A stretch of 64,000 nt of DNA from Adineta ricciae (lineage: Eukaryota > Rotifera > Eurotatoria > Adinetida > Adinetidae), in the NCBI GenBank assembly GCA_905250025.1, contig CAJNOJ010000439.1:1-64000 (forward strand), written 5' to 3'. Under the pieces are notes generated by a model. That model saw only the letters and a program-made list of their open reading frames with translations. It had not been told where the DNA came from and ran no database searches. A program made the translations under genes and the position numbers. Shown here piece by piece: positions 1 through 64,000 of this stretch (the first letter of the stretch is position 1; every line of letters begins with the position of its first letter).

Positions 1-127
1 TGATTATTTGGATGATGACGATGCAGATGAGGACGACGATGAAGATGACGAAGATGCTGACATTGAAGAAGTTGAAGAAGAAGATGAGCCAGAAGATGAT
101 GATTACGACGACGATGACGAAGAGTAA
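1..127 (+). CDS. Partial gene: acidic C-terminal tail of a papain-like peptidase paralogue
   Basis: The frame opening at base 2 reads almost only Asp and Glu and ends in TAA at 125-127. It shares the blocks DEDAD and IEEVEEEDE with the tail of the complete peptidase gene at 829-2185, so this is most likely the last exon of an upstream tandem copy of that gene. Only the tail is in the window; the catalytic domain lies off the left edge. The tail is low-complexity and has no recognisable fold, so the family assignment rests on its similarity to the neighbour. Confidence 0.6.
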   Translation, partial: DYLDDDDADEDDDEDDEDADIEEVEEEDEPEDDDYDDDDEE

Positions 128-828
128 TAAATGACTTGCAAGCTAACTCGTGACATTTATATATTTTATTCATTATATTCTTTTGGTATTTGTCTACGTA
201 ATTTCGTTGCTGAATTTCATGAAAATGAAAAATTTGTTTTTCGAATGCGGAAAAAACACATATTCTTGATTAAAAAATTGACCCTTTTAAAACCCGCAAT
301 TTTCCGTATACTTTTAGTATATTCAGAATATGCAATAATAATTTTGATTTTTTCCATGCATATTAAACATTTTCTTCTAAATTTCATCATTACAGGTAAG
401 AGTCAATATATTCATATACTTTGATGAAACGATGGAAAAAATATATGACACAATCTGACATGCTTGTTTCGGTGTTTTTTGTACTTATTATCACTACCTC
501 TCCTATGCACACAACGTAATTGCACCACAACTATATCTTTCCGGTAGAGGAGGAGGTTTCATCATTAAGATCACGTTTATATGTATATAGAATAAGAGAA
601 TGAGGCGTATACCGTGGCGTTCTCACGTCATTACTGACGTACATCACCAGTATTTATTTTCGAGTCTTTCGTCTTTCGCAGGTCACAAATCAATAAACGC
701 ACATGTATCCAAATATTGATTTTTGGCTATGTTTTGATATTTTTTTATTTATTCAATGATGTCACAATATGCGACTGTACAATATGATTGTTTTTTTTTA
801 GACCTAGAGGACGAATAATAGGTTCCCA
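128..828. other. Intergenic region
   Basis: About 700 bp between the tail of the upstream peptidase copy and the start of the next one. The ORFs here are short, AT-rich and unlike any family I know. An AATAAA-type motif near 692 could serve as a polyadenylation signal. I see no other supported feature. Confidence 0.5.
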
Positions 829-2185
829 ATGGCCAGCAAGTGTGTACCTTTGAAAAATAATCTAATTTATTCTAATTTGAACTTTTATCTTAAAAAGATC
901 AACAAAGAAAGCAGCCGTTCGTCCACCGAAGGAGAAAGCGCCTGTGATCAAGAAAACGTTCTTGCATAATCGAAAGACAGACAAACGATACCGTCTCAAT
1001 GGTGACAAAGACATGAGCCGAAAACCAGCAAAAGCCTGTTTAAATCGAGATTTTTCACAGTATGTTGCCTACACAGCTCCACAATTGCCAAGCAAAGTCG
1101 ATCTTCGACCTTGGATGACATCAATTGAAGATCAATCTGATACGAACAGTTGGTAAGTAGAACACCGTTACGTTCACACCAATACCAGCGATTTATTTGT
1201 AGTACAGCCAATGCCATGGCTGGAATCTACGAATACTTGAATTATCGAACTACTGGTCGCCTTGAAGACGTCAGTCGTCTTTTCATCTATTATAATAGTC
1301 GCATTAAGGATAATGAAGGAGATTCCAATATCACCGATGAAGGTACAAGTATTGCTACGACAATTGAAGTTGTTGAAGAGCAAGGTGTCTGTCTTGAATC
1401 AATGTGGCCATACAATATCAAAAAAGTTAATACTAAACCACATAGTCAATGTTATGCTGCTGCTGCACCTTATGGCATTTCTGAAGCACTTGAACTGGAT
1501 ATTAATATTGATGAAATGAGATCTTGTCTTGCTCAGGGATTTCCTTTTCTAGTTAGTCTCAACTTGTATAATTCATTTGACAAGGCAGGTACAAATGGAG
1601 TTGTGACTGTGCCAAAAAGTAGTGAAGTAGCTCGATCATCACATGGAAGGTAATTTTGTTTGTCTCTAATTTCAATTCTATGTTATGAGGTAAATTTATT
1701 CGTTCAGACACGCGCTTGTAGTAGCCGGTTACAGTGATCATTCAAGAGCATTTATCGTACGAAATTCATGGGGAGCTACCTGGGTAAGTTTACAGAGGTA
1801 TTTTGCCCATGAAATGTGGAACGATTTTCTGTTCGTGTAGGGGGACAGAGGTTACTGCTATATACCATACGATTATGTGGGAAGTGATGATTTGTGTAAT
1901 GCTGCTTGGACAGTTAAAAAGCTTGGTGTGGCAACAATGGGCAATGAAGGCTGGGACGATGAAGATGATGTTGATTACTTGGAAGATGACGATGAAGAAG
2001 AAGAAGAAGAAGATAATGTTGATGATGATGATGACGAAGATGGGGATGACGAAGATGCTGATATTGAAGAAGTTGAAGAAGAAGACGAAGAAGCTGATGA
2101 TGACGAGGAAGATGAAGATGACGACGAAGAGGATGGCGATGAGGAGGAAGATGGTGAAGATGAGGATAATGATGAAGAGGAATAG
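829..2185 (+). CDS. Papain-family (C1) cysteine peptidase with long acidic tail, five exons
   Basis: Proposed exons are 829-839, 898-1152, 1203-1649, 1708-1783 and 1841-2185. They total 1,134 bp (377 residues), every junction is GT-AG, and the introns are 44-58 bp. The catalytic Cys (context TNSCTANAMAG) has its codon split by intron 2. The catalytic His is in GRHALVVAGY and the catalytic Asn in NSWG, so the triad is intact. The domain starts near LPSKVDLRPW with only a basic leader before it: no signal peptide or inhibitory prodomain is visible, so a cytosolic or nuclear location is more likely than a lysosomal one (inference). The last roughly 80 residues are nearly pure Asp/Glu. The start is the least certain part: ATG at 829 gives an 11-bp first exon that splices in frame, whereas an uninterrupted ORF has only a GTG at 944. 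The catalytic domain is confident and the first exon tentative. Confidence 0.82.
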
Positions 2186-2937
2186 AGACGCGCAGCTAAA
2201 AGAACTCAATGTTATTTCTAGAAACTTTACTTTTGACTTACAGATTTGATTTATATGGATTTCTGTTGAAGTGTAACTGAAAATAAAGAATAAGCCAAAC
2301 TTATATCAACAAATTCTGTACGAAATTAAACTATCACGTCTTCATAAGCGACGGCCAAAGGATCAACTAAAAATAATTTAAACCAGTTATACAAATGTAA
2401 TGCATATACCAGTACAAAGAATATGAGATGGAGGAATACACGAATTTATCAAAAACAAAACAGACAATTCCTTCCGAGAGACTCTTCAAACAACATACAG
2501 TCTCTCGATTATTTTCATCAAAAATTGAGCATACCTTTTTCCGAGCATTACAAAATATTTAGAAACGTGATTTACATATGTATATTTTCCCAACATCTCC
2601 CCGAAATGTGTGAATGCATGTTTTGTATTAGAAACTCCATTTAATGAAGAAAAACGTTGTCCTCATAAAAAAATAGAATACTTTTGGTTATGTAGCTCTT
2701 TCGTGACGAGTTTATTTCTTTTGAAAAAAAGAACGAAAGTTTACCTTCGACAGAAAAGATCCACGTACAATATCTTGCACGCGTGTGTATTCGAAATAAT
2801 AAATTAGACGAATATAACTACAGAGCACATTACTGCAAGTCATGTTAGATACGTCGATATAGGTACAGTATAATGTGCCCACAAGTGTTTCATATAATCA
2901 ACAGAGAGTACGTATCGATAAAGAAAGTGGTTCGTGG

Positions 2938-3202
2938 TATAAATGATGTGACGCCCGTCTCAAAAACGGTAAAAGAGATGTTTGGACGAGACGCACGACT
3001 TCGCTGATAATGCTACGATGTAATAGTTTCTAGTGGAGTCTAGTTATTCTGCAGTATTTGTGCTAAAATTGCATAGTTATCGTTCAATGTATGATCTGGA
3101 TGGTAGTATTTCGCGTCTATCAACTCTTTTCTGTATTTACAGAAGACAATGATGTTCTTTTTTGTTTAGTTGAGTGTCAGCAATCTTTCTAGAAAGATAT
3201 TC
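2938..3202 (+). promoter_or_regulatory. Putative HSP70-like promoter region
   Basis: A TATAAA box lies at 2938-2943, about 345 bp before the HSP70-like ATG. A TTTCTAGAAAGATATTC stretch at 3186-3202 contains the TTC/GAA inverted units typical of heat-shock elements, but the spacing is imperfect and it lies downstream of the TATA box. The remainder of 2186-3286 holds no gene I can support. A functional heat-shock promoter is inferred mainly from the downstream gene family. Confidence 0.3.
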
Positions 3203-3286
3203 TCTTATCTCTGACGTTAGATTTATCTTTTTTGCTCCCAGATAAGTGAAATTCACTTTGCTTTTTCTTTTCGTCGGTAATTGAAG

Positions 3287-5501
3287 ATGGCTAGAGCAGT
3301 CGGTATCGATCTGGGAACAATATCGTCATGTGTCGCAGTATTTAGCCATGAGAACGTAGAGATCATTGCTAATGAACAAGGACGTCGAACAACACCATCT
3401 TATGTCGCATTTACTGAAAGTGGACGTTTATTCGGAGATGCCGCTAAAAAACAGATGGGAATGAACTGTGGTAATACAATTTTTGCTGTTAAACGACTCA
3501 TTGGTCGTCAGTTTGATGATTCCACTGTTCAAACTGATATAAAACATTGGCCATTCAAAGTTATCAACGTTAGTGGTAAACCAGAAATCCAAGTTGAATA
3601 TAAAAACGAAATAAAGTCATTTGTTCCAGAAGAAATATTAGCGATGGTATTAACGAAAATGATCGAAATAACAGAGATTCATTGTGGTAAAAAGATATCT
3701 GAGGCTGTCATTACTGTTCCAGCTGGTTTTAACAGTTGGCAGCGTCAATCCATCAGAGATGCCGCTTGTATTGCTGGTCTTTGTGTACTACATATCATCG
3801 ATGAATCAACAGCCGCCGCTCTCGCCTATGGAATCAACTTCCACACTACAGGTGAACGAAATGTATTGGTTTTTAATTTGGGCGGTGGTACTTTTAATGT
3901 ATCGGTTTTAAAGATTGATGAGAGAACTTTTGAGGTTAAATCAGTGGCCGGTAATTGGAAAACAAATATCTTGATGTTTCTTCACCAACCATAAGGACTT
4001 TATTTTCAGGTGATGCACACTTAGGAGGTGAAGATTTTCTTAATCGATTAGTATCATATTTTGTTCAAGAATTCAAACACAAATACGACAAAAATCTATC
4101 TGATGATAAGCGAGCTCTTGTGCGTCTACGCTCTGCTTGTGAACGCGCTAAAGTAATAACAAAATCATTCTAATCTGATAGTACATTAAGGATCATCAAT
4201 TAACAATCTTCTAGATCACATTATCATCGTCATTGAACGCATCGGGTGAGATTGATTCATTGCATGATGGGATTGATTTTTATTCAGCAATAACACGTAC
4301 TCGTTTCGAAAACCTATGTGCTGATCTCTTTCGTTCAACACTTGAACCAGTTGAAAAGGCATTACGTGACGCTAAAATGGATAAAGCAAGTATTCATGAC
4401 ATTGTTCTAGTCGGTGGATCAATACGCATTCCAAAAGTGCAAAACCTTCTTCAGGATTTCTTCAATGGAAAAGAATTAGTTCAATCAATAAACCCCGACG
4501 AGGCCGCAGCCTATGGTGCTGCCATTCTGGCGGCTATTTTAACAGGTTATCGATCAGCGAAGATCAAAGACGTGATTTTACTTGATGTAATACCTAATGC
4601 CGGCGCCAACGGGGGGCGAGGGNTGAAAATTTTTTGGTACAAACTGATAAATTCTTGTAAAAAATACCAATTTGTGGGGGCTGAGCCCCCACAAAAAAAT
4701 TTTGGGGGGGCTCAGCCCCCCCAAAGTGAAAATCCTGGCGCCGCCTCTAGTAATACCTTTCTCCTTGGTAAGTCATAAAATGAGTGTTATAGTTTCTTCT
4801 CTTCAACATTTTTCAAAGGGCTTTGAAACAGCAGGTGGTGTAATGACAACAATAGTCAAGCGTAACACAACTATTCCTACAAAGCAAACTCAAACATTTA
4901 CAACTTATGCTGATAATCAATCTGTTTTCAATGCTTGTGTTTACGAAGGAGAACGAACCATGACAAGAGACAACCGCTTACTGGGACAGTTTAGTCTGAC
5001 TGGTATTCCACCAGCACCCCGCGGTGTGCCACAAATTGAGGTGACGTTTGATATTGATGCCAATGGTGTCTTGAATGTCTCTGCTACTGATAAATCCACT
5101 GGACGTGAACATAGAATGACGATTACAAATGATAAGCATCGACTATCAAGCAGTGATATAGAAAGAATGATTACTGACGCTGAAAATTATAGAAGAGAAG
5201 ATAAACTACAACGAGATCGCACTGAAGCGAAGAATTCACTTGAGTTATTTTGTTACAATATCAATGCAACGCTGCTTGGTGAAAATCTGATAGGTCGAAT
5301 TGACTTTGTTGAAGATACTTTAACATGGATTGAAATGAATGAGGTAAAAGCCAATCGAATTTTTATTTATCTTCCATCTCTGTTTAGTTTGCTACAAAAG
5401 AAGAGTTCGAAGACAAAATGAAACAAATGGAAAAATTGCATGCGGCAATACTATCAAAAGATCAGCAAGACAAATCTTTGACCAGTATACCACGTAAGTA
5501 G
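3287..5501 (+). pseudogene. HSP70-family chaperone gene, transposon-interrupted and lacking the EEVD end
   Basis: Exons are 3287-3950, 4010-4152, 4215-4767, 4819-5343 and 5388-5493/5501, with introns of 44-62 bp. The nucleotide-binding domain is recognisable by GIDLGT, GDAAK, AAALAYG and DIVLVGGS, and the substrate-binding domain by TAGGVMT, IPPAPRG and [12 protein letters not shown]; a partial helical lid follows. The two catalytic-site Asp of the DLGGGTFDVS motif are both Asn here ([10 protein letters not shown]), and the linker-side motif is ESTAAA instead of EPTAAA. A 163-bp insertion with target duplication (4596-4758) puts a stop in exon 3; removing it restores the frame exactly. Without further splicing the protein ends in IPRK and has no EEVD. 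The GTAAGT at 5494 is also a consensus donor that can splice in frame into the next domain (see the finding). The family is certain; loss of function is likely, not proven. Confidence 0.85.
4587..4758. mobile_element. Small non-autonomous DNA transposon (MITE-like) in an HSP70 exon, 9-bp target duplication
   Basis: GTAATACCT occurs at 4587-4595 and again at 4750-4758, flanking a 154-bp GC-rich and palindromic body. The ends carry GGCGCC motifs as short imperfect inverted termini, and the interior has two near-perfect GGGGGCTGAGCCCCC-type palindromes. The flanking sequence reads straight through as HSP70 once one duplicate and the body are removed. A 9-bp duplication is usual for MULE-type elements, which also occur as fossils elsewhere in this window, but there is too little sequence to assign a family. 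The N at 4623 lies inside, so the true element may be longer. Confidence 0.72.
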
Positions 5502-5564
5502 AGGGCATTGCCCACAACAGACCGATACTCACATTATGCACTAAAATCGTGTCATCTTAACAAG

Positions 5565-6353
5565 GAGTTATTATTAATGAAAGAAATCGAACGGTACGTA
5601 TCGTGTGTCTGAGTGATACGTACTCTCAATACGGATTTACACTTCCTGCTGGCGACATCCTATTGCATACAGGCAACTTTTCGATGTCAGGCGAACACAA
5701 TGAAATCGAACAATTCGTTGCGGTTTTCAAGTCTCTATCACAATTTCGATTGAAAATATTCATTGCGGGCAATCACGATATCACTCTAGACGAAATGTTC
5801 TATGAGAACAATTGGAAACGCTGGCATAACAATCACAAACAAAATGCTACACAGGTCAAGCAACTTCTATGTGATCCCTCATTAGCCATCAATTATGGAA
5901 TTGTTTATTTGGAAGAACATCAGTTCATTGATAATGTTACTGGTCTGAAATTTTATGGCAGGTAAAAATTGCTTATCAACATAGTTGAAAATAGATTTCT
6001 TGTTTAGTCCGTATCAAACGGCAGATGGCCATTCAGCTTTTAATTTACCGATCAACAGTATCGAAATTCGAGATGCCTGGTCTCGAATTCCGGATGACGT
6101 GAGCGTTCTTCTCACTAACTGCCCGCCGACTAACATTCTTGATAAAAACAACCTAGACATACATGTTGGCTGTGCTCAACTGCTTGCTCGTGTTAATTCA
6201 ATCAAACCACGTTTACATGTATTTGGCCATGTTCGTGAAGCATGCGGACGTGTAAATCGTGACTTGACGACATTTGTTAATGCATCGATTTGTAATCTGA
6301 ATTATGAAGCTGTACACGAACCTATTGTCATCGATTTGGAGTTAAAGAACTGA
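5565..6353 (+). CDS. Metallophosphoesterase domain (MPPED1/2-like), possibly the 3' half of an HSP70 fusion
   Basis: Two exons, 5565-5961 and 6008-6353, are joined by a 46-bp GT-AG intron. The protein matches the calcineurin-like phosphoesterase fold of the MPPED group: VCLSDTYS, GDILLHTGN, IAGNHD, LTNCPP and HVFGHVRE in order. Several metal ligands are altered: DTH is DTY, the HAGD aspartate is Asn, and THGPP is TNCPP. GNHD and the final GH are kept, so catalysis is doubtful. The frame has no upstream ATG; it is open to a TAA at 5558-5560 and begins cleanly after the AG at 5563-5564, in the phase needed to follow the HSP70 exon ending at 5493. A separate first exon elsewhere is possible but I did not find one. 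Confidence 0.75.
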
Positions 6354-6990
6354 TCCTAAAACATATTTCCTATATATATTTTTCAAAAATGACTTTGCTT
6401 AGTTTTTGTCAATGATTTTTCATGCATGAAAAATATCAACTACTTGAGATTAGTGTTAACATGATTTTGAATACTCAGAATAGAGGTCAAACGGATAGAT
6501 ATGCTGGAAGAAAAGACCGTGACTAATTCATATTCGTTTGTTTCGTATACCATGCAGAAACCATGTTTCTCGACAGGCACATTCAAGGAATCAGAACTAC
6601 GAAATACAATCATTTTCACGGTCGGCAGTTCTTTTCCCAACCGCAACGAAAGTAGATTTTCTAGTATCGTAAAAATTTATCGGTACTTATAAAATCATGT
6701 ATATGTTAGCGTCCAATATAAGATTCAAATAAATCGGGAATCTCACATTCGCCTAGTCGAAATTGGAATCCCACATTGGGCGTATACTAAATCAGGCCGA
6801 TGTCGGACTGAAGCTTTGAAATAAGTTACGTCTAATCTGAGATTCGCCTAAGCCAATCTTAAATAAGACATTAGATATGATACAATGAATATGGAGTCAT
6901 GATGCACGAAATTTTATTTCGAAGAACCAACATAGGTTAAATAATAAGCAATATTAATTGAAAACAGATTCAGAAAATTTCAAACTTTAC
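6354..6990. other. Intergenic region
   Basis: The region lies downstream of the phosphoesterase stop. Short ORFs on both strands around 6440-6692 overlap each other and match nothing recognisable. An AATAAA at about 6727 could be a polyadenylation signal. No supported gene. Confidence 0.4.
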
Positions 6991-7143
6991 CTTCAAAGTT
7001 GATACATTTAGCTTCGTTCCTGTGGCATTCTGTAGAACATGATATAGTCTTCTTTTTACAAGGGTATTGTTTTGTTTCATAACCGCTGTTACATGAGCAA
7101 GTATTACCCTGAACATCATCGCGCACATATAATCGCGAGGCCG
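6991..7143 (-). CDS. Orphan EGF-like cysteine-rich exon
   Basis: On the minus strand a TTATAG acceptor at 7143/7144 and a GTAAAG donor at 6990/6989 bracket 153 bp with phase 1 at both ends. The exon encodes about 51 residues with CSCNSGY near its centre, which is typical of the C-terminal loop of an EGF-like domain, followed by four further Cys. The size and phase match the cysteine-module exons of the large gene in the palindrome, but the sequence lacks the DGNxNQ and DCGG signature, so homology is not shown. No neighbouring exon is convincing. A Ser/Thr/Gln-rich ORF on the same strand (7338-7144) lies directly upstream but does not join cleanly. It may be a fragment of a decayed gene. Confidence 0.35.
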
Positions 7144-7447
7144 CTATAAGAGATATTTTTTGAGTTTAATCAACTTTTGCCGAATGTGCTGTTGATAATG
7201 ATTTATTTGTTGTGTCGGATTCGAGGATGACGGTTCAGCTGGGGTTGTTTGATTAGACATTGATAAATCACTTGAATTTCCTATGCAATTGTTTCCGACA
7301 AATGGAGATGAAGTGGTTTGTTGATCAGTATTTGTCAATGAGTAGCTGCCTAATTCGACTTATAATGTAAGTGGCCAATTCCTAGCATACTACAATTCCT
7401 ATATAGATAGGAATAGGAATAGATTTAGTTTCATTTATACCTACATA

Positions 7448-8343
7448 GGGTAGTCAATAAGTTCTCGGAATTTTCTATATCTCTCTCGAACAATTGTCAT
7501 TCCTCCGTTTTTTTGCATTATGTATTCGAGTTAGTTGGTGTGATATTATATAGAAAGTTTCATTATTCTAGCTGATTTTCTTGATATGCTATTGAGATAA
7601 ATGTTGAGTGAAAAATGGCTCCTTGGTTATTAACAGTTGACAAAAGATACAGCTGGCTATTCGCTAGTCTCTCTTTTACTCGTTTTACGACCTAGTATAC
7701 TGAATGCTTAGTCTTAGGTGAATATAGTGCATTAGCCGTAATTTCATTTGACTGTGTTCAAAGGATATGGTAACGCTACTTATTATGTTGTTTCAAAACC
7801 ACTAAGTAGCCTCATGCATAAAAATACGGTTTTATGAAGATAAATTTTATCTCGGTGAACTTTCGTACATTTAACTACTATAAATAGTTTTCTTAGTTGC
7901 TTTGCAAATCATGCACACCCAAAACCGGTCTAATGAACATAGACTGTTAAGCATTCTACGGTAGTTCGTACTGTAGTCCGCAAAAACCGTTTGCGAAAGG
8001 TTAGTTTCTCTGTTCTCTCGCAATAATAATGATATTGAATTCAATATTGGAAGATTGAAGATCGGTCGAATGTATATGAATTCAATCACACTAAATCTGT
8101 TTACTTTGTGATGGATTTATCAAGATTTCATGCCTGAAAAGATTAGTAAAATTTCACCAAGAACCAAGGAGCCATTCTTTTACTCAACATTTATCTAAAT
8201 AGCATATCAAGAATATCAGCTAGAATGATGAACCTTTCTATATAATATCACACCAACTAACTCGAATATATAATGCAAGAAAACGGAGGAATGACAATTG
8301 TTCGAGAGAGATATAGAAAATTCCGATTATTTACTGACTACCC
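7448..8343. mobile_element. Non-autonomous element with long terminal inverted repeats and TA duplication (mariner-like)
   Basis: GGGTAGTCAATAAGTTCTCG at 7448 begins an inverted repeat of about 185 bp. Its reverse complement occupies about 8161-8343, with small differences such as AAATAATC for AAGTTCTC. Both outer ends abut TA (7446-7447 and 8344-8345), the target duplication used by Tc1/mariner elements, and the terminal sequence resembles mariner ends. The roughly 530-bp interior holds no transposase and only short unrelated ORFs, so it would depend on an enzyme supplied elsewhere. A mariner fossil is present in both palindrome arms, but I cannot tie the two together from sequence. Confidence 0.72.
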
Positions 8344-8345
8344 TA

Positions 8346-10588
8346 ATTATGTACCCTCACACCCTCAAGTATTGAACTATTTCTACTGAACTCATCGTAG
8401 CGTTCCATACCCACAGAAAATATAATTAGATTTTTGGGTGTCGCTATCGCATCTGACGTGCACATTTAAGAGCGGTGACTTATGAAAGTTCATTGAATAT
8501 CAAACGAAGGAATATAAGAACAAGAACTGAGATTTCAGACAATTTCTATGGAACATAACGAAAAGTTGTATGAATGACGTCACTAAACTGTCATACAAGT
8601 AGTGGCAGCGAAGATAGTGCTGAAGGTGTCTACTAAGTTGATGAAAAGTTCAACTAAACAAACATCGTTTTTGTCCTTTTCTACACAAAGTCACATCACT
8701 AACTCAATTTTCGTTTTCATGCATGAATATGAGGAGTTGATGTTCCTCTTCTTTATTGAAAACAATATCATGTAGCATCTTCTGCTTCATTGATCAGAAG
8801 TTCAAACTATAGGAAATAGTTGATTATGAGCTATCTGTATGAACCATGACAGAGACGACGATTAGTAGAAAACTAGTAAACAATCAAATGGCGCTAATAA
8901 TATTGCATCACTATGCTGCGTAGAGACAAAACATCATTCTTATCTTCATTCATCCAACCATGTATCGGTAAATAAATGCACTATTCTTCAATTATCTCTA
9001 TTACAAACGTGACTCATCGCGTATGTTTTCGTGTTCTGCCTCTTTGCGATATTCGTTCGAATGACGAAAGCTCGAGTAAACGATTGCGATCTTGAAGTGA
9101 ATTGAAAAAATTATCACATCACCTTTTTTTACACATGAAACTAAACACAAAGCATTAAGTAGTTGAAGATACATGACATCAATCTTGTTGAAAGAGATCA
9201 TCAGATGTCCTCATGAAGTACTAATTGTGACGATCACACTTACATGCGTTGTACCTATACTATTTGTCCCTATGTCGGTGTACTTTGATACATTTTGGAT
9301 TATCTTTCTTTCTCTTCGATGGATAAATAAACAAACAAACGTGTATTTTGCAACAGCGTGACGCAATTTTTTAGAAGAAAAGATAAATGGAGGCACACCC
9401 TCATCAGCACATACAGCTCTTTCACTAAAAATCTTCATATAGCAAAAAAAACACAAGATTTTCGAAACTTATGTAGTGTATAGGTTTTCCGGACCTTCAG
9501 ATGGTGATCGTTTTGGTGCAAAATTCGCAGGCTGCTGATTCTTCTCTATGTTAGAATCAAGACACTAAAAAATTAACGTGTATATCGAGAGACTAGCAAT
9601 ATACTGTCATCACTAAACGATTCTCAAATTCAAGTCGCAACAAATTATTGGACTCTACTCAACTTGGACATTACTACTTATCGGGACTTCATGTAAAAAC
9701 AGTACGACTGCCAATATAAATCATGAGAGAGAATCTATGCTAGCACATTTTAGGACGTCGAGACCTTGGCAAGTGTATTTACACTAAACCAATAGAGAAA
9801 CCTGTTATTCGTACTTTGCATATTTTCGCTAATATGAATCGAAAACACATCATCAACACCGTTGACTGCTCATCCGTAGTCAGGCAAAAGTAAATGAAAG
9901 CGACTCCCGCTAGACAGAGAAAAATCGAGAAAAGGCAACAAAAGTGCGAGCTAAAATACAAACACGAAAAAAAAATAGATACCCACTAGTATATAAGTAG
10001 CTGTAGTGTTGGTATTATCATACGCAAACGACGACAGTCTTAACACAACACACAATGGTCATATTGATCTTCCATCAAAATCAGGTGAATATATGCATAC
10101 TTTTCTTCGGATGTCATCTCCTTCTGTAGGTCCATATTTTCTTAACGCGAGCACGTATGTTTAATCTATCTCAGAGTGTCCTTCAGTATGTTCCTCTAAA
10201 CAATAAGAGCTAATGGTAAGTTGACGCAATGGTACTCAAAAACTAGACATATGGCCATCGAATTACTAGGCTGCGAAAATTCAGTGTAGATTAGTAGACC
10301 ATTCAAAAATATTATCTTGATCTTATAAACATTTTCATTTATTTATTCCAGTCATCAAACTTCAGTCAGGTATTTTCTACGTTATAGATTCATGAATGCC
10401 TTACGGAATAACAGTAGTAATACGTTAACACTCGACATTTTAACTCCATGAACTGTTTAACAAGTAGCTTTTCATTCTACAGTTTCTCCACAATAATGTA
10501 GTATGGATGTTTACCGACCTGTCTGTAAAGTTACAACACCCTTTATGTTCGTATTACTGGCAAAGATGTCGACAGAACCAGACTAATC
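8346..10588. other. Intergenic region, no supported gene
   Basis: About 2.2 kb with only short overlapping ORFs on both strands and no recognisable domains. A TATATAA at about 9991 followed by an ATG at 10055 and a possible GT donor at 10085 looks promoter-like, but I cannot follow it into a coding exon. Confidence 0.4.
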
Positions 10589-10828
10589 CTGTTCTGTCCT
10601 GCCCTGTCTTGCCTTGTCCTGCCCTGCTCTGTCTCGCCCTGTCCTGTGCTGTCCTGCCCTGCCTCGCCCTGTCCTGCCCTGCCTCGCGCTATCCTGCCCT
10701 GCCTCGCCCTGTCCTGCCCTGCCTCGCCCTATCCTGCCCTGCCTCGCCCTGTCCTGCCCTGCCTCGCCCTATCCTGTCCTGCCTCGCCCTGTCCTGTCCT
10801 GCCCTGCTCTGCACTGTTCTGCCATATC
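10589..10828. repeat. C/T-rich minisatellite, 10-bp unit in 20- and 40-bp higher order
   Basis: Tandem 10-mers alternate between GCCCTGCCTC and GCCCTGTCCT or GCCCTATCCT, giving 20-bp and about 40-bp super-units. The tract is strongly strand-asymmetric (almost no A and little G-run on the plus strand). It stands out from the AT-rich surroundings and is open in all three plus frames purely because of its composition, so the long Pro/Cys/Leu ORFs across it are not genes. Confidence 0.9.
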
Positions 10829-12308
10829 CTAAATAGTATGCCAACCTTGAATTCACAAAAACATCGACTTTTCGCTTAAAAGACTGACAAAACTACTTAA
10901 ACCACGTGATCTTACTAAATACGATGTGTCATATGTCAATCCATTGCATATCTATTGAACTTTATCCTGAAAATGATGAAGAATGTTATGGAAGTCCCGA
11001 AATGATCTACGACACATACAGTTCCACGTTGATAGAAAGCCAATATTACTCGAACTTCGGTGGATCGAGGTTCACACTTAATGCTGTGCAGGTAATACGG
11101 TAGAAATATCGACAAGTAGTGTTTTTGCCGGAATTGAACAGAAAGTAAATGAAGACGCGAGGTATGTGAAGAAAAGAAGTGTTACTCGATACCAGCATCA
11201 ATCTATTACAGAAGTCGAGTCGATCCCGACCCGTACTTTATTTTCTAGCAGACAGACCTACACAAGTCAAAAAGTGCTAAGGAAAGAAACTTTTTCATTG
11301 AGTACACATGAATCGAATTTCGACAGTAAGCCTTGATACTACCAAAAACTGTTACCTTTTCTTTTCAGACAACTACGCGTTTATAAATTGAAAATAGATC
11401 GGTTTTATAGATACCAAAAATATGAATAACTGTTTTAAACTTTCGAGCAAACACTTTATCATGTATAAATTTATGTATTTGTATAGGTTCATAAATCGCC
11501 TGTTTTCAGACTCAACAGTGAAACGGACACAGTTATTATGATTGTTTTTTAAACGAATACCTTGACGTGTACTGAAACGTTCGGCCATCTTTACATCGAC
11601 ATGTACCACAGTGATCACAGACATATTATCATCCGAAGTATTTGACCTTGTCGCATAGAATATTGATGCAAACCACCCGTCGACGTCAATGCTCTTTCAA
11701 CGACAAGTGTCCCTCTATTTTGAGCTGAACAGGGAGTTGGATGTCAGTGAAGTCAGAGTCATGTCAGCTTATTTCAACTGCACATTGAGCAAAACAAAAA
11801 GAGAATGAGAGGATGTATAACAATTTATGCCACACTTTGTATTTATCGTGTCACTGAAGGGCAAATCATATGAAAACTGATGAAGTACCGAAACGAACAT
11901 TTTTACGGTTCAGCTCTCTCCCGATCTGTTCAGAGCATGTATCATACTAAAATACCATCAAACTATCCTCGACAAGACTGCACCACATATCCGAAGTCGA
12001 ACATGCATTACCATCAGCATGGGGATAGCGAATAGCACATCTGCGGAGCTTACCTTGTCATTTCGTTTACTCACGTAAGGTAATAATTACACGAAGATAT
12101 ACAACATCCTTATGTCTCTCTTCTGTGTCGGTTCAGCTTGTGCAGAACTACCAAAGTCGATTGTCTTTCGATGCACAGAGCATAGCGTTATTGGCTTCTT
12201 AGGATTACTCAAAATCTACAGATCGGATCAGCAGTTTTCATACAATTGAATCAAGTATTCTGTTCTCACAAAGTTACCCTATGAGCTTCTGACATGGTGA
12301 ATTTTACC
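10829..12308. other. Intergenic region with one unplaced ORF
   Basis: An ORF at 10906-11103 (plus) has balanced composition and runs into CAG followed by GTAATA at 11091-11097, which could be a splice donor. It might be a gene fragment, but I recognise no domain and no partner exon. The rest of the interval shows nothing I can support. Confidence 0.3.
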
Positions 12309-12641
12309 CCAGGTAATCCCTATGCCAATTATCATATTTTTTACTATTAGCTATCATCAAACTATGGACAGTGATTGCTTGGATCCGTAGAAACGGCAAC
12401 ATGATGAGAGCCAAGAGATGCTATCTGGGTGAACTCCACCTACACGGTCTTTTGCTTATCGACATTATTGAAGTTTAGATATTGATGAACGCTATCTAGG
12501 GACATCACGCGTCTATCACTTTGTGGATGTGACGCTATCTGAATTCTCCGTCGAAGTTTTCTTTACAGAAAAGATCTATATATTTGTTTATCATTTTAGA
12601 TAATTCGATTTTAAGCAAAATTCGTTGGGTTTAGCGTTTAA

Positions 12642-13369
12642 ATGAGATTTTTTTCATGGCCAACCGCAGTGGTTCTCATCTGTGGGATAGTATTCATTTG
12701 GTTTTTCGCAGGAACAATTGTACTCTCGCTACTTCCTGTATATCTTTCTGATAAATCGAACTTTGATCGTGTGCCTACACGTATGTACCATTGCTTTTTG
12801 TGCTGAGTAACGATTGTTTTCTAAATATTTTTCAAGATGTACAATTATTTGAATTGAGATATGCCACCACTCTCACGGATACGAAAGGTTATACAATAGG
12901 CGATATTCATGCATTGAATGCTCAGGTAGATTGTTTTTCTTTCATAAACTATGAACTTTCTTCTATGTTTTGATTTCAATTTCAGCTTAACAAAGAATTG
13001 CACGTAGGCACCCTCAATGTTTTGGCGGTTAAACTCCCTTCTTTCACAGATGCCAAACGAAAAAGACGAGCGTAAGATGTCTGTAAAAATTGTTCTCCGT
13101 CTCAAGTACTTTTCTTATTTGAAGAATATCTGATTGTGCAAGCCAACAGAATTCAACAGGAGACGTTCTCATAATTCAGTTTACATTAAGCAGTGATAGA
13201 ACGTGTGCTACTGCCAAATGTCGAGCGACTCTTATCGAGAAAGTCAAGACACATATTCAAACAAAATTTCCGTCGTTATCTTTACCAGTAACTCTATCAA
13301 ATGGTACATCAATTTCGCTTCTACTGTCATTGTGTTCAGTATCAGCTATTAGCACAAATACGAATTCGA
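12642..13369 (+). CDS. Left-arm giant gene, head exons 1-4: membrane anchor and juxtamembrane domain
   Basis: Exons are 12642-12780, 12837-12925, 12986-13071 and 13125-13369, encoding 186 residues and ending in phase 1. The ATG at 12642 is followed by a short basic/aromatic stretch and a hydrophobic segment at about residues 8-33 with no cleavage-like site, which suggests a type II signal anchor. Residues 100-104 are KRKRR, a furin-type cleavage motif, followed by a region with about four Cys before the first repeat module. A TATA-like CTATATATTTG lies near 12575. The right arm encodes the same head (62945-63669). I do not recognise the juxtamembrane domain. The splice phases fit throughout, so the gene model is good; the topology and cleavage are inferred. 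Confidence 0.8.
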
Positions 13370-13434
13370 GTAAGAAGTCTTGTGAAAAGTATTTCTTGAT
13401 TCTCGTCACTGTACTAAATTGTATTTTTGTTTAG

Positions 13435-15326
13435 AACTAACATGTGTCGACGGAATTAAGAATCAAGATGAAAGCGATGCTGACTGTGGTGGGTTAGTGT
13501 GCGCAGCTCGGTGCGGTATCAATCAACAGTGTACAAAGAATTCGGATTGTGTGAATAATAATTGTCATCAAACACAGAAGACATGTCAAGGTATTCGAAA
13601 GGCTTGCATGAGGAAATTTTTCGATTTGAAAATATCACTTCGAGAGACGAAAGCTCGTTTGCCTTCTGGCTCATGACCGACTGTATTTGAGTATCTAATT
13701 TTAGAACCATCATGTTCTGATGGAAATAAAAATCAAGACGAAAGCGGTGTTGATTGCGGTGGTTTGATATGCTCAGCTCGATGTGGTTTGGGACAATATT
13801 GCATTCGTAATACCGATTGCAGCATTGGCAACTGTCATCAAACAGATGGAACTTGCCAAGGTATAGTACCTCATGAAGAATATTAATATATTTCCTTAAG
13901 AGTAAAATAATTTTTGTAATTTTAGTTCCATCTTGCAATGATGGCAACAAAAATCAAGATGAAACTGGTATCGACTGTGGCGGTTTAACATGCGCAACTC
14001 GATGTGGAGCGAATCAAGCTTGTTTATACAATTCTGATTGTTCAAATAAAAATTGCCATAGCTTATTTCAAATATGTCTCGGTGAGCAAATATTCTCTTC
14101 ATATTCTTGCTAGCAGTGTTAATATTCTATTCTCACTACTTAAACCTGTTATATTGTAGCTGAATCTTGTTGTGACGGAAATCGGAATCAAGATGAAACT
14201 GATCTTGATTGTGGCGGTTCAATGTGTCGAGGCCGATGTAGTATCAACCAACAATGTACCAAGAATTCTGATTGCGCTAATAATAATTGTCACCAAACGC
14301 AAAAGGCATGCGAAGGTATTTGAAAAGCTTCCACGAAAACGATTCTATTTCAAACAATATCTCGTAAAGAGAAAGAAAACTTCCTCTTCCGATAAAAAGC
14401 AGAGTATATCGGAGTTTTCAATTTTAGCACCTTCTTGTACAGATGGAAATCAAAATCAAGACGAAAGTGGTGTTGATTGTGGTGGTCTGACATGTCCTGC
14501 TCGGTGTGATTTGGGCCAGCATTGCACTCATAACGCTGATTGTAGTAATGGTAACTGTCATCAAACAAAAAAAACTTGTCAAGGTATATTTATGAGAAAA
14601 TGTTCAAAAATATTTTTTGCAGGGCTTTCATTAGTTTTAATTAAGAATAACAGAATGTTTATCGTTCTAGTTCCATCTTGCGATGACGGAAACAAAAATC
14701 AAGACGAAATGGGTATTGATTGTGGTGGTTCAATATGTACAGCTCGATGTAATTTAAATGAAGTCTGTTCAAACAACTCTGATTGCTCAAGTAGAAATTG
14801 CTATACTTTATTTAAAATATGTCTAGGTGAGCAAATATCCTCTTCATATCTGTCTAGGAATCTGAATACTTTATTTCCATTACTTAAATTTGTTATATTG
14901 TAGCTCAATCGTGTTGTGACGGAAATCAAAACCAAGATGAAACTGATGTGGACTGTGGTGGTTCGATCTGTGGCGCTCGATGTAGTTTAAATCAAGTTTG
15001 TTCCAGAAATTCTGATTGTTTCAATAAGAATTGTCATCAAACAAATAAAACCTGCCTAGGTATTCGAAGAAGTTACATTAAGAAAGCTTAACGTAGAAAG
15101 ATTCTATAGATAGCGAAAACTGTTTTTTCGTATGATTCATAATAAAATGTTTTCAAATACCAAATTTTAGCACCTTCCTGTTCAGATGGAAATCAAAATC
15201 AAGACGAAAGTGGTGTTGATTGTGGTGGTCTGACATGTCCTGCTCGATGTGATTTGGGCCAGCATTGCACTCATAACGCTGATTGTAGTAATGGTAACTG
15301 TCATCAAACAAAAAAAACTTGTCAAG
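13435..15326 (+). CDS. Left-arm giant gene, module exons M1-M8
   Basis: Eight exons of exactly 156 bp, each in phase 1-1: 13435-13590, 13705-13860, 13926-14081, 14160-14315, 14428-14583, 14671-14826, 14904-15059 and 15171-15326. Each encodes one module of 52 residues with eight Cys: CxDGNxNQxExxxDCGG, then CxxxC, a Cys five residues later, DC, and two C-terminal Cys usually within NCHQTxKTC. The Asp/Asn-rich first half resembles a calcium-binding loop (inference). NKT and NQT sequons suggest N-glycosylation. The modules repeat in the order A-B-C (M1 is A, M2 is B, M3 is C, and so on). M5 and M8 are nearly identical. Apart from M1, this block has no counterpart in the right arm. Confidence 0.88.
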
Positions 15327-17024
15327 GTATATTTATGAGAAAAGTTTGAAAAATACTTTTAACGAATTATAATCGTAGTATCAAGCATTCCATTAAATTC
15401 GAGCAAGACTAAGATTTTTGAGATCTCCCCAAAATAGAGAAATTTTTCTGAAAAATCGATTTTACCATAATTGAATGGAAGTCATGATTAAATGCACATA
15501 CTTTTTAAATTTATAAAGAAAGTATTATGGCCTCCATAAATCGAATTCGTATCGAAATGAGCATTCAACTGATTGTTGCAAATCGAAAACAAAAGGAGTA
15601 AAACTGGTGTACAGTACGACTAGATTTAATTTTAGTATGAGACATTATAGCTTTCATATACGTAGATTGTCGGATAGAAATAAGAGTTGTTAGCAATAGC
15701 TTCTTTCTGGTCTTACTTAATTATAATTCACAAGCACAGCGCTCACGTAGAGCATAAAAACTACTTCTTTTTTTTCACGGGTCTTCATACAATTTCCGTC
15801 TTCCAGTAGTACCCACGGAAAAAAAATCAAGTAAAACCGCTTGAAACCGCGATTTCCTGAACCGCAGTCTCAAACGGTTTTTTCTAATCGCAGGAGTCAG
15901 ACCGTTAATGCGGTAAAAAAAACCGGTCAAAACCGCCGTAAATGACAACCGCGATTTCGAGCGGTTTTTTTCACCGCATTAACGGTCTGACTCCTGCGGT
16001 TAGGAAGAACCGGACAAAACCGAAGTCATCATTTACCGCGGTTTCGGGCGGTCATTTTTCACCGCAATAACGGTCTGACTCCTGCGGTTAGGAAAAACCG
16101 AAGTTATCATTTACCCCGGTTTCAGACGGTTGTTTTTCACCGTATTAACGTTCTGACTCCTCCGGTTAGGAAAAACCGACTGGAACCGCTATATTTCGAA
16201 AAACCGGTTCGAACCGGTTTTTCTTATTGACTACCTGATCAGCATATCTGACTCAGGTATCTCCAAATTCACCTGAACTTTGATGAAAGTTCAGGCGAGT
16301 TGCCCTTCGAGGGGCTGTGTAGTGAACTTATCAAAGTTCCATTGTATATCACTTATTTCATTTATAAGCGACTTAACCAGTAAACTGATTTTCAAAATTT
16401 TCATGAAGATACGAGGGCACGACATCCTTGATGTCTTTACGCATACCATTTGTCTTCCAAACACCGCGGTTTTCAGGACGCCAACCGTTTTATTTTAAAC
16501 CTCGGTCTACAATACACTCACCGCGATGTATCCAACCGCCAGTAACCGTTAGACTGATAAACCGCGGTCTCCAATACACTTACCGCGATGTATATAACCG
16601 CCAATAACCGAAGGACTTATATACCGCGGTTTATGACACCGGCAGTAACCACTATATGTTGAACCGCGTTTATCAGTGTATATACCGCGGTTTATGATAT
16701 CGGTAATAACCACTATATACTGAACTGCGTTTAACAAGCTACATACCGCGATTTATGACACCGGTAGTAACCACTATATGTTGAACCGCATTTATCAATC
16801 TATATACCGCGGTTTATGACACCGGCAGTAACCACTATATGTTGAACCGCGTTTATCAATGTATATGCCGCGGTTTATGATACCAGTACTAATCACTTTA
16901 TGCTGAACCGCGTTTATCAGTGTATATACCGCGGTTTATGATATCGGTAATAACCACTATATACTGAACTGCGTTTAACAAGCTACATACCGCGATTTAT
17001 GACACCGGTAGTAACCACTATATG
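15327..17024. repeat. Long intron after M8 with CCG-rich hairpin repeats and a 61-bp satellite
   Basis: From 15,830 to 16,240 a roughly 90-bp unit recurs, built on AACGGTCTGACTCCTGCGGTT, with an inverted copy at 15,890-15,930 that can form a large hairpin. From about 16,500 a second array starts, with diverged copies first and then seven regular 61-bp units from 16,621 to 17,024 based on ATACCGCGGTTTATGACACC. Units 2-3 and 6-7 are the same, giving a 244-bp (4 x 61) higher-order repeat. The array ends at the N at 17025. Sequence at about 15,540-15,760 resembles the intron after M13 (18,470-18,600), as expected from block duplication. None of this is in the right arm. Confidence 0.82.
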
Positions 17025-17028
17025 NTAG

Positions 17029-18191
17029 CTTCATCTTGCTGTGATGGAAATAAAAATCAAGATGAAAGTGATGCTGACTGTGGTGGGTTAGTGTGCGCAG
17101 CTCGGTGCGGTATCAATCAACAGTGTACAAAGAATTCGGATTGTGTGAATAATAATTGTCATCAAACACAGAAGACATGTCAAGGTATTCGAAAGGCTTG
17201 CATGAGGAAATTTTTCGATTTGAAAATATCACTTCGAGAGACGAAAACTTGTTTCCCTTCCGACTCATGACCGGCTGTATTTGGGTATCTAATTTTAGAA
17301 CCATCGTGTTCTGATGGAAATAGAAATCAAGACGAAACTGATATTGATTGTGGTGGTTCAATATGTAAGATCAAATGTGGTTTGAATTACTATTGTATTA
17401 AAAATGCTGACTGTATCAATAACAATTGCCATCAAACAAATAAAACTTGCCAAGGTATATTTAATACAAGGTAGTCATACATATATTTCAGATATCTTTG
17501 AGGCAACATAGGAAACTCCATTCGCTTTAATTGAGGATAAAATAGTGTTTATAATTCTAGTGCCATCTTGCGATGACGGAAATAAAAATCAAGATGAAAC
17601 TGGTGTTGATTGTGGCGGTTCAATCTGTACACAGCGATGTGATTTGAATCAAGTTTGTTCGAATAATTCTGATTGCTCAAATGGAAATTGTTATGTATCG
17701 CTGAAAATATGTCAAGGTGAGTATATATTTTCAACGTGACTATTTGAAAATATTGATGCCTTGTAGTACCATCGTGCTGTGATGGAAATAAAAATCAAGA
17801 TGAAACTGATATCGACTGTGGTGGTTTGACGTGTGGAGCTCGGTGTGGCTTAACTCAAGTTTGTTCAAACAATTCCGATTGTGCTAATGATAATTGTCAT
17901 CAAACAAATAAAACATGTCAAGGTATTTGGAAGCCTTGCATTGAAATAGAACATCAGTTGGGAATATTCTAATGAAGAGAAGAAAACCTTTTTTTAACAG
18001 TACATAAGAGGATATATTTGAATATTTAATTTTAGAGCCATCTTGCCCTGATGGAAACCAAAATCAAGATGAAACTGATTTGGACTGCGGTGGTGCATCA
18101 TGTAAAATTCGTTGCGCTTTGAATCGAACCTGCGCGAAGAATTTCGATTGTGTTAATAATAATTGCCATCAAACAAATAAAACTTGTCAAG
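17029..18191 (+). CDS. Left-arm giant gene, module exons M9-M13
   Basis: Five 156-bp phase 1-1 exons: 17029-17184, 17299-17454, 17561-17716, 17767-17922 and 18036-18191. M9 and its following intron are almost identical to M1 and its intron (13,460-13,680). Its acceptor TAG lies three bases after the N at 17025. The order is A, B, C, A, B. M10-M13 each have a one-to-one partner in the right arm (62454-62609, 62192-62347, 61986-62141 and 61714-61869). The eight-Cys pattern is intact in all five. Confidence 0.88.
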
Positions 18192-18969
18192 GTATGCTTT
18201 GTAGAAAATACTCAGAAGTATATGTGACAAGTATTTGTCATAGTTCGAGATTTTACAGAAATTCGGGTGAGAATGGTATTCTTTAAGGCGCTACATCTAC
18301 ATAGAGAGATTGCTAACAAATGGATTTGGGGATAATTATTTGAAACTGATGATGGAACCACGACCTTGATAAATTCATAAAGATAACATACTGATCAGCC
18401 TAAGTGGAGCTCCGATATAATCAAATATTTAGCTCCATACTATAATCACGAAAGCAAATGAGTAACATTAAAACTAAAACTAATATACAGCTGGAGTAGA
18501 TGAAGCTTTAATACGACACATTTATACTTCGCTTTTCCACTGTCATGTAGAAATAAGAATCGTTAGCGGCAAATTCTTTCGAGTCCTACTTAATTATATG
18601 TTATAAATAGAGATGTATTTATATTTGGATATAATTTACAGGTGTGGGAAAACAAAGCTATATTTCGTCCTTCTCCAGTTTTATCCTAAACCATATAACA
18701 CCTGTTGCAAAAGACTTCGTAGAAATCTACCTTACTTGTTTAGCTCAAACAAAAGATTTCCAGTTTTTGTTTTTCTTACGAAAGAAAAGTACTAGTTCCA
18801 ATGCACAAAAATTAATAAAAGAACAAATTTCATAAGGTCTTCTGTCAGCGGTTCGTCGAAGTTGTTTCCGTATGTTCGAAAATATACTTTGCAAAACTTT
18901 CATATCGACATCTTTTAGTTTCCTGTTATTCTATTTTTAATTGGTCGATGTTTTTTGTTTCTCACCCAT

Positions 18970-20290
18970 AGCTGAAAATCACATGTTCAAGAACAGATCA
19001 GAATGTCTCAATAGGTCGAGCTCGAAGGTACCCAGGTCGATCATTCCTGCCACTGGATCCGTTGAAATCTGAGTCGGTTCCGGTACAGCTCTTCTCGATT
19101 CCGGCACAGTTTTCGCCGATTCCAGCAAGTTCCGGCAGGTTCCTTGCCGCCGGATTCCGGCCGGAATTGCACAGGAAATATCCGATCAGTTCCTGGCCGT
19201 TTCCAGCTCGAAGTTTGCAGGAAACGGTCGGGAAATGACGGGAACCTACGTTTGAACTTCCGGCCGGAATCCNTTCCGGTACAGCTCTTCTCGATTCCGG
19301 CACAGTTTTCGCCGATTCCAGCAAGTTCCGGCAGGTTCCTTGCCGCCGGATTCCGGCCGGAATTGCACAGGAAATATCCGATCAGTTCCTGGCCGTTTCC
19401 AGCTCGAAGTTTGCAGGAAACGGTCGGGAAATGACGGGAACCTACGTTTGAACTTCCGGCCGGAATCCGGCGACAAGGAAATGGTCGGAAAACGAACCTA
19501 ACCGGCCGGAACCGACCGTGCCATAATAACCTGGGCTGGTTCTGTGGATTCTTTTCTCTAGATACAAAATGAATACCATCTCGATTTGAATACTCCGCCA
19601 CTATGAGATCTTGAGGGTGCTGATGCTGTATAAACGACATTAAAATGCGTTTAACATATTCATTCACGTACGCCGTTTGAGCTACACCTTGTGGGTGAAG
19701 AATGGTAGCAAGATGCCCCTCTAAAATGATGCAATCCATACCCGAATTTTTTTTAATCCTTTTTCTCTGCTTGAATTTGACTTCTGATCGTGTCGCACTT
19801 TAATTCAACACGGAAAAATCATGATTAGCAGAAATTGATTCATTGCACAAAAGAGAATGTTTTTCATCATCGATGACTCAGTCAACAGTACCACTGATCG
19901 ATGTTTGGTATAATTGACGCGCACGTGTAGGAATTTCTTTAAGTTGCGTGTCGCTGTATTCAAGGGAGCCCATTTATTTTTTCGATACATAATACTCATA
20001 AATTTCAAATCTCGACCAACTGCCGCAATATGAACATTAGAATGTAGAGTAAATCGGTGTAAAGAAGTACCACGATTGTGATCAAACCAGTGCCTTAATC
20101 CAGATAGTGTCCGCGTTGTTAATTTCTAGCGATCACCAGAATATAATCAGTCGCCAATAATACAGAATTTCTCAAACGTTTCAATCGTATCACATATACT
20201 TTGACGTAGTATTCGTTCGTATAACAAGTGATTTCCAGTTTTCACATATTGTTGCCCATTCCGTTTTACAAGATATTTCCATCCTCAACG
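18970..20290 (-). pseudogene. Mariner-superfamily transposase fossil in the intron after M13 (left copy)
   Basis: The minus strand reads as the C-terminal half of a Tc1/mariner-type transposase in several frames. There is an EIPTRARRLY-like stretch, an acidic FIDDE-type motif more clearly seen in the right copy, HPQGVAQTAYVNEYVKRIL, DGIHFV and ARPIETF. The Trp expected after PIETF is TGA. The ORF is broken by frameshifts and by the GC-rich insertion at 19,028-19,537. It lies antisense inside the giant gene, and the same fossil is at 59,340-60,165 in the right arm, so it inserted before the arms diverged. The intron flanks (18,192-18,970 and 20,290-20,534) show nothing else. Confidence 0.65.
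19028..19537. mobile_element. GC-rich insertion within the mariner fossil, left arm only
   Basis: The right arm reads continuously across this site (around 60,090-60,110). The left arm instead has about 510 bp rich in TTCCGGCCGGAA and similar palindromic words, beginning near ACCCAGGT and ending near ACCTGGGC, possible short inverted ends. A 195-bp segment is present twice (19,078-19,272 and 19,274-19,468), split by the single N at 19273, which is probably an assembly overlap rather than a true tandem copy. The translated ORFs are compositional. No family assigned. Confidence 0.6.
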
Positions 20291-20534
20291 TGTCATTTTG
20301 ATTTCGGTCAGAGGTCAAAAGAATTATATCACATCGAATTGTAGCTCTTTTAACCGTCTATCACGTCATATCAAGAAAAAAAAAGACTCTCCACCTTGAT
20401 ACGCGGTCTATGTATACAAAAGCTGTTCAAAATTTTCGCATTAAGGGTTCTTTGAGACCTTCATTTATATTCAGACTCGAACTAAGTAGCTAATTTAATT
20501 GTAACAGGCATAGTAATCATATTTATAAATCTAG

Positions 20535-23500
20535 ATCCATCTTGCGATGACGGAAATAAAAATCAAGATGAAACCGGCGTTGATTGTGGTGGTTTCGTTT
20601 GTGGAGCTCGATGCGATTTAAATCAAGTGTGTTCAAACAACTCTGACTGTTCGAATGGAAACTGCCACACATCATTGAAACTATGTCATGGTGAGCAAAC
20701 ATTGTCTTATTCCTGTTCAATGGCGAATATTAATATTTTTCTTATACTGATAATATTCGTCTTCTTGTAGCACAATCTTGCAACGATGGAAATAAAAACC
20801 AAGATGAAACTGATGTTGATTGCGGTGGTTTTGCTTGCGGAGCTCGATGTAATCTAACTCAAGTTTGCTCAAATAATTCTGATTGTGACAATAATAACTG
20901 CCATCAAACAAATAAAACATGTCAAGGTATTTTCAAACTTCGAATAAAGAATTCAATTTTAAAATGCTTCATAAAGAAACAAAATCTTATTTCGATTGGA
21001 AGAAGTTTAAAAAAATCCTTTAAATATTTAATTTTAGAGCCTTCCTGTTCCGATGGAAATCGAAATCAAGATGAAACCGATGTGGACTGTGGTGGTACAT
21101 CATGCAAAATTCACTGCGCTCTTAATAGAACCTGCGGGCAGAATTATGATTGTGCCAACAATAATTGTCATAAAACAAATAAAAGTTGTCAAGGTATATT
21201 TTGCAACCAATACTGAAAGGTGTCTAACAATTATTATACATAGTCAAAAGGATTTCATTAGATGCACTTAAAATGAAATCGAATTTCTAATTCTAGTTCC
21301 ATCTTGCGATGATGGGAATCAAAACCAAGATGAAACTGATGTGGACTGTGGTGGCTCGATCTGTGGCGCTCGATGTAGTTTAAATCAAGTTTGTTCCAGA
21401 AATTCTGATTGTTCAAATGGAAATTGTTACGCATCGCTGAAAATATGTCAAGGTGACTAAATATTTTCTTTGTCTTTGATTGAAAAGATTAGCATGTTGT
21501 TCGTATTACTCGGAATAATTTTCTTCTAGCACCGTCGTGCTGTGATGGAAACCGCAATCAAGACGAAACTGATATTGACTGCGGTGGATCAGTATGTCCG
21601 GCGCGATGCAATTTAACTCAAGTTTGTTCAAGCAATTCTGACTGTCTTTACAACAATTGTCATAAAACAAATAAAACTTGTCAAGGTAAATTTGGAGAGA
21701 ACACATTCAAATACTTTTAACAAAGTTCTGTAATTCGATAAAAATCAAACGTTTTGAAAGCGCAATGCTTTGATACATAACTGTGACGTAGTTGAAAAAG
21801 TAATTTTCATGTTTCTAGTTCCATCCTGCGATGACGGCAATAAAAACCAAGATGAAACTGGACCTGATTGTGGCGGTCACAATTGTACCATGCGCTGTGC
21901 TTTGGGTATAACCTGCTCAACAAACTCAGATTGTAATAATGGAAACTGTCATTTTACACTGAAAACATGCGAAAGTAAGCAAAATATTTATTTTACAATA
22001 GCAACATGACACATTTATGTTTCAGACCCATCTTGTCCTGATGGCAATCAAAATCAAGGTGAAACAGATGTGGATTGCGGCGGTCCATCATGTACGATTC
22101 CTTGCGCGCTTAACAAAACTTGCACACAAAATTCCGATTGTGACAATGGCAATTGTCATCATTCATTACATAAATGTTCAGGTATCTTTCCTCGAACGAT
22201 GAAACTGACCGTCTACAGGTTGTTCCATAATTATTTGCTTAGTACCTTCATGTGATGATGGAAATGAAAATCAAGATGAAACTGATGCTGATTGTGGTGG
22301 AAACACATGTTCCACTCGATGTAATATAAATCAAACTTGCTTACACAGTCCAGATTGTACTACTGCAAATTGTCATCAGACGTTGAAAACTTGTCAAAGT
22401 AAGTGAAGAAATATTGTGAAGGGTAATGTTCTGATGTATGATATCTTTCAGAGCCATCATGCGACGATGGAAATCTAAATCAAGCCGAAGTAGATATAGA
22501 TTGCAGCGGACCGTGTTCAACCAAGTGTGTTCTCAATCAAACTTGCATTGATAATGCTGATTGCGTAAATGGTAATTGTCATCACGTCACGAAAAAATGT
22601 TCAGGTACGTTTCGTGTCTTCGAGAATGATCTTATTTATGAAAAACAACTCCTTGTAGATCTATCGTGTGAGGACGGAAACAGAAATCAAGGTGAAGGTG
22701 ATATTGATTGCGGTGGTCCATGTCCCATCATGTGCAATATAACTCAAACTTGTGCAGTTAACACAGATTGTGCAAACGGAAACTGTCATCATACAAATCT
22801 CGCATGCGAATGTAAATAACTTTATTCGATTAATAATCCAGAAATAATTCCAACGACACTTTTAGTACCGTCTTGCGATGATGGGAATCGAAATCTAGAT
22901 GAGACGGATGTGGATTGTGGTGGTAGTAATTGTACCAAACGGTGTACAACCAATAATACTTGTCATCAAAATTTTGATTGTGACAACGGCAATTGTCATC
23001 ATTCATCAAAAACATGTCAACGTAATTGGAATATTGAACTAAAGAAAAGCTTTTCTTCTTTCGTTGTTTCAGCGTTTTCCTGTGGCGATGGAAATAAAAA
23101 TCAAGGTGAAGGTGATATTGATTGTGGTGGTCCATGTCCCACTATGTGCAATATAACTCAAACTTGTGCAGTTAACACAGATTGTGCAAATGGAAACTGT
23201 CATCATACAAATCTTACATGTCAAAGTCAGTTATGTTTTCATCATTGAAAAGCTTTCAGCTGTCTATTTCGATGTACATATTAACAGTTCCTACGAGAGA
23301 AATATATCTTCATATTTAGATCCATCTTGTAATGATGGAAACGTCAACCAGAACGAAACTGATGTCGATTGTGGTGGTCCAGTATGTGGCAATTCTTGTA
23401 ATGTTGACCAAGCTTGTACTCAAAATTCCGATTGTGCCAATGGTAACTGTCATCATACAAATCTTACATGTAAAGGTATGTAGAATTCGTTTTTCTTATT

Positions 23501-24465
23501 TCGTATTCCTCCATATATGTGCCACGTCTCTTTAGCACCCTCGTGCAATGATGGAAATAAAAACCAAGATGAAGGTGATATTGATTGTGGTGGTGTTTGC
23601 ACGACTAAATGTACAATTGGTCACACTTGTTCGAAGAATACTGATTGTGTCAATGGTAATTGTCATCAAACAAATAAAACGTGCCAAGGTAAATACAAAG
23701 TTGTGTTTTCTCCATGGAAGGATCGCTTCGTTTATTGCATTTAGTTCTATCTTGTGATGATGGAAATAAAAATCAAGATGAAACAGGCGTTGACTGTGGT
23801 GGAACGACATGTGCTGCTCGATGTGCTCTGGGTGTATCTTGTCTGAATAATTCAGATTGTAACAATACCAATTGTCATCAAGCATCACACCTATGTGACA
23901 GTAAGCTAAGCATATTTCTTAACATCTGAGTCATATTTCGTGAGTGCAAACGGTTTTTGTGTACACTTTTCTATCTGTGAAAAAGTAACTCTAAGATTTG
24001 CCAATATTATCCGACATTGAACCGAATTAACAGAATTTACTATGAAAACAAGCTAAAAATTATCATATCTTGTATAGCTTTGTCATGCTCCGATGGAAAT
24101 AAAAATCAGAATGAAACAGACGTCGATTGTGGAGGCTTGTGCAACACAAAATGTGCTGTTGGTAAAAATTGTACACAAAATTCTGACTGTACAAACCAAA
24201 ACTGTCATCATACCTCACTCACATGTACAGGTGAGCAGTCGATCTTCTTCAATAATATGTTCACTGTTTATCTTGATTGAAACTGTATGAAATTCGTTTC
24301 CTATCTTTTCAGTTCCATCTTGTGATGATGGAAATCAAAATCAAAACGAAACGGATGTTGATTGTGGTGGTTTATGTAGCACAAAATGTCTTCTGAATCA
24401 CACTTGTTTGGTGAATTCCGATTGCGCCAATGGAAATTGTCATCATATCTCAAAGAAATGCTTAG
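20535..24465 (+). CDS. Left-arm giant gene, module exons M14-M30
   Basis: Seventeen phase 1-1 exons: 20535-20690, 20771-20926, 21038-21193, 21297-21452, 21530-21685, 21819-21974, 22026-22181, 22243-22398, 22452-22604, 22659-22811, 22866-23021, 23073-23225, 23320-23475, 23536-23688, 23745-23900, 24078-24230 and 24313-24465. M14-M18 continue the C-A-B-C-A cycle. M14-M21 are 156 bp. From M22 on most are 153 bp, because one residue between DCGG and the third Cys is lost (CGGxC instead of CGGxxC). Each has a collinear right-arm partner between 55,173 and 59,103. All eight Cys are kept in every module. Introns are about 50-180 bp. Confidence 0.88.
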
Positions 24466-25394
24466 GTAAATAGGAATATATTATATGAGACAGAATTAGG
24501 TTTTAGACAAAGATGAATTCAGATTTGAAACGATGAAAGTAAAGAGAGTTCGAATAAGTGTTTGAAATAAGCATCAGTTGTTGACTTTTATTATAAGTTA
24601 ATTCCGATACAATGCATTTGAAATCTGAGAAAAGACTAAGATTAGATGTAGATCTTTCTGACATCCAGCACTGACATTTTACAGAAAAGATTGGACTAGT
24701 AGATACTATTGTTACAAAGACGAACGGCTTTTGCGACTCTATGCCGCATAGAATGGGATCTTCACCAATTTCAAACACTCTGAAAAGAATTTCGACAGCA
24801 AGACGTAGAGCATGAATCCAAATCCGGCGTTGCAAGTCAGCTTTCGCGTAACTAATTGACGATTTTGTTTTTCATTGTTTCTCTTATAAGACACTTTTCA
24901 CGAAATCTCATATTCAGAGATGAAATGTGCACATTAGCTTGTTCATAGAAGCACTTTTCTACTTCATCGTCACAGTCCATCATCGACACTGCTAACAAAC
25001 TTCAAGACATACAAATCTTTTTCTCACTTCTTCATAATGATAGACATTTCAGAAATGGTAAACTAACGATACAGAATCAACATTCTAGCGTCCTTTTCAT
25101 AAACTATTCTCACCCTCACTCAATCATATATGTAACTCGAGATAGATCTCAATAGAAAGGTAAATGAAATAAATCATCTTTGGAATCTTACGAAATCAAC
25201 AAAAACGCTATACCATTAGAGGAAAACCGACCTTAGTTTTTTCTTCTATCTCAACTTTGTGCCTTTTATAATGAACGAATTTGACTAAGTTTTATTTTGC
25301 CTGAACCTTTTCCACGCATTTATTGATGATTTCGTTATTGACATTTTATTTTGCATTGAATAAGAATCGATACTCACACAAATCTATGTTTTAG
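24466..25394. other. Long intron between M30 and M31
   Basis: About 930 bp, conserved in the right arm (54,458-55,172), with no domain, transposon end or tandem repeat that I can identify. Small antisense ORFs near 24,503-24,835 look like chance. Confidence 0.5.
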
Positions 25395-28300
25395 ATCCAT
25401 CTTGCGATGATGGAAATAAAAATCAAAATGAATCGGATATTGATTGTGGCGGCTTATGTTCAAACAAATGTACGCTTCATTCTGGTTGTGCCAATAATGT
25501 CGATTGTGCTAACGGAAATTGTCACCATACATCAAATACATGCGAAAGTAAGTATTCTACTCGATAACAAAAATATGAGACGCACAGTAAGAGCGATAGA
25601 TGAACAGCTGCTAGCTAGTATTGCAAGTTTTGAAACTGAGAAAAATGAATAGTAATTTTACTGACTTCGCAATAGAATACGATGTGAGGAATCTTTCGCG
25701 TGATTTGATTCTTATATCATTGACGAGTTTTCCTCGTAGATCCATCATGTACTGATGGAAATCAAAATCAAAATGAAACAGATATAGACTGCGGCGGTCT
25801 TTGTCTCACGAAATGTGCACTTAACCAAACTTGCAAGGTGAATGTGGATTGTGCCAACAGCAACTGTCACACGACACAATTGAAGTGTTCAGGTGAGTAG
25901 AAACTGCTTGGACTTGTTTTCACCGGCAAAATTACATTTATCGACGACTCGAAATTGTTCTTCGTTCGCATTTGCATTCTAGCTGAGTCTTGTGATGATG
26001 GAAATAAAAACCAACAAGAAACAGATATTGATTGTGGTGGAACGCCGTGTACTGTACGATGCGCGATCAATATGAAGTGCTTAATCAATACAGATTGTGG
26101 AAATGGAAACTGTCATCGAAGTCAATTGAAATGCTTAGGTAACTATATCTATCTTTCTATATATTAAATCAAAGAGATATTTTCATATAAAAAATGTTCA
26201 CTTTTAGCTCCATCGTGTGGAGACGGTAATCTAAATCAGAATGAAACCGATATTGATTGTGGTGGTATATGTGGTGCAACATGTAAAGTTAATCAAACAT
26301 GCTCAACCAATACAGACTGCCTGACTATAAATTGTCATACACCATTGAAGACATGCCAGCGTACGTAGGAATGTTTTCGTGCTATATAGTTATATAGAAT
26401 CATCTGTTTACATATTTCTAGCGATTTCGTGTTCTGATGGAAATAAAAATCAAAATGAAACCGATATCGACTGTGGTGGTCCTTGTAGCATTAAATGTAA
26501 TATTAATCAAACTTGTTTAGTCAATAGTGACTGTATTAACACCAATTGTAATCAGTATACTAAAAAATGCGATGGTAAGTCGTTGGAAGTCGAATTTCCA
26601 TAGGATTTCGTTTTTTGTGAGAAATAATCAACTATAAATCACGGCAAAAATGCGCTGGTCCGGAAAAGAGTCATTGTTGCATATACAGTAGATTATGAAT
26701 CAATTTTTTTGTTATTTGGAATATTTCAGTTCCGTCGTGTGTGGATGGAAATAAAAATCAAGCAGAGACGGATGTCGATTGTGGCGGCACGTGTAATTCA
26801 ACATGCGTGATCGGGAAAGCATGTGCAGTTAATACAGATTGTGTCAATGGAAACTGCCATCAGTATAATCATAAATGTCAAAGTAATTCACTCATCTCAT
26901 CCACACTAGTAACATCTAGACAAGCCTGATGTTACTTTCTTTACTTCTAGATCCCTCTTGCAGCGATGGAAACCTAAATCAAAACGAAACTGACCTAGAT
27001 TGTGGCGGTGTATGTGCTGGAACATGTACATTCAATAAAGTATGTAAAATCAATGGAGATTGTGCAAATGGCAATTGCCACGTGTATAATCATACGTGTC
27101 AACGTAAGCAGAAATATTTCGATGCGTTTTGCCTAGATAAAATGAACATCTCATATCTTCTTTAGCCTATTCTTGTTCTGACGGAAATAAGAACCAAGGA
27201 GAAGGTGATGTTGACTGTGGTGGACCTTGTACTACGACCCCGTGCTCTCTAAATCAAGCATGCAACGTGAACTCGGATTGTACGAATGGAAACTGTAATC
27301 AGTATAATCATACCTGTCAGAGTAAGTGGAAACATTTTCGATTCATAGAATCATATAAAATGGCAAGTTGATTCCTTTTTTAGTTTATTCATGTGCTGAT
27401 GGAAATAAGAATCAAGGAGAAGCTGATGTTGATTGCAGTGGTCCATGCACTACGAAATGCGCTGTGAATCAGACGTGTGCGACGAATGCCGATTGTGCCA
27501 ATAGTAACTGTCATATATCAGCAGGAAAATGTGAAAGTATGTAGATATTTCTGTAGATTTGTTTGTATCAATGTGACGATAGCGTGGGGAAAGAGAAACG
27601 GAGTGGAATTAAAAACTGTTTTTAGAGCTATCGTGTTCCGATGGAAACCAGAATCAAAACGAAACGGATATTGATTGTGGCGGCGTATGTGGCTCAACAT
27701 GCAAACTGAATCAAACATGCTCAGTAAATTCAGATTGTGTAAATGGAAATTGTCATACAACATTGAAGACATGTCAACGTAAGTAGCGACACTTTCATGT
27801 GAAGGAATTAGATGAATACTGACTTCACTTTGGATTTCAGCACTTTCGTGCTCGGATGGAAATAAGAACCAAGGAGAAGGTGATATTGACTGTGGTGGTC
27901 CTTGTAGCACTTTGTGCAATATAAGTCAAACTTGTTTGACAAACACAGATTGTGCGAATGGAAATTGTCATCAGTCAAATCACACTTGTCAGAGTAGGTT
28001 GCATTCTTACTTGCTATCTGTTTTATTCATCACAATCGAATGTTCATCCTAGATCCATCTTGTAATGATGGAAATAAAAATCAAGATGAAACAGATACAG
28101 ACTGTGGTGGTGTAGCATGTGGTGCATCATGTTCTATTGGGAAAACGTGTAGCGCAAACACAGATTGCAGCAACGGCAATTGTCCTACTAGTGTAAAGAA
28201 GTGTCAAGGTATATCCATATTCATGCACATTCGACAATGTGACGTTATCTAAAATTTGATTGAACGTTTGTATTCATATGTTTAGCTTATTCGTGTACCG

Positions 28301-31300
28301 ATGGTAATCAAAATCAAGGAGAAAGTGATATCGATTGTGGAGGTCCATGCTCTACAAAGTGCAGTATAAGTAAAAGTTGTAACATCAGTGCTGATTGTAC
28401 GAATTCGAATTGTAATGCTGCATCACATAAATGTGAAAGTAAGTGAAGAGTTCCTTCGATTTATTGACCCTTAGCATGGAAAACTCATTGAAACCGTGAC
28501 TAATTCTATTGTTGCTAGTTCTATCTTGTGTTGACGGTAATAAGAATCAAAACGAAACTGATATCGATTGTGGTGGCATATGTGGCTCGACCTGCGCACT
28601 GAACAAGACATGTTCGTCAGGTGCCGACTGTGCAAATTCAAATTGTAATACGGGAACGAAGAAATGCGTCAGTGAGTGACTTTTTACTGAACATTTTGTT
28701 TATGTTCGTGTGAAATGACCGTCTATCCGTTATGTTTATATTATAGATCCATCTTGTAACGATGGTAATAAGAATCAAAACGAAACGGATACCGACTGTG
28801 GTGGTGTATGTGGAGCAACATGTGGAGTCGCCAAAGTATGCCAGATCAATGGAGATTGTACAAATGGTAATTGTCATACAGGACTGAAGAAGTGTCAAGG
28901 TGAGTACATAATTTCCATAAGCGTTGTATTCAATGAACATAAAATCTAATGCGATAAATATTCGATAGCTACAGTATTAGGGAAAGCACTACACGAGACA
29001 AATGAGGAGATGCAAGTAGGTAATATACTGCAAATATGAAATTTCGGAGCTGCAAGCTAGTTCCAAAGATTGAATATATAGTAGATAATTTTTATACTTG
29101 TCAAAATATTCTATTAATACCACTTTTTACTATCTATTGTTTTCAAAACCTGATATTCTTGCTGACGGCGTATTACAAGATTTGTGTTCTTTTTAGATCC
29201 ATCGTGTTCCGATGGAAATAAGAATCAAAATGAGACTGATCTGGATTGTGGCGGCCTATGTGGTGCAACATGTAATCTTGATCAAACATGTTCAAAAGGT
29301 TTGGATTGCATAATTGGAAATTGTCATGCAACATTGAAGACATGCCAACGTAAGTAGAAAGACTTTTCTGCTACTTTACTAAGTAAAAGGATAACTTCGT
29401 TTCTTTTTCAGCTGTTTCATGTTCTGATGGCAATAAGAACCAAGGAGAAAGTGATATTGACTGTGGTGGTCCTTGTAGTACTTTGTGCAATATAAGTCAA
29501 ACTTGTTTGGCAAACACAGACTGTGTAAATGGAAATTGTCATCAGTCAAATCACACTTGTCAGAGTAGGTTGCATTCTTATTTGCTATCTGTTTTATTCA
29601 TCACAAGCGAATGTTCATCCTAGATCCATCTTGTAATGATGGAAATAAAAATCAAGGAGAAATTGACGTTGATTGTGGTGGCCCGTGCTCTACTAAATGT
29701 GCTATTAATCAAGTGTGTACAGCAAATAGCGATTGTGCCAATAACAATTGCCATATAACGAAACATCAGTGTTTAGGTAATATTCTGGCGGTTTTTTAAA
29801 ATGAAGTTTTGATTTTACCTCTGTGCCTAACATTGTTATGTAGCTCCTTCTTGCGATGACGGAAACCTAAATCAAAATGAAACTGACTTGGATTGCGGTG
29901 GAATTTGTATTGCTACATGTGCGCTGAACCAATCGTGTAAGACCAACGCAGATTGTGCAAACTACAACTGTCCAGCGGCAGTAAAGACATGTCAACGTAA
30001 GTCGAAGTATTTTTGTCCGATGGAATCAGATAGAACAATAGCTTAATTTAATTTTCAGCTTATTCTTGTTTTGATGGAAATAAAAATCAAGGAGAAGGTG
30101 ACGTTGATTGTGGTGGTCCTTGTAATACGGCACTGTGTGCTCTAAATAAAATGTGCAACGCGAACTCAGATTGTGCTAATGGAAACTGCAATCAATATAA
30201 TCACACATGTCAACGTAAGTTCAAACATTTCCATGCTATGGAGTTAGATCCAGTGTTAGGTTGATTACTGTTTTAGCTCCATCTTGTAACGATGGAAATA
30301 AAAATCAAAACGAAGTTGATATCGATTGTAGTGGTTCATGTACTACAAAATGTTCTATCAATCAAGCGTGCGTAGCAAATAGCGATTGTGCCAATAACAA
30401 TTGCCATACAACGAAACATCAATGTTTAGGTGATGGTTGAAAGATTTTTCTAGAACGATTCTAACTTTTTAACATCGTTATTAGCTCCTTCTTGTGATGA
30501 TGGGAACCTAAATCAAAATGAAACTGACTTGGATTGCGGTGGAGTATGTGTGGGAACTTGTGCGTTTAATCGAACTTGTAAGATCAACGCAGATTGTGCA
30601 AATTATAACTGTCCTACAGCGGTGCAGAGATGCGCACGTAAGCAGAAAGCGTTCGTGTTATTTCAGTAAATGAAGTAATAAATTCATTGTTTTTGTAGTT
30701 TATTCTTGTTTTGATGGAAATAAAAATCAAGGAGAAGGTGACGTTGATTGTGGTGGTCCTTGTAATACGACGCTGTGTGCTCTAAATAAAACATGCAACG
30801 TGAACTCAGATTGTGCTAATGGAAACTGTAATCAGTATAATCATACATGTCGACGTAAGCCAACTGTTTCCGTATGTTGGAATCAAATAAAATATTCAGT
30901 TGATTTCTTTTCTAGCTGTTTCCTGTTCTGATGGAAATAAAAATCAAAATGAAACTGATGTTGATTGCGGTGGTGTATGTGGTGCAAAATGTAAAGTTAA
31001 TCAAACCTGCTCCGTAAATACAGACTGTACGAATGGAAATTGTCATCATACAAATCTGACATGTCAAAGTAAGTCTACTATTCTGTGTTTCATTGCTTTT
31101 TCAATTGAAGATAAATAATTTACTCTGACTTTCATCATTTAGATCCATCTTGCAATGATGGAAATAAAAATCAAGGAGAAATTGACGTTGACTGTAGTGG
31201 TCCCTGCACTACAAGGTGTATTGTTGGTCAGAACTGTAACTCTAACGGTGATTGCGCAAATGGAAACTGTAATGCATATTCATATAAGTGTAATGGTAAA

Positions 31301-31808
31301 TAAAGATTTTCTTTGTTTCTGAGCATTGTTTTTGCGTGGAAATTAAGTTTACTACGATGTCTTTACGTAAGCCACAGGAAAGTTCTAACTTGAGAGTTCA
31401 GGTATGAAACAGGCGATATTGTGTTACGTAGGAAAATATGGTTAAATGGATCCTTGAACATTTGCATTTACCTTTCAATTTCGATGCTGCTGGATTTTCT
31501 TCGAAATATAGTCTATAAGATTTGTTGCTTTTATATGTTTTTAGTCCCAAACTGCAACGATGGAAATAAGAATCAAGACGAAACAGATGCGGATTGTGGT
31601 GGCGCTATCTGCTCAAACCGATGCGACAACAATAGAGCTTGTCTAAATAGCACTGATTGTGGTACAGAAATGAGATGCAGTGTGAAGATGAGCGTGTGTC
31701 AATGTAAGTTTTTACTGACTCAGAAAGCACGAAGAAAACGTTTCATAGTAGTCATATACCATTTTCTCAGGTTATAAACAAATTGTTCGATTATCCGAAA
31801 TCAAATAA
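25395..31808 (+). CDS. Left-arm giant gene, module exons M31-M56 and a first terminal exon
   Basis: Twenty-six module exons: 25395-25547, 25740-25892, 25983-26138, 26208-26360, 26422-26574, 26730-26882, 26951-27103, 27166-27321, 27384-27536, 27626-27778, 27841-27993, 28053-28208, 28286-28438, 28519-28671, 28747-28899, 29197-29349, 29412-29564, 29624-29776, 29844-29996, 30059-30214, 30277-30429, 30485-30637, 30699-30854, 30916-31068, 31143-31295 and 31545-31703. Most are 153 bp. The 156-bp ones carry an extra residue either before the third Cys or inside a CNTTLC-type loop. M56 is 159 bp and ends in CQC. A 38-bp exon (31771-31808) then adds YKQIVRLSEIK and a stop. The same terminal exon recurs after M63, so this end may be a duplicated gene end or an assembly copy (N at 31921). 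Confidence 0.83.
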
Positions 31809-31998
31809 TAGAAATTGACTATCTCCTATTGTTCTCATATAAAACTTTGTTAGAGATGAGGAAAGTCGTCTTTGTATAGAATGAATTTCGATGAAGAATG
31901 TGGATCTCGTGAAACTCACANTGAAGACATGTCAACGTAAGTAGCGACACTTTCATGTGAAGGAATTAGATGAATACTGACTTCACTTTGGATTTCAG

Positions 31999-32154
31999 CA
32001 CTTTCGTGCTCGGATGGAAATAAGAACCAAGGAGAAGGTGATTTTGACTGTGGTGGTCCTTGTAATACGACACTGTGTCCATTGTACAAAACGTGCAACG
32101 TGGACTCAGATTGTGTAAATGGCAATTGTCAACAGTCAAATCATACGTGTATAC
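31999..32154 (+). CDS. Left-arm module exon M57
   Basis: A 156-bp phase 1-1 exon of the CNTTLC class that follows the N at 31921. The 77 bp between the N and its acceptor match the M40 end and M40-M41 intron (27,764-27,840). In the right arm the equivalent exon (45706-45861) is preceded by ten further modules that are missing here. The gap therefore probably hides modules, not a short spacer. The donor is CGTAAGT, and the next exon in order is M58, beyond the MULE fossil. Confidence 0.78.
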
Positions 32155-32334
32155 GTAAGTAGAAATGTTCGTGCTTCATTTAAGCGGAGAAAAACAGCTA
32201 ATTCCTAGTTGTGGTCATGCTCCTTAGGTAGCCAATTAAGAAATGGAAGCATTTTATAAGAAGCAAAAATATTTCGTTCAGAGTTTTAAAGATTACTGAG
32301 CAATGCGGATGGAAAACAACAAAGAAGAAAGATC

Positions 32335-33761
32335 TTACTCATTGTTAAGCACATAATGTTTATTATCTTTGTCTTCCTCATAAAAAATATCTGTAGAACG
32401 ATAATATAAACGCAGGATTTTGTGGAGATAGTCGGCAAGATGAAAAATTGATTTAGGTAGTTTCCTTTTAATTCCAACAACTCTGTCTCGCTTATCACTG
32501 CTGTTGCTCGAATCGAATAGCGGTGGACTCATCTGATTCCTGAATATAATTTATCGAAGTCTATATATGGATGGGTTTGGCAGTGTGAATTGAGTTGCCC
32601 ATGATAACCTGCGAGATGATTGTTGGTTTTAGAACGAGCACCGATCGTAGCAAACAAATTTCAGAAGGATACTGGATATCGAGCGTTAGCAATATAAATA
32701 CGTAGGATATTGTCATTCAGTTTAATGAAATCATTATCAATGTCGGCAATGTTTTCGATCATAATCGACACTGCTATGTTGATCTCATTCGGTGATAATA
32801 ATGACAGAGAAAGAATATTAGTAATCGGAGGATAAGCTTCTGTTTTTTTAAAGACGTTTCAAACCTCTGTTCTTCACTTATCTCCATGCATCGCGCCCAA
32901 AATGGAATGGACTTCCCTTTATTGAAGCTGGAGAAAATATTTCTGAGAATACGTTGAATGTAGACATTTCAATATCAATTAGAATTGAACGAGGTGCCAA
33001 GGATGCATCAATTCGTTGAGCATATAAAATCAATTCTTTTAAAAGAGATGAATAAGTAGACTTTTCCTTGTTTGGCGGTACAAAATACACAACAAGTTTC
33101 GTGCTTTATTCATTCCACATGTGAATACTATAACTCTGGTAGAAAAAGCTTCGGGGCAGTACGAAAAGTACTATCAGCATCTTCTCGTGCGTTCGGGTCG
33201 AGCATTTTGAGATCCGTAGCAAAATCAGACACCCAGTACCGAGGATGATTTATGATTACAAAAGAGAAATTCTCGGTTTGATATCGTTCGACTTAGTTGT
33301 GAAGGTACGCAGATTGATAATAAAGATTTCAGTATAAATGGATGGAAAGTCGATCGATAACTGTACAAAACTGTTTTCATATGATTGAACATGGGGACAA
33401 TCACTGCAATACCATGGTTCCGTCTAAACTTTTTAGCCTCTTAAGTATATAGTAATGATATTGGTGCTGTTGATTGATTCCCTATTTGCTACTTTATTGA
33501 TGCAAAGCATTCGTAGACTTCAATATAAGCTTTTGCTTAGTGTTGTATATGGTGAGAGCAATTGAGGTTGTTGGCAAAACTTTTATTGATCGAAACTCCA
33601 ATAGTTGTCAGTGATGCATTGCACTGTTTATGTGTGCAAGTCCAATATTCTGAGCCATTATTCTTAGACCGTTTGCGACCAAATAGGTGTTTCTGACATA
33701 AAACTCTTGTGTCGCCTGATTGTGTGGTGACCTGACTGAAATTTTGGCCGTTCGTTGACAT
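32335..33761 (-). pseudogene. FLYWCH zinc-finger MULE transposase fossil in the M57-M58 intron (left copy)
   Basis: The minus strand starts with ATG at 33761, about 55 bp after a TATATATA box, and reads a FLYWCH-type zinc finger (GSEYWTC, KQCNASLTT, CSHH). Further on, in other frames, come MULE transposase motifs: FRTAPKLFYQSYSIH, ILIDIEMS with a catalytic-type Asp, and a C-terminal RTNNHLAGYHGQL. Frameshifts and stops separate them. It sits antisense within the giant gene, and the right arm has the same fossil at 43,929-45,530. The zinc-finger ORF is still open on this side, while the right copy has TGA in place of its Trp codon. The remaining intron sequence (32,155-32,334 and 33,762-34,175) shows nothing else. 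Confidence 0.75.
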
Positions 33762-34175
33762 GGCTGTAGCGAAATGTATTCATTTCGTTACGGAAAACGG
33801 TGCGCTATATATAAGACTGCAGAAACAGGGAAGTATCCATGCGTGACGATCGGAAAGATCGTTATCACAACTAAGAAAGCAGCAGATAACTCAGAGAAAT
33901 TCTAATCATGTCATACGAGATGAAATAACAAATATATACATATGAGATGTCATCGAGAGGAAAATACCGAGAAAAGAAAAATCAACAGGTAAAAAGGAGG
34001 AAATTCTTTTTGATTGAATTATCTGCTCTTAAATTGCGGTCATTTTTATTAACTAAAAGAATTTTTCATTTATCCAACCAGACCCTCAAACCCAGTCACT
34101 TTCAATAAACTAATTAAAAAAACTGACCGCAATTGGGAAGTAGCGAAGAAAACTACTATGTTCATATTTGTTTAG

Positions 34176-36061
34176 CTATTTCATGTTTTGATGGAAATAA
34201 AAATCAGAACGAAACTGATATCGATTGTAGTGGTCCATGTGCTACAAAATGCACTATTAATCAAACGTGTGCAGTGAATAGCGATTGTGCCAATAGTAAT
34301 TGTCATACTACAAAACACCAATGTTTAGGTAATGTTGCTACGGTTTTTTTTTAATAACTTTTTCTCACTTATTCCAACACTGTTATCTAGCGCCTTCTTG
34401 CAATGATGGAAATCTAAATCAAAACGAAACTGATTTGGATTGTGGTGGCATATGTATTGGAACATGCGCGATCAATCAAACGTGTAAGATCAATGATGAT
34501 TGCGCCAACGGCAACTGCCCTACAGCAGTGAACAAGTGTCAGCGTAATTATAAATCTTTTCGGTGCCTTGGACTCGATAGAATAATAAATTCATACCTGT
34601 TTTAGTTTATTCTTGTTTTGATGGAAATAAAAATCAAGGAGAAGGCGATGTTGATTGTGGTGGTCCTTGTAATACCACCCTATGTTCTTTCAATAAAACG
34701 TGTAATGCAAACAGTGATTGTGCCAATGGAAACTGCAACCGTCAAAAATCACGTTGTCTAGGTATTTATCGAACTGAGAGAAAAAGTTAACTATTTATAT
34801 TGTATTTTTACGAATCGTTCCTCTTCTATTTAGCTCCATCTTGTAACGATGGAAATAAAAATCAAAATGAAACCGATATTGATTGTGGTGGTGTCTGTGG
34901 TGCAAATTGTCAAATTAATCAAAACTGTACGGTGAACACAGATTGTGCGAATAAGAATTGCCACCATACAAATCTCACATGTACAGGTAATTTTATATTT
35001 TTGTGTTTTATTCCGTATCAAATTAGAGATAAGAGAATTCATTAAAATTTTTATAATTTACGTTAGTTCAAGTTTGTGATGATGGAAATAAAAACCAGGG
35101 TGAAACTGATATTGATTGTGGCGGTTCGATATGTGGTTCGACGTGTATTGTTGGTCAAGCTTGTGTTTACAATTCAGATTGTAAAAATGGCAACTGTCAT
35201 AATACTTTAAAGAAATGTAGTGGTAAATCAAATTTTTTCGAAAATTTCTGGACACCGTTTATACAAAGATTGAGCTTAGCGATAGTATCTTTGCACGTAG
35301 TGAAATCTCTCTATAATGGACAGCATGGGGATTTTTCAAAGTATCCACTGTAGAGAGATGTGCACTTTATAGAGATGAGGTTCTTTCTAACAGAGTGCGT
35401 TGGTAACAAAGTAAATGTATTTAATGAGTATGAGAAGATAGTCAACGGATATGCCAAAACACTACCGTTTGTCTTTACTTCTCTTTGTATAAACATTAGC
35501 TTGGAAAAACCAATCGATGGTTCAAAAATAGCTTAATTTCACTAATGGACACTATCAAAGTGATGAAAAATCCTCATCAAATAAATTTACACATTCACGA
35601 CCACTTTGAGAGGCTCTGTTGTAACTGACGAAGAATCTCGTTATATTGAGATCGTGGGCACGCGGTAGATGATAGTGTGACGAAGGGAAATGTAGTTAGA
35701 TGGGTGTTACAATAATGGTATCTAGCTTTAAACGTTAACATTACTAATTTTCCCAAATACTTGATTTATAAAACTAACTGTTGATGTATATTCTTAGATC
35801 CAGTTTGTAACGATGGAAATAAGAATCAAGACGAAACAGATGCGGATTGTGGTGGCACTATCTGCTCAGACCGATGCGGCAACGGAAAAAATTGTACAGT
35901 TACCAGTGATTGCGCCACAGACAATCTTTGCAGCGTAAAGAAGAGCATGTGCCAATGTAAGTTTTTACTGACTCAGAAAGCACGAAGAAAACGTTTCATA
36001 GTAGTCATATACCATTTTCTCAGGTTATAAACAAATTGTTCGATTATCCGAAATCAAATAA
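34176..36061 (+). CDS. Left-arm giant gene, module exons M58-M63 and terminal exon
   Basis: Exons are 34176-34328, 34391-34543, 34606-34761, 34834-34986, 35067-35222, 35798-35956 and a terminal 36024-36061. M58-M60 repeat the three-module cycle of M51-M53. M63 is 159 bp and ends in CQC like M56. The 38-bp last exon adds YKQIVRLSEIK and a stop. There is no C-terminal membrane segment, consistent with an N-terminal anchor being the only one. If every module were spliced together the protein would have roughly 3,400 residues. Partners in the right arm run from 41,762 to 43,592. Confidence 0.85.
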
Positions 36062-36528
36062 TAGAAATTGACTATCTCCTATTGTTCTCATATAAAACTT
36101 TGTTAGAGATGAGGAAAGTCGTCTTTGTATAGAATGAATTTCGATGAAGAATGTGGATCTCGTGAAACTCACAAATGAAAAGATTATGATATTCTAAATA
36201 TGACTAGTTATTTTGATTTTGATACTTTCAGGGATATAAACGTGTATATATTATATTCAATTTTACAAAGTAATTTCGATATCTACGAAAACTTAATTTT
36301 TTTATCTCATCAACCCAGTTGTGCTTCTATTCATTTCATGGTGAAAGAGTAAACCTGAACACTTTTTTAAATAATCATATTGTTTTGTATGAAAAATCTT
36401 TGTACTATTTGACTTAACTTGTACTCTTTTTTCTTCGAAATTTTAAGAATTATATAAACAAAATAAAAATCTCCAACTTCTCTCTTTCATTCACTTAATA
36501 CATCGACAATTCACAAAGACTGTCAATT

Positions 36529-36786
36529 ATGGGATTCAGGAGGAGTCCATTAGATTCGATGAATCAAGCGGAATGTAACTTTTATGATCTGCAAAATTAC
36601 GATCTTCAATATTTAATGAATATTACTCATGGAGGAAAAGTGCAAGTGTACACGAAGAGACTAGATAAGGGCGGATGTGGGCGAAATTGCAGGCAAGCGT
36701 GCTGTGATAGGAAACGCTACAAAACGTTCAACTATCGTGCAAACTTTGTGTTCGTTTACCCATATTGGTTTATGAGAACTTGTTAG
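36529..36786 (+). CDS. Small predicted protein, 85 residues, unknown
   Basis: A single-exon ORF beginning MGFRRSPLD with a Cys cluster near its C-terminal half (GGCGRNC, ACCDRK). A TATATAAA at about 36,450 lies about 80 bp upstream, and a CAATTATG context surrounds the start. The right-arm copy keeps similar sequence for the first roughly 35 codons, but its ATG is ATC and it has a one-base length change, so only this arm could make the protein. After about codon 37 the arm homology ends and the ORF continues into the palindrome spacer. I recognise no family; it may be chance. Confidence 0.35.
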   Translation: MGFRRSPLDSMNQAECNFYDLQNYDLQYLMNITHGGKVQVYTKRLDKGGCGRNCRQACCDRKRYKTFNYRANFVFVYPYWFMRTC

Positions 36787-36893
36787 ACTTTCGAAATAAC
36801 CAGATTTGATACTGTGCACATCAGCAGAGCACTAATCGATTTGTGTCTTAGCATTAGTTGAGAGTTAATTTATAGACCAAAATAAGTCCGAAA

Positions 36894-37359
36894 GATTTCA
36901 CTTCCAAATTTATATTGCAATCGTCTTCAAGAGCTGTATCTTCTCAAAATTGTTTTGAACCATTTATCATTGCTTTTATATGGCGTTCCAGAACATGGAG
37001 TGATGACTTTGATGACTTATAAACGAAAACTGTATGCGAGGTTGTAGTACAGTCTGATACAAGAATATTCCACATACGTGATGTCCTTGTATTTTCCTTG
37101 TTCGTGTCGAACTTTTTTGGTTACACGTACGCTCTTATTACCCAAGGCCAGTAATCAGTATGCCGGATGCTGACGGAAAACCCATTTAATCCGATAGGTT
37201 CGTGCAGAACATCTCCAATCTCTTCCATTAACAAGGTTATAAGCGATTCATTTTCAGTTTATTTCACATTAAACATAACGAGTACGCTATTTTACAATAT
37301 AACAATAAATATAACAACAAAAAAGGACCTATGAAAGACATGTTGAACATTGAATATTT
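36894..37359 (+). repeat. Direct repeat, left copy, at the edge of the palindrome spacer
   Basis: This segment, from GATTTCACTTCCAAATTTA to TTGAACATTGAATATTTG, recurs in the same orientation at 40199-40683 with moderate divergence. The two copies bracket about 2.84 kb that includes a dead MULE. The direct orientation is unexpected in a palindrome centre, where inverted copies would be the norm. It could be an older repeat into which the MULE inserted, or a tandem duplication. Confidence 0.75.
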
Positions 37360-39607
37360 GAATACATATACAAATGTCCTTGCGATAATGTCCTTCAAAA
37401 AATGTCCTGGTATTTTCGTCTTCGTGCGAAATGTTCCCGAATTTCGATCTTCGTGCAAAATTTCTTGAAGACAGATGTCCTCGAATTTGATGCCTTCCGC
37501 TAAAAAAGTTCTCTTGTAACATGTCCTTTCAGCAATATTGTATATATTTTCGTTTCTAGATCAGACGTACGACTATCAGACAAGAAGAAATACCTTTTTT
37601 AAACGATTCTCGAGACTTCTCCTTTCAACCTGAGCCTATGAATGGAAAGATGTCGCTGAAATATAACCGCATTTGATATATATATATCATGACATTGTTC
37701 GGAGGACTTCTCTCACATCTGTCTGAAGAAAATCGAATAAGACTGACCTATAGTCAGTTCTGTAAGATCATTCACAGTCGAAGAATACAGTGATTTTGGA
37801 CGAGTCGTGATTTTCAACAGAAGATTCATCCTTGTCGTCCTCCAGTTCACATATAAACCGGTCATTACGACCACGAAATCGAACAAACGAAAGTCAATGG
37901 AAGTATGGTATGCTGCTGCATACAACACTCGACGATGGTTTTTTGCGATATTCGGGAAGCACGACTATTCATTCTCATTTACCCTATCGAATTCAATCGG
38001 AAATCCGAAACCTCAGAGAGAAAATGCGTGAAAGGGCTGAAAATGAAATTCTTCCATGACAGGAGATTGCTAAACAAGAAGTGCGAATAGCTTTGCTCAC
38101 AGGAGAAGCTCTTGCTGTGATGCCTCGCGTGAATGATATTGATATGTTACGTTATTTCACTAGAAACGATTTGTTTTCTTACATTCATGTAGGAATCAGG
38201 CCGCCATTTAACTCGTGCTCGGCGCAAAATGATTCATGCTCTACCACAAACAACATCGTTTACTATTCCGGACATGTGTACATTAAACTATCGAAATGTC
38301 GAACGATTACTCTTGCATGATAGTGATGATTCCAAACATCGAATTAATCAGCCCGGATATATTCGATTTACAGGCAGGGTGTTAGTTTGATCATCAGATA
38401 CTCAGCTGAATCTGCTGTTCGACAGCGTCAAGTTACACATGGATGGTACCTTTAGTTCAGCTCCACCAATGTTTCACCAAATTGTCATCATTCAAGCTTT
38501 TCTGCACGAAACGTGCAAGTTATCTTCGCGGCAAAACGAGCGGTCGTATTTTTTCTTACGGATTTCTCTTCAAAATAGGCGTACCAGTCGTCTATACACT
38601 TCTCTGTGATCAAAAAGCAGTGACGTACGTACATACATTTACTTAATGTTCTATCGGATGAAGCGAAGCGGCCGAATAAAACGTTCAACCTGTCACTGAT
38701 CATGACCGATTTCGAACCAGGCATTGTGAAAGCAATCTCCATGGAGGTACAGTTTGTCTCGAATACCATTAAAGGTGGATATAGAAAGGCCTATCCTTCT
38801 CTTTTCTCTTAGTTCACCGAGAAGACTATCCAGAAAGGGTGCTTCTTCCATCTTTCACAAAATGTGTACAAACACGTTCAGTCCTTAGGTTTATCAGCGC
38901 TTTATTTGGACGATCCAATGATCCGCAACACTATTCGTTAAGTGATGCCACTTCCTTTAGTACCCGAACAATATGTTGCATCTTTATTTGCTGAACTTGG
39001 TTCCGAACTGCGTGAAGCCAAGCATCCTGCATTACTCGATTTTCTAAAATACTTCACCGGTCAATGAGTAGACAATACATTGACGTGGAACGTGTTCGGG
39101 GTCTCGGATAGAACGAATAACTACAGTGAAGATATGCTGATTTTATGAGAGACTTTCAAGTCAAAACAAGTACACTGATGTCCTAGGATACAACAATCGA
39201 TTCAAGAAGCGCTTGCACAAAAGTCACCCTAACATATGGCTATTCATTGATTCCAATCGGAATGAAGTGTGTACTGCGCACGATATCATTTTCTAGATCA
39301 ATAGCGGTATGGAGCCTTGCATTAAACGACCGAAGACTCGACTGGCTGAACGACGAATAGAAGAGTTGTACCGACGATTCGAAATGGATCAAATTACATC
39401 GCGCGAGTTATTATGTGGTCTTTCTCTTTTTGTGACGTACAAAAAATAACAGAATTTTTATCCATTACAGTAAATTGCATCTGATTTTTATTTTCTCATC
39501 GAAAGCTGTTCATACATACCGTAAGGATGTTTTGATCAGGAGGACATTTTTCTTCAAGACATTTTCATCCTGAACATTTTGTCCGAAGAATATTATGTAA
39601 AGAACCA
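37360..39607 (+). pseudogene. FLYWCH/MULE transposon remnant in the palindrome spacer
   Basis: Across 37,785-39,470 broken plus-strand frames give MULE transposase motifs in order: IRNLREKMRERAENEI, ALLTGEALAVMP, MDGTFSSAPPMFHQI (first catalytic Asp), LIMTDFEPGIVKAI (second), KGCFFHLSQNVYKHVQ (the CxFH motif) and DRTNNYSEDM. Stops and frameshifts separate them. The left end (37,365-37,540) has repeated AATGTCCT words and the right end (39,530-39,590) the inverted AGGACATTT, which look like subterminal inverted repeats of the element. The N at 39608 lies just beyond. This is a different copy from the two intronic MULE fossils. Confidence 0.75.
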
Positions 39608-39608
39608 A

Positions 39609-40198
39609 NAGTCTTCCTAAAACGTAAGAAGGAACTATCGGTTCGTTCGGTTCTGAGTCTTAATCATTACAGCAACAAACTTTGTATCATCCTATTCCCA
39701 TCAAAATCAGAGAGGAAACATTTTACTTCAGTTTTGTAATAAATCTGAATATATAACAATTGCTTATTTCGTGTGTCGAATTCAAAACTACAAGGAACCT
39801 TAAAGTAATATCTTTTGAATGAAATTAGCGGGAAGCAGAGGCCACACTTTTTCCAGCTAAATTGGCAACATATCGAAATGACGTTTGCATCTACTGATAG
39901 AGCATTTCACGGGCTATAAATTGCCCTAGCAATCTTTTCTCCATGCGAAAGAAGGAGCTTTATAGAATGGTAAGTTTGATCTATAGTGCTTTGAAAGTGG
40001 ACTGATTTACGGCATGGTCAGATTGACTTAGTATAATTTTAATATGATCCTCTAGAAGAATTCTTTCCCTCAGGATTTGTAGCGAATTTCACGGTCTATC
40101 TATTGGGAAAAACTCAAGTATACAAGTAGAACTATAAGAAAGATATTCGCAAAATACAGAGAGGGCCATTTATTCTGCCGCACCCGTTAAGTCTGAAT
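39609..40198. other. Spacer sequence right of the MULE remnant
   Basis: About 590 bp after the N at 39608, with no domain, repeat unit or transposon end that I recognise. Confidence 0.4.
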
Positions 40199-40683
40199 GA
40201 TTTCACTTTCAAATTTATATTGAAATCGTGTACAAGAGCCATATTTTTTCAAAAATTCTTTTGAACGAATTATGATCGCCATTATATGTCGTTCCGGAAC
40301 AAGGAACGACGACTTTGATGAATTATGAACGAAAGCTGCATGTGACGTTGTAGTATATTCTGACACAGAAATATTCCACATACGTGACGTCTTTGTATTT
40401 CCATGTTCGTGTTGGACTTTTTCTTTACACATATGCCCGTATGCCTAAGACCAGTATTCCGTTGTCTGGATCTACCAGTGGAAAAACACGGGAACCGTTA
40501 AGATCTAGTAAGGATTTCATAGGTTTGTACGGGACATCTCCAATTTCTTCCATTAGCAAGGTTATAAGCGATTCATTTTCAATTTATTTCACATTAAACA
40601 TAATTAAACATAACGAGAACGCTATTTTACAATATAATAACAAAAAATGATCTATGAAAGACATGTTGAACATTGAATATTTG
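40199..40683 (+). repeat. Direct repeat, right copy, at the edge of the palindrome spacer
   Basis: Same-orientation partner of 36894-37359, with matching blocks such as CCACATACGTGA and the shared end GAACATTGAATATTTG. The following 400 bp, up to the start of the right arm at about 41,085, hold nothing I can support. Confidence 0.75.
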
Positions 40684-41761
40684 GGGAGAATGACATTTCG
40701 GGCCACTTTATTTTTCCGAACTTCTAGCGCAAATGTCTCAAGGAAATCCCTGACAACAAAAAATGTAATGATTTCGTCATGGAGTCGGCAAAAGTGAAAC
40801 TCTAAATAAATCACGAACGTTTTTTTAGTGCATGGAAATGTAAAATGGGCACTCATATTAAGTGACAGCGCACAAGCTCGTCAAGTCCTGCTTTTTGGTA
40901 AACTTAACCCTTGATTGACCACTTTGAACAGCATTTCTGCTATTTTTGAAACCATTTCTAAGCAAGAGACTTCCAAAGATCCGGTAAAAATTTCCGGACA
41001 TGTGGCATTTCCGGCTTCTGCACGAATCCGGCGCCAAATAATTTCAATTTCGACCACCCGGACACATTACCCAATGTTCGGAGGAAACGTAGTTCGCCCG
41101 CACTTTTCCTCCATGAGTGTTATTCATTGAATATTGAACATCGTAGTTAAGCAGATCATAAAACTTACATTCTACTTCATTCATCGAATCTAATACACTC
41201 CTCTTGGGTTTTGATAATTGACAGTTTTTGTGAATTGCCGATGTATTGAGTGAACGAAAGAGAGCAGTTCGAAATTTTTATTTTGTCTATATAATTCTTA
41301 AAATTCGGAAGAAAAAAGAGTCCAAGTTAAATCAAATAGTAAAAAAGTTTTTCATACAACAACATATGATTATTTAAAAAAAGCGTTCAGGTTTACTCTT
41401 TCACCATGAAACGAATAGACCCACGACTGGATTAATGAGTGGAAAAAAATAAAGTTTTCGTAGATACCGAAATTAGTTTGTATAATTGAATGAAGTAAAC
41501 ATGTTTATATCCCTGAAAGTATCAAAATCAAAACGATAACATATTTCTTTTCTGAAAGCTATTTTATACGAAATCAAAATAACCAGTCATATTCAGAATA
41601 TCGCAGTCTTTTCATTTGTGAGTTTCGTGAGATCCACATTTGTTATCGAAAATTATTGTATACAACTACGACTTTCCTTATCTCTGATACAGTTTCATAT
41701 GAGAACAATACGAAATAGTCAATTTCTATTATTTGATTTCGGATAGTCGAACAATTTGTTT

Positions 41762-43592
41762 TTAATCTGATAAAATGGTCTATGACTACTGTGAAACGTT
41801 TTCTTCGTGCTTTCTGAGTCAGTGAAAACTTACATTGACACATATTCCTCTTCACGCTGCATACATTATCTGTGGCACAATCACTGGTAACTGTACAATT
41901 TTTTCCGTTGCCGCATCGACTTGAGCAGGTAGCGCCACCACAATCAGCATCTGTTTCATCTTGATTCTTATTTCCATCGTTACAAACTGGATCTAAGAAT
42001 ATACATTAACAGTCAGTTTTATAAAATCAAATATTTGGGAAAGTTAGTAAAGTCACTCTTTTGAGCTTGATTCCATTATTTCAACAGGCATCTAACTACA
42101 TTTCCCTTCGTCTCACTATCTCAAGATAACGAGATTCTTCGTCAATTAGAATAGAGCCTCTTATAGTAGTCATGATTTTGTGAATTTATGTGATGAGAAT
42201 TTTTCATCAGTTTGATAGTGTCCATTAGTGAGATTCAGCTATTTTTTAACCATTGATTTGTCTTTCAAAGCTAATGTCAATACAAAGAGGTGTAAAGATA
42301 CACGGTAGTGTTGTGGCGTATCCGTTGACTATCTTCTGATGCTCATTCAATACATTTACTTTTTTACCAAAGCACTCTGTTAGAGACAACCTCATCTCTA
42401 TAAAGTGCACATCTCACTACAGTGGATACTTTGAAAAATCCCGATGCTGTGCATTATTGAGAGGTTTCACTACGTGCAGAAATTCTTTCGCTAAGCTCAA
42501 TCTTCGTATAAGTGGTGTCCAGAAATTTTAAAAAAATTGATTTACCACTACATTTCTTTAAAGTATTATTACAGTTTCCATTTTTACAATCTGAATTGTA
42601 AACACAAGCTTGACCAACAATACACGTCGAACCACATGTCGAACCGCCACAATCAATATCAGTTTCGTCCTGGTTTTTGTTTCCATCATCACAAACTTGA
42701 ACTAACGTAAATGATAAAAATTTAAATTAATTCTCTTATCTCTAATTTGATACGGAATAAAGCACAAAAATATAAAATTACCTGTACATGTGAGATTTGT
42801 ATGATGACAATTCTTATTGGCACAATCGATGTTCACCGTACAATTTTGATCAATTTGACAATTTGCACCACAGACACCACCACAATCAATATCGGTTTCA
42901 TTTTGATTTTTATTTCCATCGTTACAAGATGGAACTAAACAGAAGAGAAACGATTCGTAAAAAATTCAATATAAATAGTTAACTTTTTCTCTCAGTTCGA
43001 TAAATACCTAAACAACGTGATTTTTTACGGTTGCAGTTTCCATTAGCGCAATCACTGTTTACGTTACACGTGTTATTGTAAGAACATAGGGTGGTATTAC
43101 AAGGACCACCACAATCAACATCGCCTTCGTCTTGATTTTTATTTCCATCGAAACAAGAATAAGCTGAAATAGGTATGAGTTTACTATTCTATCGAATCCA
43201 ATGCACTGAAAAGATTTATAATTACGCTGACACTTCTTAACTGCTGTAGGACAGTTGCCATTGGCACAATCACCATTGATCTTACACGTTTGATTGACCG
43301 CGCATGTTCCAATACATACACCACCACAATCCACATCAGTTTCGTTTTGATTTAAGTTTCCATCATCGCAAGAAGGCGCTAGATAACAGCGTTGGAATAA
43401 GTGAGAAAAAAGCTATTAAAAAAATCGTAGCAACATTACCTAAACATTGGTGTTTTGTAGTATGACAATTACTATTGGCACAATCGCTATTCACTGCACA
43501 CGTTTGATTAATAGTACACTTTGTAGCACATGGACCACTACAGTCGATATCAGTTTCGTTTTGATTTTTATTTCCATCAAAACATGAAATAG
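41762..43592 (-). CDS. Right-arm giant gene, 3' modules M58'-M63' and terminal exon
   Basis: In transcript order: 43440-43592, 43226-43378, 43008-43163, 42782-42934, 42546-42701, 41834-41992 and a five-base terminal exon 41762-41766. Phases and lengths equal those of the left arm. The terminal exon differs: after the conserved acceptor the right arm reads AT-TAA, so the protein stops one residue after CQ, where the left arm continues for ten more. The long last intron (41,993-42,545) is shared with the left arm. Confidence 0.85.
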
Positions 43593-43928
43593 CTAAACAA
43601 ATATGAACATAGTAGTTTTCTTCGCTACTTCCCAATTGCGGTCAGTTGTTTTAATTAGTTTATTGAAAGTGACCGCATTCAGGAACAGATAATTCAATCA
43701 AAATGAATTTCTTCCTTCTTATCTGTTGAATTTTCTTTTTTCGGTATTTTTCTCTCGATGACATCTCATATGTATATATTTTTTATTTCCTCTCGTATGA
43801 CATGATTAGAATTTCTTAGTTGTGATAACGATCTTTCCGATCGTCAAGCGTGGATACTTCCCTGTTTCTGCAGTCGTATATATAGCGCATCCTTTGCCGT
43901 AACGAAATGAATACATTTCACTACAGCC

Positions 43929-45530
43929 ATGTCAACGAACGGTCAGAATTTCAGTCAGGTCACCACACAATCAAGTGACACAGGAGTTTTATGTCAGAAA
44001 CACCTATTTGGTCGCAAACGGTCTAAGAAAAATGGCTCAGAATATTGAATTTGCATACATAAACAGTGCAATGCATCACTGACAACTATTGGTGCTTCGA
44101 TTAATAAAACTTTTGGCAACAATCTCAATGAATCTCTCCATATATAACACTAAGCAAAAGCTTATATTGAAGTCTACGAATGCATTGCATCAATAAAGTA
44201 GCAATAGGGAATCAGCCAACAGCACCAATATCATCACTATATAACTAAGAGGCTCAAAAGTTTATACGGAGCCATGGTACTGCAGTGATTGTCCCCATGT
44301 TCTATCATATGAAAACAGTTTTGTACAGTTATCGATTGACTTTCCATCCATTTATAATGAAATCTTTATTATCAATCTGCGTACCTTAACAACTAAGTAG
44401 AACGATATCAAAACGAGAATTTCTCTTTTGCAAGCATAAATCATCCTCAGTATTTGGTTTCTGACTTTGCTACGGGTCTCAAAATGCTCGATCCGAACGT
44501 ACGCGAAAATGCTGATGGTACTTTTCGTACTGCCCCGAAGCTTTTCTACCAGAGTTATAGTATTCACATGTGGAATGAATATAGCACGAAATTTGTTGTG
44601 TATGCTGTACTGCCAAACCAGGAAAAGTCCACTTATTCATCTCTTTTGAAAGAATTGGTTTTGACATGTCTACATTTAACGCATTCTCAGAAATATTTTC
44701 TCCATCGTCAATAAAGGGGTATCAACTCCATTTTGGGTGAAATGCCTGGAGACAACTCAAGAAAAGAGGTTTAAAACGTCTTAAAAAACAGAAGCCTGTC
44801 CTCAGACTTTCTCTATCATTATTGCCACCGAATGAGATCAACATAGCAGTGTCGATTATTATCGGAAACATTAGCAACATTGATAATGATTTCATTAAAG
44901 TGAATGACAATATCCGACGCATTTATATTGCTAACCATCGGTATCCAGTATCCTTCTTGTTACGGCGTGATGGCACCAGCATACATCCACATCCACTCAT
45001 CTTTTCTTTTGCTTATACGTTCCTCTACTATTCCCACTCAAATTCGCTTATACATTCTCGCGTTATCTTTTCATATATATTCGCATGTATCGTTTTTTCT
45101 ATTCGATGAGAAGATTTGTATTGTTTCGTGAAACGCGAATTAACAGTATAGATGTATATTCAAACTCGATCAAAGGATATACAACCCTAGCGCTCCTGAA
45201 ATTTGTTTGCTACGATCGGTGCTCGTTCTAGAACCAACAATAATCTCGAAGGTTATCATGGACAACTCAATTCACACTGCCAAACCCATCCATATTTATA
45301 GACTTCGATAAATTATATTCAGGAATCAGATGAGTCCACCGCTATTCGATTCGGACAACAACAGTGATAAGCGAGAGAAAGTTGGTGCAATTAAAAGGAA
45401 ACTACCTAACTGAATTTTCACACCTTGTCGACTATCTCCACAAAATCCAGCATTTATCTTATGGTTCTATAGATATTTTTGATTAGGAGGTCAACGATAA
45501 TAAACGTTATGTGCTTAACAATGAGTAAGA
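43929..45530 (+). pseudogene. FLYWCH/MULE transposase fossil (right copy)
   Basis: ATG at 43929 follows a TATATATA box at about 43,878. The zinc-finger ORF matches the left copy but stops at TGA where the left has Trp (EYW). Farther along, 44,454-44,714 keeps MULE motifs (DGTFRTAPKLFYQSYSIH, VLPNQEKSTYSSLLKEL) in one open frame, with the catalytic-type Asp of DGTF that reads DSTF in the left copy. Additional broken motifs continue to about 45,530. It lies in the intron between M57' and M58' and is opposite to the host gene. Confidence 0.75.
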
Positions 45531-45705
45531 TCCTTCTTTGTTGTTTTCCATCCGCATTGGTCAGTAATCCTTAAAACTCTCCACGAAATATTTTTGCTTC
45601 TTATAAAATGCTGCCATTTCTTACTTACCTACACTAGGAACGTGACCACAACTAGGAATTAGCTGTTTTTCTCCGCTTAAATGAAGCACGATCATTTCTA
45701 CTTAC

Positions 45706-48700
45706 GTATACATGTATGATTTGACTGTTGACAATTGCCATTTACACAATCTGAGTTCATGTTGCACGTTTTGTACAATGGACACAGCGTCGTATTACAA
45801 GGGCCACCACAGTCAATGTCACCTTCTCCTTGGTTTTTATTTCCATCAGAGCACGAAAGTGCTGAAATCCAAAGTGAAGCCAGTATTCTATCTAATTGTG
45901 TGACATGAGGATCTCTACTTACGTTGACATGTCTTCAATGTTGTATGACAATTTCCATTTACACAATCTGTATTTCTTGAGCATGTTTGATTCACTTTGC
46001 ACGTTGAGCCACATACGCCGCCACAATCAATATCCGTTTCGTTTTGATTCTGGTTTCCATCGGAACACGATAGCTCTAAAAGCAATTATCAATGACACTC
46101 TGTTTCTCGTTCCTCAAGTTACCATCACATTGATTCAAATAGTCTATAGAAATATCTACATACTTTCGCATTTGCCTGCTGATACATGACAGTTGCTGTT
46201 GACACAATCTGCATTCGTCACACACGTTTGATTCACAGCGCATTTCGTAGTACATGGACCGCCACAATCAACATCACTCTCCCCTTGATTTTTATTTCCA
46301 TCCGTACATGAATAAGCTGAAACACGGCATATTTCTTACTTCTTTTCATCTCAAGATCCGGTCAAGTATTTCTACTTACGTTGGCATGTGTGATTTGACT
46401 GGTAGCAATTTCCATTCGTACAATCTGTGTTCAGCTTACATACTTGATTGATAGTACACTTTGTCGTGCATACACCACCACAGTCAACATCAGTTTCGTT
46501 TTGATTTTTATTTCCATCAGAGCACGAAAGTGCTGAAATCCAAAGTGAAGCCAGTATTCTATCTAATTGTGTGACATGAGGACATCTACTTACGTTGGCA
46601 TGTCTTCAATGCTGTATGACAATTTCCATTTGCACAGTCTGTATTTCTTGAGCATGTTTGATTCACTTTGCACGTTGAGCCACATACACCACCACAATCA
46701 ATATCCGTTTCGTTTTGATTCTGGTTTCCATCGGAACACGATAGCTCTAGAAAACAATTATCAATGACACTCTGTTTCTCGTTCCTCAAGTTACCATCAC
46801 ATTGATTCAAATAGTCTATAGAAATATCTACATACTTTCGCATTTGCCTGCTGATACATGACAGTTGCTGTTGACACAATCTGCATTCGTCACACACGTT
46901 TGATTCACAGCGCATTTCGTAGTACATGGACCACTACAATCAACATCCGCTTCTCCTTGATTCTTATTTCCATCAGCGCATGATATCGCTAACATAGGAA
47001 TTAACTCGTGGTTTTATTTGATTCTAGTTATAAGTCAAAAATATTTCCACTTACGTTGACAGGTGTGATTGTACTGATTACAGTTTCCATTCGTACAATC
47101 CGAGTTCACGTTGCATGTTTGATTTAGAGAGCACAGGGCCGCAGTACAGGGACCGCCACAATCGACATCACCTTCTCCTTGGTTCTTATTTCCGTCAGAA
47201 CAAGAATAGGCTAAAGAACATATGACATTATCCTTTTATGTAGTCTGATACCTTGAAAATATTGCGACTTACGTTGGCATGAATGATTTGTTTGATAACA
47301 ATTGGCATTCGTACAATCCGAGTTTACCTTGCATAACTTGTTAATAGCACATTTTGTGGTACATACACCACCACAATCAATATCAGATTCGTTTTGATTT
47401 TGATTTCCATCAAAACAGGAGTACGCTAAAGGAGAATAAGTCGATGGTGATTCATACTTTGATGCTAACAGAGTATTTATATTCACGTTGACAGGTATGA
47501 TTCGTTTGATAGCAATTTCCATTGGTACAATCGGTGTTCACACTGCACATTTGGTTCACAGCGCATTTACTAGAACAAGGGCCGCTGCAGTCGACATCAA
47601 TTTCTCCTTGGTTTTTGTTCCCATCAAAGCATGAAATGGCTAAAAAGAAATGAACATAGTACTATGGTGTGATTAAATGAAATGTAAATATTTCTGTTTA
47701 CGTAAACATGTATGATTCGCTTGTTGGCAATTTCCAGTTACACAGTCGGCATTCACGTTGCATGTTTGGTACAAAGCACATAGAGTCGTATTACATGGAC
47801 CACCGCAATCAATATCACCTTCGCCTTGGTTTTTATTTCCATCCGAACATGAATATGCTGAAATGTGACACATTTCTTATTGCTTTCCATTCGAAGATCC
47901 TCTGTAGTGTTTATGCTTACGTTGGCATGTGTGATTTGTTTGATAACAGTTTCCATTCGTACAATCAGAGTTCACCTTGCATAATTGATTGAGAGCACAC
48001 TTTGTGGTACACACACCACCACAGTCTATATCAGATTCGTTTTGGTTTTGATTCCCGTCAGAACAAGATGGGCCTACAAAAGAAGAAGTTTGCTCGAGTT
48101 CAATCATGTAAGAAATTATTAGTGGATGCGTTAGCATCATGAGAAGTCTAAACTATTTTGTTCATAACGAGCGGCGAAAGTCATTTCTCTCATATACAGC
48201 CTTCTCTGAAGGGATCATGCTCATAAATGCATGCGATCAAATTAAATACTTGTTGAAAGAAGCAGCTCAGAAAACATCTTTACGTACTTTGACACTTCTT
48301 CAGTCCTGTATGACAATTACCATTTGCACAATCTCCATTGATCTGGCATACTTTGGCGACTCCACATGTTGCTCCACATACACCACCACAGTCGGTATCG
48401 GTTTCGTTTTGATTTTTATTACCGTCGTTACAAGATGGATCTAGAATATAAACATAACGTATAAACGGCCATTTCACACGAACATAAACGAAAAGTTCAG
48501 TAAAAAGTCACTCACTAACGCATTTCTTCGTTCCCGTATTACAATTTGAATTGGCACAATCAGCACTTGATGAACATGTCTTATTCAGTGTGCAGGTCGA
48601 CCCACATATGCCACCACAATCGATATCTGTTTCGTTTTGATTCTTGTTACCATCAACACAAGACAGAACTAGCAGAAGTAGAATTAGTCACCGTTTCAAT

Positions 48701-49513
48701 GAATATTTCCTACAGAGGGTCAATCAATAGAAGGAACTCTTGACTTACTTTCACATTTATGTGATGCAGCATTACAATTCGAATTCGTACAATCAGCACT
48801 GATGTTACAGCTTCTACTTATACTGCACTTTGTAGAGCATGGACCTCCACAATCGACATCACTTTCTCCTTGATTTTGATTACCATCGGTACACGAATAA
48901 GCTAAACATATGAATACAAACGTTGAATCGAATTTTAGATAACGTCGCATTGTGCGAATGTGCATGAATATTGAGATACCTTGACACTTCTTTACACTAG
49001 TAGGGCAATTGCCGTTGCTGCAATCTGTGTTTGCGCTACACGTTTTCCCAATAGGACATGATGCACCACATGCTACACCACCACAGTCTGTATCTGTTTC
49101 ATCTTGATTTTTATTTCCATCATTACAAGATGGATCTAGGAGGGACATTCGCTTGTGATGAATAAAACAGATAGCTAGTAAGAATGCGACCTACTCTGAC
49201 ATGTATGATTTGATTGATGACAATTTCCATTTGCACAGTCTGTGTTTGCCGAACACGTTTGACTTATATTGCACAAAGTGGTACAAGGACCGCCACAGTC
49301 AATGTCACCTTCTCCTTGGTTTTTATTTCCATCAGAGCACGAAAGTGCTGAAATCCAAAGTGAAGCCAGTATTCTATCTAATTGTGTGACATGAGGATCT
49401 CTACTTACGTTGACATGTCTTCAATGCTGTATGGCAATTTCCATTTGCACAGTCTGTATTTCTTGAGCATGTTTGATTCACTTTGCACGTTGAGCCACAT
49501 ACACCACCACAAT
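45706..49513 (-). CDS. Right-arm module exons on the contig left of the N at 49514
   Basis: In transcript order: a truncated M40-like exon 49409-49513 (cut by the N), then 49195-49347, 48980-49135, 48749-48901, 48516-48668, 48288-48440, 47921-48073, 47702-47857, 47487-47639, 47273-47425, 47055-47210, 46836-46988, 46594-46746, 46380-46532, 46164-46316, 45923-46075 and 45706-45861. All complete ones are 153 or 156 bp and phase 1-1. The first six match M40-M45 and the last matches M57; 47055-47210, 46836-46988 and 46594-46746 look like M38, M39 and M40 again. Ten exons between the M45-like and M57-like ones have no left-arm counterpart in this position, probably because the left assembly has a gap at 31921. 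Confidence 0.8.
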
Positions 49514-49554
49514 NATTTCTATTATTTGATTTCGGATAGTCGAACAATTTGTTT

Positions 49555-52500
49555 TTAATCTGATAAAATGGTCTATGACTACTGTGAAACGTTTTCTTCG
49601 TGCTTTCTGAGTCAGTGAAAACTTACATTGACACACACTTCTCTTCGCGCTGCATCTCATATCTGTACCACAATCAGTGCTATTTAGACAAGCTCTATTA
49701 TTGTCGCATCGACCTGAGCAGGTAGCGCCACCACAATCAGCATCTGTTTCATCTTGATTCTTATTTCCATCGTTGCAGTTTGGGACTAAAAACATATAAA
49801 ATCAACAAATCTGATAAACTATATATTTCGAATAAAATCCATCAGTATCGAAATTGAAAGGTAAATGCAAATGTTCAAACATGCATCTAACCATATTGTC
49901 CTACGTAACACAATACCGCCTGTCTCATACCTGAACGCTCAAGTTAGACCTTTCCTGTGGCTTACGTGAAGGCATCGTAGTGAACTCAATTTCCATGCTA
50001 AAACAATGCTCAGAAACAAAGAAAATCTTTATTTACCATCACACTTGTATGAATATGCATTACAGTTTCCATTTGCACAATCACCGTTAGAGTTACAGTT
50101 CTGACCAACGATACATCTTGTGCTACACGGACCACTACAGTCAACATCAATTTCTCCTTGATTTTTATTTCCATCATTGCAAGATGGATCTAAATGATGA
50201 CAGTCAGGGTAAATTATTCATCTCCATTTGAATAAGCAACGAAACACAGAATAGTAGACTTACTTTGACATGTCAGATTTGTATGATGACAATTTCCATT
50301 CGCACAGTCTGTATTTACTGAGCAGGTTTGATTAACTTTACATTTTGCACCACAGACACCACCACAATCAACATCAGTTTCATTTTGATTTTTATTTCCA
50401 TCAGAACAGGAAACAGCTAGAAAAGAAATCAACTGAATATCTTATTCGATTCCAACATACGGAAACATCTGGCTTACGTCGACATGTATGATTATATTGA
50501 TTACAGTTTCCATTTGCACAATCAGAGTTCACGTTGCATGTTTTGTTTAGAGCACACAGCGTCGTATTACAAGGACCACCACAATCAACATCACCTTCGC
50601 CTTGATTTTTATTTCCATCGAAACAAGAATAAACTACAAAAACAATGAATTTATTACTTCATGTAATGGAATAACACGAACGCTTTCTGCTTACGTGCAC
50701 ATCTCAGCAGCGCTGTGGGACAGTTATAATTTGTACAATCTGCATTGATCTTACAAGTTCGATTGAACGCACAAGTTCCCACGCATACTCCACCGCAATC
50801 CAAATCAGTTTCATTTTGATTTAGGTTTCCATCATCACAAGAAGGAGCTAAATAACAATGTTAAAATAAGTCAGAATCATCCTAGAAAAATCTTTTAAAC
50901 GTCACCTAAACATTGATGTTTCGTTGTATGGCAATTGCTATTGGCACAATCGCTGTTTGCTACGCAGCCTTGATTGATAGAGCATTTTTTTGTACATGGA
51001 CCGCTACAATCAATATCAACTTCGTTTTGATTTTTATTTCCATCGTTACAAGATGCAGCTAAAACAGAAGCCAACTTAAGACTGTATCTAACTCCATAGC
51101 ATGGATATATTTCAACTTACGTTGACATGTGTGATTTGTCTGATGACAGTTTCCATTCAAACAATCTGAGTTCACGTTGCATGCTTTGTATAGGGAACAC
51201 AATGTCGCACTACAGGGACCGCCACAATCAACGTCGCCTTCACCTTGGTTTTTATTTCCATCAAAACAAGAATAGGCTGAAGACGAAATGAAACTATTAT
51301 TCTATCGGATTCCACCAGACAAAAAGATTTCGACTTACGTTGACATGTCTTTACTGCCGCTGGACAGTTGTAATTTGCACAATCTGCGTTGGTCTTACAC
51401 GATTGGTTCAGCGCACATGTAGCAATACATATTCCACCGCAATCCAAGTCGGTTTCATTTTGATTTAGGTTTCCATCATCGCAAGAAGGAGCTAGATAAC
51501 AATGTTAGGGACAAAGGTAAAGTCAAAACTTCAGTATAAAAACCCGTCAGAATATTACCTAAACACTGATGTTTCGTCATATGACAATTGTTATTAGCAC
51601 AGTCGCTATTTGTTATACACACTTGATTAATAGCACATTTAGTAGAGCAGGGGCCACCGCAATCAACGTCAATTTCTCCTTGATTTTTATTTCCATCATT
51701 ACAAGATGGATCTAGGAGAAACATTCGCTTGTGATGAATAAAACAGATAGCTAGTAAGAATGCGACCTACTCTGACATGTATGATTTGACTGATGGCAAT
51801 TTCCATTTACGCAGTCTGTGTTTGCCAAACACGTTTGACTTATATTGCACAAAGTGGTACAAGGACCGCCACAGTCAATATCACCTTCTCCTTGGTTTTT
51901 ATTTCCATCGGAGCACGAAAGTGCTGAAAAAAACCAGGTTGTCCTTTTACTTAGTAAAGCAGCAGAAACATCTCTCTACTTACGTTGGCATATCTTCAAT
52001 GTTGCATGACAATTTCCAATTATGCAATCCAAACTGCTTAAACATGTTTGATTAAGATTACATGTTGCACCACATATACCGCCACAATCCAGATCAGTCT
52101 CGTTTTGATTCTTATTTCCGTCGAAGCACGACGGATCTAAAAACAACAAAAATCTTCTAGTATGCAGTCAACAAGAATATCGGTTTTCGAGAACAATAGA
52201 TAATAAAAAGTGTTATTAATGGAATATTCTGACAGATATAAAAATTACCCACTATGCATCCAATCTTAGGAACTAATCTACAGCTTCGAAATTTCATAAT
52301 TTCAGTATATCACCTACTTGCATCTGTTTATTTGTCTCGTATAGTATTTTCTTTTACACTCTAGCTGTCGAATATTCATCGCGTTAAATTTTATGTTCGC
52401 TGAATACAAAACTTATGGAAATTATGTACTCACCTTGACATGTCTTCAGTCCAGTATGACAATTACCATTTGCACAATCCCCATTGATCTGGCATACTTT

Positions 52501-52701
52501 GGCGACTCCACATGTTGCTCCACATACACCACCACAGTCGGTATCGGTTTCGTTTTGATTTTTATTACCGTCGTTACAAGATGGATCTAGAATATAAACA
52601 TAACGTATAAACGGCCATTTCACACGAACATAAACGAAAAGTTCAGTAAAAAGTCACTCACTAACGCATTTCTTCGTTCCCGTATTACAATTTGAATTGG
52701 C
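49555..52701 (-). CDS. Right-arm modules M44' (part) to M56' and a first terminal exon
   Basis: In transcript order: 52662-52701 (3' part of an M44-like exon, cut by the N at 52702), 52434-52586, 51984-52136, 51771-51923, 51559-51711, 51339-51491, 51121-51276, 50906-51058, 50695-50847, 50478-50633, 50264-50416, 50037-50189, 49627-49785 and a terminal exon 49555-49559 with the same AT-TAA stop as at 41,762. They align one to one with left M45-M56. The N at 49514 follows the terminal exon in the same place, relative to the gene, as the left N at 31921. Confidence 0.82.
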
Positions 52702-52702
52702 N

Positions 52703-54457
52703 CGCAGTACAGGGACCGCCACAATCGACATCACCTTCTCCTTGGTTCTTATTTCCGTCAGAACAAGAATAGGCTAAAGAACATATGACATTATCCTTTT
52801 ATCTAGGCCAAACGCATCGAAATATTTCTGCTTACGTTGACACGTATGATTATACTTATTGCAGTTTCCATTTGCACAATCTCCATTGATTTTACATACT
52901 TTATTGAGCGTACATGTTCCAACACATACACCGCCACAATCTAGGTCAGTTTCGTTTTGATTTAGGTTCCCGTCGCTGCAAGAGGGATCTAGAAGTTCAG
53001 AAAATAACATCAGACTTGTCTAGATCTTACGAATGTGGATGAGATGAGTGAATTACTTTGACATTTATGATTATACTGATGACAGTTTCCATTGACACAA
53101 TCCGTATTGACTGCACATGCTTTGCCGATCACACATGTTGAATTACACGTTCCACCACAATCGACATCCGTCTCTGCTTGATTTATATTTCCATCCACAC
53201 ACGACGGATCTGAAGTATTTGAAATAATTAACAGACTAAGAAAAGCATCATACAAACGTGATTTCTAAGGACTTACCTTCACATACTTTCGTGTACTGAT
53301 TACAGTTCGTGTTAATACAGTCACCATTGACTAAACAAGTTTGATTAATGTTACATTTGAGAGTACACGGTGTGCCGCAATCGACATCGCCTTCAGCTTG
53401 GTTTTTATTTCCATCAAAACATGATACCGCTAAAATCGAAGCGAAATTATTATTTAATCGGATGAAATACCAAACATATTTCTACTTACGCTGACAAGTA
53501 TGATTATACCGATGACAATTCCCAATAGCACAGTCCGTATTGATTGAGCATGTTTGATTAACTTTACATGTTGCGCCACATATACCACCACAATCAATAT
53601 CGGTTTCATTTTGATTTAGATTACCGTCTCCACAGGATGGAGCTAAAAATGAACATTTTCAATATAAAAATATGTCTTGGATTTAATATTTCGAAAGAGA
53701 ATTATAGTTACCTAAGCATTTCAATTGACTTCTATGACAATTTGCATTTCCACAATCTGTATTGACTAAGCATTTCATATTGATCGCACATCGTACAGCA
53801 CACGGTGTTCCACCACAATCAATATCTGTTTCTTGTTGATTTTTATTTCCGTCATCACAAGACTCAGCTAGAATGCAAATGTCAATGGAGAACAGTTTCG
53901 AGTCGTCAATAAATGTAACTTTGCCGGTGAAAAGAAGTCCAAGCAGTTTCTACTCACCTGAACATTTCAGTTGTGTCGTGTGACAGTTGCTGTTGGCACA
54001 ATCCACATTCACCTTGCAAGTTTGGTTAAGCGCACACTTCGTGAGACAAAGACCGCCACAGTCTATATCTGTTTCATTTTGATTTTGATTTCCATCAGTA
54101 CATGATGGATCTACGCGGAAAAGTCGTGAATGATATACGAATCAAATCACACGAAAGATCCTTCACATCGTATTCTATTGCGAACTCAGTAAAATTAGTA
54201 TATTCATTTTTCTCAGTTTCAAAACTTGGAATACTAGCTAGCAACTGCTCATCTATCGTTCTTACTGTGTCTCTCATATTTTTGTTATCGACTAGAATAC
54301 TTACTTTCGCACGTATTTGATGTATGGTGACAGTTTCCGTTAGCACAATCGACATTATTGGCACAGCCAGAATGAAGCGTGCATTTGTTTGAACATAAGC
54401 CGCCACAATCAATATCCGTTTCATTTTGATTTTTATTTCCATCATCGCAAGATGGAT
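52703..54457 (-). CDS. Right-arm modules M31' to M38' (part)
   Basis: In transcript order: 54305-54457, 53958-54110, 53712-53867, 53490-53642, 53277-53429, 53057-53209, 52836-52988 and a partial 52703-52773 that ends at the N at 52702. Lengths equal those of left M31-M37. The partial exon is the 5' half of an M38-type module; its sequence and intron flank are repeated nearly exactly at about 47,130-47,240. Confidence 0.83.
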
Positions 54458-55172
54458 CTAAAACATAGATTTGTGTGAGTGTCGATTCTTATTCAATGCA
54501 AAATAAAATATCAATGATGAAATCATCAGCAAATGCGTCGACAAGGTTCAGGCAAAATTGAACTTAGTCCAGTTCGTTCATTATAAAAGGCGCAACGTTG
54601 AGATAGAAGAAAAAACTAAGGTTGGTCTTTCTCTGATAGTGTAGCATGTTTGTTGATTTCGTAAGATTCGAAAGATGATTTATTTCATTTACCTTTCTAT
54701 TGAGATCTATATCGAGTGCGTGAATCATTAATGTGAGGAAGAAAAGCACGGACTATTCTACCAACTCCGTGTATGTCTAGCGCCCTTTTTTCCACGTAGG
54801 AAATTTTTTTCAAACAGGAAATCATCGACAAAGTGGATGTTTGTGAATGACGCGAGAAGAACAATGCTCAACGCTCGTCCCTCCTTCCCTCCACCTTTTC
54901 GGTCAGAAGACTGACGTGAGTTACATATTTTTCTGTAAAATGTCAGTTCTGGATGTCAGAAAGATCTGCATCTAATCTTACTCTATTCTCAGATTTCAAA
55001 TGCATTGTATCGGAATTAACTCGCGAACTCTACGTCGTCCTATAATAAATGTCAACAAGTGATGCTTATTTCAAACACTTATTCGAACTCTCTTTACTTT
55101 CATCGTTTCAAATCTTAATTCAACTTTGTCCACAAACCTAATTCTGTCTCATACGAATATATTCCTATTTAC

Positions 55173-58100
55173 CTGAGCATTTCTTTGAGATATGATGACA
55201 ATTTCCATTAGCGCAATCGGAATTCACCAAACAAGTGTGATTCAGAAGACATTTTGTGCTACATAAACCACCACAATCAACATCCGTTTCGTTTTGATTT
55301 TGATTTCCATCATCGCAAGATGGAACTGAAAAGATGGAAAATGAATTTCATACAGTTTTGTTCTATACAAACAGTGAACATGTTATTGAAGAAGATCGAC
55401 TGCTTACCTGTACATGTGAGCGAGGTATGATGACAGTTTTGGTTTGTACAGTCAGAATTTTGTGTACAATTTTTACCAACAGCACATTTTGTGTTGCACA
55501 AGCCACCACAATCGACATCCGTCTCATTCTGATTTTTATTTCCATCGGAGCATGACAAAGCTATACAAGATATGATAATTTTTAGCTTATTTTCATAATA
55601 GATTCTGTGGATTCGGTTCAATGTCGGATAATACTGACAAATCTTAGAGTTACTTTTTGACAGATGGAAAAGTATTCACAAAAAACGTTTGCACTCACGA
55701 AATATGTCTCAGATGTTAAGAAATATGCTTAGCTTACTGTCACATAGGTGTGATGCTTGATGACAATTGGTATTGTTACAATCTGAATTATTCAGACAAG
55801 ATACACCAAGAGCACATCGAGCAGCACATGTCTTTCCGCCACAGTCAACGCCTGTTTCATCTTGATTTTTATTTCCATCATCACAAGATAGAAATAAATG
55901 CAATAAACGAAGCGATCCTACCATAGAGAAAACACAACTTTGTATTTACCTTGACACGTTTTATTTGTTTGATGACAATTACCATTGACACAATCAGTAT
56001 TCTTCAAACAAGTGTGACCAATTGTACATTTAGTCGTACAAACACCACCGCAATCAATGTCACCTTCATCTTGGTTTTTATTACCATCATTGCATGAGGG
56101 CGCTAAAAAAGACGTGGCACATACGTGGAGGAATACGAAATGAGAAAGACGAATTTTCTATATACCTTTACATGTAAGATTTGTATGATGACAGTTGCCA
56201 TTGGCACAATCGGAATTTTGAGTACAAGCTTGATCAACATTACAAGAGTTGCCACAAACTGGACCACCACAATCAACATCAGTTTCGTTCTGATTGACGT
56301 TCCCATCATTACAAGATGGATCTAAATATGAAGACATTTCTCTCATAGGAACTGTTAATATGTACATCGAAATAGACAGCTGAAAGCTTTTTAATGATGA
56401 AAACATAACTGACTTTGACATGTAAGATTTGTATGATGACAGTTTCCATTTGCACAATCTGTGTTAACTGTACACGTTTGAGTTATATTGCACATAGTGG
56501 GACACGGACCACCACAATCAATATCACCTTCACCTTGGTTTTTATTTCCATCGTCACAGGAAAACGCTGAAACAAGGAAAGAAGAAAAGCTTTTCTTTAG
56601 TTCAATATTCGAATTACGTTGACACGTGTTCGATGAATGATGACAATTGCCATTGTCACAATCAAAATTTTGATGACAAGTGTTATTGGTTGTACACCGT
56701 TTGGTGCAATTACTACCACCACAATCCACATCCGTCTCATCTAGATTTCGATTGCCATCACCGCAAGACGGCACTAAAAGTGTCATTTGAACTATTTCTC
56801 GATCAGTAATCGAATAAAGTTATTTACATTCGCATGTGAGCTTTGTATGATGACAGTTTCCATTTGCACAATCTGTGTTAACTGCACAAGTTTGAGTTAT
56901 ATTACACGTGGTGGGACATGGACCACCGCAGTCAATATCACCTTCACCTTGATTTTTATTTCCGTCCTCACACGATAGATCTACATGGATTTGTTTTTCA
57001 TAAATAAGACCGTTCTCAAAGACACAGGACGTACCTGAACATTTTTTCGTGACATGATGACAATTACCATTTACACAATCAGCATTATCAGTGCAAGTTT
57101 GATTGAGAACACACTTGGTTGCACATGGTCCACTGCAATCTATATCGACTTCGGCTTGATTTAGATTTCCATCGTCGCATGATGGCTCTGAAAAATACCA
57201 GAAATCAGAACATTGCCCTTCACAATATTTCTTCACTTGCTTTGACAAGTTTTCAACGTCTGATGGCAATTGGCAGTAGCACAATCTTGACTCTGTAAAC
57301 AAGTTTGATTTATACTACATCGAGCGGTACATGTGTTTCCACCACAATCAGCATCAGTTTCATCTTGATTTTTATTTCTATCATCGCACGAAGGTACTAA
57401 GCAAATAATTACGGAACAAGCTGTAAACGAACAGTTTCATCGTTCGAGGAAAGATACCTGAACATTTGTGTAATGAATGATGACAATTGCCATTGTCACA
57501 ATCGGAATTTTGTGTGCAAGTTTTGTTAAGAGCGCAAAGAATCGTACATGATGAACCACCACAATCCACATCTGTTTCACCTTGATTTTGATTGCCGTCA
57601 GGACAAGATGGGTCTAAAACATAAATGTGTAATGTTGCTATTGTAAAATAAATAGTTTCTTACTTTCGCATGTTTTCAGTGTAAAATGACAGTTTCCATT
57701 ATTACAATCTGAGTTCGTTGAGCAAGTTATACCCAAAGCACAGCGCATGGTACAATTGTGGCCGCCACAATCAGGTCCAGTTTCATCTTGGTTTTTATTT
57801 CCGTCATCGCAGGATGGAACTAGAAACATGAAAATTGCCTTCTCAACTACGTCAGAGTTATGTATGAAAGTATTGCGCTTTTAAATCTTTTGATTTTCCT
57901 CAAATTATAGAACTTTGTTAAAAGTATGTGAGTGTGTTCCCTCAAATTTACCTTCACACGTTTTACTTGTTTTATGACAGTTGTTGTAAAGGCAGTCAGA
58001 ATTGCTTGAACAAACTTGAGTTAAATTACATCGAGCTGGGCATGCTGAACCACCGCAGTCAACATCAGTTTCGTCTTGATTGCGGTTTCCATCACAGCAC

Positions 58101-59103
58101 GATGGTGCTAGAAGAAAATTGATCCGAGTAATATGAACAAAATGCTAATCTTTTCTATCGAATACAAAGAAAATATTTAGTCACCTTGACATATTTTTAG
58201 AGATGCGTAACAATTTCCATTTGAACAATCAGAATTTCTGGAACAAACTTGATTTAAACCACATCGAGCGCTACAGACCGTGCCACCACAGTCCACGTCA
58301 GTTTCATCTTCGTTTTGATTCCCGTCATCGCAAGATGGAACTAGAATAAGAAATTCAGTTCCATTTTCAAAGTGCATCTAATGCAATCCTTTTGACTATG
58401 CGTAATAATTGTTAGACACCTTTGAGTATTGGCTGCGAAATATACCTTGACAAGTTTGATTTGTTTTATGACAATTATTATTAGCACAATCATAATTCTG
58501 TCCGCAGGTTCTATTAAGAGCGCAATGAATTTTGCATGATATACCACCACAGTCCACATCGGTTTCATCTTGATTTTGATTTCCATCGAAACAGGAAGGC
58601 TCTAGAAGTAAATATTTAAATGAATCCCTTTACTTCATGCAATCGAAGTAAGGTTTTGTTTATTTATAAAACGTTTCTAAATTGAATTCTTTATTTAAAA
58701 TTTTAAAGTACCTTGGCATGTTTTATTTGTTTGGTGGCAGTTACCATTGGCGCAATCAGAATTACTCGAGCAAACTTGAGTTAAATTACATCGAGCTCCA
58801 CAAACGAAACCACCGCAATCAACATCAGTTTCATCTTGGTTTTTATTTCCATCGTTGCACGATTGTTCTACAAGAAGACATATATTATCAGTAAAAGAAA
58901 ACTATTAATATTCGCCATAAGACGTGAATAAGACAACGTTTGCTCACCTTGACATAGATTTAATGATCTATGGCAGTTTCCATTCGAGCAATCAGAGTTG
59001 TTTGAACACACTTGATTCAAATCACATCGAGCTCCACAAATGAAACCACCACAATCAACGCCAGTTTCATCTTGATTTTTATTTCCGTCATCGCAAGATG
59101 GAT
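55173..59103 (-). CDS. Right-arm modules M14'-M30'
   Basis: In transcript order: 58948-59103, 58712-58867, 58446-58601, 58185-58340, 57952-58107, 57664-57819, 57458-57613, 57241-57396, 57035-57187, 56828-56980, 56618-56773, 56414-56566, 56166-56321, 55950-56102, 55738-55893, 55408-55560 and 55173-55325. Every length equals that of its left partner. Two splice sites differ from the left arm: the donor after 57241-57396 is GC instead of GT, and the acceptor before 55738-55893 is AT instead of AG. All modules keep the eight Cys. The intron from 54,458 to 55,172 holds no feature. Confidence 0.87.
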
Positions 59104-59339
59104 CTAGATTTATAAATATTACTTTACTACGCCTGTTACGATTAAGTTAGCTACTTAATTCCAGTCCAAGTATAAATGAAGATCTCAAAGAACGCGATCG
59201 CGGAATCTTCGTACAGTGTCTGTATAGATAGAGCGCGTATCAGGGAGGAGAGCTTTTTATTTTTCTATATATGACGTGATGGACGGTTAAAAGAGCTACA
59301 ATTTGATATGATATAATTGTTTTGATCTCTGACCGAAAT

Positions 59340-60165
59340 GGAAATGGAACTTTGAGAATGGAAATGTCTTGCAAAACGTAATGGGCAACAGCATGTGAAA
59401 ACTGGAAATCACTTGTTATACAAACGAATACTACGTCAAAGTATGTGTGATACCATTGAAACGTTTGAGGAATTCTGTATTATGGGTGACTGATTATATA
59501 CTGGTGATCTCCAGAAATCAATAACGCGAAAACTATCTCGATTAATGCGCTCGTTTGATCACAATCGTGGTATTTCTTTGCGTCGATTTACTCTACATTC
59601 TAATGTTCATACTACGACAATTGGTCGAGACTTGAGAGTCATGAGTGTAACGTATTGAAGGAAAAAAATAAGCTCCGTTGAATACAGCAACACGCAACCT
59701 AAAGAAATTCCTACTCGTGCGCGTCAATTATATCAAACATTGATAAATGGTGCTATTGAATTATTCATCGATGATGAACAATGTTCCGTATTGCGGAATG
59801 AATCAATTTCTGCTAATCGTGACTTTTCTATATCGAATTAAAGTGCGGCACGATCAGAAGTCAAATTCAAGCAGAGAAAAAGGATTCAATAAAAAATTCC
59901 GGTATGGATTCGATTATTCTAGAGGAGCATCTTGGTGCCATTCTTCACCCACAAACTGTAGCTCAAACGGCGTACATGAATGAATATGTTAAACGTATTT
60001 TAATGTCGTTTATACTGCATCTGCACCTCCAAGGTCTCATAGTGATGCCAAGTCGAGATGGCCTTCATTTTGTACCTAAAGAAAATAATCTACAGAACTG
60101 TCCTCAAGCTCGACCTATTGAGACATTCTGATCTGTTCTTGAACATGTGATCTTCAGATATGGCT
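59340..60165 (+). pseudogene. Mariner-superfamily transposase fossil in the M13'-M14' intron (right copy)
   Basis: Plus-strand frames read FDHNRGISLRRFTLHSN (HTH-like region), KEIPTRARQLYQTLINGAI, LFIDDEQCSVLRNES with the acidic catalytic motif, HPQTVAQTAYMNEYVKRIL and PQARPIETF, the usual order for a Tc1/mariner transposase. The codon after PIETF is TGA as in the left copy, and further frameshifts break it. It has no GC-rich insertion. Antisense to the giant gene. Confidence 0.65.
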
Positions 60166-60460
60166 GAGAAGCAAGAAACATCGACCAATTAAAAATAGAA
60201 TAACAGCAAACTAAAAGATGTCGATATGAAAGTTTTGCAAAGTATGTTTTCGAACCTACGGAAACAACTTCGACGAACCGCCGACAGAAGACCTTCTGAA
60301 GCTGGTGCTTTTTTAATTATTGTGCATTGGAAGTAGTGCTTTTCTTTTATAGGAAAAACAAAAACTGGAAATCTTTTGTTTGAGATAATTATATAGTTTA
60401 GGATAAGAGTGAGGAAGGAGAAGATATAGTTTTAGCTACCCACACCTTTAAATTATAAAA

Positions 60461-61070
60461 TACTAGAGGGAGTACCCGCTGCAAATAAGAAATATATATG
60501 TCGAACATCTTACGTGTTGAAGAACTATAACAAGTAGAAAATCAGCATAATTTAAATTTCTACGCTTCCAGTCATTATTTTCCTGCCGTGGATCGCATGA
60601 AATGGCAGTTTTGGCTATATCTTTTTATGCAAAAGAGTTACCGAAGCTAATTTCTGGCTCAAAAATTATGAAAATTTCCTCTTTCTCTGATATCCATTTT
60701 CCAGTCCAGCTATTCATTCATCAACCTCTTTCTCACTATCACGTCATTTCATACCATCTGTAGCATTCACCGAACTATCATAGGCGTAGAGTACACGTGA
60801 ATTGTTGTCTTTGAGCGTTCAGACGGCCTTCGCTATTGATTTCGTCCACTTTTGAAATCCTGCAATCCTATTGGTCAGTTTCATAGATTGCCTATAGCAG
60901 ACGCCTGGGTCATCTTTTTCTCGGAACAAAGTAGATGCCGACCTTCCTCTGGGTCTCAGGAAGTATTGTGGGAGGTTTCACGCCGATAGCTACTACAGGG
61001 ACTGAATGCATAGGGAACAAACAGAGAGACAGACAGACAAACTTTCTTCTTTATATATATAGAAGAAGAA
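60461..61070 (+). mobile_element. Interspersed repeat insertion, right arm only (non-LTR/SINE-like)
   Basis: The left arm reads from GTATTTAT to ATAATTTA without interruption, whereas here about 610 bp intervene. It begins TACTAGAGGGAGTACCCGC and ends CAGAGAGACAGACAGACAAA, then a TATATATATA tract and GAAGAAGAAG. That combination of start and end is common to a widespread class of short interspersed repeats in animals. I assign no specific family and see no coding domain. Confidence 0.6.
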
Positions 61071-61244
61071 GATAAATACATCTCTACTTATTACATATAA
61101 CTATCTGAGACTCAAAATAATCTACTGCTAACGATTTTAATTTCTACATGACATTGGCAAAGTGAAGTATTAATGCGTCGTATTAAAACTTCATCTACTC
61201 CAGCTGCATACTAGCTTTAGTTTTAATGTTAATCATTTACTTTC

Positions 61245-61449
61245 CGAGCAGTCATCCTATTCCGCAATGTTGAACATTTGGGAACCAGTTCCACGTACGG
61301 AATCGATTCCTACGATTTCGAAATTCCGTAAACGGAATTCGGTCCTGTATAACGGAGATTATATGTGAGGGTGAAGGGAGTGGGTGTAATTCCGGAATCG
61401 TAGGAACTGATTTCCAAATCTGCGACATTGCGGAATAGGATGTGTTCTC
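61245..61449. mobile_element. MITE with 18-bp perfect inverted repeats, right arm only
   Basis: CATCCTATTCCGCAATGT at 61253-61270 is the exact reverse complement of 61425-61442. TACTTTC flanks both sides (61238-61244 and 61450-61456). The left arm shows the empty site (about 18,450) with a single TGCTTTC-type copy. At 205 bp, with short internal GGAATCG words and no ORF, it fits a hAT-type MITE, though family assignment is uncertain. Confidence 0.8.
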
Positions 61450-61713
61450 TACTTTCGTGATTCTAGTATGGAGCTAAATATTTGATTATACTGGAGCTCC
61501 ACTTGGGCTGCTCAGTATGCTATCTTTATGGATTCATCAAAGTCGTGGTTCCACCATCATTCTCAAATAATTATCCCAAAATCCATTTATTATCAATCTC
61601 TCTATGTAGATGTATCGCCTTAAAGAATATCATTCTCACCCGAATTTCTGTAAAATCTCCAACTACGACAAATAATGTTACATATATTTCTGACTATTTT
61701 CTAGTAAGCATAC

Positions 61714-62879
61714 CTTGACAAGTTTTATTTCTTTGATGGCAATTATTATTAGCGCAATCAAAATTCTCCGCGCAGGTTTGATTCAGAGCGCAATGAATTT
61801 TACATGATGCACCACCACAGTCCACATCTGTTTCATCTTGATTTTGGTTTCCATCAGGGCAAGATGGCTCTAAAATTAAATATTCAAATATATCCTCTTA
61901 TTTACTGTTAAAAAAAAAACAGTTTTCTTCTCTTCATTAGAATATTCCCAACTGATGTTCTATTCAATGCAAGACTTCCGAATACCTTGACATGTTTTAT
62001 TTGTTTGATGGCAATTATCATTAGCACAATCGGAATTGTTTGAACAAATCTGTGTTAAGACACATCGAGCTCCACACATCGAACCACCACAGTCGATATC
62101 CGTTTCATCTTGATTTTTATTTCCATCACAGCACGAAGGTACTACAAAACATCAATATTTTCAAATAGTCACGTAGAAAATATATATTCACCTTGACATA
62201 TTTTCAGCGATACATAACAATTTCCATTTGAGCAATCAGAATTATTCGAACAAGCTTGATTCAAATCACATCGCCGTGTACAGATTGAACCGCCACAGTC
62301 AATGCCAGTTTCATCTTGATTTTTATTTCCGTCGTCGCAAGATGCCACTAGAATTATAAACATCAGTTTATCCTCAACTAAAGCGAATGACGTTTCCCAT
62401 ATTGCCTCAAACGTATCTGAAATTTCTTTATGACTACCTTCTACAAAATATACCTTGGCAAATTTTATTCGTTGGATGGCAATTGTTATTGATACAGTCA
62501 GCGTTTTTATTACAATAGTAATCCAAATCACATTTGATCTTACATACTGAATCACCACAATCAATATCAGTTTCGTCTTGATTTTTATTGCCATCAGAAC
62601 ACGATGGTTCTAGAATTAGATACTCAAATACAGTCGACCATGAGCCGGAAGGCAAACGAGCTTTCGCCTTTCAAGGTAATATTTTTAAATCGAAAAATTT
62701 CCTCAAGCAACCCTTTCCAATACCTTGACATGTCTTTTGTGTTTGATGACAGTTATTGTTTACACAATCCGAATTCTTTGTACATTGTTGATTGATGCCG
62801 CACCGAGCTGCGCACACTGACCCACCACAGTCAGCATCACTTTCATCTTGATTCTTAATCCCATCAACACATGTTAGTT
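61714..62879 (-). CDS. Right-arm modules M1' and M10'-M13'
   Basis: In transcript order: 62724-62879 (M1'), 62454-62609, 62192-62347, 61986-62141 and 61714-61869, all 156 bp and phase 1-1. M1' is followed directly by the exon that matches left M10, so left M2-M9 have no counterpart. The A-B-C-A-B order stays in register across this junction. In M10' the usual DCGG reads DCGD, the only such loss I noticed in the first half of the array. Confidence 0.87.
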
Positions 62880-62944
62880 CTAAACAAAAATACAGTTTAG
62901 TACAGTGACCAGAATAACGAAATAGGTTTCACAAGACTTCTTAC

Positions 62945-63669
62945 TTGAATTCGTATTTGTGCTAATAGCTGATACTGAACACAATGACAGTAGAAGCGAA
63001 ATTGATGTACCATTTGATAGAGTCACCGGTAACGACAACGACGAAAATTTTGTTTGAATATGTGTCTTCACTTTCTCGATAAGAGTCGCTCGACATTTGG
63101 CAGTAGCACACGTTCTATCGCTGCTTAATGTAAACTGAATTATGAGAACGTCTCCTGTTGAATTCTGTTGGCTCGCACAGTCAGATATTCTTCAAATAAG
63201 AAAAGTACTTGGAACGAAGAAAAAGTCTTACAGACATCTTACGCTCGTCTTTTTCGTTTGGTATTTGTGAAAGAAGGGAGTTTAACCGCCAAAACATTGA
63301 GGGTGCCTACGTGCAATTCTTTGTTAAGCTGAAATGGAAATCAAAACATAGAAAGTTCATACTTTATGGAAGAAAAACAATGTACCTGAACATTCAATGC
63401 ATGAATATCGCCTACTGTATAACCTGTTGTATTCGTGAGAGCGGTGGCATATCTCAATTCAAATAATTGTACATCTTGAAAAATATTTAGAAATCAATCG
63501 TTAATCAGAACAAAAAGCAATGGTGCATACGTGTAGGCACACGATCAAAGTTCGATTTATCAGAAAGGTATACAGGAATTAGCGAGAGTACAATTGTTCC
63601 TGCGAAAAGCCAAATGAATACTATCCCACAGACGAGAACCACTGCGGTGGGCCAAGAAAAAAGTCTCAT
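62945..63669 (-). CDS. Right-arm giant gene, head exons 1-4
   Basis: Exons in transcript order are 63531-63669, 63386-63474, 63243-63328 and 62945-63189. The ATG at 63669 begins MRLFSWPTAVVLVCGIVF; the hydrophobic anchor and the KRKRR site are conserved with the left arm. About 330 bp upstream (63,670-64,000) are also strongly conserved between arms, which suggests that a shared promoter lies within them, but I see no specific element beyond a TATATA-type tract. Confidence 0.8.
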
Positions 63670-64000
63670 TTAAACGCTAAACCCAACGAATTTTGTTTAA
63701 AATCGAATTATCTAAAATGATAAACAAATATATAGATCTTTTCTGTAAAGAAAGCTTCGACGGAGGATTCAGATAGTGTGACATCCACAAAGCGATAGAC
63801 GCGTGATCTCCCTAGATAGCGTTCAACAATATCTAAACTTCAATCATGTCGATAAGCAAAAGATCGTGTAGGTGGAGTTCACCCACATAGCATCTCTTGG
63901 CTCTCATCATGTTGCCGTTTCTCCGGATCCAATCAACCACTGTCCATAGTTTGATGATAGCTAATAGTAAAGAATCTGATAATTGGCATGAAGATCACCC

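What the first reader, a model, noticed from the sequence alone, without database searches (positions are those of the whole stretch)
12642..36061. Giant gene built from about 63 near-identical phase 1-1 exons, each one eight-cysteine module
Every module exon is exactly 153, 156 or 159 bp with phase 1 at both ends, and each encodes one complete eight-Cys unit with CxDGNxNQxExDxDCGG. With an N-terminal membrane anchor and furin-like site in front, this is an unusually long modular cell-surface or shed protein. Because any exon can be skipped or added without shifting the frame, the locus could generate many isoforms or change module number by recombination. Similar short Cys-rich DCGG repeats exist in other organisms, but I know of no described gene with this exon-per-module architecture on this scale.
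Basis: partly seen in the sequence, partly recalled or inferred. Interest (0 to 1): 0.85.

Follow-up and report, generated by a model that had tools for sequence, protein, structure and literature searches.

The report
Rotifer exon-per-module cysteine-rich surface gene
A rotifer genome carries a very long gene-like array in which each small exon encodes one cysteine-rich unit of a kind also found in bacteria; the pattern is real, but how many units sit in one gene is blurred by assembly breaks.

Summary
63 eight-Cys modules lie on the + strand at 13437-35958, and 63 of 63 sit in phase 1-1 AG..GT exons of 156 (32), 153 (29) or 159 bp (2). Four upstream exons encode a hydrophobic anchor, a KRKRR site and an unnamed Cys domain; all 67 exons join without a stop into 3,435 aa. 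The modules are under constraint: dN/dS 0.135 between the two array copies.

Corrections. The exons are not near-identical (mean 57% protein identity). A second array of 65 module hits on the - strand is a mirrored copy, about 91% identical in its longest blocks, probably the other haplotype. The + array crosses three single-N joins; two different 3' ends suggest two genes per haplotype. Longest N-free runs: 43 modules; start exons plus 29.

The organism is a bdelloid rotifer, probably Adineta ricciae. A basic site before the Cys domain occurs in 9 of 9 gene copies read. The module has no significant Pfam or NCBIfam match, but a Myxococcales protein has five in tandem in one ORF. Most likely a shed or secreted extracellular rod.

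The parts
12642..12780 (+). exon 1: start codon and hydrophobic anchor (MRFFSWPTAVVLICGIVFIWFFAGTIVLSLLPVYL...)
   Evidence: array B 63531-63669 (-)
12837..12925 (+). exon 2: spacer
   Evidence: array B 63386-63474 (-)
12986..13071 (+). exon 3: spacer ending in the furin-like KRKRR site
   Evidence: array B 63243-63328 (-)
13125..13369 (+). exon 4: unnamed Cys-containing cap domain; 29 matches in the genome at E<=0.1
   Evidence: array B 62945-63189 (-)
13435..15326 (+). modules A1-A8, in one N-free piece with the start exons; A2-A8 have no close partner in array B
17025..17025 (.). single-N scaffold join at the end of a tandem repeat of period 61, 4 bases before exon A9
17029..18191 (+). modules A9-A13
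19273..19273 (.). single-N scaffold join; 195 bases on either side are identical
20535..31703 (+). modules A14-A56, 43 modules without an N; A56 is the first terminal-type module (159 bp)
31921..31921 (.). single-N scaffold join directly after the first 3' end; its left side matches 35787-36173 at 90%, its right side matches 27764-27989 at 87%
31999..35956 (+). modules A57-A63; A63 (35798-35956) is the second terminal-type module
39609..39609 (.). single-N join between the two arms of the inverted repeat
41832..62877 (-). mirrored array B, 65 module hits (2 cut by N joins at 49514 and 52702), probably the other haplotype
62945..63669 (-). the four N-terminal exons of array B, same lengths as in A

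Best explanation
The locus is the largest array seen here of a bdelloid rotifer gene family. Its precursor is a membrane-anchored (type II) protein. A proprotein convertase cuts after the basic KRKRR stretch and frees a chain of one Cys-rich cap domain followed by many eight-Cys (DCGG) modules, each held by its own disulfides. The long chain acts as an extracellular rod: a structural, coat or adhesive component. Array length grew by duplication of single phase 1-1 exons. The window shows both haplotypes of the locus joined tail to tail by the scaffolder, and each haplotype probably holds two such genes. Shown: exons, frame, hydrophobic stretch, basic site, constraint on the modules, family-wide layout. 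Inferred: topology, disulfides, cleavage, shedding, rod shape, role, the haplotype reading, two genes per haplotype.
For: 63 of 63 clean phase 1-1 exons; open 67-exon frame; dN/dS 0.135, 95% interval 0.105-0.163, over 53 A/B module pairs; basic site before the cap in 9 of 9 gene copies read, including KKKRRE at C123, RKKKRQ at C1023 and RQKRE at C246; module exons at each of these loci; anchor exon matched by tblastn in C29 (5e-5), C167 (0.001) and C20 (0.006); no Cys between anchor and basic site, so no disulfide would hold the cut chain to the anchor (sequence); flank and N-terminal dS of 0.10-0.14 between A and B fits the published mean KS of 0.135 between A. ricciae homologs (passage); two distinct 3' ends, each present in both arrays.
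Against: No RNA, protein or localisation data. Three N joins inside array A. Module dS (0.22) is higher than in the flanks. The module model is of middling confidence (pLDDT 70) and the cap model is poor (51). Potential N-glycosylation sites are not clearly above composition in array A (81; shuffle mean 67.5, maximum 87) though they are in array B (92; maximum 86). The hydrophobic stretch could also be a cleaved signal peptide. In C246 a first pattern scan found no basic site; it was seen on reading (RQKRE).
Confidence: 0.5

Rival explanations
1. One single gene of about 63 modules per haplotype, ending at A63; the first terminal-type module A56 is an internal exon that is spliced like the others.
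For: A56 has a good phase-1 donor (T|GTAAGT) like A63; no second full set of N-terminal exons was found inside the array; the whole chain is open.
Against: The 217 bases after A56 up to the N are identical to those after A63 while the modules themselves differ at 35 of 159 bases, as expected of a shared gene end; the N join follows at once; N-free pieces of array B show two different continuations after the A45-type module (B48 to B49, and B31 to B32).
Confidence: 0.3
2. Arrays A and B are a true inverted duplication (a genomic palindrome as described for Adineta vaga), not two haplotypes.
For: The mirror extends over 4750-12048 against 64080-71861; palindromes of homologs are reported for A. 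vaga (passages).
Against: The arms are held together by a scaffold join (N at 39609); no palindrome was found in the earlier A. ricciae assembly (figure legend), if this is that species; divergence equals that of homologs.
Confidence: 0.2
3. The array is a diversity-generating surface locus: exons are skipped or chosen, or module number changes between lineages, giving many isoforms (recognition or immune role).
For: Any single module exon can be dropped without a stop; A2-A8 and seven of B49-B58 lack a reciprocal partner; array B lost one acceptor (AG to AT at exon B20) and has one GC donor (B13).
Against: No RNA data; 53 of 63 A modules have a reciprocal best partner in B; strong purifying selection, dN/dS 0.135, no sign of diversifying selection overall.
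Confidence: 0.15
4. Short separate genes or pseudogenes: the modules are mostly not joined in one transcript.
For: Other loci carry as few as one or two module hits in the stretches read (C5, C428, C224, C20, C512); four gaps of 0.9-2.3 kb between neighbouring exons occur in array A.
Against: 63 of 63 exons keep their splice sites and frame, and constraint is strong; only one start-exon set per array.
Confidence: 0.08

Closest known systems
Tandem DCGG eight-Cys modules of bacterial surface proteins (Myxococcales L001, L002)
   Same: Same eight-Cys order, C-x-D-G..N..E..D.DCGG, DC, and a PSC-type linker; five modules in tandem in L001; 49-56% identity in the best segment
   Different: Bacterial copies lie in one ORF without introns; L001 has TIG and FG-GAP repeats behind them; no anchor plus basic site of this kind seen in the L001 sequence
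Drosophila Dumpy (EGF-DPY giant matrix protein)
   Same: Giant extracellular modular protein from dozens of exons (78 coding exons by the abstract start); one weak profile hit of the module to the Dumpy DPY peptide (E 0.062)
   Different: No EGF match in the two modules scanned; only half of the module matched
Cys-rich repeats of ascidian rusticalin-like genes
   Same: Cys-rich repeats in a multi-exon animal gene, discussed in connection with horizontal transfer (abstract and passages of PMC7379824)
   Different: The repeat sequence is shown in a figure that is not held, so it was not compared
Knottin-like peptides
   Different: Foldseek E above 1; not significant

Membership tests
DCGG eight-Cys module family (bacterial type) | eight Cys in fixed order with C.DG..N..E..D.DCGG | tested here: met
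   alignment A3 of 51 window modules with L001 and L002: C3, D5, N9, E12, D16, C17, G19, C22, C26, C32, D37, C38, C43 invariant, C50 in 90% or more
DCGG eight-Cys module family (bacterial type) | occurs in head-to-tail arrays | tested here: met
   63 in array A; five in L001
DCGG eight-Cys module family (bacterial type) | described as a curated family | tested here: not met
   two modules scanned: best Pfam hit E 0.75, NCBIfam none
Bdelloid family: anchor, basic site, cap, DCGG exons (defined here) | basic site of furin type before the cap domain | tested here: met
   9 of 9 gene copies whose sequence was read there; the other cap matches were not fetched
Bdelloid family: anchor, basic site, cap, DCGG exons (defined here) | hydrophobic anchor exon | tested here: met
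   C439 A and B, C29, C167, C20; C246 only E 0.15; not searched beyond the stretch fetched for C621 and C123; none found by tblastn at C1023
Bdelloid family: anchor, basic site, cap, DCGG exons (defined here) | cleavage at the basic site | not testable with these tools
   needs protein data
Dumpy-type EGF-DPY giant proteins | EGF modules | tested here: not met
   no EGF match in the two modules and the N-terminal part scanned in Pfam; other modules not scanned
Dumpy-type EGF-DPY giant proteins | DPY module | tested here: inconclusive
   E 0.062 over 20 residues
Knottin fold | knottin-like overlay of the module | tested here: inconclusive
Adineta-type genomic palindrome | mirror symmetry held by continuous sequence between the arms | tested here: inconclusive
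   arms match, a single-N join lies between them
Horizontally acquired gene | nested among bacterial sequences in a tree, absent from close animals | not tested
   no eukaryote collection was available; bacterial relatives found, direction not tested
Rusticalin-like Cys-rich repeat | same Cys spacing | not tested
   repeat sequence is only in a figure

The most novel reading that the evidence does not exclude
A bacterial Cys-rich surface module entered an asexual animal lineage, gained one intron per module, and became an exon cassette that now builds a family of shed surface proteins whose module number and isoforms differ between the two haplotypes and between clones, a surface-diversity system driven by exon recombination without sex.
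Probability: 0.12. Interest if true: 0.8.

Novelty: new variant of a known kind. Interest (0 to 1): 0.45.

Why it matters
It describes a family of anchored, furin-type, Cys-rich modular proteins in a bdelloid rotifer, built on a module that is common ground with bacteria yet gave no significant match in Pfam or NCBIfam. It gives a clear case where each module is one frame-neutral exon, so splicing and recombination in an animal without known regular sex can be tested directly by long reads. It also warns that haplotype joins can make one array look like a longer single gene.

Tried and rejected
Near-identity of exons: rejected. Glycosylation-site enrichment as a clue to a mucus role: not clear (array A 81 against shuffle maximum 87; array B 92 against 86). 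Known fold for the module: nothing significant. Known fold for the cap: model too poor to search. Pfam: no match to the N-terminal part; caps of C20 and C167 gave only sub-cutoff hits (OMP_b-brl_3 E 0.021, Phospholip_A2_2 E 0.0084). Viral relatives: none of 14 candidate stretches confirmed. Telomere repeat TGTGGG as a bdelloid marker: no excess over the control (76 against 89 matches). The recalled spliced leader with G at position 1 gave 0 exact matches; with up to 2 mismatches 44 matches, all beginning TGCTTATTACAA, against 0 for the control. Window RNA families and tRNAs: none. Literature: 'DCGG' with 'cysteine-rich' 8 papers, none on this module by title; 'bdelloid' with 'furin' 5 papers, none on this family by title; four of five exon-class terms 0 papers; 'bdelloid' with Cys-rich, transfer, exon and repeat terms 3 papers; 'Adineta' with family terms 495 papers, of which only 8 were listed. 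These searches are all that stands behind the statement that the family was not found in print.

The script called 3 of 63 exons unclean and one 147 bp, which allows the C-x-C ending, shows these were script limits. The dN/dS (0.23 for A/B, and dS 1.2-1.5 for neighbours) rested on pairs not anchored on the first Cys and is replaced (0.135, and dS 1.3-1.8). The GC (36.0%) included three bacterial loci; one search gives 35.1% for own stretches. The pattern scan missed the basic site of C246, which one search shows.
Full report
What is in the sequence. A profile built from 16 modules finds 63 modules on the + strand from 13437 to 35958 and 65 on the - strand from 41832 to 62877. In the + array 63 of 63 modules lie in exons with AG before and GT after, phase 1 at both ends: 32 of 156 bp, 29 of 153 bp and 2 of 159 bp. 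In the - array 61 of 65 do; two of the rest are cut by an N, one has a GC donor, one has lost its acceptor, AT where array A has AG. The modules are not near-identical: over 1,953 pairs the mean protein identity is 57%, and 4 DNA pairs reach 90%. Modules one to four places apart differ at dS 1.3-1.8, counted on the 38 to 41 pairs of equal length at each distance, so most duplications look old.

The N-terminal part. Four exons (12642-12780, 12837-12925, 12986-13071, 13125-13369) with matching phases give a chain that starts with a hydrophobic stretch, runs through a Cys-free spacer to KRKRR, and continues into a domain with four Cys before the first module. Among the positions sampled the hydropathy over 19 residues is highest, 2.77, from residue 10. 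The other array has the same four exons with the same lengths and GT..AG signals. All 67 exons joined give 3,435 aa, 514 Cys, no stop. Dropping any one module exon opens no stop, 63 of 63.

Is it coding and kept? Between the two arrays, 53 modules are reciprocal best pairs; A2-A9, A47 and A50 are not. Over the 53, dN is 0.030, dS 0.22, ratio 0.135 with 95% interval 0.105-0.163. That is strong purifying selection.

Assembly. The contig (72,249 bp, of which the window is the first 64,000) holds eight single Ns at 4623, 17025, 19273, 31921, 39609, 49514, 52702 and 68209. Several look like joins of contigs at repeats: 195 bases on both sides of 19273 are identical, the left side of 52702 repeats 48286-48555 at 98%, the right side of 31921 matches 27764-27989 at 87% (98.6% over its first 147 bases). 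Pieces between Ns hold 8, 5, 43 and 7 modules of array A and 22, 12 and 29 whole modules of array B. The N-free piece 52703-68208 holds the start exons of B and 29 modules, so one start followed by at least 29 module exons does not rest on joins.

Two copies. The contig is a mirror image: 4750-12048 matches 64080-71861 at 88-96%, and the arrays match at about 91% in the longest blocks, with an N between the arms. Synonymous divergence is 0.14 and 0.10 for two exons of the flanking metallophosphoesterase gene and 0.10 for the N-terminal exons. The published mean KS between A. ricciae homologs is 0.135, and no palindromes were detected in that species' earlier assembly (passages of PMC5916493). 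I read A and B as two haplotypes joined tail to tail by scaffolding, at about 80%.

Two 3' ends. Modules A56 and A63 (B42 and B65) are of a special 53-aa type with a C-x-C reading at the end. The 217 bases after A56 up to the N are identical to those after A63, while the two modules differ at 35 of 159 bases. A56 has its partner in B42 and A63 in B65, so both ends are older than the A/B split. In array B, N-free pieces show two continuations of the same A45-type module: B48 goes on to B49-B65, B31 goes on to B32-B42. The simplest reading is two genes per haplotype that share near-identical stretches, chained by the scaffolder; the 63-module chain would then be a composite. This is inference. 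A single gene is not excluded.

Organism. The own genome has 130.46 Mb in 1,033 contigs, C1033 being 10,113 bases long. The spliced-leader sequence that I recalled for bdelloid rotifers occurs 44 times with one or two mismatches, against 0 for the reversed control, and 0 times exactly. That bdelloids have a shared 23-nt leader exon is in PMC1925144 (passages), where I did not find the sequence printed. Contigs 129 and 130 are 277,305 and 281,877 long, close to the N50 of 283.8 kb at L50 129 of A. ricciae ARIC003 (135.6 Mb in 4,302 sequences, GC 35.5%; table in PMC7943196, passages), if the held genome leaves out the short sequences; stretches held here average 35.1% GC, the window 36.8%. Species identity is therefore likely but not proven. 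The 18S search did not complete.

The family. A module query finds 150 matches, all that were scored of 303 first-look candidates. Fifteen stretches of ten other contigs were scanned with the profile; 14 of 15 hold modules, 1 to 13 on a strand, mostly about 200 bases apart. The cap domain finds 29 matches at E<=0.1. In 9 of 9 gene copies whose sequence before the cap was read, a basic site precedes it: KRKRR (C439 A, B), NRKKRA (C20), RRKKRE (C621), RQKRE (C246), ERKKRD (C29), KKRKRE (C167), KKKRRE (C123), RKKKRQ (C1023). C246 and C621 are close copies of each other, as A and B are, so the number of independent loci is smaller. C123 was picked through the cap and carries at least 8 module exons by eye. 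C20 also has a Thr-rich stretch after the cap.

Relatives elsewhere. One scan of bacterial and archaeal genomes gave 55 pattern matches, 6 confirmed. L001 and L002 (Myxococcales) are single ORFs with tandem modules; L001 has five, with a similar linker, followed by TIG and FG-GAP repeats. L003 to L005 hold only the first part of one module; L006 matches over 19 residues and showed nothing with my stricter pattern. The module is therefore of a bacterial type as well. Direction of transfer was not tested.

How it works. Best reading: a type II membrane precursor, cut by a furin-family convertase, releases a long disulfide-rich chain that serves outside the cell as a rod, coat or adhesive. What is shown is anatomy, constraint and family-wide layout. 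Cleavage, release and role are inferred. A diversity role by exon skipping is possible but unsupported by any RNA here.

Verdict. A real, well-preserved feature; the scale as one gene is uncertain; the kind (class 1-1 exon per extracellular module, giant modular protein) is known; the module, cap and family in a rotifer were not found in the searches made.

Noticed in passing
window 41832-63669 (-): Mirrored second array with its own start exons, probably the other haplotype.
   Followed up: yes
window 57239-57394 and 55736-55891 (-): In array B one module exon has a GC donor and another has lost its acceptor (AG to AT), a natural candidate for frame-neutral skipping, or a sequencing error.
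   Followed up: partly
window 11896-12060 (+) and C439 64086-64244 (-): Weak cap-domain-like stretch (E 0.001) just upstream of the gene on both arms, perhaps a remnant of another family member.
   Followed up: no
G000:C55 about 464250-475000: AT-rich mitochondrial stretch joined to a nuclear contig after an N, probably an assembly join. COX1 was found by search; nad2, nad6, atp6, nad1, cob, nad4 and nad5 are named by eye only.
   Followed up: partly
G000:C6, C8, C77, C99: Spliced-leader copies often come as inverted pairs about 153 bases apart.
   Followed up: no
window 37747-39486: Stretch between the two arms with broken frames, looks like an old mobile element; three pieces gave no Pfam match worth keeping.
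   Followed up: partly
window 16618-17024: Tandem repeat of period 61 bases that ends at the N join before module A9.
   Followed up: no
window 3281-5421 and 5561-6353: HSP70 gene (cut by the N at 4623) and a metallophosphoesterase gene upstream of the array; the latter is on both arms.
   Followed up: partly
L046 (G000:C29:357000-366900): Two four-module arrays on opposite strands within 10 kb, another tail-to-tail pair, here without an N in the stretch.
   Followed up: no
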